Source: Fomes fomentarius (Eukaryota > Basidiomycota > Agaricomycetes > Polyporales > Polyporaceae). From it: a stretch of DNA of 64,000 nucleotides. Of this stretch, positions 1 to 64,000 are shown piece after piece (position 1 is the first letter of the stretch; every line of letters begins with the position of its first letter). Made by a program: the position numbers and the translations under genes. The DNA lies in NCBI GenBank assembly GCA_022606135.1, contig JABYQN010000019.1, forward strand, positions 186,001-250,000, written 5' to 3'. The notes under the pieces were generated by a model. That model did no database searches. It saw nothing but the letters and a program-made list of their open reading frames with translations, and was not told the DNA's origin.

Positions 1-327
1 TGTCTTCGCGTCTAAGTCCCAGTATATCCCAATCCACCATGAACGGCAGCACGTACCAATTACGAGCGGAGTCAAGGTCTCTCCGACTTCGACGAGAACT
101 GTATACGTACTGCTGTGGGTGTTGGAACTGGTGAATCAAATAAGGTAGCTGTCGTGGACTCACACGTCGAGTACATCGCCAAGGCCGGTGTCCGCAATGT
201 CTCCGTCGCGTTTGTGGTGGAGTCTCCTCCCCCGTTGGATGGGCAGATGTACCCCTCTTTCGCTATTTGCGTAGACAGCTCCAAGAGCAGAAGCAGCAGA
301 CACAATGATGAAGAGCACCTGCTTCAT
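1..327 (-). CDS. Aspartic-protease-like protein (5' end, partial)
   Basis: Partial gene running off the left edge. Exons read by splice signals and phase: 327-164, 109-57, 11-1 (introns 54 and 45 nt, both GT-AG). The ATG at 327 opens a hydrophobic signal peptide (about 20 residues, small residues before the likely cleavage site), then a basic pro-segment-like stretch, then a beta-strand with pattern YTVLVEVGE and TPLVID, as at the N-terminus of pepsin-family (A1) domains just before the first catalytic motif. The motif reads D-A-K-T where active enzymes have D-T-G, so the first catalytic site may be altered; only the first residues are inside the window. Family assignment is inference from this short pattern. 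It is transcribed away from the tRNA gene. Confidence 0.5.
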
Positions 328-535
328 GCTATCGGAGCGAAACCAGCGCGGATTGAGGAGCCACACAATCCTCCAAGTCCGTCGTGTGTGTCTGCAAACG
401 AAACAGTACTCACAACTTGCTGGACGGGTCGGGGAGGCGGCAGAGAAGAGTCAGACCACCAGGCAGTGAGCATAAACGAGAGCACCCAAAGACGCCACTC
501 CTGACTGGAAACTACGTACGACATCCACCCACCGT

Positions 536-632
536 TGCCCCATGGCTGAGTTGGTTACAGCGTCCGACTGTTATTCTCATCTTGCAGAGCGATGATGATC
601 GGAAGGTCGTGAGTTCGAGCCTCACTGGGGCA
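536..632 (+). tRNA. tRNA-Asn (anticodon GTT), with intron
   Basis: Cloverleaf can be drawn directly: acceptor stem 536-542 with 626-632 (7 bp), D-arm with GCTG/CAGC stem and AGTTGGTTA loop, anticodon stem TCCGA/TCGGA, variable loop AGGTC, T-stem GTGAG/CTCAC with TTCGAGC loop. The anticodon GTT lies at 570-572 followed by A573. A 24-nt intron (574-597) sits at the canonical 37/38 position. The D, anticodon and T arms closely resemble yeast tRNA-Asn. The first acceptor pair is U1:A72, unusual for a eukaryotic tRNA where G:C is normal. Discriminator base is G633. Confidence 0.93.
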
Positions 633-633
633 G

Positions 634-643
634 TTTCTTTTTT
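634..643 (+). terminator. Pol III terminator of tRNA-Asn
   Basis: A T-rich run (TTTC then six T at 638-643) begins two bases after the acceptor end, as expected for RNA polymerase III termination. Confidence 0.75.
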
Positions 644-757
644 CCATAAGCTCTTCAAATTCGGTTAAGCGCACAAGTGCCTCCGTTGCGCCTGTCCATA
701 CTGTCCAAGTCAAAAATCTGTCTTTTCCTCACGGTGTCACCAATCTACTCTCACACA

Positions 758-1878
758 ATGACATCGCTCAAGCGACCTGCCAGCTCCGACTCAAGTGACG
801 ATGATACCCCGAAGCTGTCTCATTCGGGTCCTCGAAAAAAGTTGCCAAAAGCGAACGTCATGTGGTGGAACGATTCCACGAAGCACAGAAGCAGAAACAA
901 AAGGAGCAAAACCGCGTTCTCGATAGAGTACTGAAGGATCGCGCTGCGGACTCAAAGGGCAAGGACAAGGGCAAGGCGAAGGATGCAGGGCGACGACAGA
1001 AGGGGAAAAGCTCCGGAGAGGACGCCCCCGACGGGGAAGAAGACGAGGAAGGGCTCGACGATGCTGCAGGCGGTACGAGCAGGGAGGAACTGGAGGCGAG
1101 GATGGCGCGTGCGATGATGGAGGCAGAGGACGAAGAAGATGAGGAAGACGAGGAAGAAGAGGGAGGTTCGGCTTTTGCAGGCCTTTCTGGACATGACATC
1201 GAGATGGGCGAAGAAGCTTCTGACGAGGAGGATGAAGATGGAGATGAGGGCGAAGATGAGGATGAGGATGGTGATGAGGAGATGGGGTCTGGAGATGGTG
1301 AAGATGAGGACGATGACGATGACGATGAGGAGGGCGACGAAGACGATGAGGACGATGAGGACGACGAGGTCATAAATCGACAGAAGCAAAGGTACCTCCC
1401 CGACCATCTTTTCAAGTCCGCATTGGCAAGCGTACCCTCTCGAAATTCGAAGATTGTCTTCGGCGATGAAGCTGCACCTGCCCGTTCCTCTTCCACCCAC
1501 CTGCACAAACGCAGACGGACAAAACGCCCTTCCAAGGACATCATTCTAGGGTATGTCCTTTGACTGTTCTACTCCTGCAGTCATACTCATTATTCCGGTG
1601 TTGTAGATCTCGGACCATTCGCACTTTGGCCAAACCCAGCGCTGCGACCAAGAGCCTCGTACCTCCAAAGCGAGTAGCCAAATTCGTGAAGGCTAGCCTC
1701 AACCTGAAGGCAGATTCATCAAAGGCGAAGTCAAAAGGATGGTCAAGGAGACCAGGTAAGATCCTCTCCCTGGGCCCATCTCCTGAGCGACGAGCGCACC
1801 GCTCACAAACCACTCGCAGCCAACTTGGGCGTGATGAAGAGAAGCGGGCCGGCAGCGAACTTCGCGCGCAATGCATAG
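758..1878 (+). CDS. Bud21/UTP16-like U3 snoRNA-associated protein (frame break in A-run)
   Basis: Exons 758-1550, 1607-1755, 1820-1878; introns 56 and 64 nt with clean GT-AG. The protein is very acidic in the middle (long D/E runs, about 1,125-1,370) with a basic Lys/Arg-rich start and end. The C-terminal part (RRRTKRPSKDIILG, then RTIRTL and a KFVKASL stretch) resembles the U3_snoRNA_assoc family, nucleolar proteins of the small-subunit processome that act in 18S rRNA maturation. The ATG at 758 is preceded by ACACA and fits as start, but its frame (MTSLKRP...) connects to the main frame only if one base is missing in the AAAAAA run at 835-840. I see no intron that would fix the phase. This is a sequencing error, a true lesion, or the gene starts elsewhere. 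Confidence 0.65.
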
Positions 1879-1960
1879 CGTTCTCTCGCATTTGAGCTCC
1901 TCGCGTCTCGGTGTATCGTACATTCTCATGACACCTCTCCGATAGCAACGCTATATTCTG

Positions 1961-3662
1961 TCAAGGGAAAGACAACTTGTTTGCCTTCGCTGCCACCTCT
2001 GCGAAAAAGATCGCCGTCTCCGCCATAATGACCAGCCGTCCGTCCCCGGCAAACACTAGGTTCGCAGAGACTTGCCCGACGAAGAACTTGCCGAGAAGCG
2101 TCCCCTCGGGGTTCCAGACCTGCAGCGGAACCATCAGCTGCGAGTCGAAGAAGCACAGGTGCGTGGCCTACCTGGACTCCATCTCCACATCCAGCATACA
2201 CATTGCCCGCTGCGTCGAGCTGGATACCGTCCGCAATGCCGGTGTCGACGTATGCGAACACGCGTCGGTTTTTGAATGCGCTCGATTTCGGGTCGACATC
2301 GAACGCGTATCTGTCCGAGTAAAAGTCAGTGCGCACGAGTCATGCAGCAGTGAGCGGCCGTGTTCCTACATCGTCGCTGGCTCTGTCTGGTTGTTGCCGA
2401 GGAAGCCGGCGTTCGCGCCAGTGTCCGTGCTGCGCAGGACGTCAGTGTCTACTTCTGATTCTGAGAAGAATGGAGGATTCGCGAATCCCGTACATGAATG
2501 CCGTTTCCCCGTCTGGGCTGAACGCGATCCCGTTGCAGCGGTCGAACCCATCCGCGACCACTCGTACAGAGCCCGTGTCAGGGTCAAACCTGTACACCTG
2601 GTTCGGCAGCAGCGGGAGGGGGCGGAAGTGGTTTAGGAATCCGTATCTAGATGGATGGCACGGTCAGAGCGCTCAGTACCTGAGCTGCGTTCGATACGCA
2701 CGTTACATCTGTGAAGAACAGCTTGTGCGTCTTTGGGTGGACCTTTACGTCGTTCAGGGAGTTGAACTGCCTCCCGAAGAAGTTGTCGAGCAGAACGGTT
2801 GTGTTGTGGGGAGGCAGAGGGTTCACAAGTGCTAGAGAAGGCGGAATCGGGCCTCTTCCGGAGTTGACGAGTACCAATTGCCCAAAGAAGGGCCCGGTTC
2901 CCCCGTTTGTCATCTGGATGGACTCTGGTAGGTCTATCTTTGTTACGAGCACAGCTCTATTAGCAACTATGCGCTGTCTCAGTATTTTAGTCAGATCCTC
3001 ACTTTCGTAACCGTCACATTCACCGGCGCAATGTCCCTCCCGGACGCCCTAATCGCCGCGGCGACGTCTTTCAGACTGATCTTCGCGACCTGGTTGTTAT
3101 GGTCGATGTCGCTCATCCCGAGCATGCCGCCGTCGTTGCTCGCGAAGAAGACCTCGTCCGTGCCCGGGTTCCATATCGGAGCCTCGTGCGCGAACGCGAA
3201 CGTCGCGTTCGCCGCAACTGCGCGGATCGACGCACTCGGGCCCAGGATTTGCAAAAAGTCGGGGTGAAACACCTGGAGGAACGGCGGCGTCGCGTTCGTC
3301 GGGTTGAAGAACTCTTCGGTCGCGATCTGGCGGAAGGCGCCGTTGATCCCGAGCACGTTGAAATCCCGTGGATCGACGAGCTGTGACCGCAGTGCCGCAG
3401 CAGGTCCACCACCGCCACGTATGGTCGTGTTGCGCATGTAACAGAGGTTGCAAACCGTAAGTATGATGCACAGGTTCGCCCCCGTCGAGGAGGGCGGAGA
3501 TAGGCGCACTGACGTACTCACCACAGCTTGTGGTGGGAGCGCTGATGCGTTCCCTCTCCCAGATTGAAATAATGTCGGGCTCGGACTCGGGTTGGACGCG
3601 TACGCCCATGCAGCCAAGCCGATAACGACTGCGGACATACTCGAGGTTACCATCATCTTCAA
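1961..3662 (-). CDS. SMP-30/gluconolactonase-family lactonohydrolase
   Basis: Seven exons: 3662-3522, 3380-3003, 2937-2702, 2646-2494, 2429-2370, 2310-2172, 2119-1961, all joined in phase; 421 residues. Introns are 52-65 nt except the first (141 nt). The N-terminus has a hydrophobic segment (residues about 9-22), suggesting secretion or membrane anchoring. Family signatures along the beta-propeller: NSLNDVKVHP and FFTDVTYG (metal-site Asn/Asp region), NQVYRFDPDTG, DGFDRCNGIAFSPDG (the conserved CNG.AFSPDG), DGIQLDAAGNVYAG and GDGVQVWNPEG near the end. Such enzymes hydrolyse sugar or aromatic lactones with a bound divalent metal. The start could also be the Met codons at 3656 or 3653. Length and exon order suit a fungal lactonohydrolase; the substrate cannot be told. 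Confidence 0.88.
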
Positions 3663-4563
3663 ACGTCGGAGGCTTCGGGGCCTGGATGGTTCCGCTATAG
3701 CGTCCTGCGTGGGCTTTTGTAGTTGGTGCGCTGGTAGGTGGTGCCGTCATCGCACGGCTTCGGAATTGCGGGGAGGGGGGCACCCACGACGGATGTTTTT
3801 GGGTCTCATGACTGGGATCGTAGGACTTCGGGTAAGACTTAGATCTGAGGAATCCTGCTCGTGTGTTCGCCAGGATTACTATCCAGTGGGTGTCGTCGCC
3901 TGTAGGGTGGGACTGTCGGACAACCGTTCGGTGTGCCTGCGGTCCGGAGACAATCGAAGCCTGCTCGTCAGACGTGTGCAGGGCTGACATCAGTTCATTT
4001 GCAAACATGAACGGTACTCACTCCTCCTGGACTGCTGAACCACAGGACTTGACTTATCCGGTGGTGTGTACGAAACAATGTAGCGCTTACGATGGGGATC
4101 ACGACTCTGGGCGGGTGCCTATCGTGATCTAGCCTCACGCCCAACTACATACTGACTGATATGGCTGCTTGACAGACATTCATGGTGTACAAGAATGCCC
4201 ACGAGGAGTCCATAAGAAGTACAATGAAGGGAACGGCCGGATTGGGCATGGTATTATATGTCGGACGTAATGGGCATGTGAACCCGATGGGAAGGAGATA
4301 GCCTTTTTGGTGATGGACGGTCCGCCCGAGTTCGCAAGACAATAGAGCACCTCGCTCTCCCGCGCCGATAGATCTTTCCAGCTCTGTCGTTTCTTTTGTT
4401 GTCTCCTCCTGGGACATGCGCATCCATCACGCCTGCGCTTTCCAAAACAAAAGACGATGGTAGACGAGTCGGAGCGAGATTCGCTCATAACTCGCTACTC
4501 GTGAGGGCGATGATCCTAACGTCTATCACCCAGGTTCGTTCGCCACAGCGCTGACATCGACCA
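3663..4563. other. Divergent intergenic region, no gene seen
   Basis: About 0.9 kb between the start codons of the lactonase (-) and the F-box gene (+). Only short overlapping open frames occur, without splice-phase support or a recognisable protein. It presumably holds both promoters. Confidence 0.5.
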
Positions 4564-6337
4564 ATGGGACCAGATTTCGACGCCGTTGTCGCCATGTCTC
4601 GATCGCTCACTGCTACGACGACTGTCGCCGTGTCGCAACGTTACCTTACATCCCCGAGCGGGCCAGATGGACACTTCGAATATAAACCACTCACTCTCCA
4701 TCTGGACCCTTCGTCGCAATACTCCCTGACTTCCCTGCAACGGGCCGCAATGAAGAAGCCTGCACCCATCGCACGGCTCCCCGTCGAACTTCTCTCGTAC
4801 ATCTTCGTGCTCGGCGCGCACACACCGGACCCCGAGCGGCCATCGGCAGACGAGTACGGACTGGGATACGAGAGCGCGGACGATATCTCGCCCTGCCTCG
4901 CGTCCTCCAGCGCGACTTCTCCGGATGTATTTGCAGCGGTGAATCGGCACTGGCGCTCGGTGGCGGTAGCGACCCCGCAGCTGTGGACGAGGATCTGTGT
5001 CACGATTGGGGACGTGATGCGACGCGGGGCGCTCTTCGCCGCAGTGTCTCGTTCCGTGTCGCGGTCTGGGAAGTGCCCGCTAGATATCTTCATCGACGCG
5101 CGAGACCCTGACTGGGACTTCTCTGAAACCGAGTGAGTCCGATTCTGCAGGCCTCAGGTTTCGTGTATGTGCTAACCTCATTCGAAGCTCTGTCGGGGCT
5201 GTCATCAGTCCATACATCGACGAACTGTACGACTACACGCACCCATTCAAGGTCGAGCACATGCATCATGTGCTGAACATACTCCTTCTCCACGTCCGCC
5301 GCTTCCGCTCGCTCGCGATCCTCACGGACAGGTGGGCGCCCATGCAAACCGCACTAGACTGCCTGAGCATGGAAGTCTCCGCATTTGTCTCAGCCCCGCG
5401 TCCTCTGCCATCAAGTCTTCCCATGCTCGAAACGCTCGTCCTCATGCGCTGCAACGAGTTCGTCAGCTACCACAGCGAGTTCAGTCCGGCAGACAGAAAG
5501 GACCCTGCGTACCTTCCATTCAGCGCGCTTCTCCACGGTTCAGACTCAGCAGGACCAGTGCTCCCCGGTCTGAAGAAGCTACAGCTGTCCGGGGTGCACA
5601 TGCACTGGCCATCTCTCCCGCGTCTCCTCCCCCAACAGCACTCTCCACTAGAGACCCTCGACCTCTCGTACCACTGCAGCGAGGTCCGTCCGAGCGAGCG
5701 CGAGTTCCGCGCCGTGCTCGAGCGCTGCCCGAAGCTGCGCACGCTCAACGTCCGCGTCTCGGGCCCCAAATCGCCCGACAGCGCGTACTCGTGCCGGACC
5801 GCGCCCTCGGAGGATGCGCTCTCGATGCCGGCGCTGGAGACGGTCGTCCTCGGGTACGACGACCCGTACACGGCCGCAACGGTGCTCGACATGCTTGACG
5901 CGCCCAATGTCCGCCATCTCACGCTCGAGGACTCGTCGTGCCCGGGACACGAAGACAGGCCCGACGCGACGCCGCTCCTGCAAGCGTGCACGGTGAGCAG
6001 CGTGCGTTCCCGCCTGGGTATGCCGCCCTTCCCGCGCGTGGCGGCATTGTCGCTGCACAGGGTGGATGCGTCTGCGGAGGCGTTCGAGGCGCTGTACGAG
6101 GCGCTCCCTGCTTTGCGCTCATTGTCGGTGTCGCAGATGTTCTTGCTAGGGGGCAAGGCGCTCCGCCCAGACGTGGAGTTGTCGTTCGAACCCCTCGTCC
6201 TCCCGGCGACGGGGTTCGTCGCGGAGTCTGTCCAGGCAGATGGGGACCTCGTTGCGAACAAGGTGACCCAGCATTGGGAGCCCATCGTGAGGCCGGCGCA
6301 GCGCGTCGAGATGGAGATCACACAAACTGAGCGGTGA
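4564..6337 (+). CDS. F-box domain protein
   Basis: Two exons, 4564-5132 and 5188-6337 (intron 55 nt, GTGAGT to GAAG); 572 residues. An F-box-like motif follows at about residues 68-115 (IARLPVELLSYIFVLG, later VNRHWRSVAVATPQLWTRI), the arrangement typical of the large basidiomycete F-box family. The rest is leucine-rich, with repeated short LETL/LRTL/LETV segments that look like a degenerate leucine-rich repeat. Such proteins bring substrates to SCF (Skp1-cullin-F-box) ubiquitin ligases; the target is unknown. In-frame ATGs at 4594 and 4750 are alternative starts; the one at 4750 lies just before the F-box. The stop codon (6335) coincides with the start of a duplicated 3' flank. Confidence 0.85.
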
Positions 6338-7095
6338 TGATGCTAGCCGGAGCAGCAAACGGCCGTGTTTCGTGTTTTCGCCCATGGAGATGTAGGAGCC
6401 GCAGGTTGCAGGCGGTGTGCTTGACGGTTCGACTCAGTTTGACGGTGGCAGTGCATCTTCTTCTTTCAAGTTTCGTTTTTCCAAATTGATTCTCTCGTTT
6501 GCCTATATTTATTACGTTCGTTTGTTTGCCAGCTTCGCGTGCGGCGCGAACTGTAGCTATAAAAGAACATCCACTCAGTCTGTGGCTTAGACACAGTGTA
6601 GCCCATACTTACACATCATTTGTTGACCTACCATGTACGAATAGAGCTTGTAAATGCACCGGTACCTTGACTTACCACATCATCGCTGACGTACTCGTGC
6701 CGATGAACGACTCACTGGATGCTGAGCTATGCGGTAATCGGGTTGTTGAACTCCCAGTGTGCGGAAGAATCTGTTATTCATTGCCTCGGAGTATAGAGAC
6801 GGGCATAAGGGATGCCTATTTATATGTGTTCCTGGCTCGGACGCGAAAGAGTCATACCGCAATGTCAGACTTATACGAGATGTTACTACGTACAGTGAAA
6901 TTCTGGAAGCGAAGAAGAGCTCTATATTCCACCATTGTCTAGCTTGATATAGGTACTTGAATTGGCCTGGGTCCGACTGCGAGAAGTAAGTATGATCACT
7001 TCGCACTGCAGTCTAGTTGTATGCAGTGCTAATAGTCAGAGATGCATCACCGGAAACGAGTGACGCCGCGGTCACCTGGGTACCTTAGACTTGAG
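6336..7095. repeat. Tandem duplication, unit 1
   Basis: This about 760-bp unit starts at the stop codon of the F-box gene and is followed by a diverged copy (7096-7890). Shared landmarks in the same order: GGAGCAGCAAACGGCCG (6350 and 7108), GATTCTCTCGTT, TAGCCCATACTTAC, CTTGTAAATGCACCGGTACC, AACGACTCACTG, a GTGTGCGGAAG/ATCTGTTATTCA block, and ACGAGTGxCxCCGCGGTCAC at the end. No convincing gene is inside. Confidence 0.8.
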
Positions 7096-7890
7096 GTGAT
7101 GACGCTCGGAGCAGCAAACGGCCGCGTTTCGTGGTTGTCCGGTGGTGTGCTCAACTCAGCTTGAAGATGGCAGTGTATCACCTACACATCTTTCATGTTT
7201 CGTTTCTTTTTTCGAAGTTGATTCTCTCGTTGTTTCCCTATAATTATCACGTTTGTTGTTTACCGGCTTCGCGCGCGACGTAAGAAAGAGCATTGTCTCA
7301 GTTTGTGGCCTAGACAATGTAGCCCATACTTACGCATTGGTTGCCGACCTGCCATGTACGAATATAGCTTGTAAATGCACCGGTACCTTCACTTACCTCA
7401 TCATCGCCCAAGGCCACATAGGCTATGCCGATTAACGACTCACTGAATGCCGAGCTGTGCAGTTCTCATCGGAATTGGGTTGTTGAGTGGCCCGGGCCAG
7501 AAGTGTGCGGAAGGATCTGTTATTCAGTGCCTCGGAGTTGAGCAGGCATGATGATGCCTACTATGATCTTGCCGATTCTGTGTTTCTGGTTCGAAGTCAT
7601 TCAACACTTGAAGTTCGGGGCCCTGGAGAAACAGAGCTGTGGCGCAGAGTAAGCAACAGTAAGCATTGCGATGTCAGACGTATACCAGATGCTTACCACG
7701 ACTTTTCCGTGGACGGAGTAAATAAGAATTATGTTCCGTCATCGTCTGATTTGAGATAGGTACTTTGTTGGTGTCGACTGGGAGAAGTCAGTACTACATA
7801 CTAGTGAATTTGACTATATGCACATGGTAGTGCACAGTATCGCCAGAAACGAGTGGCACCGCGGTCACAGGCGGACCTTAGGGCTTGGCC
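7096..7890. repeat. Tandem duplication, unit 2
   Basis: Second, diverged copy of 6336-7095 with the same landmarks in order, differing by many SNPs and small indels. It ends about 300 bp before the start codon of the P4-ATPase, so this unit may now supply part of that promoter. Short open frames are not conserved between the two units, which argues against coding. Confidence 0.8.
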
Positions 7891-8193
7891 AATCATGACC
7901 CCCAGACACTCCTTGGGAAGCATGCCGATATTGATGTTGAAGAACGCTAACACGCTGTCAAGTTACTATTATGGCATCTTAGACGAAGATAACAGGGAGA
8001 GATTGGTTGTGTTGCGACTTGGCCGCGAGGAGTTCCGGGGTCCTGGGGACCTGAGCAGCCTTGGCTCGGAGAGCGCCAGCATCGACATTACCATTGCCAC
8101 GGCCTTTTGGCCATCTTGACTCTTCTCCAGCATCTCTCTCCATCTCCTTCTCCTCCACGGTCTCCGGGCTGGCTCTGGGTCTCAGGCTTATTC

Positions 8194-11100
8194 ATGTCTT
8201 TCTTTCGACGGCGGCAGCTCCCTGACGACGTTGACACCGACGACGAAATCAACGATGCAGGTGTTGACCCCGAGCTGCGCCTCCGCACTGTGCGGACGGC
8301 CGCGTCAACGATTGCCGAGTCCATTCGCCAGGAGGAGAGGCAGGAGCGGCGGAAGACGATGAGGAAGAAGGGCTCCTTCTTTCGCAAGTCGGCAAAGCGG
8401 AAGGAGTCTCAGGAGTCTGCACCTGCTGCTTCCGCTACCCCGCAGATTGTTGGGAAGCGACGAAACGTTTATGTCAACTATACTCTGCCTTTGGACGAGG
8501 TGGACCATCATGGCGAGCCTATAGCCAGATACGCGCGGAATAAAGTCCGGACTAGCAGTGAGTACTACCCGTCGATTACTGTCGGCAAGCCTATAATCAA
8601 TCTCCAGAATATACGATCATCACCTTCATCCCCAAGAACCTGTATGAGCAGTTCCGTCGGTGAGTACACTCTCTCTTGCTGTCATTTCTTTCTTCGTTTC
8701 GCGACCCCGCAAGCTATGCCCTTAGATGCAAACGATGAGCGTGCTCTTGACTCGCCTCGACCTGGATCTTGCCTGGATTGGGAGCGAGCTTTGCCTTTCG
8801 CTCACGGCAAGCCAGTTCGTATGCGATATTCATCTCCGTGATTGCTATCATGACAAGTATGGCGCCTCTGGCATGCGCTCACTACACTGCTTGTCGGCGG
8901 GCCGAGTGCGCCCGTATACCAGTTGTATCAATTCGTTTCGTAGCCTCACGTCGGTGACTTTCGTCCGTGAAAGACATCCTCCACTAGCCAAGTTCATCCA
9001 TATGCGCCCATTTCTTGGTCCTTCGCACAGAAATGCATCGTATCCCCGAGCGACGAGGCTTGGAAGCTTGTCTGCACGCTTCCTATTGCATGCCGGTGTT
9101 TCTCACCCGCTGCATGGAACCCACTGTAGACGGGCTTGTCGGAAGTCTGTAGCAATGATGTGTCGTGTTGCCTTGGCGAATGCGGCTGCTCTTCCACACG
9201 GTGGTCAAGTCTCACAGGTGACCTATTTGCGGTGTGCTCAGAGGCTGAAGGACCCGCAAAGCAATGCGACGTGATCATCTGTCCGACACATCTGTTCCAC
9301 CAATAACAGTTCGCTGTGGGCTTGATGGCACCTTGCATCCATTTGCTGACCTTCTCCACAGAGTCGCTAACCTCTACTTCCTTGCCCTTGTCGTCGTACA
9401 AGGTAAGTCCGATAAATTCGAAGGCAGCTTTAAAGACATTGCTTCTGACATTAGCCGTCAGTGTTCCCCATCTTCGGCGCACCATCGCCTCAGACCGCCG
9501 CTCTGCCGCTCATTTTTATCCTGACCGTGACCGCGCTCAAGGACGGCGTTGAAGATTACAGGAGAGCGCTGCTCGATGATGAGGTGAACAACTCCGCAGT
9601 CACCAAGCTCGGCAACTGGCGCAATGTCAACCAGCCGCAGGACCCGCGATCATGGTACGAGAAGCTACTCGGGCTGAATGCTCCCGGGAAGGTGTCTCGG
9701 GGAGTGCGGCGGCTGAGGGAACGCGAGGCGGACGAGGGACGGCAGATCGTGCTGAACAAGGCGGGTGAGGACCGGGAAAGCGTGAGCACGCTGCCGGTCA
9801 ACGACAGCATGTCAGACATGGGTTTCTACGGCGCCGGACGGAAGCTTGAGGATATCCAGAGCGTCGACTCGCACAGCTACCCGCCCGTGGAAAGTAAGCT
9901 CGCCAACGGGGCGTGGACGGGCTCGGGCTCTGTCTCGGCGTACCAGCAGTCTGTGCACAGCCGGCCGTCGATTGGCGTCGTCGACTACAACAAGCGGACG
10001 AGTGGGCTCGCGCGATGGGAGCGCACGCTGTGGAAGAAGCTCGAGGTTGGCGACATCGTGCTGCTGCGCGAGAATGAGCAGGTGCCCGCGGACATCGTCG
10101 TGTTGTCGACGTCGGACCCGGACAATATGTGCTACCTGGAGACGAAGAACCTGGACGGCGAGACGAACTTGAAGCCTCGCAAGTCCGTGCGCGCGACGGC
10201 CTCGATCCAGTCAGAGGAGGACGCCGAGCGCGCATCGTTCGTGCTCGACTCAGAACCCCCACATGCGAACTTGTACCTCTACCACGGTGTTCTCCGGTTC
10301 AAGGAGCCGTCCACGGGTGAGCAGAAAGCGGAGTCGGTGACGATCAACGAGCTCCTCCTCCGTGGCTGCACCATCCGAAACACGAACTGGATCATCGGCC
10401 TTGTGGTGTTTACGGGCGCGGACTCGAAGATCATGCTCAACGGGGGCGACACGCCGTCGAAGCGCTCGAAGATCGAGAAGGAGACCAACTTCAACGTCAT
10501 CGTCAACTTCTGCCTGCTCATCGTCATGTGTCTGACGTCGGGTATCCTGAATGGATATTTGGACAGCAAGAACGACACGAGCGCCAAATACTTTGAGGCT
10601 GGTGCCGAGGCTTCGGACTCGTACATCCTTAACGCCGTCATCACCTTTGTGTATGTCCACTTCCTGTATTTACTGGCAATGGTACGCTGACAGTTCTGAA
10701 GGTCATGTCTCATCGCCTTCCAGAACATCGTCCCGATCTCACTGTACATCTCCATCGAAATTGTCAAGACGATCCAGGCGTTCTTCATCTCGCAGGACAT
10801 CGATATGTACTACAGCGCACTCGACGCCGCCTGCACGCCGAAGACGTGGAACATCTCTGACGACCTAGGACAGATCGAGTACATTTTCTCGGACAAGACT
10901 GGGACACTCACGCAGAACGTCATGGAGTTCCAGAAGTGCTCCGTCAATGGCATTCCTTACGGCGAGGGTGTCACGGAGGCGCAGCGCGGTGCCGCGAAGA
11001 GAGAGGGCAAGGAAGACGCGTTGGACCCGCATGAGCAGGACATCCAGCTGAACATCTTGAAGCAGCGTATGCTGGACAAGATGTCGCAGACGTTCAAGAA

Positions 11101-14100
11101 TCGCTACGCCCAGCCAGATAACCTCACCCTCGTGTCGCCGAAGCTGGCAGAAGACCTCGCCGATCGCAGTTCTCCCCAGCGCCAGCACCTGATCGACTTC
11201 TTCCGTGCCCTCGCGGTTTGCCACAGCGTCCTTGCCGAGCGTCCTAGGGAGCAGCCTTACAAGCTCACGTACAAGGCCGAGTCCCCGGACGAAGCGGCCC
11301 TTGTCGCCGCTGCGCGGGATGTCGGGTTCCCATTCGTGAACAAGTCCAAGGACGCAATCGACATCGAGGTGATGGGCCAGCCTGAGCGCTACATCCCGCT
11401 GCAGCTGCTCGAGTTCAACTCGACGCGGAAGCGGATGAGTGTCATCGTGCGCAACCCGCAAGGACAGATCGTACTGTACTGCAAGGGCGCCGACAGCGTC
11501 ATCTACCAGCGCCTGGCGGCGAACCACGACCCGGAGTTGAAGGCGGGTACCATGCGCGACATGGAGGCCTTCGCCAACGGTGGTCTTCGTACGTTGTGCA
11601 TTGCGTACCGGAACATGAGCGAGCAGGAGTACGTGGATTTCGTCCGGGTGTACGAGGCTGCGGCAAATTCGATCACCGACCGTGATGAGGAGATCGACAA
11701 GGCGAACGAGACCGTCGAGCACTCGCTGACGATTCTGGGTGCGACGGCGTTGGAAGACAAGCTGCAGGAGGGTGTTCCGGAGGCCATCGAGACTCTTCAT
11801 AGGGCTGGCATCAAGCTCTGGATTTTGACAGGTACGTCACCCCTCGCCGTCGAGATGTCGTGATGGCACTGACAATACTGACAATGATCGGTTAGGCGAC
11901 AAGGTACAGACGGCTATCGAGATTGGTGAATGAACTCTGCATGGCACGATGTGCGACGACCTGTATTGAACGTATGCGTATTTTCACAGGTTTCAGTTGC
12001 AACCTGCTCAAGAGCGACATGGACATCATGATCCTGTCGGCGGACTCGCAGGAGGCCACGCGCCTGCAGATCGAGGGCGGGCTGAACAAGATTGCGTCCG
12101 TCTTAGGTCCACCGTCGATGGACCCCTCGCGACGTGGCTTTGTCCCTGGGGCGCAGGCTGCATTCGCGGTTGTCATCGACGGTGACACGCTGCGACATGC
12201 GCTGCACCCGGACCTCAAGCAGCTGTTCCTGACGCTGTCGACTCAGTGTGAGACCGTCGTTTGTTGTCGTGTGTCTCCCGCCCAGAAGGCTCTGGTCGTG
12301 AACTTGGTACGTTCGCTGATCACGACGATTTTGGGGCACGTTGCTGACGGTTCGCGCAGGTTAAGGAAGGGCGGAACGCGATGACACTTTCTATTGGTGA
12401 CGGCGCGAACGACGTCGCTATGATCCAGGAGGCCAACATCGGTTGTGGTCTTCTCGGACACGAGGGTTCGCAAGCTGCCATGTCTGCAGACTACGCGTTT
12501 GGCCAGTTCCGGTTCCTGACGAAGTTGTTGCTCGTCCATGGTCGTTGGTCCTACCAGCGTGTTGCGGACATGCATGCGAACTTCTTCTACAAGGTATGTC
12601 TGTGTGTCATTGATGCAGAATGCGCTACTAACAATCGAACAGAACGTCATTTGGACATTCGCCATGTTCTGGTTCATGCTCTACAACAGCTTCGACGCGA
12701 CATACCTCTACCAGTACACGTTCATCCTGCTTTACAATCTTATCTTCACGTCCCTACCCGTTATCACCCTCGGAGGTATGAAGTCTTCCTTCATATAACC
12801 ACTGTGACACATTCTAACGCCCGTCTGCAGCATTCGACCAGGATCTCAATGCGAAGGCAGCACTCGCTTTCCCTCAGCTCTACATTCGTGGCATCCGCGG
12901 TCTAGAGTACACGCGCCTCAAGTTCTGGATGTACATGTTGGACGGTTTGTACCAGTCCGCCATCGTCTTCTTCATTCCGTACTTTGTCTGGACGCTTAAT
13001 CCGGCTATCTCGTGGAACGGGAAATCGATCGAGTCACTCGCGGATTTCGGTACTACTGTCTCCGTCGCTGCCATCATTTGTGCGAACACATACGTCGGCA
13101 TGAACACCCATTAGTGCGTACCTTCGTCTCTCCTCGCTTTTCGCTTTGGATGTTGCTGACCAACGCTTCGTAGTTGGACTGTCATCACATGGATCATCGT
13201 CATCGGTTCGTCCGTGGTCATGTTGGGATGGATCGCGATATACTCGCTGTTCACGAGCATCGACTTCGTGGACGAGGTTGTCATCCTCTTCGGAACGATT
13301 ACCTTCTGGGTGTCCGTCGTTCTCTCGGTTGTTATCGCTCTCGGTACGTATCTGCAGCCGTGTTTTGTCCAATGTGCTCACCAAGTCCATAGGTCCTCGC
13401 TTCCTGGTCAAGTTCATCAAGAGCACGTACATGCCACTTGACAGGGATATCGTGCGGGAAATGTGGGTTCTGGGCGACCTCAAGGACCGACTTGGTATAC
13501 AGCACAGACGGCAACGCAAGCATGAGCAGCTCGAGCAAGCGCCTATCTTCCACCAGCCTCACTATCGTTCCGAGTCTGAGATTAGCCAGGCCGAAGACGA
13601 TTACACGCCTGTGGTAGGGTACACTCCAGGGCCTCCTCGTACGCCTGCATCGGATGGCTCTCCACGGCCGACAGCACCGCTCATGGCTGGAGAATCACCG
13701 CGACCCGAGGTGCTGGAGCCAGAACACAGAGTCTCTCCTGTCTCTTCTCCCACACCGTCTGATCGCCATCAAGTCGCCGGTAGTCCAGCGGGGCACAGGC
13801 TCTCGTACTATTCTGTCTCTAATCTCCCAGCACCTTCGCCGTTACCAGAAGTCAACAGATACCACGATTATACCCGGGATTCTGCAGCGCGCAGTATGCG
13901 AACAACATACGGCATGGAGCCTCCTATGTCAGCAGTCTCACATTCTTCCGTTACCTACAACCCACCACCTGCCTCTCCAACGCACCTATCACCACCGTCA
14001 TCCGCGACGCTTCAAGTTCCTGGGATGCGCCAGCAGCAACAGCAGCAACGTGCGGTGTCACCAGCCGAACAATACGAGATGCGGGTACGATCACCCGTGG

Positions 14101-14339
14101 AGCAGTGGGCCGGTTATCCTCAGGAGCCGCCAGGGTCTGCTCACGCCATACATACCCCCATGGCGACGGAGGACTCGTACATGACCGCGCGGGATGAATA
14201 TGAAGGGTACGAGGGCTACGAGGGCTATGCTCCCCCCTCGGCCAATTTGCAACAACAGAACGAATACCAGCATCAGCACCAGCAAGAAGAGTCTTGGCGG
14301 AGTAGTACATACTCGTACTCTGGACCACACGCGATATAG
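8194..14339 (+). CDS. P4-type ATPase, phospholipid flippase (Dnf1/Dnf2-like)
   Basis: Twelve exons joined in phase: 8194-8557, 8608-8659, 9362-9402, 9462-10650, 10702-11831, 11896-11925, 11990-12306, 12360-12593, 12643-12775, 12831-13113, 13174-13343, 13393-14339; 1,629 residues. Diagnostic motifs: [20 protein letters not shown] before TM1, [13 protein letters not shown] (actuator), PISLY in TM4 (P4-specific), [10 protein letters not shown] with phosphorylated Asp at about residue 613, [11 protein letters not shown] (nucleotide domain), and [13 protein letters not shown] at about 1053. The C-terminal tail (about 250 residues) is Pro/Ser/Gln-rich, probably disordered and regulatory. These enzymes move phospholipids from the outer to the cytosolic leaflet of plasma membrane and late Golgi, with a Cdc50-family subunit. 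The intron after exon 2 is 702 nt while all others are about 50-65 nt. Confidence 0.95.
8660..9361 (+). other. Unusually long intron 2 of the P4-ATPase
   Basis: The donor GTGAGT at 8660 and acceptor CCACAG at 9361 join an exon ending FRR to one beginning VANLYFLA, the conserved flippase reading, so the splice is forced by the protein. The 702 nt contain no recognisable gene on either strand. An old insertion is possible but no clear terminal repeats were seen. Confidence 0.7.
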
Positions 14340-15569
14340 CCTTCGCCGGCCGGTTTCGTTGTCGTCATCTCCTATCTTCTTGTCTGGTGTCTGGTGTCGC
14401 GCGTGTTGTTCGAGCTCTGTGTGACATTAATACGTGTGCTACTACTTTCTTGCGATGCGGATCGCATGTACGGCTCGGCGGTGGGTGCGCTATGGGTTTG
14501 CATATTGCACAGTCGGACTGTTCTCCACTTCGCTTTATTTATGGTTGCTTGTTCCCGCTGCTATCGACTCTCCTTTCATTCTCCCTCTCCTCTCCTCTCC
14601 TCTCCTCTCCTCACCCCCGGATGCCTGGATCCCCAAGCTACGACGAGCTGACATGTGTCCCCCGCTTCACTCCTTCCCTTTCTCTTTCTCGCGGAACGGC
14701 GTATCCTTTTTGTTTAGAAGTAGAACGAACATCATTAACCTGACTTATTGTGCATAATGACATTAGTAGCAACACCAGTAGCAACACCGGGCTTTGTGGC
14801 GAATTTGAAACAATTTTTGAATAAGAGCATGAGCCGGAAGTCATAGTGCATCTCAATGATGATGATCTTGTCCTCCTAGGTTGCCATTATGGCGCAACGA
14901 CTTCCCATGCTATGCGACTTCTCCCAAAGTGAGAGTCACTGAATGCTGTGTCTACGTCTCATCCAGAAGTACTACACAACCCCACACATGGACCTTTTTG
15001 GCCCCCTTATCAAGATGTCAAGAGAAAATCCACGGGGTTTCTCAGCACCATCATCTACTTCTCGGCCGACTTCTGGTTTTCTGCCACAATAACGAAGTGC
15101 CAAGTGTAACGAGCAGCAGTTGCTCCGCTTGGGGCTCATGCGTTATATATAACCACACAGACGGCGCGCCCGGGCGCGATGAGCACGGCGGATAACATAA
15201 TCAGCATGTGGACTCGACTGGATCAGCAGACGAATGGGTTCTTTCATCAGGGAATTATAAAAAACCGGGCTGGGGCGGGGCGGGCGCGTTGTCGCCCTTG
15301 TCGCTGTAGCTGGTTGGGAGGGTATGCCCGGGTGAGAGGTGGCTGGTCGTGTTTGGCAATGCGATATGATATAGTACCCGATACTGGATACTCAATGCTT
15401 GATACTCGGTATTCGATGTGATGTCCGCTTGTATTGTGCCTCATGTCGTGGTCTGTCGTTCTGTTATCGTGCTACTCACATGTTGTGTAAGTATTTCCTA
15501 GCTCCGTTCCTGGCTTGATATGTATGAGACAAAACTACGATGATATATCCCAACTCAAGTACTTACGTC
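14340..15569. other. Intergenic region with pyrimidine-rich tract
   Basis: Between the ends of the convergent P4-ATPase (+) and F-box (-) genes. It contains a CTCTC-rich tract at about 14,575-14,615 and a degenerate GATACT repeat at 15,370-15,420. No supported gene. Confidence 0.5.
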
Positions 15570-17536
15570 CTATCGGGATACAGCTTTGATGCGTACTCGC
15601 TCTACGAGTGTCCCAAAGCTACTCGCCAATTGCTGCTCTAGCTCAGATGTGATATCCTGAATCCAAGCTGCGTCCTCAAGGGAAGCTGGGGCGACCTCTA
15701 TGTATATGCACAAATCTTGAAGCGGGGGTAAGGGCGGAATCCTCATCTTCAAGCACTTGGCGGTGTTCATGCAGTACTCGCGCGTCTCCCGTACCCCGTA
15801 TGGTGCCCAGGTCCTGCGATCTTCGGTCTCGTTCCGTCTCCGAGCATTGTGCATCTGAATCTCCGTCGGTCCCGGCCAGTTACGAGGGCGATGAGGAAGT
15901 GGAAAATACGTCCGCCAAAGGATATTCAAGGAGCGCAGTTTGGGACACGGGTATCCTCCATCCGTGTCTCGCGGCGTGCTGAGTGCAAGAAACACGTCTA
16001 GGTTGCAGCTGATAAGATGGGATATGGGTGCGCCCTCGTCCGGGAAGGCTAGGTGCGTGAGAGAGGGGAAGCTGTTCAAGAGGACGGCGAGGTCCTTCTC
16101 CCCGTTCCCATATAAACCAATACTGAGGCTGGTGACGGCGTGCGACGAAGAGAACATGTCGGCAATCTGCGCGGTACATGTTATCTGGCGATCTTGCGGG
16201 TAGCGGGGTCGAGTGGACATGTGCAGCATTCGAGTGTCGCCGACGAAGGTCTCCAGCACTATGCCTTGCAAAAGGTGGAAAGAAACGCGGTCAGCGCCGT
16301 TTATTGCGCGGTGCGTGCGGGTCGGACCGGGAAGTTGGAAATCCTCCAAGGAGGAGAGCACTATGGTTGCTGTGTCTGGGAGCTTGAAGAGCGAAAGGAT
16401 GGCTAACGCAAGTGCAGAGTCCCAGTTGACTTGCAGCATCCGCAGAGAAGGAACGTCAATAACGGTCCCCACGAGTGATGGTGGCAAGATCGTGGTGGAC
16501 GTAGGCGATATCGGAAAATTGCATGTGATGACTAGGGACCGTAGATTGGGACATTGTGTAAGTCCTTGGAGAATCGAATCCCTCCCTGTAGCAGTCCGGT
16601 ATGACTGAGAGACTAATTCAACGTCACGAAGAGAAGGGCCGGCGAGATGCGGGGTGAAGCACCCGGGGGGAATTCGGAGGGTATGGAGATGACGAAGACA
16701 GACATCGGAAGGAATGGCCCAACCATACCAGGGTGTGACTTCGAGCCGCTGGAGCATTGGCATCGCAGTAGCCAGTAAGCGGTTCACAACGGGATCATCC
16801 GTGCATTCCTCAGTTGTCACCTCCAATTCGATGATCCGGTGTGCATGGGGAATGATGGCGTCCACAAGACGTTCGGGGCATCGATACAACGAGAGCGACA
16901 GCGCGCGGTTGCACGAATGCTGCAGGGCCATCTCGTAAAGGCGCAACCTGCGCGCCGAAAGGTGAGTGACATCGTGTCGCGTTGCCAGCATACTTGCCCA
17001 AAATTCTGTGGCTTGCAGGAGAAGAGTGCGCCAAAAGCGACAGATTCTGAAGAGCTTCGGATACGATACCCCGCGGCGGCGACTGCGATGTGCGGTTGGG
17101 CCCAACATCGCGAAGATGGACATGAGGAGTTCAGCCGGTAAGTAGCGGTTGATTGGGGCTGCCGTGTTGTATAAAGTGCGAAGAGCGCGTACGCGTGATT
17201 TGAGCTCATCCACGCCGAGGGTGGAAATACCCGTGGGGTCTTCTTCTTCAGCGTGACCCGCATTGGCGGTCGGACTCGAAGTATCATGAGTCTCATCGGA
17301 GAATGTATAGAATTCTAGAGAACAGGGTGATTATCAGTTCCCTGTCGCATGTTGTAGGATTTTGTAGGAGCACCTTTCCGTAGAGACTCCTGTCTCTGTC
17401 TCACAGCAGCTATGCGCTTTCGATAATCAGCGACCCGAGACATACACCAGGTCTGTAGGGTCGCAGGGTCGATACATTTAACAGCCTCGATGTCTTCTTC
17501 AGGAAGGCAAGATCCCTCAAGTACATCGTGATGCAT
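15570..17536 (-). CDS. F-box domain protein
   Basis: Two exons, 17536-17374 and 17314-15570 (59-nt intron; donor GTGCTC is weak but the phase fits); 635 residues. The first exon carries a charged, helix-prone segment (YRKRIAAVRQRQESLRK), as often found before the F-box in mushroom F-box proteins. The F-box-like motif follows at about residues 110-160 (INRYLPAELLMSIFAMLGP, later ICRFWRTLLLQATEFWASM). The remainder has leucine-rich segments resembling degenerate repeats. Likely an SCF substrate receptor; not obviously a close copy of the F-box protein at 4.6 kb. Confidence 0.8.
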
Positions 17537-17977
17537 CTTGCAGGACTGTGGCAGCGACGGGTCGGAGGCTCACACGATGTGAGGAGGTCGAACTCGAGCG
17601 AGTCAGACTATTAGTATGAGTCAAGCTAGTCAAGCGCGGCAGCTAACTTCTCAGGTTCGAGTCATAGGCGCCTCAATCCGGATGCCCGGGCCGCTCTCAT
17701 ATCCGGGATTCAATCGACTCAAATGACCGGGGCTCTATGGGTAACGAGTTGGCAAGTCGATGACCTCTACTCAGCCATGTCGCTCTTTTTATCCTGCTTC
17801 TGATATCATCATGGTACTGGAATCCGACACGCCGCGGTCACGCGGGTGCGGTGATGATCATTCAAAACAGCGACTTTCATCACCCGCAAGTTTTGTTCAA
17901 ATCTGTGCTTCAAACACGGGCGCATTAGCCTGAGGCTGAGCTCACACAGTGCATGCCATTAAATAGATTACAACAAA

Positions 17978-18729
17978 CTACTCGCTACGCCAAGGGTATT
18001 CCAGACCGATCTTCTCTGCTACTGAGATATCGACGTCAGAGAGTACATATTTTGCAGGTGTGTTGGTTCGCTTCGCATGTTCGAAGTCGACCACACGCAT
18101 CGTGTAGATCCGATTGGTGTAGGGCGAAGGCTCGCCCCGCAAACCGGGGGGAGAGGCAGGAGCCTCCAAGTGGTTGCGCACGTGCCAGTCCTGATAGTAT
18201 ACCCTAAATTGGACGAGATCGCTATGCATATCGTACAGTTCCTGTCTAAAGCACGAATGAAGTCAGTCGACCTGACGGTTATGGGTCGGTATGTGAACTC
18301 ACGTCATCTCTCTGGTAGGTGTGCTCCAATCAGTGTTGATAATGTCACCGAGCCTTTCGAGTAGGAGAATGTTCAAACTTGCGCATGGGTTCGGCATCTG
18401 GAAGATGTCGAGCCTGTCGGGCGTCCGTAGCCAATCAATGGCATTGAAGTCATCCCAGGGCCGTATTGCCGTCTCGAGGTGATTCACCACGGCGCGAAAA
18501 TACCCATAACAGCGAGCGGTGACCACGCCTTGAAGAGATTCCAAGTCGCGGTACATTCTAGCTTCCTGAGCCAGTTTCCGTCCCTCTCGTTCGGATGCAA
18601 CTTTGATGACTAGCGGAGGAACGTAGAACGGCAGGGAGTTTGCATTGGTAGCGGTGACTGCGTATACCGATCCCCTGTCATTCGATGACAGTAGGTCAGA
18701 TACCTCGAGATGTAGCTCCTTGTTACCCT
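17978..18729 (-). pseudogene. Kinase-like protein, 5' end missing
   Basis: Two joined exons, 18729-18303 and 18245-17978 (57-nt intron, frame continuous), about 231 residues. Kinase-fold signatures: VIKV (Lys of beta-3), an EAxMYRDLE helix, LLLERLGD (hinge region), YYQDWHVRNHL (the catalytic-loop D.H.RN version seen in many fungal kinase-like proteins), and VVDFEHA (in place of DFG). The glycine-rich loop region is short. The first exon begins at an acceptor (CCTGCAG). A fitting donor at 18797 leads upstream into a frame with a stop and no Met, so no start codon is evident. Either the gene has lost its 5' end or an exon was missed. The orphan gene at 18821 (+) begins where the missing exon would lie. 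Confidence 0.6.
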
Positions 18730-18820
18730 CTGCAGGCAAGCATGAAGGAGGCAGCGCAGACAGTGTCGTTATTGATATCAGTCGATTTATGACTCACTGT
18801 GTGCTGAACTATGTATTTAG

Positions 18821-19505
18821 ATGCGCTACGACTCCAACACCCTTCTGAGGAACTTGGGGCAAATGCTTGATGTGCCCCAGAACATTGATCCGTGGCAAGT
18901 TTACCAAAATTTCATTTGGCCTAGGGTATCATTCCCAACCAGGGCGACTCATCTCACAAGCTCTCGTAAAGCAGCTGGCGAGCCAGACGGGATGTTGATG
19001 AAACACACAGTCAAGCTCCGCGGTTTGAACAACCAGCAGATTGAAAGCTGTATACACGGTTATAACCTCTGCTACGAGATCAAGACCTTCTGGGCTGTTC
19101 CAACCTCAGTGTATCAGGGAATTTGCTCCCCTGTGGCGACCAATCACAACGGTGAATTTTGGCAAAATTCTAGCAGGAAGCCAGTAACATTGGCGAAGCA
19201 GGTGATTGCATTGGCCGCTCCTCGGTGATCTAGTATCCGTTACTAATGTTTGAAACTTTGAGTTGCAGATCTGGGGTGAGCATGTGTTCTACGGAAGTCA
19301 CTGGGGATATTCATGCAACGGAAAGGCCGTTATAACTTACGTCAAATTGGATGCCAACACAATGGTTTTCGGAGACCCTATAGACTGGGAGGACGAGAAT
19401 TTGCACCAAATCCTGTTCGGACTGTGTTGTGCTAGCATCGACGAGAGTAGTCGCCCTGTAGGATTTCGTCACCTCATGTGCGAGGGATCGCATACCAACT
19501 TCTAA
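18821..19505 (+). CDS. Hypothetical protein, two exons
   Basis: Exons 18821-19201 and 19269-19505 (67-nt intron, GTGATT to TTGCAG), giving 205 residues from ATG to stop with a phase-0 junction (AKQ/IWGEH). The composition is protein-like with many aromatics in the second half, but no domain is recognised. It is head-to-head with, and only about 90 bp from, the truncated kinase-like gene. Confidence rests only on splice-frame continuity. Confidence 0.45.
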
Positions 19506-20299
19506 AATAAGGCTGCGACGTCTTTTACTCGTGCACTTAGTACTGTACATACATACCTTCTGGGAATGATATCTTCGGTATAACACTGCATACCTCGATC
19601 CCATATAACTTCGAGAACTTACTAAGAGGGGGTCATATTGGCAAACGAGTGCGCTCAGGTGAGCTCGTAAGGCTGAGATTGATATCCGTAGGCAAGTCGT
19701 TAATGATAGCGACTCAGGATATTCATGGCATTGCCACTCAAGCCCATCCAGGGTCGACTGCAGGTCGTGGATGATGAGCGCCTGCGTTCTCGGTGGGTAT
19801 AATTTGAATGAGCAGAGTGGGAGGATGGGCTAGACTAGATTCACGCAATCGAGCAAGAGGCCGGAGATGCAGAGCTAAGGGTAGAAACGATTCGGGTGAT
19901 GGAGGGTCGTCGAGGACTGACATCGCAGAAGACGGCCCCGTTCTTTCTATCTTTTCAACGAGAAGAAAGACGATGACCAACGAAACAATTTCTGTAGTTG
20001 TGAGGACATCTCCGCGGAATCCGATTGAAAAATCATGAGAAGATGGTACCTGCTTCCATAGCGGGCTATGAATTAATCAGTGGTCGCGTGCGCGGCGACC
20101 GCACCGAGATTATATAGTACATTACAACATTACATTCTTTTGATACGATAACAAGTTGGCTACATGAGGGCGTGAGAAGCAAAACGGTACATACAGTCTG
20201 GGGTCATACGTGCATACCATTCAGCAAGGATACATGACAGCAAAGAAGTCGACAACATGATTGATCAGGCCAGATGTCCATTGAGTCCATGGTCTCAAC
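19506..20299. other. Intergenic, no gene seen
   Basis: About 0.8 kb between the orphan gene and the metacaspase stop codon. Only short unsupported open frames. Confidence 0.5.
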
Positions 20300-22737
20300 T
20301 CAGAAGATAAACTTCAACGTCGTATCCTGAAGTACACCGGTACCCATATCAGCGCTCGCTTGGCCGGACTCCCCAACAATCATAGCACACTTACGATCCG
20401 GTGGGAGCTCGAGAGCTGCGCCTTCTGGCTGTACTTCTTCTTGAGGATGACGCGGATGGAGCGCAGAAGCTCTTGGTACGTCTGGTTCGGGTTCTGTTCT
20501 GTATGTCGTGCATTGCGCGTCAGCACCATCATGGATGTGACGTCATTCACGCAATTGGAACTCACGTAGCGACGTCATGAACGCCTGCAACAGTAAATCG
20601 CATGAGCGAGCATGTCGGGGAAGACCAGATAAGAGAGAATAAACGCACGTAGCTCATCGCACCCGTAGCGGTGCCATCTTCCCAGGTGTCCGCACTCGTC
20701 TGCGAGTCTTTACATCCACTCCACGTAATCTGTGCAAAGAAAACACCTGAATTAGAACTGCTCACAAGCTTGATAGAGCGGAGGGAGAGTGACGCACGAC
20801 GTCTGCTGGCGTAGACTTGTAGTCAAACCACTTGGGCTTGACTTGGCTGCCTTTGACACGTCCGTCGGACGAATACTGCAAACCGGTACCGTGAGCTGTC
20901 TGCGCACGATGTGAGCACGGGCGGACTCACAAGGTACGGAACATCTGTATGGGGGACGTCAGTCAAGGTTCTGCGCCCGGTCATATAATGCACAATGCTT
21001 ACCAAGCGCAGAACCAGAGTGACACGACTGGATGCAACGAGATTAGTAACATGGACTCAATGAATACGACGAAGACGTTTGCGACGTACGTCGAAGAGGG
21101 CCTGAAGAGTAAGTCAGCACTCAGGACTTGAGCAAGAGAACATGTGACGTACTGTCAGGCGGCATCCGATCGGGAGCTTCTTCACCTGATGTATGAAGCA
21201 GTCAGAATCGCTCAGAGGCCTCCAAGTAAGTGTGCTAACCATGATGGTGTGCATCAACTGGCAAAAATGTTAGAATGCGCCAGTCCCATGCGTCATGATA
21301 TACAATAGCGCAAGACTCACGTCGTCATCGATGTAACCCGCTTGCTTATGGTCAAGAGGAAAGATGACTACAGCGGGACACAGGTGAGCGCTGTCCTGGG
21401 AGAGGGAAAAGCTGATTAACCTTCATCATATCCGTCAATCTCATCTCCATTGCGGTCCGGGACTTGACCACCATGACCGGAGTCTGACAAACTACTGTAA
21501 GCCACATACGATCAGCTCCGACGATCTCTCAGAGTGCGCTCACAGTGGAAAAAGAGCGAATCGTTCGGCTGGGCGTCCTTGACAAGCCAGTGCATCGCAT
21601 CAAGGATATTCACGCGCGTCGGCTTCGAGCGCGAGTCTTGTGCGTCATCCGTCAAGATCACGATATCTTCCTTCTTGTACCCATGCCTCCGCAGGAAGTT
21701 GCGTACGTTGCGCGCATCGTTCACGCAGCCGTATAGCTCGTTCGGCAGACCCTTGTAGTTGATTCCGATCTAACGCCGAGTCGTGAGTACACCAAGACTC
21801 TGGCAACGGCTCGGAGCCCAAGAGGGCCCAATACAGAGCGGCGAAAGTACACGTACACAAAGCGCTTTCTTTCTCCCGGTACACCTGGAGTACTGGAAGT
21901 AGTGATGGCGGCCTTGGCCATCAGGCGCAACAGGCTGGAGGTGCTGTACGGCAACGGGATTGAGACGATGAGGCTCTGATAGATTCAGATAGTGCGGGTC
22001 AATATCCGCCTGGCACGTAGGCCGCTGCGCAAGTTAACCACTTACTGGTAATCTTGACAGGCACATTACTCGTGATCTTGATGGGTGTGCTGCTGCTGTG
22101 ATGATGTCCGGATGGTCGTGCTGAAGGACTGTGGCTGTGGCTGTGAGAGTGCGAGTGCGAATGCGAATGCGAGTGCGAGTGCGAGTGACGACGATTGCTG
22201 CTGTAGTGCACGTCGAGGTGAACTGCGCCATTCGCAATGGGACCCCGAGGAACTGGGGCAGAACTGGGACCTGGGGCTACGGCCCACGGTCTAGAGAGGT
22301 CAGTCAGTTAGGGCTTAGCCATTTTCCTTTGCATCAATCGTACCCTGTCTCTTCAAAGTATCTGCCTTGCACGTCAGCTTTAGTTTCAATAGAAGAGCAG
22401 ATGATCTGAACACACGGGGAGCTGTAAGAACTTCCGTACTCGGCCGGAGCGCCGATTGGCATGAAAGGCGCAGGGGGCGGGCCTGAGTGCTGCGGGGCAG
22501 CGAATCCGCCCGGACTGAAGAAGGACGGGGCACACATGAGTGTCGAAGACAAGCACTGTGCACTAGGCAGACTCACGGAGCGGGGAACCTGTTATACATC
22601 GACTGGTAAGCGAGCGATCCGCGGGTCGCACCGAGAAGCACTCACGGGGGTGCTGGGGATATTGCACGAGAATGCTGGGTGTAGTATGGAGGCGAACCCT
22701 GCCCATTGCTCGTACCTCCGCTGAAATCCCACATCAT
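20300..22737 (-). CDS. Metacaspase (type I, Yca1/Mca1-like)
   Basis: Nineteen exons joined in phase: 22737-22646, 22588-22577, 22514-22416, 22361-22344, 22290-22046, 21975-21857, 21769-21544, 21483-21421, 21367-21321, 21257-21240, 21185-21153, 21101-21090, 21027-21003, 20944-20931, 20875-20798, 20729-20649, 20584-20566, 20498-20395, 20326-20300; 443 residues. The N-terminal prodomain is Pro/Gly-rich with a (His-Ser)n repeat at about residues 110-127. The p20 core starts at KKALCIGINYKG. The catalytic pair is His ([20 protein letters not shown], about H274) and Cys ([12 protein letters not shown], about C330). The p10 part has [12 protein letters not shown] and GAMSYAF. It is an Arg/Lys-specific cysteine protease tied to stress and protein quality control. 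Micro-exons of 12, 12, 14, 18 and 18 nt are forced by the conserved protein, except the N-terminal ones, which rest on phase alone. Confidence 0.93.
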
Positions 22738-22884
22738 CTTGGATAAGCTTGTGCTGTTGGCGAGAGATGGAGAAGGAGCGTAAGGGGCGGAACTAGGAAT
22801 GCAGGCGGTGGCAGTTGAACACGGTAAGCTTATAAGGCGCGACGCGGCGCTGGAGCGGGGCGACTCGGCCTGAGTGCTTGGCAA

Positions 22885-23420
22885 TTATGGAGAAGACGAT
22901 GCCGAGGGGTCGGCGCCGGACGTGAGCGGTGACTCGTGTGACAGAGGTTCGCGTCTCGGGACCACAAGGCTGTCCAGCGAACGGATCCAAGAATGGGCAA
23001 CAAGGTACACGTGAGTGGATATTCTTGTGTGGTAGCAAATGAGCTCACGTACGAAGCTGCCTCGAGGCGATGAAGGACAAGTAATGGCCGGAAGATACAA
23101 TGAGGATGAGGAGACCTTGGATCCGTCTAGCGTCAGACTCGATTTGAGCCGCGGGTGTGGCGGAACTGCGGTTGGGAAGCGCTTGGTACCTTAGCGCGCC
23201 TGGTAGGTGTTTCCCACACATACACCACTTACTAGTCAGGAACAACAGTATCTTGACCAGCAGTCGAACTTGAAAACGGATCTTCCCGTACTTGAGTTGC
23301 AAGAGATACGTTGGCAAGGATAGATAGTGGAACAAGCTCACTAGTCGTAGTCACGATAGTTCTTCCCAGTTTAGCTGACTTCGAATTCTCTTCAGGTCGG
23401 CGAACTGGTCTAATCTTGAC
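22885..23420 (-). CDS. Hypothetical multi-exon gene (3' part)
   Basis: Three exons join in frame: about 23420-23233, 23165-23049 and 22969-22885 (introns 67 and 79 nt), ending with a Ser/Pro-rich tail and a stop at 22885. The second exon includes a hydrophobic stretch (IQGLLILIVSSGHYLSF), so a membrane protein is possible. Upstream exons probably continue to about 23.9 kb (an open stretch at 23,910-23,588 ends at a good donor), but their junctions and the start codon could not be settled. No family recognised. Confidence 0.4.
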
Positions 23421-24834
23421 CACCGTTTGAGTCCTTTAGTCCTTGATGCATTGATGACTATAAGCCTTCCGGAAAGATGACACATTCAAAAAGCTGTACT
23501 GAGTGGCAATATGTGGTTTGGAAGCTCCGCGTCGTTCATCATGTCAGCCCGATACGGTCGGCAGGTGCCACCGTATGACAACGCACCTTCGCCGTGACTT
23601 CACCGCGTAAACGGCCAACAGAGTCACTGGTAGCATAGAGGCTGTAGATCTCTTGGGAGTCCAGGCTCGGAGTGTGGGACTTATCGATCATCAAAGGAGA
23701 GGAATCCGCGAACTTGCCACGACTCGTGATCATCGTTCCCGCAGGATGACACCCGGTGACAGATAGAAGTACCAGAGCTGCGAGTGACATGAACTTACCA
23801 CTTGTAGGCCGGACGATGAGCTCTGTGGTCGGAGCAAGCGGAGCGCGAGGAATTTCTGAAGGGAGTAAACGCTCATCAAGCAAGCTATCCGGGGATCTGA
23901 CAAAAGTCAATGTCGACTACAATATCTTACACACCCGTAAGTCGGTTAGAACCAAGTTCAAGCGTAGGCTCCTGTAGCTACAGAGTAGCGCGGTGGGTCT
24001 CTTCAGCTATGCAAATAGGACAATCTTCACAAGCCTGTTTGGGCTGAGTCACCGTAGTTCGGCGAAGTCGAGCATGAGGACTTTCAAGTTCGATGGACAC
24101 AGTTCTCATCAAGTAAAAGTCTAGCAAGGATACATCTGAGGTGGGAGCAAAGACAGTCACGGCACTTGGGAGGAGAGAGGGAAGGAGTTTCAAATTCGAT
24201 GACCGTATGACGCGTCTGTGGGCGTCTATACACGTGCGATCATTATGTCGTTCTGACGAGTACGAAGGTGGTAAGACTCAGCATGATGAAGGAAGTCGAA
24301 TCATGTACAGCGTTAACTCAGTCGTACAAATGAGGCGATGATTCATACGCTTAGAAGCAGCACTGTATATTAGGACCCGGGCCTCATACAGAAGAGAGAG
24401 CCAACAGTACACTGCAGGGGCAAATTGGTCGTAGGGCGTGTTCCACTGGCTACTGTGCTTCAATGTCAGTCTATAACCAATTTCAAGCTAGTATAAGACA
24501 GATATCTCGTCAACTTGGACAGAGGTGGATGGTGGATATTTCAGCAGAATCGACGTAGAAAAGATCCAGCCAACTGTGATCTCGTGGATTATTGCAAGGC
24601 TCATGCCATGCCGTGCCTGCTGCCCTCGTGTACTTCCGGCTACATCATACAATTTCATTAGCGGATGATAAAGTACATGAACGCACCCCAGTTTTGGTCT
24701 GTGACGCCTCGTCTGAGAGGTTTTCTCTCTGTTCACGATTGGAGAGTGGAGTGGTCTTGGGATGTGCGCATTCTAGATCGTGCCAAGAGTGCTTCACAGC
24801 GCCAACTCTGAGCTCGAGGATGTGCAGCACGTGC
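23421..24834. other. Unresolved region upstream of the hypothetical gene
   Basis: May contain 5' exons of the preceding gene (23.6-23.9 kb). From about 24.2 to 24.7 kb nothing is supported. A short stretch at about 24,760-24,835 resembles a chk1 exon-3 relic also seen near 37.9 and 62.7 kb. Confidence 0.35.
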
Positions 24835-25181
24835 TTGCACCTGAGGACGTAGTGCATTTTGGACTCTTTGTCTGTGGCCTTCGCCTGCCAGGGGTGAACT
24901 CGAGTGTGATGTGGACGACCTTGCAGCCGGCTACGACGTATTGTACTGCCTAATATACCCTAAAAATGTCGCAGATGTCCAGGTAATGTCAGTCGGAGAC
25001 ATCCCGTCGGGATCATGTTTGTGGACTCAAGGACCCGTGACATCGAGATGAACCCGCCACCGTCAATTTGTTGACTATCTTGTAGCCTGCACCCGAGCTT
25101 AGACATGATGAAAGTTGAATTAATAGAAAATAAAGAATACTAACCAGAAACGGTAGGCTTGCGGAGTCTGACTTCAGACAT
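24835..25181 (-). pseudogene. chk1 5' fragment, arm L
   Basis: Starting at an ATG (25,181) with MSEVRLRKPTVSG, this follows the first exons of the complete chk1 at 57,654: exon 1 of the same 37 nt (25181-25145), a relic of exon 2 (GYKIV, glycine loop) and part of exon 3 up to the ELIGSAK region. Exon 2 lacks one base relative to the intact gene, breaking the frame, and everything 3' of about residue 110 is absent. It lies in the same orientation relative to the neighbouring 7-TM gene as in the parental locus. Confidence 0.75.
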
Positions 25182-26197
25182 TGTGTCGGCCTGTGGGAGA
25201 GAAGGAAGAGAGACGCGCGACGCGTAACTCCTGTACGCGCGTGGTGTCACGGTACACGTGCAAGCTGAACTTGTCCCACTCGGTCTATCGCACGACGCGG
25301 CGGCCGCTCGACAACTTATTCCTGTTCTTATGCGTCCTCGGACTGCTTCAAACGTCTCGCTCAGGTCTAAGTCAACAACCAAGCCCTATCGTTAACGACC
25401 CTGAACGCCGACATACTGACTCCGAGCAAACGCGTGGATAAACCCCGCCGAATTCAAGTCTGGCAGAACCGGGGTGGGTTAGGGGCCCTGAATTTCTATC
25501 CACCCTCACCCAGGCATATCTCCGTTCTGCTATTGTCCCGATTCTCATTACGTGCCGGCCTCTAGGGAGTCGCAATGCTTTGACTGGGCCATGTCAGACG
25601 TAATGCTATACCTGGGTCTGCGACGTACCAGCTCACAAGCGACGGCAAACGAACAACACTCCGACTCCGAAATTCCCGCAAACGATTCACTGTTTAAGTG
25701 AGAACGCTCGCCGTCAATTGAAAATGTTCCGAGACATTCTCTCTCGCGCGGTCGTCCCTGCAGCAGTTCCTTGGGCCGCACCTTCCTGTCAAATCAATGC
25801 GCACGAACCGCGGGCGCGACATCGGAATTTCAGTCCGGACTAGCATGCATCCGCCGTTTACGACATGGTTACTTATCAGTTGAAGCCGGGAGCCGGGACT
25901 AGACGGACAGTGCTGTCATCACTGATAGAGTCGTGTCGACCTGGGTGAGCGGCCCCGTAATGCTCATTGCTCTTGCGTCCTGCCCCCTCCTGCCCTCTAC
26001 TTCCACTCGTGACGATCGACTCTTTGCCTCGTCCGCTCCCTCGTAACACTGTTTCTTGGGTCCCTTGCAGTTCATCGCGGAAGCAGCGCTTGTATCACAG
26101 GCTCGGATCGCCCTATATTCCTTAACCTGATCCGGCATCGACTCGACAGCCGTCCGAGTCCAGCAAGAACAGGAGGAGCAGGAGGAGCAGGAGCAAG
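25182..26197. promoter_or_regulatory. Divergent promoter region, arm L copy
   Basis: Between the chk1 relic and the 7-TM start; related to 51,071-52,103 (arm R) and to 57,655-58,811 (parental). Kept blocks include CGCGCGACGCGTAACTCCTG-like sequence near the chk1 ATG and ACGATCGACTC plus AGGAGCAGGAGCA near the 7-TM start. All three copies keep the start codons about 1.0-1.15 kb apart. Confidence 0.6.
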
Positions 26198-28461
26198 ATG
26201 GTAGACTGGCAGGACCCGGCGGTGGTCGCGTACAACTTCTTCCTCTACGAGCAGATCGCCGTCTTCTTACTAGGCTTCTATGGGTGAGTCTCTACTACGG
26301 GGTCTTCGCGATCCCGCACCCACGTACACTGACGAACCATCCCCCTCCTCCCTCCTAAAATGCAACTTAAAACGCGGATCGGCGATGGGATGCAGGACGG
26401 CGTTTGTGCACAGCCTGAACGTCGAGTGGGAGCTCATCACACGCAGGCGTGCGTTCCGCTTCATCCATGGGCTGTACCTCCTCGCGCGGTACATCACCCT
26501 CGCCGCGCTTCTGTTCTTGTAAGTGCCTCCTGTCGTGCTCTCCATATGCAGTTGTGCACCCCGGCCCCGTGCGGTCAGATCTTCAAAGCGCTGACGCGCG
26601 CGCACAGCGTGATCACAGGGCGATTGAAGAACCGGATTGCTTGCGACTGTGCGTATATCTGCTCCATGACCATCGAATGCTACGTTGTGCTCGCACTGAC
26701 GGGAACGCGTTGCAGCCGCATACCGGACATTTGCTGTGGGGTTTCCACGCGCGCACCATGTGACCTGCCGAAATTGACTGCTCCGCTTTCCAGAGTCTCG
26801 GCAGTCTTGCAGCGATGCTCGCGAGTCTAATCCTGGGCTCCAGACCGTACGTTCTCCTCCTGGCCTCATCAAGTGTGTTGTACTTGACGCGCCCCTCCCA
26901 GCGCGGCGATCTTCTGGACATTCAGGTCGTACATCCCTCTCGTGCTCCTCGGAGTCCTAGCTCTGGGACAGGCCTTCCTCGTAGTTTTCCGTACGTGCGC
27001 CCCGGTCTTGTACTCCCAACCCGAATGTCTCCTCCCGCGCGCGTCAGGATATCGCTGATCACCGGTATGTTTCTCCCTGGTCTTCAGAGGGCATCACGGT
27101 GGTGCACGCAATATGGGACGAAGTGCATTCGAAGTGTATCGCGTACACATGGGACACCACCGTCCTCGCGATCTTCTACTTTTACAGTGCGTCTTCATTC
27201 TCAAAGCCTTCCCTCCCTGCTCCATCAGACGCATCTCAGGAGAGAAGCATAATGCTGACATTGAAGCATCCCTTGCGCGGGTAGCGTTTGCCTACGACAT
27301 CGTCATACTCCTCCTGACGCTCTACGCGGTCCGGCGCGTGCACCGCGAGCAGATGCACAAACGCTGGGGGTCGGAGACATCCTGTGCATCCAGGGCATCG
27401 GGTACGTCCTCGTCACCTGCCTCGTGAACGTCCCTGTTGCGGTCCTCGCAATCCTCGACCTCAACGGTACGCATCTTATCTACAACTTATTTACCTTCTT
27501 CCTTTCTGAGCCGGAGATGGCGCTGACGCGAACAACCGCAATCGGAATCGACGTCGCGGTCGCGCGCACACGTTCACACATGCAGCTGGCATGGACGTCC
27601 TGCTCTCCTTGCCCGCGATGACAACCAGGTATGTTCTCTACTCCTTCTCATCCTTCTCCGATCCAGCCTCACTCATTCCTCGTCCTCTTCCTAATCAAAC
27701 CGAACGCTCGCGTCTATCTTGCCTCTACCCCCGGGTCTGGTGGGCTATGTCTGTCTATATTTTGTTATACATACAGCGTGATCGCGTCCTCTTTCGCGCT
27801 CCTCAGTCTCGACGAGTTCGGGCACAAGTCCAAGCACCCAAAGTACGCCTCCCGTCCGCGGTCGCGGTCCCGCAGCACACCGAATCCGACTGGAGGGGGC
27901 ATCCGGTCGTCGACGGAGCGCGCGTCTGGGCCAGACTATGGGACTGTTTCGACGCATATCCCGATGACGTTTTTGTGAGTTCTCCTGCTTGTTTGGGATA
28001 TGTTCCTATTCCCTCTATGTACATGCCGTGTCCGTTTGCGCAGTGGGAGCGAACTCTCCCGAGACTCGCTCTCGTGTGTGTCCAGTCGCTGGGAGGGGAG
28101 AAACCGCTGTGCCCAGGCATCCGAGCGGCCATGGGCCTCATTGACGGTTCCTGAGAGTCGTTCCGGCGACCTCGGCGCGGGGAGCTCGCTCTCGGCTGGA
28201 CGAGGGAACCGTGCGGCCTGCTCTGCTCTGGCATCCCGCATTCGTAACAGCTACTAGTATCATCACATGCTGACCTGGAACGGGAACCAACTATACAGGC
28301 CCACCGACTCGGTCGAGGTGCCCGACCACGACCTCGCCAACTTTGAATTTGCGCACGATGCCGTCGTCCAAATCGAGACCGTCGACCTCCCGAGTCCCCC
28401 GGGCCATGGTCATGGCCAGCTGCAGCATGAGCAGCCGTCGCTGTCGGTCTGTCTGCCTTAG
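26198..28461 (+). pseudogene. 7-TM membrane protein (DUF6533-like), arm L copy, frameshifted
   Basis: Eleven exons align with the intact paralogues: 26198-26283, 26396-26518, 26608-26648, 26716-26735, 26794-26846, 26902-26990, 27088-27186, 27285-27466, 27586-27628, 27777-27974, 28299-28461. Exon 8 is 182 nt instead of 183: a G-run (CGCTGGGGGTCGG, about 27,363) has five G where both paralogues have six, breaking the frame after HREQMHKRWG. All splice sites and the rest of the frame are intact, so the break is recent, a polymorphism or a homopolymer error. Predicted protein otherwise as for the arm R copy. Confidence 0.75.
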
Positions 28462-28752
28462 TCTAGAAGTAATGATTGGATGCGCGGTCGCCTTCCGCGT
28501 GACGGATGACAGGATCGCTTCGCAAGGGCCTCTACACTGTGCATACTACAGAACGGTAGGTCTACATGACGAAGCCGACGTTGCCAGAGAGAGTCTGGGA
28601 CGATCATGACCGTTCTGGAAGCATCAGCCATGTTTTGAATTATGGAGACTCAGACACCGTTGACGAGGGGATTGAAGCAAGGGGAGGTCGGGGAGTCTTC
28701 GATAGTATCATAGCCTTGGTTCGACGAGGCAGCGGTATTGTCCCTTGCGCGT

Positions 28753-29103
28753 CTACTTGTTGGCGGCATTGGCATCGGAGGCTGGATCTACCATGATGAC
28801 GCCGGCGTTGACAACCGCCTTGGGCTTCTCGGAATCTTCGCACAACATGACTTCCCAGGCGCCAGTGTCAACCACCTCACATAATTGAATAAGCAGCTTC
28901 CAAGGCCCCAAGCAACGTAGGAAAGACGCGGTACTTGAAGTTGCCGCTCGACGGTGAGCGCTGAGTAGAAGTAGAAACCGCGAGCCGCGATCCCGGGACC
29001 TGGACAGTGTCAACCATCTCCCGGAGATTCCGATCGTATTATATCCCTTTCTCTCGCAATGGTTTAATTGTCCCGACTGGCAGAGTGTCCGAGTATTATG
29101 CAT
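28753..29103 (-). CDS. Hypothetical ORF, possible 3' exon
   Basis: A 116-codon frame whose second half (IQLCEVVDTGAWEVMLCED, then KAVVNAGVIMV) reads like genuine protein and ends in a stop at 28,753. The arm R counterpart (about 48,176-48,520) is broken by an extra GCGAA-type insertion. No start or upstream exon was identified and no family recognised. Confidence 0.3.
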   Translation of the reverse strand: MHNTRTLCQSGQLNHCERKGYNTIGISGRWLTLSRSRDRGSRFLLLLSAHRRAATSSTASFLRCLGPWKLLIQLCEVVDTGAWEVMLCEDSEKPKAVVNAGVIMVDPASDANAANK

Positions 29104-29310
29104 GTGGCCAATGTGCCAGAGATTATCCTGTACAGGACGAGGACTGTACTGAAGGCCGTGCCAGCTCGAGTGATAAGATAGACAAGATTGAGGAAGGGAT
29201 TCGAAGGCCGTAGGGAATGGTGAGAGTAATGAATGGAGGTATAGAAAAGAGATGAGTATGTATTGTACAATGATCTATGTCTGAATGCCTGACTCTGTGA
29301 GAGACCAAGG

Positions 29311-29355
29311 ACGAGACGAGACGAGACGAGACGAGACGAGACGAGACGAGACGAG
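29311..29355 (+). repeat. ACGAG pentanucleotide microsatellite (9 units)
   Basis: Nine perfect ACGAG units. The matching site in arm R (47,911-47,930) has four CTCGT units. Confidence 0.95.
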
Positions 29356-29736
29356 ATGTGAGCGTCGGAAAATGAAATACGATTTGAGTAGGGGGAAGGA
29401 TATACACGGGAGATCTAGGATGACAGTGGCGGTAGTACTCCGTGTTAGGCCTTGGAGGCCCGTCGTGCTCGACAGAGATTCTGCTCAGGTGTAGGCCCAC
29501 AGCGAAGATGAAAAGCGTTTGCGGTGTGCTAACAGAGTTTCAGAATCGTACTATGGGATAGTGGTTCAAGTCCTGAGGCTGCCAGCATGGGAAAGAATGT
29601 GGTTGCAAGCAACTTGACTATCACTTCGTGCACTGAATCTGTCTTGCCGATGACGAATTTTAGCCTGAGAGAGTACTGGAGCTCGACCTGGAGTACATAT
29701 ATAACGACGGTAGCGGATGCGAAAGGAAAAGCTCAC

Positions 29737-29831
29737 CGTCATCCTTCCTGCACAAAACGTCGCTGAACCCTGCATCAGTACGGCGTTGCCCCTGTCGACG
29801 AGAGGAAGACACAACATAAGCAGTTCGGCAT
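29737..29831 (-). pseudogene. Relic of jacalin-type lectin exon 1 (arm L)
   Basis: From an ATG at 29,831 the strand can be aligned with exon 1 of the lectin at 31,060 (shared GTTGTGTCTTC, a GTCG core, TTcAGCGACAT, GGATGA and the donor GGTGAG), but it is 95 nt instead of 82 and contains in-frame stops. Later exons are not recognisable. It lies head-to-head with the lectin gene about 1.2 kb away. A 208-codon open frame (30,192-29,566) overlaps it in another reading and is shared with arm R only because the arms are nearly identical here. Confidence 0.55.
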
Positions 29832-30961
29832 CGTTCCTAAGCTCGAGGATAAAGGTGTAGCTAGGAGAAGTATGAGCTAGGGTACCAGAGATGTTAGAAG
29901 CGTAACGGGGGGCTTGCAGATCAGCCCACACCGAACCCCAGTGGCCGAAACTGCAGGTGCATGAATAGCCGTGATTCGAGCCGAGACGTGCGGTTGTCGC
30001 ACGTGTACGCTGGAATTGGAGGGGTACGAGAGGCATGAGCAGGTGCAGGTGCAGGGAGGTTCCATATGCCGCCATACTGGGGCATGCTATTCGACGTGTC
30101 TTGGTGGCCACGTTCAGCACAGCCTCATGAGAGCGATGGGGCGAAAGATGCTGACAGCGTCTTGCGGCGTGAATGCAGGCAGGGGGACGCATGGCGAATG
30201 TGAGTGCCAGTGGGAAGTTGCGCGTCTCTAGATCCGGTATTGCCTAGACCTTTGGGAGTGACTGTTATCCAACATGTACGTGGCAATGTTGTTCGAATCA
30301 TTGTAACAGTGGATTTAACAGGAAATGGGAGAACGGTATTCGGTAAACAACGGAATAGCAACTGACTGGTGGTCATGCACTCGACAAGTACCGCTCTGAA
30401 CGGGTGCCATGCTACTCTGAGGGATCTCATGTGTCAACCTCGTTGTTGAGGTGACGAGCATCGGTGACAGCATAGGTCCTTGTTGTATCATACATTTTCC
30501 CTAAAGTATCCCGAGTCTCGTAATTCATGCCGCCATCAGTGACAATACTTGACATGGCATCTATGTATCGTGCCTGTCTGAGTAGTAAGCGCGTTCAATT
30601 GAAGACTCAGGGAGTGCGTGCTAAAAGGCATTCAATACGACGGTCTGGGTACTCCGGGCGTTTGCCAGCTGGTTAAGGATATCAACCTCCAACTTCCAAT
30701 GCCACACGTGCGCCCTTTGGCGCCAACGGCGGTTGTCTCTTACCAAACTCTGAGATCTGAACGTCGAACGTAAAGGACGCTCCTGACTGTGACGTTAATG
30801 ACGGGCGCGATTACCACACCCACCTTCAATGCACTGATCTATCTCGGGTCACTCCCTGTTCCAGCGCACCTGCACGTCGACCTCACCCCATTAGCAAGTT
30901 TGCATGCTTTTTTTCACGGATCCCGAATTAAAGCGGCGCGCCAGATGGCATGGTTGCAACG

Positions 30962-30968
30962 TATTTAA
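30962..30968 (+). promoter_or_regulatory. TATA-like box of lectin (arm L)
   Basis: TATTTAA 98 bp upstream of the lectin ATG. The same heptamer lies 101 bp upstream of the ATG in the intact 54-kb lectin and at the mirrored place in arm R. Confidence 0.6.
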
Positions 30969-31059
30969 GACTCGGGAGAGCTGCCAGCATCTTCAGTGTC
31001 TCAGCACTACCCAGCCCTCGTCTTCTAGTTCTCTACTCCTCAGTCGTTCCTCAGCAACA

Positions 31060-32015
31060 ATGTCGGCCTACGTTGTGTCTTCTCTTGTCGGTGGCGACGA
31101 CGGTGACAAGTTTAGCGACATCCTTTACATGAAGGATGATGGTGAGAGTCTTGCCCTCACCCACAATACCCATTATACACTGATCTCACATCTTGTCTGC
31201 TGTGTCCTCAAGGTAACTTCATTCTCAACAACAAAGGTTCGTCCCACTCTCAACCGAGTCGACATCATACTCTGCTTACTATCTATCTCAATACCACGTA
31301 GCCAAGGACACGCTTGACGTCGACCATCCTATCAACGAGATCCACTTGCGCATTGGGCCCAATGTTTGTTTCCGGCCCCATGACTCACTGCGGCAATTAT
31401 GACAACTCGCTGTTATCTGTGTCTCCAGCTCACCTATATCGCCATCGAGTACCAGCTAGCCAACGGCAGTACCACCAAGCTTGTGCATGGAACTAAGCTC
31501 GAAAGCGATGATGTCACTATTGTCCACCTTAAGGGTGGGTATTCATTTCCTACGAGCTCACCGTATGAGTATCTGTGCCAGCGAGACATTATTAAACGGC
31601 CACTGTAGCGAAGGAATCACTCGTTAAAGTATATGGCCGTGTTAGTGCTGAGACGGATGTGGAAGGTGCATGTGTCATCCAGATTGCATTTCCCCACCAA
31701 GGACAAGGTGACCGAAATCACTCGTGAGCATGGCGTAAGTTGTCCATTCGTTTCAGAACAGGTCAACAGGTAGAATTGACACAACTCTTGGTGCTGTAGC
31801 CGTTCGGCTCCAACAGCACCGAGGGTACCAATGAGTTCTCCAGCTCAGAATCCGGCGGTTTCCTCGCTTTTGGCGGGTTCGTCACGAAGGGTCATAATTG
31901 TACGTATCGTTTCTCGCCCTGCAAACACACCTATCACCAGATCATCTGACATGTTCTTGCCCACCAAGCTGCTCTCTCCGGCCTCTTCTTCCTCAACAAG
32001 AAGGTGCCCTTCTGA
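31060..32015 (+). pseudogene. Jacalin-type lectin, arm L copy (frameshifted in exon 5)
   Basis: Seven exons matching the intact lectin at 54.1 kb in number and phase: 31060-31141, 31213-31236, 31302-31363, 31429-31534, 31609-31734, 31800-31899, 31969-32015. Jacalin-like features: VVSSLVGG near the N-terminus, LTYIAIEYQLANG, VHGTKL, SLVKVYGR, PFGSNSTEG and LAFGGF. Exon 5 is 126 nt instead of 125 because of an extra C in TTTCCCCACC (about 31,690), leading to a TGA a few codons on. The equivalent exon in arm R lacks this insertion. The promoter tract upstream appears identical in both arms. Confidence 0.8.
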
Positions 32016-32224
32016 AGGGCGGAGAGCCGGACACGCGACCTCAGGCTGTGCTGTTCCTCGTTTATGATCTCAGATGTCTGTAAATGCCGTTTGCAAGAGC
32101 GGCAGTGCCTTCGAATAGGATGATTGACTTGTCTTTGATAGATAGTGGGAGGGCCACTGCTCGCTGACTACTAGTGCCAGATTCTACCGACTGCCACTTG
32201 TTGTACGATGAGAAAGTAGTACAG

Positions 32225-33110
32225 GGTCCGGCTCCGCTGGTACCTGGCGTCCGAGTCCGAGTCGCCTCGGGATCTGGAACTGTTATGACGCACATCCCGA
32301 TGACGTTGTTGTAGGTCTAAGTCCTCCTGTGCTCGATCGGAATCTGTTTGCTCCTGTCCCCTGCCAGTGTGGTGTCACAGTGGGAGCGAATCTAGGAAGA
32401 TTCGCTTTTGGGCGTGTCCAGACTCCCCTGTAATTCCTGCCACTTCGACTTCGACTTCGAGCTGCCTATCTTGGAGGTGCTATTGACTCCATTGATGGTT
32501 CCTGAGAGTCGCTCCGGTGGCCTCGGTGCGGGCAGCTCGCTCTCGGCGGGGACGACTCAGACCCGTGACAAGGGAATTGTGCAACTTGTTACGCTCCCAG
32601 GCATGCCACGATTCTTTCCGTTCATAACAGCTGCTGACCTGAAATCCACGACAGCAGGCCCAGCGACTGGGTCGAGGCCCTCGACGATGACAATGTCGTC
32701 AACGTTGCAGGCAAGGATGCAGCCCGTCCACATTGAGAACATCGACAGGCTCCCTCCCTTGCGCCGTGAGCTCAGGCAACCTGAGCAGAGTGTGTGATCG
32801 CAGCGCTACGTACATACACTCACGCGTCCGCAGTTTGTCTCATTTTGATGACGTATGCGTGAGTCCTTCCCGTTCACTGTTCAGAATATGGCGTATGTAT
32901 GACAGGATCGTTCTGAAAGTGCTGTCACCCATGTATGCAATTACGTCATCGTGGTTGTCGTGCGCTTTGCTCAGACCCGCATTCGTTTCACCACGTTCCA
33001 AGTCCAATAGTGTCTCGTTGTCTTGTCCAATGGCTAATTGCTGTGTCATCGCTGGTATACTGTTTTTCTATGTTATCTGTAACCGTTTGTGATCCCGGGA
33101 GACCGCAGAT
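32225..33110 (+). pseudogene. 3' fragment of 7-TM gene (exons 10-11 and 3' flank), arm L
   Basis: Starts inside exon 10 (TVMTHIPMTLL then GTAGGT in place of the GTGAGT donor), continues through the long last intron and the last exon (QPVHIEN, LRRELRQPEQSV, stop at about 32,797), and the 3' flank with CGCTTTGCTCAGACCCGC. The same order is found at 60,510-61,290 in the intact gene. The upstream nine exons are missing. Confidence 0.65.
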
Positions 33111-33177
33111 TCGATGAGTGTCGTGGAGGACAATGTGACGTCGAGTTTGTGGCGTGGTGAGCTATAGTTTGACCAAT

Positions 33178-33651
33178 CTAGTACGTGATGAAACATACGT
33201 CGTCTCTTTCGTCACGGTTCTTGTGTCGTGGGCAGACGGGTAACGACGCGTAATCTGGTTTCTGCGCGATTGGTAGGACGAATGAACGGTTCAACCTGGA
33301 GATGATAGAGCAGCCTCTGTTAATTCTGTCGGTCAGTTTGGGAGAGATGCAAGGCCATACAGGTTGTAAGCAGGTCTTTGAAAAATGTAAGACACTGTGG
33401 CGCATCATAACAAGGGCGGCCCAATCATTCACAAGTGGCGAGGAGGACGATGTGAAGTCGATTTTGAGGCATGGTGGGACACTGGGCGTCTCGATCACCG
33501 TCGCGGGTGGGTAAGACAATGGACTTCCGGTGAAGGCGGGCGTAGTGACAGGGCCAGGAGCCAAATACACCGGCGCGGGTGTCCTACATACTACATAAGG
33601 GAAAGGGGTTGACCTTTTGAACACATAGGAGAACATGGGTGGAATGCTCAC
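33178..33651 (-). CDS. Conserved ORF of unknown function, arm L
   Basis: A 157-codon frame with Pro-rich start (CRTPAPV, TTPAFTGSPLSYPP, IETPSVPP), then LKID, a SSSPLVN strand-like segment and PVWPCISPKLTDR. The same frame is open in arm R (42,954-43,685, 243 codons) despite many substitutions between the arms here, which is mild evidence of past coding constraint. No domain recognised; splice structure unknown. Confidence 0.35.
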   Translation of the reverse strand: MSIPPMFSYVFKRSTPFPYVVCRTPAPVYLAPGPVTTPAFTGSPLSYPPATVIETPSVPPCLKIDFTSSSSPLVNDWAALVMMRHSVLHFSKTCLQPVWPCISPKLTDRINRGCSIISRLNRSFVLPIAQKPDYASLPVCPRHKNRDERDDVCFITY

Positions 33652-35214
33652 CTTTGAGAGTTCGGGTCATCGTAACTACGAGTCGTGCATCCTACATGAC
33701 AGCACCAAAGTCGGTGCTACCACTTGGGTGGGACAGCATCGTCCCCATATACCACTCATCGTTGTAGAGTTCATCGAGGCCCAAAGACGCGTAACCAGCC
33801 AATGGACATGCAGTCCATTTCCTCTTTGATGTATCGAGGCTTGCGAGTGAGGATTTGTAGTCCAGAGTGCGTCTCCGAGAGGTTCGAGAGTATGTGGAAT
33901 CGTGCGTACGACGTCCGGGTTAAGAGAAAGCCTAGTGGACAATGCGAAGCAGCGTAAGAAGTTGCGTAAGAACTACGTCTCCTTTAGACTATAATTAGAG
34001 CCTGGCTGCACCGGATTTCCAACCCAGATACAGCCAAAACTTCTGGACTCTTCTGAAACTGCCCAGGTGACCCAGCCGCGCTGGATTCGGGAACTGCAGT
34101 TCCAGATGATTGTTTTGCAGGCACCGGTTGGCTCTCATGGAGATCCGCCCCACTGCCATGGCTTACGATCGCTCGCGTTGCGTCGTGTTGTTCCTTCTGT
34201 ACTAATAGTATGCCGCTCATGGTATACCTGCCTTTTCCTTTACGTGAATGTTAACATCCCACCTTCCCGGACATTTACATTCATCCCCTTCTTTCACTCC
34301 TTTGTGAACTGTTTTTACACACTATGTCATTCAACTATGAATCGACGAGATAGAGATAGTACATCTGCTCTCCGAGTCGGTTCATGAACATTTGAGCTTC
34401 AGTTACCTTCTCCCTCATTATGATCCTTGAGTCATACTAGTGGTAGTCTGAAACCGACACGGCTTCCTAGTGCACGCTGAAACGGCCCCTTGTAAGCCTT
34501 CAAAGTGTACACAGTGTGCTGATGCTTGGGTGCTAGTTGCTGCCACTCATTAGATTGAAGAGCTCCTGGCGACAACTTGAAAGAGTACTGATAGTGGCAG
34601 TAGAGGTAACTCAACAACTCAAGTCATTTAGGATCATCCGCAGATGAGATTTTGCGACTACTATTCAGTACACTACTACCTATGTGACATGCATCATGGG
34701 ATCCCGCGACCTATCGAGGAACGCGTAAATTTGAATTCACCCGAATCCTTGAAACCCGATCTAGACACCCAGGCCCTACTTAAGGTATGCTCTTTGTGCG
34801 GATATCGAGCATACATGCCACTCTGCTGTGAGCTTCAGCAGCCGAGATTCCCGATCTATCGAGGGTTTACGTAAGGGAATGTCGCGAAGCTATGTACGTC
34901 GTGTCAAGCACTGTGCCAGGGACGGGATATGCATAACGCGCACAACGCCTCGGATGAGACCTTTTATGCACTCATGACAGATCAGTCCGATACATCTCAT
35001 AGCGAAACGAGTGCAGAACTCAGTCAAGATGACCGACGGGACTCGGAGAGAGACAGACGTAGGATAAATTCCCGGAGTGGTGATCACCATGTACCTGCCA
35101 GTGGAAGAGGAGGAGGTACACAAGATTCAGACGAGAGGTAGTACTAGGCGCGCTTTATGTGGCATACATACCACATATGCAGTGCTTAATTCCGGGAACT
35201 TGGTACTTATTAAA

Positions 35215-35450
35215 GCTCCGCAGTGCGATACAACTGACAATGGTATGCCCGGGATGGGCGAGTGACAACTGACGACTGACGACTGACTCGACTCGACTCC
35301 TCACGGTGAGTGAACTTTGAGCCACGAATCTTCCCCCAGCCCTGCCAGGGATCTCCCACAGACATATTCGACAGCGCGTGAGAGCGGACGTCGTCACCTC
35401 AAGTTGCACCGTTCCCGACATGCACATTGCACGACCGTCGACTCTCGGCC
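35215..35450 (+). repeat. Dispersed repeat, copy in arm L
   Basis: Contains ATGCCCGGGATGGGCGAGTG, GACATATTCGACAGCGCGTG and GAGCGGACGTCGTCAC. Related copies: the mirror in arm R (41,510-41,730) and a third in direct orientation inside the spacer (37,025-37,215). No coding content recognised. Confidence 0.65.
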
Positions 35451-35780
35451 CTCGGCCGGACGAGCCTGAGGGAATCGTGCAGCCCGTTACGCGCGCCCGA
35501 TCATCCCGCGTTCGTCCACACCTTGATGATAACAGCTACCTATCACATGCTGACCTGATTTTCCCTAATTCGGAACGACAGCAGACAGACCCAGCGAATC
35601 GGTCGAGCTGTTCTCGACGACGACGACGACGACGACGATGTCGTCAACCTTGCAGACAAGACGCAGCCCGTCCACATCACATCGAGAGAACGTCGACCTC
35701 CCTCCCGTGCGCGATGAGCTCAGGAAACCTGAGTAGCGTTTGTCTGTCGCGCGCTTTGCTCAGGCTCGCCTTCGTATGAC
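35440..35780 (+). pseudogene. Second 3' fragment of 7-TM gene, arm L
   Basis: Another decayed piece of the last exon (ACGACGATGTCGTCAACCTT then GCAGACAAGACGCAGCCCGT and GAGCTCAGGAAACCTGAGTA) and 3' flank (GCGCGCTTTGCTCAGG). A 5-bp insertion breaks the frame. Mirrored at about 41,200-41,500. Confidence 0.5.
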
Positions 35781-36104
35781 CGTGTCTGTCCGAATCCAAG
35801 TCCAATCATGTCTCGGTGTCTTCTCCATTAAGCTATTCGCTGTTCGTCGCTGGCATACTGTTTGTCCATGCTACCCGCACCCGCCGACCCTACCTTCTTG
35901 TTCCTGTCCCCTCCGCCCCTCACAGCACTGCTATAGACACCCTCTTGCAAACCCCAGGAACAATGAAACTGTCCCCCGGTCGAGAGAAGGTTGTGCGATG
36001 AACACTAACGAATAGCCCCGATACTACCGATTTACTGATTTCGAAGTACCCTCGAATGAGGATCGGGTAGGTCTATAAGTAAGGTTCTGTGAGAGAAGCA
36101 CCCT

Positions 36105-36114
36105 CCCCCCCCCC
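36105..36114 (+). repeat. C10 homopolymer (arm L)
   Basis: Ten C; the mirrored site in arm R is a run of 22 G. Confidence 0.9.
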
Positions 36115-36499
36115 GGCACGGAGCAAGCGGGCAGGGTGCATATAATAATAGAGGCCCCCTACATGGCGATTGGTGAAGCAAGAGGAGCAGGAATTAATAG
36201 CGCTTCGCAGAGTCTGATCAGTGCCAAAACTCCAGGAAGAGAAGTCGACTGCTGCGTGCTCTCGACTCAGAGAAGGCAGTTGTAACTCGTTCAAAAACGT
36301 CCGAGTGTTGCCTCTGGAGGCCAACGGCCCCCATCTCGAAGTTAGAAGACCTTCCTGCAATGAGACGGCGGTACACCACCCTGTACCTAGTTCGACATGA
36401 GCTTGTGTTATGCGGACATGCAAGGGAAGGCCGTTCCATTGAACCTCATACCCGGGGTGGAGCGGAAACCACCCGCGTTGTTACGATTCACGAGGTGCG

Positions 36500-37930
36500 C
36501 GCTGAACGACCACTATAAGGCGATCATATCGCCGTAATTTATGAACGAAGCCGAGGTACACCGACTCGCTCCCGTGCCTGATCTGAGTGCACGTTCCCTC
36601 CTCGTTGAGTAACCCGTCCACCCTGCGGATGTCGATGAGCGGAACAGGGCTTCCCGATACAGAGCGGAACGTCGGCACAGCGAGAGCAATGTGGGCCAAA
36701 CGCATGCGCAGTGTGCGATGTGGCCAAACGCACGCGCAGTGCGCACGACTCGGGCTGATCGCCATCTTACTACTGAAGGAGCAAGATAGCCGGGACGCAA
36801 GTAACTTAGAGGCCACGGATAGAACCCGAGCTACCGCGATCCGGCATCCCGCATTCATTCATTAACGTTCCGAGCATGGACAATATGGAAGCCCGGGGGC
36901 CCTGGCAGATAAGCTTCGTTCGCGGGCCACAGAAGATCGTTCGCAGCGTAGCGCGCTCCGCCAGCCTGGATCTCCTGGAGCGCGCGCCAAACCCCATTAT
37001 ATACCACGTATTTGCTTCATTCCGTGAAGGTACGTATCAGGGCGCCGCAACTGACAGTTGTATGCCCGAGATGGGCGAGTGACGCGTGCGCAGCGTGAGC
37101 GAATGAATCACGGATCTTCCCCCCAGCCCAGGATCTTCCACAGACATATTCGACAGCGCGTGAGAGCGGACGGACGTCGTCACTTGCTCCGTTCCCGAGA
37201 TGCACGACCGCCGACGAGTGCGAGATCCGACACGGTATGTAGGCTGCATGCGATAGATGCGAGACCAGATAACGCGTGCGAGGCAGATGACCGCGACACT
37301 GAGGAATGTGGCGAGAAACGTGTGGCCTATGTATGCGAGCTTCCCGGTCGATACGGAGTGATGGGCGTGCTGCAGGCGGACGAGCGACAATTACATACAT
37401 ATCGCGGCTCGCTTGTCACTGCGGCTCGGTAAGTTCAGATCGAGCTCGGAGCGTCTTAAGAAGCGAGTAAGTAACGGCAATGGAGCTGCAGCGTCGAGAC
37501 GATCTGCTGCATCATGCGAATGCGATTTGGGGTAGCCCACCATCAGTGTGGATGAGTCCATCCAGGAAGTGCGATCACGCATGCCTGTTTTCTGCGCTTG
37601 AGAGTGATTGACGGGACACAAGGATGGGAACGTGTTTGGGTACCGAGAAGAATGTACTCAGCTGGTGCGAGATGTGACGATGGGATGTCAAGATAAGGAT
37701 GGACACGCTTGTGCAGGCCACCATGAGCGGCCCACGGGGCTACGAAGCACTGGGATAGTCGCCGGATGGCGGCGATGCTGGAGCTTGCTGGGGAAAGAGG
37801 ATGCCTCCGAGATCCTTTCCTCCGTAGGTTCAGTCAGGCAGAAAGAGCGATTTGGATGAGCGAGGCTTGGCGGGCGGTTTGAGCGGGTGTTCACAGTGGA
37901 GTGGCCTCGGCTGTGCGCGTTCTGGATCGT
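36500..37930 (+). repeat. Composite repeat, interrupted copy (relative of 62.04-62.70 kb)
   Basis: 36,550-36,800 matches 62,044-62,255 (CTGCGGATGTCGATGAG, CCATCTTACTACTGAAGGAG) and 37,540-37,930 matches 62,258-62,670 (ACGGGACACAAGGATGGGAA, TGTCAAGATAAGGATGG, GGTTCAGTCAGGCAGAAAGA), ending in a chk1-exon-3-like stretch. The two halves are contiguous at 62 kb but separated here by about 740 bp, which include a copy of the 35.2-kb repeat. This suggests a nested insertion. Confidence 0.65.
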
Positions 37931-38091
37931 GCCGAGAGTGTCGCAGCCACCCTGCTCCAGCTGCGAGCGCCTCCTCTTGCTCGACAACAACAACGGCAAC
38001 AAGTGGACCTATTGGGCGGAGAGTCATATGAGAGCAGAGTAGAGCGAGCAACGACTGGAGAAGAAAGACAAAAGCGGGGGCGCGTCTGACG

Positions 38092-39027
38092 ATGACGGCG
38101 ACCAGTGGGAAAGCACCGCTTACGTTAGCCACGTGGATCGGGTTCCGCACCGGCGTGTTCGCGACCCTCTCTATGAGCGTCTACACAGTTTGCTTCTCTT
38201 CTTTGTCGTTCTCGTCCAGTTATATACCCGACGACCCTCTCCGCATCTCCTCCACGCCCTTTATCGTCCTATCCACATCGTTTACGCCCGTAACGCCCAT
38301 CATGTCCGTCGTCACCTGCGAAATGAGCCACCCTTCTGGTATGGGACGTCCTACAGACTCTCGACGACGACACGACCGCATGCCCCTCCCCCCAGCTCCC
38401 GCACGATCACAGCCTCACTCTCCGACCACCCGCTCCCTCCGCCACCGCCCGCGACCGATCCCGAACTCGTACTGGGCCACCCCGTACCTCGTCGCCTGCG
38501 AGTTCCCGTACTGCCCCCTGACCCCCGCACAAATGGCGCGCAAGCACACCCAGCAGAAGCTCGACGCCCTCCTCCAAGCCGGCGTGCGCACCTTCATCGA
38601 CCTCACCGAGCCCCACGAGCTCTTCCCGTACTCCCCCCACCTCACCGAGCGCTGCGCCCTCGTCGGCCTCGACCCCCGTGAGGTCGAGTACCACAACTTC
38701 CCCATCCGCGACCGCTGCCTGCCCGAGTCCGTCGACTTTGTGCGCAAGATCATGGACGTCCTCCGCGATAACGAGGAGCGCGGCCGGGTCTCCGCAGTGC
38801 ACTGCCGCGGGGGCATCGGCAGGACGGGCCTCGTCGTCGGCTGCTGGCTCGTCGAGTGCGGCATCGCGGGCGACGGGGACGATGCGCTCCGGATGATCGC
38901 CGAGGAGTGGAAGACGGTGGAGAAGTGCAAGCGGTACCCGCTCAGCCCCGAGACGGGCCCCCAACACGAGTACGTCCGCACGTTTGAGCGTGCTGCGTGG
39001 ATCGATGAGAAGCACCAAGTGCTCTGA
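38092..39027 (+). CDS. Protein-tyrosine/dual-specificity phosphatase-like protein
   Basis: Single exon, 311 residues from the ATG at 38,092. An in-frame ATG at 38,302 is an attractive alternative because the first 70 residues look unstructured. The phosphatase signature HCRGGIGRTG (CX5R) has the catalytic Cys at about residue 238; the upstream VRTFIDLTE strand and YHNFPIRDRCLPE loop (possible general acid Asp) match the Cys-phosphatase fold of small fungal and plant PTP-like proteins. The domain begins with NSYWATPYLVACEFP. Codon use is strongly C/G at third positions. The gene sits at the centre of the large inverted repeat and is the only apparently intact single-copy gene there. The substrate cannot be predicted. 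Confidence 0.85.
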   Translation: MTATSGKAPLTLATWIGFRTGVFATLSMSVYTVCFSSLSFSSSYIPDDPLRISSTPFIVLSTSFTPVTPIMSVVTCEMSHPSGMGRPTDSRRRHDRMPLPPAPARSQPHSPTTRSLRHRPRPIPNSYWATPYLVACEFPYCPLTPAQMARKHTQQKLDALLQAGVRTFIDLTEPHELFPYSPHLTERCALVGLDPREVEYHNFPIRDRCLPESVDFVRKIMDVLRDNEERGRVSAVHCRGGIGRTGLVVGCWLVECGIAGDGDDALRMIAEEWKTVEKCKRYPLSPETGPQHEYVRTFERAAWIDEKHQVL

Positions 39028-39249
39028 GCGGAGGATCGTCGGGGTCCCCGGTGAGTCACGTCCAGAGACTCCGTTTTGGTTTTGGTCGTTGATCAGCGTC
39101 CCCTCATACCGCAGCTCTCGCTCCACGCCCACTCGTTATGCCTTGACGCCTCCGTACGAGATTGACGAACGTTCTTCGGCTTGACCTCTATTCCTTGTCT
39201 CGGCCTCTAAGCGCAACCTACTAAGTTATCTCAATCTCGCCATGTCATC

Positions 39250-39720
39250 TTCTTGCACACCATCCCCTCTTGCGGCTTCCCTCTCTCCTGGGTAGATCTG
39301 GCATGGACCCCCTTTCTCTCTTCACGCATCTCTCTCTCTCTCTCTGTACATAGCGCCCCGCCTCATGCAATGCTCCTTGCCTGTTCTGCTCCTTGCTGTA
39401 GCACAGTTATTGCCTCCCCACGCTCGCATCGCATCGCATTCTCGTTCCACCGTTCTGTCTCTCGCATCAGGCATACAGACATAGACGGTACCGTACATAG
39501 CCATCTTTGCTCTCTTATCTCTCCCCATTTCCCATCTCTTACCATTCCCGGCGGACTCGGAGTCCCTGCCTCCATCTTGGCACATCTTTCAGATATCATG
39601 CATGCTCCCGCACGATACGTTCAGTATGGTCCTCTCGTCCTGTACTGGGTAACCCGGGTCAATCTATAGCACGTTGACGCTGTGTCCGCCTTGCTGGCTG
39701 GCTATATGCACAGTAGTGCT
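39250..39720 (+). repeat. Segment related to 29.0-29.5 kb and 47.85-48.2 kb
   Basis: Downstream of the phosphatase gene. Shares with the arms: CAGGCATxCAGACATAGA, CTCACCATTCCC-like and CATGCATGCTCC-GCACGAT blocks, GTCCTGTACxGGGTAA and AGCACGTTG. The orientation matches arm R. Contains a CT microsatellite at about 39,330. Confidence 0.55.
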
Positions 39721-39974
39721 TGGCATAAGTACATCTGCCCCGTGGTGATAGATTATAAGTGCGAGGTGCGTCGATCCGAATCTCCCGGAAATGGCTGACG
39801 CTGGCCGGGGGTCGGGACCGAGTCGAGGCCCCGCAGTTTTCACATACATAGTAATACTACCGCGTGTCCGGCAAGCGACAACATCAAGTGAGTGCGTCTT
39901 TGGCACTCTTTGCTTGGAGTTGTGACGTTCCCGTTCTCTGGCGCTAGATCTAGAGGCAACCACCTTAGCCTTGA

Positions 39975-40470
39975 GTTGTGCGAAGATTCAAGTTCCAAGG
40001 TGGTTCAAGGCGCCACGCGTTCGCGTTCGCCGGTCACCAACACATGCCCGTCTGATAAGTCCTGCCTGAAGTGCGGCGACTCCTCGGACTCGGACGCCAT
40101 GCGTGCAGGTGCTTTTGCTATGTGCTTAAGCTGCAAACGGGCCGATTCGGCGTAGTGGTGGTTGGTACTGGACAGACGCACGCGGCGGTCTGCGTTGGGA
40201 CATTCCATGTCCATGTACAAGACCGTTCAATGGCATTGATGAGTGGTAAGCACCGCTGTCTGTCGACATGTACATGTCGCCGGGTCAAGGCTGGCGTCGT
40301 CTGTGGCCTCTTCCTCTTTGATTTCCGACTTCTGGCACTGGCAATGGCGCGATCCAGGTTCGATATTGGATATTCGCGCAGGGACGGTCCGAGTCTAAGC
40401 GGTCAACCGGTCAAGGACGGTGTTTCATGTTTCCGTACCCACGTCGTGACCAGTGTTCAATTGAACCGCA
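39975..40470 (+). repeat. Dispersed repeat, spacer copy (relative of 44.24-44.95 kb)
   Basis: Common blocks with arm R in direct orientation: TGTGCGAAGATTCAAGTT, AAGGTGGTTCAA, CACGCGTTCGC, ACTGGACAGACGCA, CAAGACCGTT, CGCGCAGGGAC and TCTAAGCGGTCAA. It carries no recognisable gene and could be a non-autonomous mobile element, but termini are not defined. Confidence 0.5.
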
Positions 40471-40879
40471 TCGAGACGAGAAAATACCTCAGGCTGTATC
40501 CGGGTAACAATTTTAAGGACGTGCGTAACATGTTGCATACCATTCGACCACTGCTGGCAGGCAACCAGTCGGCATCACCGGTGATGCGCAAAGTCGCACA
40601 TGGCTTCTGCGAGTACTCGGTCGTATATGGTAAATCTGAGCGCGGGCTGACGAGCGCCTGGCATCGCAACTGGCTCAGAGTAGCACACCCGTTCTCATAA
40701 CGGTACTTGTCGAGCGGACGATCACCAGTAAGTTCCTATATTCAGTCGACTTCTCTTCCTGGAGTCTTGGCACTGATCAGACTCTGCGAAGCGCTATCCA
40801 ATCCTGTTCCTCTTGCTTCACCAATCGCCATGTAGGGGGCCTCTATTATTGTGTGCACCCTGCACGCTTGCTCCGTGCC

Positions 40880-40901
40880 GGGGGGGGGGGGGGGGGGGGG
40901 G
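40880..40901 (+). repeat. G22 homopolymer (arm R)
   Basis: Twenty-two consecutive G opposite C10 in arm L; potential quadruplex-forming and replication-slippage site near the inner end of the arm. Confidence 0.9.
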
Positions 40902-41199
40902 CTTCTCCCACAGAACCTTACCCTTACTTACAGACCCTACCCGATCCTCATTCGAGGGTACTTCGAGATCATTCAATCGGTAGTATCGGGAACGTTCACA
41001 ACCTTCTCTCGACTGGGGGACAGCAAGCGCCCGACGTGCTATGAATCATCGTTCATCGTTCCTGGGGCCTGCGAGAGGGTGTCAATAGCAGTGCTGTGAG
41101 GAGCGGAGGGGACAGGAACAAGGTAGGGTCGGCGGGTGCGGGTAGCATGGACAAAACAAACAGTATGCCAGCGACGAACAGCGAATAGCCTGCGGAGAA

Positions 41200-41500
41200 G
41201 ACACCGAGACATTATTGGACTTGGGTAGGCACGGTCATAGGTTGCCTGAGCTCATCGCGCACGGGAGGGAGGCCGACGTTCTCTCGATGTGATGTGGACC
41301 GGCTGCGTCTTGTCTGCAAGGTTGACGACATCAAGTCGTCGTTGTCGAGAACCTCGACCGAGTCGCTGGGCCTGCTGTCGTTCGAATTAGGGAAAATCAG
41401 GTCAGCATGTGAATCTGATAGGTAGCTGTTAAGGTACCGGTGTGGGTGCCTAGGCGCGTAACAGGCTGCACGATTCCCCTCGTCCGGCCGAGGGCCGAGA
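41200..41500 (-). pseudogene. Second 3' fragment of 7-TM gene, arm R
   Basis: Mirror of 35,440-35,780, with GACGACATCAAGTCGTCGTT and GCGCACGGGAGGGAGGCCGA pieces of the last exon; frame lost. Confidence 0.45.
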
Positions 41501-41940
41501 GTCGACGGTCGTGCAATGTTGCATCTCGGGAACGGTGCAACCTGAAGTGACGGCGTCCGCTCTCACGCGCTGTCGAATATGTTTGTGGGAGATCCTGGGG
41601 CAGGGCTGGGGGAAGATCCGTCGCTCAAAGTTCGCTCACCGTGAGTCGTCGAGTTCGAGTCAGTCGTTACTCGCCCATCCCGGGCATACCAATTGTCAGT
41701 TGTATCGCACTGCGGAGCTCTGATACGTACCAAGTTCACGGAATCAAGCACTGCATATGTGGTATGTATGCCACATATAGCGCGCCTACTACCTCTCGTC
41801 CGAATCTGTGTTCCTCCTCCTCTTCTACCGGCAGGTACGTGGCAATCACCACTCCGGGAATTTATTTTACGTCTGTCTCTCTCCGAGTCCCGCCGGTCAT
41901 CTTGACTGAGTTCTGCACTCGTTTCGCTATGAGATGTGTC

Positions 41941-41955
41941 GTTAGGGTTAGGGTT
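41941..41955 (+). repeat. Interstitial telomere-like repeat
   Basis: GTTAGGGTTAGGGTT, two and a half TTAGGG units, sits between GAGATGTGTC and GATCTGTC. The arm L counterpart (about 35,000) has no such repeat at this point. TTAGGG is the usual telomere repeat of basidiomycetes. Confidence 0.7.
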
Positions 41956-42651
41956 GATCTGTCATGACTGCCCTGCGCGTTATGCATATCCGCCGTCCCT
42001 GGCACAGTCCTTGACACGACGTACATCAGTGGCACACTGTGTACAGTCCGAAGGCTTATAAGAGCCCATCTCAGCGTGCACTATGAAGTTGTGTCGGTCT
42101 CAAACTACTACTAAAGTTATGACTCAAGGATCATAACGAGGGAGAAGGTAACTGAAGTTGAAACGTTCATGAAACGAGAGCTGATGTGTGTAGTATATAC
42201 CCTGATACGAGTCTAGGTATCTGAGTAGATACTACTATCTCTACCTCCTCGGTTCATAAATCATTGACATGGTGTGTAAGGACAGTTCAAAAAGAAGTCA
42301 AAGAAGAAGATGAATGTACATGTTTGGGAAGGTGGGATGTTATCGTTCACGTAAAGGACAAGGCAGGTATACCACGAGCGGCATACTATTAGTACATAAG
42401 GAAGAGCATGATGCGATGCGAGCCAGCATGGGCCATGGTAGTGGGGCGGATCTCTCTGAGAGCCAACTGGTGCCTGCCAAAAACTCATCTGGAAATGCAT
42501 TTCCCAAGTCCAGTGCAGCTGGGGTCACCTGGGCAGATCCAGAAGAGTCCAGAAGTTTTGGCTGTATCTGGGTTGGAAATCTGGTGCAGCCAGGCTCTCA
42601 TATAGTCTAAAGGAGACGTAGTTATTACACAACTTCTTACGCTGCTTCGCA

Positions 42652-43685
42652 TTGTCCACTAGGCTTTCTCTTAACCCAGATGTTGTACGCTCGCTCCACA
42701 TACTCTCGAACCTCTCGGAGACGCACTCTGGACTACGACTCTTTACTTGCAAGCCTCGATACATTAAAAAGGAAATGGACTGCATGTCATTGTGTGGTTG
42801 TGCGTCTTTGGGCCTCGATGAACTCTACGACGATGAGTGGTACATTGCGATGATGCTGTCTGACCGAAGTGGTAGCACGTACTTTGCTGCTGTGCATGTA
42901 GGATGCACAAGTAGTTACGATGACCCGAACTCTCAAAGGTTAGCATTCCACCCGTGTTCTCCTACGTGTTCAAAAGGTCAACCCCTTTCCCTTATGTAGT
43001 ATGTAGGACACCTGCACCGGTGCAATCGGCTCCTCGCCCTGTCACTACGCCCGCCTTCACCGGAAGTCCATTGTCTTACCCACCTGCAGTGATCGAGACG
43101 CCCAGTGTCCCACCACGCCTCAAAATCGACGTCACATTGTCCTTTTCGCCACTTGTGAACTATCGGGACGCCCTTGTTATGATGCGCCACAGAGTCTTCA
43201 CGGGGAGTCGCGAACCCATACATTCTTTTAAGACCTGCTTACCACCTGTATGGCCTTGCATCTCTCCCAAACTGACTGACAGAATTTACAGAGGCTGCTT
43301 TATCATCTCCAGATCGAACCGTTCGTTCGTCGTACCAATCCACGCAGAAGCCAAATCATGCATCTTTAGTACCCTGCCCATGGCATTCCTAAGTGCAATA
43401 CCCGCGACGAAAAAACGAGGTATGTTTCATCACGTACTCAATTGGCGAAAGTATAGCTCACCACACCACAAACTCAACATCACATTGTCCTCCACAGCAC
43501 TCGTAGAGTTTACGGCCTCCCGGGATTGCAAACAGTTACAGATAGAATGGAAAAAATGTATACCAGCGATGACACAGCAAATAGCCATTGGACAAGACAA
43601 CGAGACGCTATTGGACTTGGAACGCGAAGGCGGGTCCCAGCAAAGCGCACGACAACGACGACACCGTGATTGCGTACATGGGTGA
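42652..43685 (+). CDS. Conserved ORF(s) of unknown function, arm R
   Basis: Two overlapping open frames, 42,652-42,999 (116 codons; LYDDEWYIAMMLSDRSG, FAAVHVGCTSSYDD) and 42,954-43,685 (243 codons; relative of arm L 33,178-33,651). They may be exons of one gene; a junction was not settled. The end of the second frame runs antisense through the 3' flank of the 7-TM fragment, so its last 40 codons are probably not coding. No family recognised. Confidence 0.35.
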
Positions 43686-44200
43686 CAGCACTTGCAGAAC
43701 GATCCTGTCATACATACGCCATATTCCAAACAGCGAGCGGGAAGGACTCACGCATACATCATCAAAGTGAGACAAACTGCAGACGTGTGAGTGTATGTAC
43801 GTAGCGCCGCAGTTACACACTCTGCTCAGGCTGCCTGAGCTCACGGCGCAAGGGAGGGGGGTCGAAGTTCTCAATGTGGATGGGCTGCGTCTTGTCTGCA
43901 AGGTTGACGACATCGTCGTCGTCCGAGGCCCTCGACCCAGTCGCTGGGCCTGCTGTCGTGGATTTCAGGTCAGCAGCTATTATGAACGGAACGAATCGTG
44001 GCATGCCTGGGATCGTAACAAGCTGCACAACTCCCTCGTCACAGGTCCGAGTCGTCCCCGCCGAGAGCGAGCTGCCCGCACTGAGGCCGCCGGAGCGACT
44101 CTCAGGAACCGTCAATGGAGTCGATTACAGTTCCGAGATAGGCAGCTTGAAGTCGAAGTCGAAGTGGCAGGAATCACAGGGGAGTCTGAGCACGCCCAAA
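43600..44200 (-). pseudogene. 3' fragment of 7-TM gene, arm R
   Basis: Mirror of 32.4-33.1 kb: last exon (LPPLRRELRQPEQSV, stop about 43,813) and 3' flank. The exon-10 part is lacking because the sequence beyond about 44,232 is replaced. Confidence 0.6.
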
Positions 44201-44231
44201 AGCGAATCTAGGAAGATTCGCTCCCACTGTG

Positions 44232-45031
44232 ATAGCCTTGTCGTGCGAAGATTCAAGTTCAAGTTCAAGGTGGTTCAACCAAGGCGCACGCGTTCGCCGG
44301 TAATACACTGTGCCCGTCTTAAGTGTGCGACTCGGACTCAGACACCACGCATGCAGCTGCCCCTCAAGCTGCAAACGAGCCGTATTAGTTGCGAGCGAAG
44401 CGAGCATACCCCATAAGCTTAAGATCTTAAGATCTTAAGACCTTGGGCGATTTGCATTTCACGCGCCCAAAGTTCCCATAAAATGTGCATTTCCTGTCAG
44501 AGTCATCCTATAAATGCACGCACCTATTGATAACTATGACATACATATCTGTCGCAACCTTGAGGACAAAGGCATCATGTATGCGTGTGCTACGGGGGAA
44601 TGAGTAAGAAATGTCTGTCCAACGTCCCTAGACGCCCATCCGCGTCAAAGCGGACACAATACTTGAACACTGTCAGGACGCCCACTCGCCCGTAGGCAGC
44701 TTGAATTGTGAGCTATTCCAAGCATCCCTGTACCCCTTCGTTAAATCCGTGAGTGCAGACATAGCAAGCAGCCCATCCTAACGGAGACTAGTAGTACTGG
44801 ACAGACGCAGCACAAGACCGTTGAACGTTCAACTTGAATGGCACTGCCAATGGCACCCAGGTTGGATATCCGCGCAGGGACAATCCGACTAAGCGGTCAA
44901 GGGTCTTTTCATACCACGTTGTGATCAGCATACATCTGAACCAGTAACATGTTGACTCGGGACTCGCGGACGGGCGCTGTTGTTGGTAGTGCAGTTAGTA
45001 GCCAAATTTGCTGCTGTATGCGGGCGTGTTA
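44232..45031 (+). mobile_element. Non-homologous block in arm R carrying a dispersed repeat
   Basis: Arm similarity stops after CCCACTGTGA (44,232) and resumes at GGTACCAGCGG (45,031). Here arm R has about 800 bp where arm L has about 136 bp. Most of the block (44,245-44,955) is a relative of spacer 39,975-40,470 in direct orientation. No protein or clear terminal repeats seen. Transposon insertion with deletion, or a recombination scar, are both possible. Confidence 0.45.
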
Positions 45032-45260
45032 GGTACCAGCGGGGCCGGACCCTGTACTACTTCCTCCTCGCACAGCAAGTGGCAGTCGGTAAAATCTGGC
45101 AGTAGCAGTCAGCGAGCAGTGGCCCTTACACCATTTCTCAAAGACAAGTCAATCATCTTATTCGAAGGCACTGCCGCTCTTGTGAACGGCATCTACAGAC
45201 ATCTGAGATCATAAACGAGGAACAGCACAGCCTGAGGTCGCGTGTCTGGCTCTCTGCCCT

Positions 45261-46203
45261 TCAGAAGGGCACCTTCGTCTACTTGCTGAGGAAGAAGAGG
45301 CCGGAGAGAGCAGCTGGGTGGGCAAGAACATGTCAGATGATCTGGTGATAGGTGTATTTCCAGGGCGAGAGATAATACGTACCATTATGACTCTTTGTGA
45401 CGAACCCGCCAAAAGCGAGGAAACCGCCGGAGTTTGAGTATGAGAACTCATGAGTACCGCTGGAGCCGAACGGCTACAGCACCAAGAGTTGCGTCAATTC
45501 TACTTGTTGACCTGATCTTAAACGAGTGGACGACTTACGCCATGCTCACGAGTAATTTTGGTCTCGTTGTCCTCGGTGGTAAATCCAATCTGGGTGACAC
45601 GTGCACCTTCCCCATCCGTCTGAGCACTAATGCGGCCGTATACCTTAACGAGCGATTCGTTCGCTACAGTGGCCGTTAGATAATGTCTCGCCAGCACCGA
45701 TACTCATACGGTGAGCTCGTAGGAAATGAATACCCACCCTTGAGTTTCACAATAACGACATCATCGCTTGTGAGCTTGGCTCCATGCACAAGCTTGGTGG
45801 TACTGCCGTTGGCTAGCTGGTACTCGATGGCGATATAGGTGAGCTGTGAGACACAGATAACAGCGAGTTGTCAGAATCGCCGCGGTGAGTCATGGGGCCG
45901 GAAACAAACGGTGGGCCCAATGTGCAAGTGGATGTCGTTGATAGGATGATTGACGTCAAGCGTGTCCTTGGCTACGTGGTATTGAGATAGATAGTAAGCA
46001 GAGTATGATGTCGACTCGGTTGAGAGTGGGACGAACCTTCTTTGTTGAGAATGAAGTTACCTTGAGGACACAGCAGACAAGATGTGAGATCAGTGTATAA
46101 TGGGTATTGTGGGTGAGGGCAAGACTCTCACCATCATCCTTCATGTAAAGGATGTCGCTAAACTGTCGCCACCGACAAGAGAAGACACAACGTAGGCCGA
46201 CAT
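45261..46203 (-). pseudogene. Jacalin-type lectin, arm R copy (10-nt deletion in exon 1)
   Basis: Counterpart of 31,060-32,015 with the same exon order. Exon 1 (from ATG 46,203) has lost 10 nt relative to arm L (GGCGACAGTTTAGCG here), so the frame shifts after about residue 13 and meets a stop within exon 1. Exon 5 lacks the extra C that disrupts arm L. The last exon has a premature TAG before the mirrored stop. Broken independently of the arm L copy. Confidence 0.78.
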
Positions 46204-46294
46204 TGTTGCTGAGGAACGACTGAGGAGTAGAGAACTAGAAGACGAGGGCTGGGTAGTGCTGAGACACTGAAGATGCTGGCAGCTCTCCCGAGTC

Positions 46295-46301
46295 TTAAAT
46301 A
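46295..46301 (-). promoter_or_regulatory. TATA-like box of lectin (arm R)
   Basis: TATTTAA on the minus strand at the mirrored place, about 95 bp before the broken lectin ATG. Confidence 0.55.
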
Positions 46302-47431
46302 CGTTGCAACCATGCCATCTGGCGCGCCGCTTTAATTCGGGATCCGTGAAAAAAAGCATGCAAACTTGCTAATGGGGTGAGGTCGACGTGCAGGTGCGCT
46401 GGAACAGGGAGTGACCCGAGATAGATCAGTGCATTGAAGGTGGGTGTGGTAATCGCGCCCGTCATTAACGTCACAGTCAGGAGCGTCCTTTACGTTCGAC
46501 GTTCAGATCTCAGAGTTTGGTAAGAGACAACCGCCGTTGGCGCCAAAGGGCGCACGTGTGGCATTGGAAGTTGGAGGTTGATATCCTTAACCAGCTGGCA
46601 AACGCCCGGAGTACCCAGACCGTCGTATTGAATGCCTTTTAGCACGCACTCCCTGAGTCTTCAATTGAACGCGCTTACTACTCAGACAGGCACGATACAT
46701 AGATGCCATGTCAAGTATTGTCACTGATGGCGGCATGAATTACGAGACTCGGGATACTTTAGGGAAAATGTATGATACAACAAGGACCTATGCTGTCACC
46801 GATGCTCGTCACCTCAACAACGAGGTTGACACATGAGATCCCTCAGAGTAGCATGGCACCCGTTCAGAGCGGTACTTGTCGAGTGCATGACCACCAGTCA
46901 GTTGCTATTCCGTTGTTTACCGAATACCGTTCTCCCATTTCCTGTTAAATCCACTGTTACAATGATTCGAACAACATTGCCACGTACATGTTGGATAACA
47001 GTCACTCCCAAAGGTCTAGGCAATACCGGATCTAGAGACGCGCAACTTCCCACTGGCACTCACATTCGCCATGCGTCCCCCTGCCTGCATTCACGCCGCA
47101 AGACGCTGTCAGCATCTTTCGCCCCGTCGCTCTCATGAGGCTGTGCTGAACGTGGCCACCAAGACACGTCGAATAGCATGCCCCAGTATGGCGGCATATG
47201 GAACCTCCCTGCACCTGCACCTGCTCATGCCTCTCGTACCCCTCCAATTCCAGCGCACACGTGCGACAACCGCACGTCTCGGCTCGAATCACGGCTATTC
47301 ATGCACCTGCAGTTTCGGCCACTGGGGTTCGGTGTGGGCTGATCTGCAAGCCCCCCGTTACGCTTCTAACATCTCTGGTACCCTAGCTCATACTTCTCCT
47401 AGCTACACCTTTATCCTCGAGCTTAGAAACG

Positions 47432-47526
47432 ATGCCGAACTGCTTATGTTGTGTCTTCCTCTCGTCGACAGGGGCAACGCCGTACTGATGCAGGATTCAG
47501 CGACATTTTGTGCAGGAAGGATGACG
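47432..47526 (+). pseudogene. Relic of lectin exon 1 (arm R)
   Basis: Mirror of 29,737-29,831, same 95-nt length and same stops. Surrounded by an open frame (47,071-47,712) in another phase that is probably fortuitous. Confidence 0.5.
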
Positions 47527-47910
47527 GTGAGCTTCTCCTTTCGCATCCGCTACCGTCGTTATATATGTACTCCAGGTCGAACTCTTGTACTCTCTCAGGC
47601 TAGAATTTGTCATCGGCAAGACAGATTCAGTGCACGAAGTGATATTCAAGTTGCTTGCAACCGCATTCTTTCCCATGCTGGCAGCCTCAGGACTGGAACC
47701 ACTATCCCATAGTACGATTCTGAAACTCTGTTAGCACACCGCAAACCTTGACGCTTTTTATCTTCGCTGTGGGGCCTACACCTGAGCAGAATCTCTGTCG
47801 AGCACGACGGGCCTCCAAGGCCTAAAAACTACCGCCACTGTCATCCTAGATCTCCCATGTATATCATTTGCCCCCTACTCAGATCGTATTTCATTTCCCG
47901 ATGCTCACAT

Positions 47911-47930
47911 CTCGTCTCGTCTCGTCTCGT
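47911..47930 (+). repeat. CTCGT pentanucleotide microsatellite (4 units)
   Basis: Contracted counterpart of the 9-unit array at 29,311-29,355. Confidence 0.9.
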
Positions 47931-48836
47931 CCTTGGTCTCTCACAGAGTCAGGCATTCAGACATAGATCATCGTACGGTACATACTCATCTTTTTTCTAT
48001 ACCTCCATTCATGACTCTCACCATTCCCTGCGGCCTTCGAATCCCTTCCTGAAACCTCGTCTATCTTATCACTCGGGCCGACATGCATGCTCCGCACGAT
48101 TTGGCACGGCATTCAGTACAGTCCTCGTCCTGTACAGGGTAATATCTGGCACGTTGTCTCCGTCTTGCTGACCACATGCATAATACTCAGCACACACTCT
48201 TCCAGTCGGGACATTTAAAACATTGCGAGAGAAAGGTACACTACGATCGGAATTTCCCGGAAATGGTTGACACTGTCCAGGTCCCGGGACTGCGGTCGCC
48301 GTTTCTGCCTCTACTCAGCGCTCACCGTCGAGCGGCAACTTCAAGTGCCGCGTCTTTTCTAAGTTGCTTGGACCCTTGGAAGCTGCTTATTCAATTATGT
48401 GAGGTGATTGACACTGGCGCCTGGGAAGTCATGTTGTGCGAAGCGAAGATTCCGAGAAGCCTAAGGCGGTTGTCAACGCTGGCGTCATCATGGTAAATCC
48501 AGCCTCCTGACTTCCGATGCCAATGCCGCCAACAAGTAAACGCGCAAGGGACAATACCGCTACCTCGTCGAACCAAGGTTATGATACTATCAAAGACTTT
48601 CCGACCTCCCCTTGCTTCAAGCCCCTCGTCAACGGTGTCTGAGTCTCCGTAATTCAAAATATGGCTGATGCTTCCAGAACGGTCATGATCGTCCCAGACT
48701 CTCTCTGGCAACGTCGGCTTCGTCATGTAGACCTACCGTTCTGTAGTATGCACAGTGTAGAGGCCCTTGCGAAGCGATCACGATCATGTCACCCGTCATG
48801 CGGACGGCGACCGCGCATCCAATCAATACTTCTAGA

Positions 48837-51070
48837 CTAAGGCAGACAGACCGACAGCGACGTCTGCTCAAGCTGCAGCTGGCTATGGCCATAGCCCGGG
48901 GAACTCGGGGGGTCGCCGTTCTCGATTTGGACGACGGCATCGTGCGCAAATTCAAAGTTGGCGAGGTCCTGGTCGGGCACCTCGTCCGAGTCGGTGGGCC
49001 TGTACAGTGGTTCCCGTTCCAGGTCAGCATATGATAGTAGCTGTTACGAACGAGAGTGGAGCATCACAGGCCGCACATTTCCCTCGTCCAGCCGAGAGCG
49101 AGCTCCCCGCACCGAGGTCGCCGGAGCGACTCTCAGGAACCGTCAATGAGGCCCATGGCCGCTCGGATGCCTGGGCACAGCGGTTTCTCCCCTCCCAGCG
49201 ACTGGACACACACGAGAGCGAGTCTCGGGAGAGTTCGCTCCCACTGTGCAAACGGACACGACATGTACAGGGAACAGGATCAGATCTCAAACAAGCAGGA
49301 GAACTCACAACGACGTCATCGGGATATGCGTCGAAATAGTCCCGTAGTCCGACCCAGACGCGCACTCCGTCGACGACCGGATGCCCCCTCCGGTCGCATT
49401 CGGTGTACTGCGGGACCGCGACCGCGGACGGGAGGCGGATTTTGGGTGCTTGGACTTGTGCCCGAACTCGTCGAGACTGAGGAGCGCGAAAGAGGACGCG
49501 ATCACGCTGTATATAACAATATATAGACAGACATGGCCCACCGGACCCGGGGGTAGAGGAAAAGGTAGACGTGAGCGTTTGGTTTGATCAGGAAGAGGAC
49601 GAGGAATGAGTGAGGCTGGATCGGACAAGGATGAGAAGGAGTAGAGAACATACCTGAATGTCATCGCGGGCAAGGAGAGCAGGACGTCCATGCCAGCTGC
49701 ATGTGTGAACGCGTGCGCGCGACCGCGACGTCGATTCCGATTGCGGTTGTTCGCGTCAGCGCCATCTCCGTGACAGAAAGGAAGAAGGTAAATAAGTTGT
49801 AGATAAGACGCGTACCGTTGAGGTCGAGGATTGCGAGGACCGCGACAGGTACGTTCACGAGGCAGGTGACGAGGACGTACCCGATGCCCTGGATGCACAG
49901 GATGTCTCCGACCCCCCAGCGTTTGTGCATCTGCTCGCGGTGCACGCGCCGGACCGCGTAGAGCGTGAGGAGGAGTATGACAACGTCGTAGGCAAACGCT
50001 ACCCGTGCAAGGGATGCATCAATCTCAGTACTGTATGGGATGCGTCTGACGGGGAAGGCTCTGGAAATGAAGACGCACTGTAAAAGTAGAAGATCGCGAG
50101 GACGGTGGTGTCCCATGTGTACGCGATACACATCGACTGCACTTCGTCCCATATCGCGTGCACCACCGTGATGCCCTCTGAAGACCAGGGAGAAACATAC
50201 CGGTGATCAGCGATATCCTGACGCGCGCGGGAGGAGATATTCGGGTTGGGAGTGCGAAAGCGGGGCGCACGTACGGAGAACTACGAGGAAGGCCTGTCCC
50301 AGAGCCAGGACTCCGAGGAACGCGAGAGGGATGTACGACCTGAATGTCCAGAAGATCGCCGCGCTGGGAGGGGCGGGTCAAGTACAACACACTTGATGAG
50401 GCCAGGAGGAGAACGTACGGTCTGGAGCCCAGGATGAGACTCGCGAGCATCGCTGCAAGACTGCCGAGACTCTGGAGAGCGGAGCGGTCAGTTTCGGCAG
50501 GTCACATGGTGCGCGCGTGGAAACCCCACAGCAAATGTCCGGTATGCGGCTGCAACGCGTTCCCGTCAGTGCGAGCACAACGTAGCATACAATGGTCATG
50601 GAGCAGATATACGCACAGTCGCAAGCAATCCGGTTCTTCAATCGGCCTGTGATCACGCTGTGCGCGCGCGTCAGGGCTTCGAAGATCCGACCGCACGGGG
50701 CCGGGGTGCACAAGTGCATATGGAGAGCACGACAGGAGGCACTTACAAGAACAGAAGCGCGGCGAGGGTGATGTACCGCGCGAGGAGGTACAGTCCATGG
50801 ATGACGCGGAACGCACGCCTGCGCGTGATGAGCTCCCACTCGACGTTCAGGCTGTGCACAAACGCCGTCCTGCATCCCATCGCCGATCCGCGTTTTGAGT
50901 TGCAATTTGGGAGGGAGGAACAGGATGGTTGGTCATGGTTCGTGGCTACGGGATCGCGAAGACCCCGTAGAACTAGAGACTCACCCATAGAAACCTAGCA
51001 AGAAGACGGCGATCTGCTCGTAGAGGAAGAAGTTGTACGCGACCACCGCCGGGTCCTGCCAGTCTACCAT
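48837..51070 (-). CDS. 7-TM membrane protein (DUF6533-like), arm R copy, intact
   Basis: Eleven exons in phase: 51070-50985, 50869-50747, 50657-50617, 50549-50530, 50471-50419, 50363-50275, 50177-50079, 49998-49816, 49696-49654, 49506-49309, 48999-48837; 365 residues. N-terminal MVDWQDPAVVAY then a TM helix, the basic-loop motif RRRAFR, a run of further hydrophobic helices (LYLLARYITLAALLFL; SYIPLVLLGVLALGQ; DIVILLLTLYAVRRV; ILCIQGIGYVLVTCL), the DVLLSLPAMTF segment and LDEFGHKSKHPK start of a hydrophilic tail. This is the layout of the seven-helix DUF6533 family abundant in mushroom-forming fungi, function unknown. Exon 8 has the six-G run that arm L lost. The last intron is 309 nt, longer than the others. 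The promoter is shared with a truncated chk1 copy. Confidence 0.78.
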
Positions 51071-52103
51071 CTTGCTCCTGCTCCTCCTGTTCCTCCTGTT
51101 CTTGCTGGACTCGGGCTGCTGTCGAGTCGATGCCGGATCAGGTTAAGGAATATAGGGTGATCTGCGATACAAGCGCTGCTTCCGCGATGAACTCCGAGGG
51201 ACCCAAGAAACAGTGTTGCGAGGGAGCGGACGAGGCAAATAGTCGATCGTCAGGAGTGGAAGTAGAGGGCAGGAGGGGGCAGGAGGGCAAGAGCAATGAG
51301 CATTACGGGGCCGCTCACCCAGGTCGACACGACTCTGTCAGTTATGACAGCACTGTCCATCTAGTCCCGGCTCCCGGCTTCAACTGATAAGTAACCATGT
51401 CGTAAACGGCGAAAGCATGCTAGTCCAGACTGAGATTCCGAGGTCGCGCCCGCGCCTCGTGCTTCGACAGGAAGGGGCGGCTCAAGGAACTGCTGCAGGG
51501 ATGACCGCGCGAGAGAGAGAATGTCCCCGAAATTTTCAATTTAGGGCGAACGTTCTCACTCAACAGTGAATCGTTGGCGGGAATTTCGGAGTCGGAGTGT
51601 AGTTCGTTTGCAACCGTCGCTTGTGAGCTGGTACGTCGCGGAACCAGATATAGCATTACGTCTGACATGGCCCAGTCAAAGCATTGCGACTCCCTAGAGG
51701 TCGGCACATAATCAGAATCGTGACAATAGCAGAACGGAGATATGCCTGGGTGAGGGTGGATAGATATCCAGGCCCCCTGCCTGTCCTGACCCCGGTTCTG
51801 CCAGACTTTAATTCGGGGGGTTTATCCACGCGTTTGCTCGGAGTCAGTATGTCGGCGTTCAGGGTAGTTGACGATAAGGCTTGGTTGTTGACTTAGACCT
51901 GAGCGAGACGTTTGAAGCAGTCCGAGAACGCATAAGAACAGGAATAAGTTGTCGAGCGGCGGCCGCGTCGTGCGATAGACCGCGACGCCCCGAGTGTGAC
52001 AAATTCAGATTGCACGTGTACCGTGACACCACGCGCGTACAGGAGTTACGCGTCGCGCGTCTCTCTTCCTTGTCTCTCTCCCACAGTGACACAGGCCGAC
52101 ACA
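51071..52103. promoter_or_regulatory. Divergent promoter region, arm R copy
   Basis: Mirror of 25,182-26,197, visibly about 95% alike in the part nearest the 7-TM start. May still drive the intact 7-TM gene on the minus strand. Confidence 0.55.
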
Positions 52104-52430
52104 ATGTCTGAAGTCAAACGCCGCAAGCCCACCGTTTCTGGTTAGTATTCTTTAAATCTATCAACTCACCTTTTATTATGTCTAAGTTCGGGTGCAAGCT
52201 ACAAGAAAGTCAACAAATTGGCGGTGGCGGGTTCAACTCGATGTGGGTCCTTGATTCAAGAAACATGATCCCGGCGGACTGACATTACCTGGACATCTGC
52301 GACATTCTTAGGGTATATTAGGCAGTACAATACCTCGTAGCCGGTTGCAAGGTCGTCCACATCACACTCGAGTTCACCCCAAGTAGGTGAAGGCCATAGA
52401 TACAGAGTCCACTACGTCCTCGGGCGTACA
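52104..52430 (+). pseudogene. chk1 5' fragment, arm R
   Basis: From ATG 52,104: exon 1 (MSEVKRRKPTVSG), a GTTAGT donor as in arm L, exon 2 with the same one-base loss as arm L (GTCAACAAATTG), part of exon 3, then similarity stops. The lesion shared with arm L shows that the fragment was already broken when the inverted duplication arose. Confidence 0.72.
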
Positions 52431-53275
52431 TAGCAGGGAGAGAAGCCGTCACGGTGAGCTGAGTGCTCGTGGCAGGTCACTCTGATCACACTGGCGATGA
52501 GGAGGGTTGCTATAGAGAATCGAGGCATATCTAGTATAAGTCTCTAGGGTTAACTAGGGGCCCGACGAGTATGTAGATGGTAGCAAAGCAAAGACGGGAT
52601 CGCGAGGGGGAAAGCAGCGCCTCGGGGGGATCGAGTCTCGACGAGCGTCAGGAGCATAGACGTGGTCACGTGGAGTGACCCCATGCAATTGTGGCGAAGT
52701 TAACCTATCGCATGAATATTGACTGCCTATCATCCGGTTTTCGCCTTTGCACTCCCTATAGGCTGCCTATCGTGTGGTGCAGAATGGACCTTTGTCTGGA
52801 GTCGTGTGGCTTGAGTCAGTGAGAGAGGGAGGGGGGACTACAAAAGCGATCCACAGCTCAGAGGGACGAGATAATATGGGGTGTGAATGATGGAAGGGGA
52901 GGGGGCAGTGCGCCTCTCGAGGTCTCAGCTCACTATCACCCTTCTGTGTGCCAGACTTGGAGTCACCCTCTGGCTGGGCCGCATCATGAGAGGCGTCATC
53001 GCGGGGTAAGCCCAAAGCTTCCATTCTTAGAGCCGAGCAAGCACGTCCAGCATCCAGCCACAGCAAGTCAATCTTCTTGCAGACGTGGATGGGGAAGGCG
53101 GCGAACGCCGGCGGTCGAGGAGTGTACCGTCGCGCTCGCAGACTATATACGCACCTCTGCAGTTACACATATGAGGGAGATATCAGGACCGTGACCATTT
53201 GAACTGGTCACCATCTGCGGCCTCATTGTACATTGCCTGCCGGAGCTCGTAGTGCGGAGGCCGTTTGCGCGTGAA
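52431..53275. other. Region outside arm R, no gene seen
   Basis: Overlapping open frames of about 100 codons on both strands at 52.8-53.2 kb show no splice-frame or family support. Confidence 0.4.
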
Positions 53276-53970
53276 TTATACCCTGATATGCCGATATGCC
53301 TCACCCCATAGCGCTATTTGAGATACTTCAACATTTTCAAGTTCACCAAGTTGACGAACGGAGTGCCATTGTCTGACACGATATCCGAGTGCAGCATCTC
53401 CCACATGTCTTGAAGAGCCATTTGCCGAGGCCATCCGAGCGCCCTGTACCATACAACAAAGTGCAAAGGCTTCGGCATACGAAATGAGTGATTGATCACC
53501 GTCCACAATGTACTCAAAGCTGGACGAGGGCGGCATATGCATGCCAGTGGTGTCGACGTAGCGTCCGACTCGGAACACGCTGTCGTACACGTCCTCAGGG
53601 TGCGCGCGGGTGGACATGTCAATCCGTTACAGCTGCATGGAACTCTCACGTCAACGGTCGCGAGCCGTAATAGCCGCAGATCGGACTTCGCTGTGGTGGA
53701 TGTGAGAATGAGCGCGCACTCAATTGAGGAATTAGCGTGTGCAGTTACCAGACGATGTAAATTGTCGCACACGTAATTGACGGATAAGTGTAGGCCGGGA
53801 ACATCTTTGGCCCTGCAGTGTTGAGCATCTGAAACGCATGGCTGGAAGGTATAGACTCGGAGATATAAGTGCCACTTTCGTACTTCATAGTACCTGAAAT
53901 TGCTCGTCTATTCTCTTCGTGATGTACACAAAAGCACAGAAAAGTTTGCTCTTCGCAGAGATACGTCACA
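53276..53970 (-). CDS. Hypothetical gene, structure unsettled
   Basis: An upstream frame (53,969-53,750; KYESGTYISESIPSSHAFQ, then a donor GTAACT) and a downstream frame (53,617-53,276; YDSVFRVGRYVDTTG, DGDQSLISYAEAFALCC) look protein-like and lie on the same strand about 130 bp apart. I could not find a middle junction that keeps phase. It may be a real small gene or a relic. No family recognised. Confidence 0.3.
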
Positions 53971-54012
53971 GGGTGGTTACATCAGCCTCCGCGTTGTACT
54001 GCACTCCAAAGG

Positions 54013-54019
54013 TATTTAA
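54013..54019 (+). promoter_or_regulatory. TATA-like box of the intact lectin
   Basis: TATTTAA 101 bp before the lectin ATG; the same heptamer at almost the same distance is kept in both broken copies. Confidence 0.6.
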
Positions 54020-54113
54020 ACCCCTCCCTTCGTGCTCCGGTCCTCAGCTTCACTGCTACTAAGTTCCTCTCCTCTTGTTTCTCCTCCATTTCTTGCCTAC
54101 CAAATTGACAGCT

Positions 54114-55022
54114 ATGCGTGCATACATCGAGACTGCTGTCGTCGGCGGTGAGGAAGGCACCCTCTTCAGCGACCTCTACCTCCGGCACGGGGACGGTGAG
54201 TCCAGTCATCCCCGTACTTATACAGATACTTATCGTTCATGCTCTAACATTCAGGTAGCTTCTTAGTCAATGACAAACGTGCGTGTCATATAATGCGTTT
54301 TCTTCCCATTATCTTTTGACACAAGTCCTCGTCTGTAGAGAAGGCTACCCTTGATGCCGATCGCCCCATCAAGTCCATCACCGTGTACTATGGCCGTGTT
54401 GTATGTAGCATTCACCTGCTACTAAGATACTCGTGATTCCTAACGAGCCTCTTGTGCAGATCGAGGGCATCTCTGTCACTTACGGGCTCACTAACGATCA
54501 CTCGACCGTCATCAAGCATGGCAATACCACTGGAACTAATGCGGCCCAGGAACACAAGACAATCAAACTCAATGGTGAGCCTTTCTCATTCATTGTAGTT
54601 ATCCTACCTCCACTTCTAACGTGTCCTAATGCAGAGGGCGACGTGATCGCTGCCGTGTTCGGTCGTGCCGGATACCGGGCCTATTACAGCCGTACCTTGG
54701 TCAGCCAGATCGGGTTCTTCATATACAACAAGAAAACGGGTGCGAACCGTGTCGAGGGGGTGAGCTATATCGTCCCATGTCTGTCGGTGCTGCAGCACAC
54801 TGATAGTTGGGGGAAGCCTTTCGGCGGCACTGAGGACCCTTCGCCGGAGGATACGCTGTTCCACTTCGGGGACGTCATCGCCTTCGGCGGATTTGCTAAG
54901 GACGCCGACCCCCGTGAGTACCCGCATAGCCAACTTTGGCCGTGAAATCGTGATTGAATCCGATTGCGCACGCAGAGGGCCTCTCCGGTCTCACCTTCTT
55001 CAAGAAGATGGGCGAGAACTGA
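54114..55022 (+). CDS. Jacalin-type lectin, intact copy
   Basis: Seven exons in phase: 54114-54195, 54255-54278, 54339-54400, 54460-54574, 54635-54759, 54817-54913, 54976-55022; 183 residues. Pattern of a beta-prism jacalin domain: VVGGEEGTLFSD near the start, IKSITVYYGRVIEGISVTYG, KHGN, EGDVIAAVFGRAG, VSQIGFFIYN, GPFGGT, DVIAFGGFA and a final GLSGLTFF strand. No signal peptide, so probably cytosolic, as many mushroom lectins. Such lectins bind mannose- or galactose-type glycans and are often linked to defence or fruiting; neither role is shown here. Same seven-exon structure as the two broken copies in the inverted repeat, from which it is clearly diverged. Confidence 0.82.
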
Positions 55023-55545
55023 GCTGAGGTCACCAGCATCAAGTTCAAGGGACTCTCTAGAGTCCGCAAACGTCTCCTAGGTCCGAAGTGCTTTGTTGTG
55101 TATTGATCAGTGTGAATATGATTGTGTCCGGCCGGACAGTCCAGTACAAAAACCCGCGCGTGACAGGCTCTTGCGATTCGTTGATCATGGCCGCCGCTGC
55201 TAGCGAAAGTACTGAGCATTCAAGGCTGCTCGCTCATAAGTAGCCCGATTCCAGGTTCAGTCATCGTTTCAGCAACAGGGACTCTGTGACTCGGATGAGT
55301 TCAATATCATCCACCTAGACTCTTCACTCAAGCTACTATCCAGGGTCATGCTAACGTCTACACGAGGACATGTGGATACATATTTATACAAAGCACTATT
55401 TACTACAGTTGCAGTTATCATGCCGCTTCAAGCCCTGCTATTCCAAGCATCGCACCTCAAAACATCCGTATCCTGCAAAACGCTGAGAAACCTTTCCAAT
55501 CAAGTAAAAATTGAACGAGTGGGAATGAGGCACGTGGATCGCGGA
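55023..55545. other. Intergenic between convergent lectin and chk1
   Basis: About 0.5 kb holding the two 3' ends; nothing else supported. Confidence 0.5.
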
Positions 55546-57654
<2,109 letters not shown>

Positions 57655-58811
57655 TGTGTCGGACTGCGTGGGAGAGGACAAGGAGGAGAGACGCGCGACG
57701 CGTGGCGCGTTCAACACGCTTAAGTCCTGTACACGCGTGCTGTCACGATGCACGTGCGATCTGTCACGATGGGCGTCGACGACAGCCTTAAGGCTGCCAT
57801 CGATATTCCTGTTCTCAGTGAGCCTTGCCTTCTGCTTCAGACGTCTCGCTCAGGTTTGATTCTCGACAGCCAAGCACTATCGTACACGACCATGAACCCT
57901 GTGGATGAGGTTGCCCTGAGCAAATGTGTGGGTACTACGGTTCCCCCCGAATCACATCCTCAACTCCGACAACAGGACAGGAGCCTGAGTTTCCAATCAC
58001 TTTCGCGCAGTATCCCAGGTATATCTCTGTTCTATGGAACACTAGTTTTGCGACAATCTTGACCACGTGTCGGCCTCTAGGGGATACAATGAAGCTATGA
58101 TGCTCTCAATTGAGTAAGTAGGATTTGACTCAGCCCATGTCAGACTCTAACCTATATCTGGTTCTGCGATGCACCAGCTCAGAAGCGATGGCAGAGAGCT
58201 GCCACGCTTCCCAATGTTCCCCCAAGTGATTTCAATGTTAAATGTTATCGAGTGAGAACTTCGCCGGCAATCGGAAATTCTCCAAGTCAACCGAGGCCAA
58301 GCGGGCCAGTCTAATACACGCTGGACGTCGTCCGGATGATTTACAACGTCTCCCCCCCCTCTCTCTCTGAGCCTGAGTCTCTCTCGGTCGTCCATGCCAG
58401 CTCCCTGGCACGCCCCCTCCGTGTCGATCGATCGAGCGATCTCGGAAAATCTCAGTCTGGATTAGCATCCACTTGTTTACGATATTGTTGTCAGTTGTCA
58501 TGTAATAGGCCTGGGAGCCCGTCATGCATCATGTCTCGGCACTAGCTATTCGTAGACGGACAATGCTGTCATATAACTAGACTCGCGACGGTCGACCTGG
58601 GTGATGCCCCCCTTTGCTGCTTTTCACTCGCACTCTTGACGATCGACTCGAGGACGTCCGCCGCCTTGAAACATTGGTCCTTCACTCACTTGCCAAGTTG
58701 CAGTCCCCCGCAAAGCAGCGCTGGTATCGCAGATTGCCCCTATCCAAGAGTCCAGCATCCAGTCGACATTCCTGAGGCCCGAGGCTCGAGTCCAACAAGA
58801 TAAAGAGCAGG
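57655..58811. promoter_or_regulatory. Divergent chk1 / 7-TM promoter region (parental)
   Basis: 1,157 bp between the two ATGs. Parts are recognisable in both arm copies (for example GAGACGCGCGACGCG beside chk1 and GACGATCGACTC upstream of the 7-TM gene). No gene inside. Confidence 0.6.
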
Positions 58812-60999
58812 ATGGTAGACTGGCAGGACCCGGCGGTGGTCGCGTACACCTTCTTCCTCTACGAGCAGATTGCCGTCTTTCTGCTCGGCTTCTACGGGTG
58901 AGTCTATGTGGTCTTCCCTAGTGCAGCGCGATCCCCGAAGCGACAAACCGTGATATGCACGAGCATCCCATCCCCCTGTCTCCCCCTTGTCCCTCTTCGC
59001 ATCACGGTCCGCTAATCCTACCCTCGCAACTTCATGCCATGCAACCCGAACGCGGGTCGGCGACTCACGCAATGCAGGACGGCGTTCGTCTACAGCCTGA
59101 ACATCGAGTGGGAGCTCATCACGCGCAGGCGTGCGTTCCGCCCCGTGCATGCGCTGTATCTCCTCGCGCGGTATACCACCCTCTCCGCGCTTCTCTTCTT
59201 GTACGTCCCTCCTTTCCTCCTCTCCACACATGCATTCGTGCGCCCCCGGCCCCGCGCACGAAGATCTTCAGAGGCGCTGACGCGTGCGCGCGCACAGCGT
59301 GATCACAAGGCGAGTGAAGACCAAGATTGCTTGCGACTGTACGTATGCGTCTGCCGCTCCGCTGTTCGATATCTGCCGTACCACCTGCTCTGACACGGAC
59401 GTGCTATAGTCGCATACCGGACTTTTGCTGTACGGTTTGGGGTTTCCATGCGCGCACCTTGCGACCTACCCACGCTGACTGCTCCACTCTCCAGAGTCTC
59501 GGCAGTCTCGCAGGGATGCTCGCGAGCCTCATTCTGGGCTCCAGACCGTACGTTCTCGTCCTGACCCTGATTAAGTGTGGTATACTTGACGCCCCCTCCC
59601 AGCGCGGCGATTTTCTGGACACTCAGGTCGTATGTTCCTCTCGCGCTCCTCGGAGTCCTGGCTCTGGGACAGGGCTTCCTCGTGACTTACCGTACGTGTG
59701 CGCCCTGCATGTTTCCTCGCGCGCGTCGGTACATCGCTGATCATCGGTTGGCATGGGTTGGTCACCAGAGGGCGTCGCGACGGTGCACGCAATGTGGGAC
59801 GAAGAGCAGTCGACGTGCGTCCTGTACAAATGGGACAACACCATCCTCGCAATCTTCTACCTTTACAGTGCGTCCTCCATCCGATCCGCGCGCGTGCAGA
59901 AACGAAGTTGCCTGATGCTCACGCTTCGCGACTTAACTTTGCTTGGACGCGCGCAGCGTTTTTGTACGACGTCGCCATCCTCCTCCTGACGCTCTACGCG
60001 GTCCGGCGCGTGCACCGCGAGCAGATGCACAAACGCTGGGGGGTCGGAGACATCCTGTGCATCCAGGGCATCGGGTACGTCGTCGTCACCTGCCTCGTGA
60101 ACGTCCCCGTTGCGGTCCTTGCCTTCCTCGATCTAAACGGTGCGGCCATTCACTCTCTTCCTGTCTTGAGCTGGAGATGACGTCGCGCGCGCGCGCGCGT
60201 ACACACATGCAGCCGGCATGGACGTCCTGCTCTCCCAGCCCGCGATGACATTCAGGCACGTCCTCTACTCCTTCTCGTCCCTCTGATCAAAACAAACGCT
60301 CACGTATATCTTTTCTTCCGGCGATGGTATACGGATGTACAGCGTCCTCGCGTCCTCGCTCACACTCCTCAGCCTCGACGAGTTCGGGCACAACAAGCCC
60401 AAGCGCCCTAAGGCCGCCTCTCACTTCCCCTCGCTGTCCCGCAGCACACCGACCACGACTGGAGGGGACGACCGGCTGTCGACGGAGCACCGCGCGTCTG
60501 GGCTGGACTCGGGATTTGGGACTGTTACGACGCACATCCCAATGACGTTGTTGTGAGTGTCCCTCCTGTGCGTGTGTGTGTCTGTCCACAGTGGGAGCGG
60601 ATCTTCCGAGACTCGCTCTCGGGCGCGTCCTGACTCCCCTGTGGTTCCTGCCACTTCGACTTCGCTTCGAGCTGCCTATTATTGGAGCTGCTATTGACTC
60701 CATTGACGGTTCCTGAGAGTCGCTCCGACGGCCTTGGCGCGGGCAGCTCGCTCTCGGCGGGGACGACCCGTGACGAGTCCAATTGTGCAGCTTGTTACGC
60801 TCCCGGGCATCCCACGATTCGTTCCGTTCATAACAGCTGCTGATCTTATTCGAACAACAGCAGGCCCAGCGACTCGGTCGAGGTCCTCGACGACGACGTT
60901 GTCGTCAACCTTGCAGACAAGACGCAGCCCGTCCACATCGAGAACGTCGACCTCCCTCCCCTGTGTCATGAGCTCAGGCAGCCTGATCAGAGTGTGTAA
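58812..60999 (+). CDS. 7-TM membrane protein (DUF6533-like), third copy, intact
   Basis: Eleven exons in phase: 58812-58897, 59078-59200, 59298-59338, 59410-59429, 59495-59547, 59603-59691, 59769-59867, 59957-60139, 60213-60255, 60343-60552, 60861-60999; 361 residues. Same architecture as the arm R gene: MVDWQDPAVVAY start, RRRAFR loop, multiple hydrophobic helices, DVLLSQPAMTF, LDEFGH, then a Ser/Thr-rich tail ending HELRQPDQSV. The intron after exon 9 begins GCACGT, so it would be a GC-AG intron; both arm copies have GTATG there. The last intron is 308 nt. It lies head-to-head with the complete chk1, so this is probably the source locus of the arm copies. Confidence 0.8.
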
Positions 61000-61600
61000 T
61001 CACGCGTCTCTGGGGTGTTCAAATATGTATATTATACACTCCCACCAGACTACGTCTGTCTAATAATTGTATGCGTGGGTCCTCCCCAGTATGACATATG
61101 TATGACCGGATTGCTCTGCGAGTGCTGTCATGCCTGTATTGAAACCACGCCGTCGTCGTCCTTGTCGCGCGCTTTGCTCAGACCCGCCTTCGTGTCACCG
61201 TGTGTCTCTCCAAGTCCAATAGTGTCTCGTTAACCTGTCCACTGGCTGTTCGCTGTCTCGTCGCTGGCTTACTGTTTTCCATGCTACCTGTGAATTGGGA
61301 TTGGATATGGCCAGTGTCTGATAGTCCGAGTCTCTCGACGAAACAAAGGCCTTTCCTGTCCCTTCTGCTCTCCAAAGCACTGTGGATATCGATATCTTCT
61401 TGTGAATAAGGGCACGCCGATCGCTCGCAGTACCCTGCTGTTCTCTGTTCTGTTCCTCGAGCTTTCTGCCGCTCTCTCTGCGCGCGACTCGATTCCTCTG
61501 CCGATCACAGCCACAGGCAACTACTAGCCGGATGCGTACAGTACGATCCCCATCGTCGGCTGTGGCCCCTCACTGCCAGGGAAATAACTCGAAAGATAGG

Positions 61601-61670
61601 CTGTTTTCGGGGGTATAAGGTGCACAGGGGCTGTTTTCGGGGTTGTAGGGTGTACAGGGGCTGTTTTCGC
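61601..61670 (+). repeat. About 30-bp minisatellite, 2.3 units
   Basis: Unit CTGTTTTCGGGG followed by a G/T-rich TGTAxGGTGxACAGGGG part; two full units and a third partial unit ending CTGTTTTCG. Confidence 0.8.
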
Positions 61671-61892
61671 GCTTTGCTCAGAAAGTCTTATCTTCCCCGG
61701 CTGTAGAAGTAAGGAGACGCCAAAGTGGGAGGGCCGCGCGAGCTTCTCTCATTGTGTGGACTCGCTGCAGTGTAGCCGATGACCGTGCAATGTGCGACCA
61801 AGTGTGTGTGCCGTTCAGTCACGCAGTCCACATATTTGAGAGAGTAGTGTGTGCTCTTCCTGGTATTCTTTGCTCATTCGACTTCCAAAACA

Positions 61893-61975
61893 ATGCGAGG
61901 CTACATCGAGGCTGCTCTCGTTCAAGGTGGCAAGCAGGGCCACCGGTTTCAGTGATATATCCTCCAAGCGCGCCG
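61893..61975 (+). pseudogene. Lectin exon 1 fragment
   Basis: MRGYIEAALVQGGKQG resembles the start of the 54-kb lectin (MRAYIETAVVGGEEG), then the frame stops (TGA at about 61,953). No later lectin exons follow; the sequence passes into the composite repeat. Confidence 0.6.
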
Positions 61976-62039
61976 CAGATGGTGTGTATCTCTTGACCTA
62001 TCCTTCACTACGCGATCATATCACCATACTTTTTGAACG

Positions 62040-62705
62040 CAGTCGAGGTAGACTCGCTGCGCTCCAGACGCGAGTACACGTTCCCCTAGGCTCGCTGGGT
62101 AAGCCCCCTGCGGATGTCGATGAGGGATTATATCATAGGTGCAGGGCTTCCCTATTATTCGGTACATCGGTACAGCGTGAGCGATGTGGCCAAATACACG
62201 ACTCGCGTTGATCACCATCTTACTACTGAAGGAGCAAGGTAGCAGGGACGCGATCAGTGTGGACGAGGCCATCCAGGGAGTACGATCATGCATACCGATT
62301 TTTTTGCTCTGGAGAGTGATTAACGGGACACAAGGATGGGAACGTGTTTGGGTACCGAGGCAAATGTACTCAGCCGGTTGCGAGATGTGACGATGGCATG
62401 TCAAGATAAGGATGGACACACTCCTGCGTGAGCGTCTCACGGGGCTACGAATCAGTAACAGTCAGCGAATGGCAGCGATGCTAGAGCCTTCTTGGGAAAT
62501 GGGAAATGATAGAATGGCTGCGATATCCTGCCCTTCGTAGGTTCAGTCAGGCAGAAAGAGCGATTTGGACAAACGAGGCCTGGCCACACGATGAGGCCCC
62601 TTCGAAGTTTGAGCGGATGTTCGTGATCTGGAAAGTGGAATGACCTTGAGTTGTGCGCGTTCTAGATCGTGCCAAGAGTGCTTCGCAGCGCCGATGAGCT
62701 CGAAG
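62040..62705 (+). repeat. Composite repeat, uninterrupted copy
   Basis: Relative of the interrupted copy at 36.5-37.9 kb. It ends in a chk1-exon-3-like stretch (CGCAGCGCCGATGAGCTCGA then AGATGTGCTTG at 62,684-62,715) joined to unrelated sequence (GTTCTAGATCGTGCCAAGAG), the same join as at 24.77 and 37.92 kb. Confidence 0.65.
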
Positions 62706-62715
62706 ATGTGCTTGC

Positions 62716-63381
62716 GCCCTTCCACACCGACCGCCGCTGCTTTTCACTTATGTGATTATATTTTCCCAGAGAAAGGCCAGTGCATGAAAGACAAAGCAAT
62801 TGAGTCTGACGCCACAGCTAACTTGAGAACCACCTAGTCGGACTCTCTGGCCTCATCTTTCTTCTTCAGGAACATGAACATGCAGTGAATATAGCAAGCC
62901 GCATAGCAAGACAATTGATCGCGTTCATCGCGTTCTCCGCCCTCGACTTCGCTACTATGCTGTCTGCTGTATGACTCCAAAGTGTCAGCTGTGCTAGTGA
63001 ATGTAAATTGACAAGTTGGTTTGAAGAACCAAGGATTTTGAATTGATCGCTGTTCGGTGACATCGCGATTGTATTCCTGGGGTTCGCTTGCGCGAATCCT
63101 TTGACAGGAAGGCAGGAGGTGTGAAGCGTATTGCAGTGATCGTACGACTGACGTGAGTGAGGTGATGCCGGTTGAATGACTGTATAACTGATTGTCCCTG
63201 CGTAGCAGTGCATGCTATCGAAGACCAACTCTCGCCAGAAGGTCGTAAGGACAAGCTCGGGGCCTCAATATTCTCGAGACAGACTCCAGCGCATCATCCG
63301 GCATTATAGTCATTGCGTTAGTTAGTGAGTACAGATACGCACATACATACATAATCTGAAGACATGAATGATAGTACAAAC
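62716..63381. other. Intergenic, no gene seen
   Basis: 3' flank of the next gene. Open frames at 62.9-63.25 kb (-) are unsupported. Confidence 0.4.
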
Positions 63382-64000
63382 TCAAAGATGCTGCTGATTT
63401 GGCAACATGAGCAACGCGATACGCTCCTGTCGGATCCCATATAGTAGCACATAACGTTGTCCCTCTCCATTCTGCTTCAACACCGCATCCCTGATCTGAT
63501 GCGCATAGCCGGCATGCTGAGTCGGTAGTCCAGCTGCGATAGCCCGTAAAGCCTCGTCATTGTTCAACCAATTCGAATTCTTCGCCATCTCGTCAAACAC
63601 CGCTGTCGTCACGTCCACTGCAACAGTCCGTACCCCCGGAAGAGCCGTCTTCAGCGCAACCGTGCTCTCGTAAGCTATATTAGTAGTGAGCGTCCAGTGC
63701 AAGGATTAGGCAAAGGACGGCCTCACCCTTGTTGCTATAAAGACCCTTGCCGCCCTTCCTCTGCTTCTTGACATCGTTCGGAAGGACGACGAAGGTCTCG
63801 GCCATAGGCGTGGCCTCTTTCACAACGGGTTGGGGCTGCAAGCTATCCGTGGCCGTCTGACGCCCCGAAAGCGTCATGTCATAACGCTTCTGCTCGGCAA
63901 TGTGATGTTGCAGGAAGGTAACCAAGTCCGGCCCCTGTACTGTGAGAGGGGTCAACGATGACGGACGGTTCCCCTCGATTATTGACAGAGCATACCTTCA
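63382..64000 (-). CDS. Unrecognised protein, 3' end (partial)
   Basis: Exons 64000-63996 (partial), 63939-63727 and 63674-63382 join in phase (introns 56 and 52 nt). Reading: VQGPDLVTFLQHH, a linker with PMAETFVVLPNDVKKQRKGG, then a compact C-terminal part (VALKTALPGVRTVAVDVTTA, NNDEALRAIAAGLP, QRYVLLYGIRQERIALLML). The gene continues beyond the window. No domain is recognised. Confidence 0.55.

Follow-up and report, generated by a model that had tools for sequence, protein, structure and literature searches.

Inverted segmental duplications of gene clusters place a reversed multi-gene block beside its source, with truncated genes at the edges and later decay. The palindromes of the human and ape Y chromosomes undergo gene conversion from arm to arm, and homogenised palindrome arms are near 99% identical or more. 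Palindromes with arm-to-arm gene conversion are likewise described for the willow sex chromosome in the cited part of PMC7023750. For fungi, the passage cited from PMC3681731 reports a large palindrome on chromosome 14 of Zymoseptoria tritici, which is bounded by two Copia-type LTRs and located within an insertion on an accessory chromosome. That cited from PMC12510652 reports inverted pheromone-gene copies at Cryptococcus MAT loci, for which its authors propose inversion loops as well as, if confirmed, repair by gene conversion.

Against this background, the ~11.5-kb inverted duplication on a 366-kb contig of Fomes fomentarius is real but ordinary, and an event of a known kind. It shares the reversed multi-gene block, truncated edge genes and decay of inverted segmental duplications, but its source is itself already a copy and its relative ages come from one genome. 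Like the Y and willow palindromes, so far as the cited part describes the latter (PMC7023750), it has long inverted arms and a tract whose similarity far exceeds that of the remaining sequence, whereas here the arms are mostly 83–95% identical, with one clear tract and no known sex-chromosome or mating-type location. The Z. tritici palindrome is similarly large, nuclear and fungal, yet as described in the passage cited it is LTR-flanked, whereas the F. fomentarius arms are copied from a host locus and carry genes (PMC3681731). Cryptococcus MAT offers inverted copies in another basidiomycete, involving pheromone genes in the account cited, in contrast to the 7-TM gene of unnamed family and the jacalin-like lectins seen here (PMC12510652). 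A search of the open-licence literature found no description of this locus, which may have been published earlier elsewhere.

We compared the window (the whole 64,000-nucleotide stretch analysed, N count 0) with itself by BLAST, which confirmed the inverted repeat around a 4.5-kb spacer put forward in the preliminary description: two blocks of host DNA lie in opposite orientation with their order kept (Table 1). The three longest pieces shared by arms L and R had an E-value of 0.0, far beyond chance, and arm identity was 92% in the outer 7.4 kb and 83–87% deeper inside. In a global alignment, mirrored coordinates summed to 77,241–77,298 for L 24,951–32,201 and to 76,551–77,019 from L 32,201 to the arm end. 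The near-constant sums previously given for the outer 8 kb therefore hold for ~7.4 kb, beyond which they drop. The contig stretch also carries other direct and inverted paralogue pairs. An Rfam scan returned 0 matches, and Pfam, applied via relatives (L039, L040) of the 33.1–35.1 kb stretch, named 0/8 ORFs. A third copy of the locus (U3), a near-identical tract and extra lectin-like genes on the contig were missing from the preliminary description.

Table 1 Features of the inverted duplication and its surroundings (positions in the window).
Feature	Position	Strand	Basis or remark
Longest chk1 copy	55,500-57,654	-	kinase exon ORFs; 3' end unfixed, completeness unproven
chk1 5' relic in L, truncated, frame-broken	24,790-25,225	-	outer limit by eye
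chk1 5' relic in R	52,048-52,425	+	outer limit by eye
7-TM copy in L, 10 exons (own model), frame-broken in exon 8	26,198-27,978	+	
7-TM copy in R, open, 312 aa	49,305-51,070	-	identical to C8Q74DRAFT_1212350
7-TM gene in U3, open, 316 aa modelled	58,812-60,550	+	annotated C8Q74DRAFT_1212368 (255 aa)
L copy of the jacalin-like lectin gene, reading frame broken in exon 5 (own model)	31,060-32,015	+	
R copy of the jacalin-like lectin gene, reading frame broken in exon 1	45,264-46,203	-	
Distant third lectin-like gene, lying between arm R and chk1	54,114-55,022	+	exon-wise tblastn
U3, older direct copy, likely parent locus, beside longest chk1 copy	57,259-62,711	+	collinear BLAST to L 24,730-37,947; outgroup in 6/6 segments
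Arm L	24,860-36,251	+	self-BLAST pieces to R at 92.3, 86.7, 84.9, 84.6 and 83.3%
Arm R, inverted copy of L 24,860-36,251	40,743-52,411	-	self-BLAST; both ends within L-U3 homology
Arm piece 1	L 24,860-32,245 / R 52,411-45,031	-	92.3% over 7,500 columns; self-BLAST
Arm piece 2	L 32,375-34,370 / R 44,232-42,223		86.7%; self-BLAST
Arm piece 3	L 34,377-34,519 / R 42,177-42,032		84.9%; self-BLAST
Arm piece 4	L 34,892-35,730 / R 42,026-41,239		84.6%; self-BLAST
Arm piece 5	L 35,796-36,251 / R 41,224-40,743		83.3%; self-BLAST
Spacer, 4.5 kb	36,252-40,742	.	self-BLAST
Dual-specificity-phosphatase-like gene in spacer, 241 aa	38,302-39,027	+	PF22784 50.4 bits, cut-off 27
66-bp scrap of arm sequence at R inner end	40,674-40,739	+	like L 30,355-30,421, 81%
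Dispersed repeat in R, absent from L	44,463-44,793	.	insertion in global alignment
Conversion tract in L (probable)	29,769-31,232	+	over 1,454 aligned columns, differs from R by 4 substitutions and a single 10-bp indel
Conversion tract in R (probable)	46,041-47,494	-	alignment to L tract

The gene list of the preliminary description stood for the chk1 5' piece; its lectin could be refined to the jacalin type, and its putative 7-TM gene remains without a Pfam family. Of the chk1 copies, the longest begins at 57,654 on the minus strand and is found at the U3 end only, L and R holding truncated pieces that are 75–79% identical to the chk1 region of U3 (self-BLAST). Its exon at 56,739–57,008 had Chk1 as its best PDB matches (E = 2.7e-18), the exon at 57,120–57,458 had weak PDB matches only (best an ankyrin design, E = 0.0014; the kinase SIK3, E = 0.0098), and one chk1 exon scored 30.0 bits against Pfam Pkinase (E = 4.3e-7), under the cut-off of 31.7. 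Synonymous distance between the 7-TM copies was 0.078 for L–R, and 0.228 and 0.269 to U3 (dN/dS counts excluding codons with gaps or stops). The predicted 7-TM protein of R matched no Pfam family. DUF6533 (PF20151) was tried as the family and rejected, the R protein giving no match and the U3 protein 15.1 bits, below the cut-off of 24.1; in a search of the fungus's own genome with PF20151, none of the 150 matches listed lay on this contig (C19). As to mating-type genes, which a mating-type switching inverted repeat would carry in its spacer or next to its arms, the spacer contains the phosphatase-like gene, and for the 7-TM family one relative bears the label G-protein coupled receptor in its source; comparison with pheromone receptors was by Pfam only. 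The L lectin is annotated with different splicing as C8Q74DRAFT_1452905 (178 aa), a model under every Pfam cut-off, and the L piece itself scored 19.2 bits against the jacalin-type family PF01419, below the cut-off of 22. The R lectin, whose annotation C8Q74DRAFT_1311375 (151 aa) begins at a later start, exceeded that cut-off with 35.4 bits. Jacalin-like lectin genes occur nearby in both orientations, with further lectin-like genes on the contig. The distant lectin-like gene at 54,114–55,022 gave short, ordered tblastn exon matches (24–54% identity, best E = 1e-4) and was absent among the matches listed in an own-genome search with PF01419.

The relationship of the three copies was consistent, with U3 as outgroup and L and R as sisters in 6/6 segments compared. 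Homology between L and U3 reached beyond the L arm into the spacer, to 37,947 (self-BLAST). Within it, four pieces at 36,520–37,947 were homologous to U3 62,012–62,689, so these left-spacer pieces belong to unit L. R is a subset of a longer parent, with L–U3 homology extending past both R ends and U3 as the outside copy; because both R ends fall inside that homology, R is an inverted sub-copy of L. The lectin gene is present in L and absent from U3. The junction sequence at 24,730–24,825 recurs at 62,618–62,711 (self-BLAST), a recurrence that calls for either a further step or an additional tandem unit that has since disappeared. L–R divergence outside the tract was uneven (K2P 0.05–0.07 in the outer arm, 0.09–0.12 in the inner arm) and the L–R/L–U3 distance ratio spanned 0.13 to 0.63 across segments, so the values do not resolve to one clean age for R, and this divergence may also contain the effects of earlier conversion or of unequal rates. 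A model with two ages, for the outer and inner arm, was dropped because these ratios were too variable.

One stretch of the arms stood apart. L and R shared 961 identical bases at L 30,138–31,098, and K2P was 0.052–0.121 in the other seven of eight L/R segments. The longest substitution-free run was 1,084 columns, whereas 10,000 column shuffles never gave one above 224, and the minimum number of differences per 1,400 columns was 3, whereas 5,000 block resamples drawn outside the tract never fell below 47; the shuffles used ungapped columns only, and segment counts and shuffles omitted 32,246–32,374, 34,371–34,891 and positions beyond 36,200, which were short or badly aligned. The one tract ORF searched had a single database match, from this same contig, and a PDB search with the ORF at 29,569–30,243 gave no match. 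Given this lone match, and the intergenic DNA and intron within the tract, selection is a poor explanation for the identity. On its substitution pattern, the 1.46-kb tract probably reflects recent gene conversion between the arms. RIP was rejected, as C/T differences peaked before G (ratio 0.112, from 73 sites against 652 unchanged) and not before A, the ratio before A, C or T being 0.060–0.070. RIP is CpA-directed, whereas CpG decay is expected to give a C/T excess before G, and the pattern seems to fit CpG decay.

An actively maintained palindrome, whose arms repair each other by conversion as in Y palindromes and whose phosphatase-bearing spacer may flip, would account for a tract with identity far above the arm average. 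Lesions that differ between the arms also suit it, with the 7-TM gene open in R and broken in L and the lectins broken at different sites. However, only one tract is both clear and recent, the arms differ by 5–12% over most of their length, and the K2P values of 7/8 segments run against a homogenisation of whole arms to near 99% or more; our own models also show decay of both lectins and of one 7-TM copy, which leaves room for weak maintenance at best. We therefore regard such a palindrome as unlikely. A stronger version, in which segments of the lectin promoter, the lectin and the 7-TM gene are continually exchanged by conversion, crossing-over flips the spacer, and strains differ in intact copy and spacer orientation, appears more doubtful still.

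An assembly artefact, either a head-to-head join of two dikaryon haplotypes or a chimeric read, would find some support in arm identities of 83–92%, which could be allelic in a diverse dikaryon. Nevertheless, the outer flanks shared no homology (self-BLAST and flank comparison), which makes a head-to-head haplotype join unlikely. R covers no more than part of unit L, there is a third, collinear copy, a near-identical tract sits among neighbours that differ by 5–9%, and R alone holds a dispersed repeat that matches C1, C2, C5, C6, C7 and C11 of the same genome. With the SNPs and indels between the arms, this upholds the earlier view that the repeat is not a simple assembly duplicate, and we judge an artefact very improbable. 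In favour of a dsRNA source silencing chk1 or the lectins, RNA read through the inverted arms could be self-complementary, and both arms contain chk1 5' sequence. Such read-through must span some 15–20 kb, both 7-TM copies point inwards (L plus, R minus) so that each yields sense RNA, and the low identity of the chk1 relics to the U3 region also argues against it; this role is highly improbable. Two long inverted arms around a spacer, and the dispersed repeat in R, recall a transposable element with long terminal inverted repeats, but the arms match a host locus and hold genes of the host, chk1 among them in truncated form. No target-site duplication was evident at the junctions by informal inspection, a genome search with 28.7–32.3 kb listed as matches L, R and a 66-bp scrap only, and no transposase domain occurred in 20 selected ORFs of the 196 of at least 100 aa in the window. 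We judge a transposon extremely unlikely.

Serial segmental duplication with one inverted duplication, followed by arm-to-arm conversion, is thus the best reading and in our view a highly likely one, and the inverted repeat appears to be a single stage in the repeated copying of the chk1/7-TM locus, not a stand-alone palindrome. Homology limits and relative divergence suggest a parent locus with chk1 (minus) head to head with the 7-TM gene (plus, U3), a direct copy of which would have given unit L, comprising the chk1 5' end, intergenic region, 7-TM gene and downstream DNA. Most of L (24.86–36.25 kb) would then have been copied in reverse, 4.5 kb away, as R. Template switching in break repair is a possible mechanism, a guess from one junction scrap, which at 81% is more diverged than the arms and whose listed matches in a genome search were its own site and the two arms only. 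The substitution pattern further suggests that the arms then diverged and some genes broke, with the 1.46-kb tract recently overwritten from arm to arm by gene conversion.

We consider it quite probable that the chk1/7-TM locus near jacalin-like lectins is locally unstable and has been copied several times, the region growing by copying beside the checkpoint-kinase gene chk1 and carrying its 5' end along. The locus offers a clear example from nature of diverged inverted copies undergoing gene conversion in the nucleus of a basidiomycete, with U3, as an outside copy, ordering the events. Its main use is to illustrate gene conversion in a fungus that rots wood, the tinder fungus, and if strains differ in the tract or in spacer orientation, rates of ectopic conversion in long-lived wood fungi would become measurable.

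Self-BLAST of the window bore out the large inverted repeat claimed in the preliminary description (Table; positions without a contig name are those of the window). The assembly comprises 40.9 Mb in 24 contigs (locus tags C8Q74DRAFT), of which C19 spans 365,979 bases; the window covers C19:186,001–250,000. Arms L and R shared 92.3% identity over the outer 7.4 kb and, further in, matched in pieces at 83–87% as far as L 36,251 and R 40,743. The remaining 4.5-kb spacer holds a gene for a dual-specificity-phosphatase-like protein. Mirrored coordinate sums in a global alignment were near constant, as had been described (77,241–77,298 across L 24,951–32,201), and were lower and drifting deeper in the arms because of large indels. 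At 11.5 kb, the arms were the largest inverted pair in the compared 134 kb of C19, where inverted pairs outside the array measured 0.8–1.3 kb. Further paralogue pairs (≥300 bp) occurred in this stretch, some direct and some inverted.

A head-to-head join of two haplotypes would have given homologous left and right flanks. The DNA left of 24.7 kb did not match that right of 52.4 kb, either in the window self-BLAST or in the 134-kb C19 stretch, the sole near case being a boundary piece at 24,730–24,825, and such a join is thus very unlikely. R being shorter than unit L, and holding a dispersed repeat missing from L, also counted against it.

Features of the array and its surroundings
Feature	Position	Observation
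Arm L	24,860–36,251	
Spacer	36,252–40,742	
Arm R	40,743–52,411	
U3, third copy	57,259–62,711	Direct orientation
Probable conversion tract in L	29,769–31,232	K2P 0.0028
Dispersed repeat in R	44,463–44,793	Matches on C1, C2, C5, C6, C7, C11
Scrap at inner end of R	40,674–40,739	66 bp, 81% to L 30,355–30,421
Third lectin-like gene	54,114–55,022	Exon-wise matches, 24–54% identity, best E 1e-4
Further lectin-like relatives (L012, L013, L014)	C19 ~257.7–258.3, 263.5–264.2, 272.1–272.8 kb	Weak exon-wise matches
Partial 7-TM copy (in L016, C4:277,000–286,000)	C4:281,497–282,230 (L016 4,498–5,231)	Adjoins patch of local repeats
Distant partial 7-TM match	C14:632 kb	
Stretches in arm L	33,119–35,084	Relatives at C19:293 and 312 kb (L039, L040), mostly 70–76%; L039 vs L040, 79–82% over ~3.4 kb; no Pfam name
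Direct duplication (L009, L010)	C19:156,463–163,395	1.1 kb, 91% identical, offset ~5.8 kb
Inverted paralogue pair	15,417–17,507 and C19:175.2–177.4 kb	77–79% identical; possible F-box gene (PF12937 match under its cut-off)

U3 was collinear with L 24,730–37,947 (self-BLAST). Its 62,012–62,689 stretch matched pieces of L within 36,520–37,947, which lie beyond the arm and are missing from R, so the inner end of R falls within unit L; on the outer side, L extends beyond R as well. The longest chk1 copy, which is likely complete, sits left of U3, where exon ORFs were found. One exon gave a protein kinase match (E 4.3e-7; 30.0 bits, below the 31.7 cut-off) but only weak structural-database matches, and the top structural matches of another were Chk1 (E 2.7e-18). 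Of chk1, L and R retain just the initial portion, in which a gap relative to U3, common to both arms, breaks the frame (alignment, by eye). All five places listed in a DNA search with the 24.6–26.0-kb piece lay inside the array. The collinearity of U3, the position of R's ends within L and the truncation of chk1 in the arms argue for a copying order of U3, L, R, in which U3 is likely the parent, L a truncated direct copy and R an inverted sub-copy of L. Recurrence of the junction-like sequence 24,730–24,825 at 62,618–62,711 (self-BLAST) suggests that one more tandem unit formerly lay right of U3.

R may have formed by template switching during repair, which scraps of this kind would suit, although one short, diverged scrap, for which the two arms were the only other genome places listed, hints at this only weakly. 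Short stretches of C14 and C15 matched the adjacent 40,572–40,671. In yeast, template switching is known to occur between short inverted repeats (PMC8604942).

L and R were the closest pair in 6/6 segments aligned three ways. For the spliced putative 7-TM genes, named so in the preliminary description, dS was 0.078 between L and R (dN/dS 0.29), and 0.228 and 0.269 from L and R, respectively, to U3. The ratio of L–R to L–U3 distance spanned 0.13 to 0.63 across segments, so no single clean age is claimed for the L–R split. Our R gene model was identical to annotated C8Q74DRAFT_1212350, the L copy was frame-broken, and the U3 copy was open (316 aa as modelled; 255 aa as annotated). A local increase of this gene in Fomes is likely: among the matches listed for the R protein (22 rows, 90% clusters, from up to 7,996 candidates), two were from Fomes and the other 20 came from 17 species, with one row each in 15 of these. 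One source names one relative a G-protein coupled receptor. The C4 piece reproduced the gene's 3' half in its L/R form (82% to L and R vs 68% to U3).

The annotated R lectin protein was jacalin-type (PF01419, 35.4 bits). In our models, the lectins of L and R were both frame-broken, with breaks that differed in position; the annotators' models use other splicing or a later start. The outlying lectin-like genes on C19 lie in mixed orientation. Their naming rests on weak exon matches, as a PF01419 search of the genome listed none of the four and a single place, on C6, perhaps owing to intron-split genes.

Divergence between the arms was uneven, with K2P of 0.052–0.121 in 7/8 segments and a near-identical tract in the eighth. 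The longest perfect match was 961 bases (L 30,138–31,098). Ignoring gaps, the longest substitution-free run was 1,084 columns, compared with a maximum of 224 in 10,000 column shuffles. When 50-column blocks were shuffled 2,000 times, the longest run reached 341. The fewest differences per 1,400 columns were 3, against at least 47 in 5,000 resamples of 100-column blocks, all drawn from outside the tract. Besides intergenic DNA and an intron, the tract takes in exon 1 of the lectin gene and the putative promoter of that gene. An overlapping 225-aa ORF had one database match, C8Q74DRAFT_1222823 from C19 itself (29,488–30,075), and no other protein was returned; this annotated protein may be a doubtful prediction. 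On these alignments, the simplest account is gene conversion, by which one arm would recently have been overwritten by the other. The direction cannot be told because U3 lacks this stretch, and a 10-bp indel inside the tract would postdate the conversion. C/T differences between L and R were enriched before G, a pattern as from CpG methylation decay, which is expected as C/T before G. RIP is directed at CpA, and this enrichment argued against CpA-type RIP as their source.

Large palindromes or inverted repeats with conversion are already known in fungi and elsewhere. Chromosome 14 of Z. tritici carries a large palindrome (PMC3681731), and for the inverted pheromone genes of Cryptococcus conversion has been suggested as a means of repair (PMC12510652). 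Template switching in yeast is another parallel. The F. fomentarius locus is a further case of this kind.
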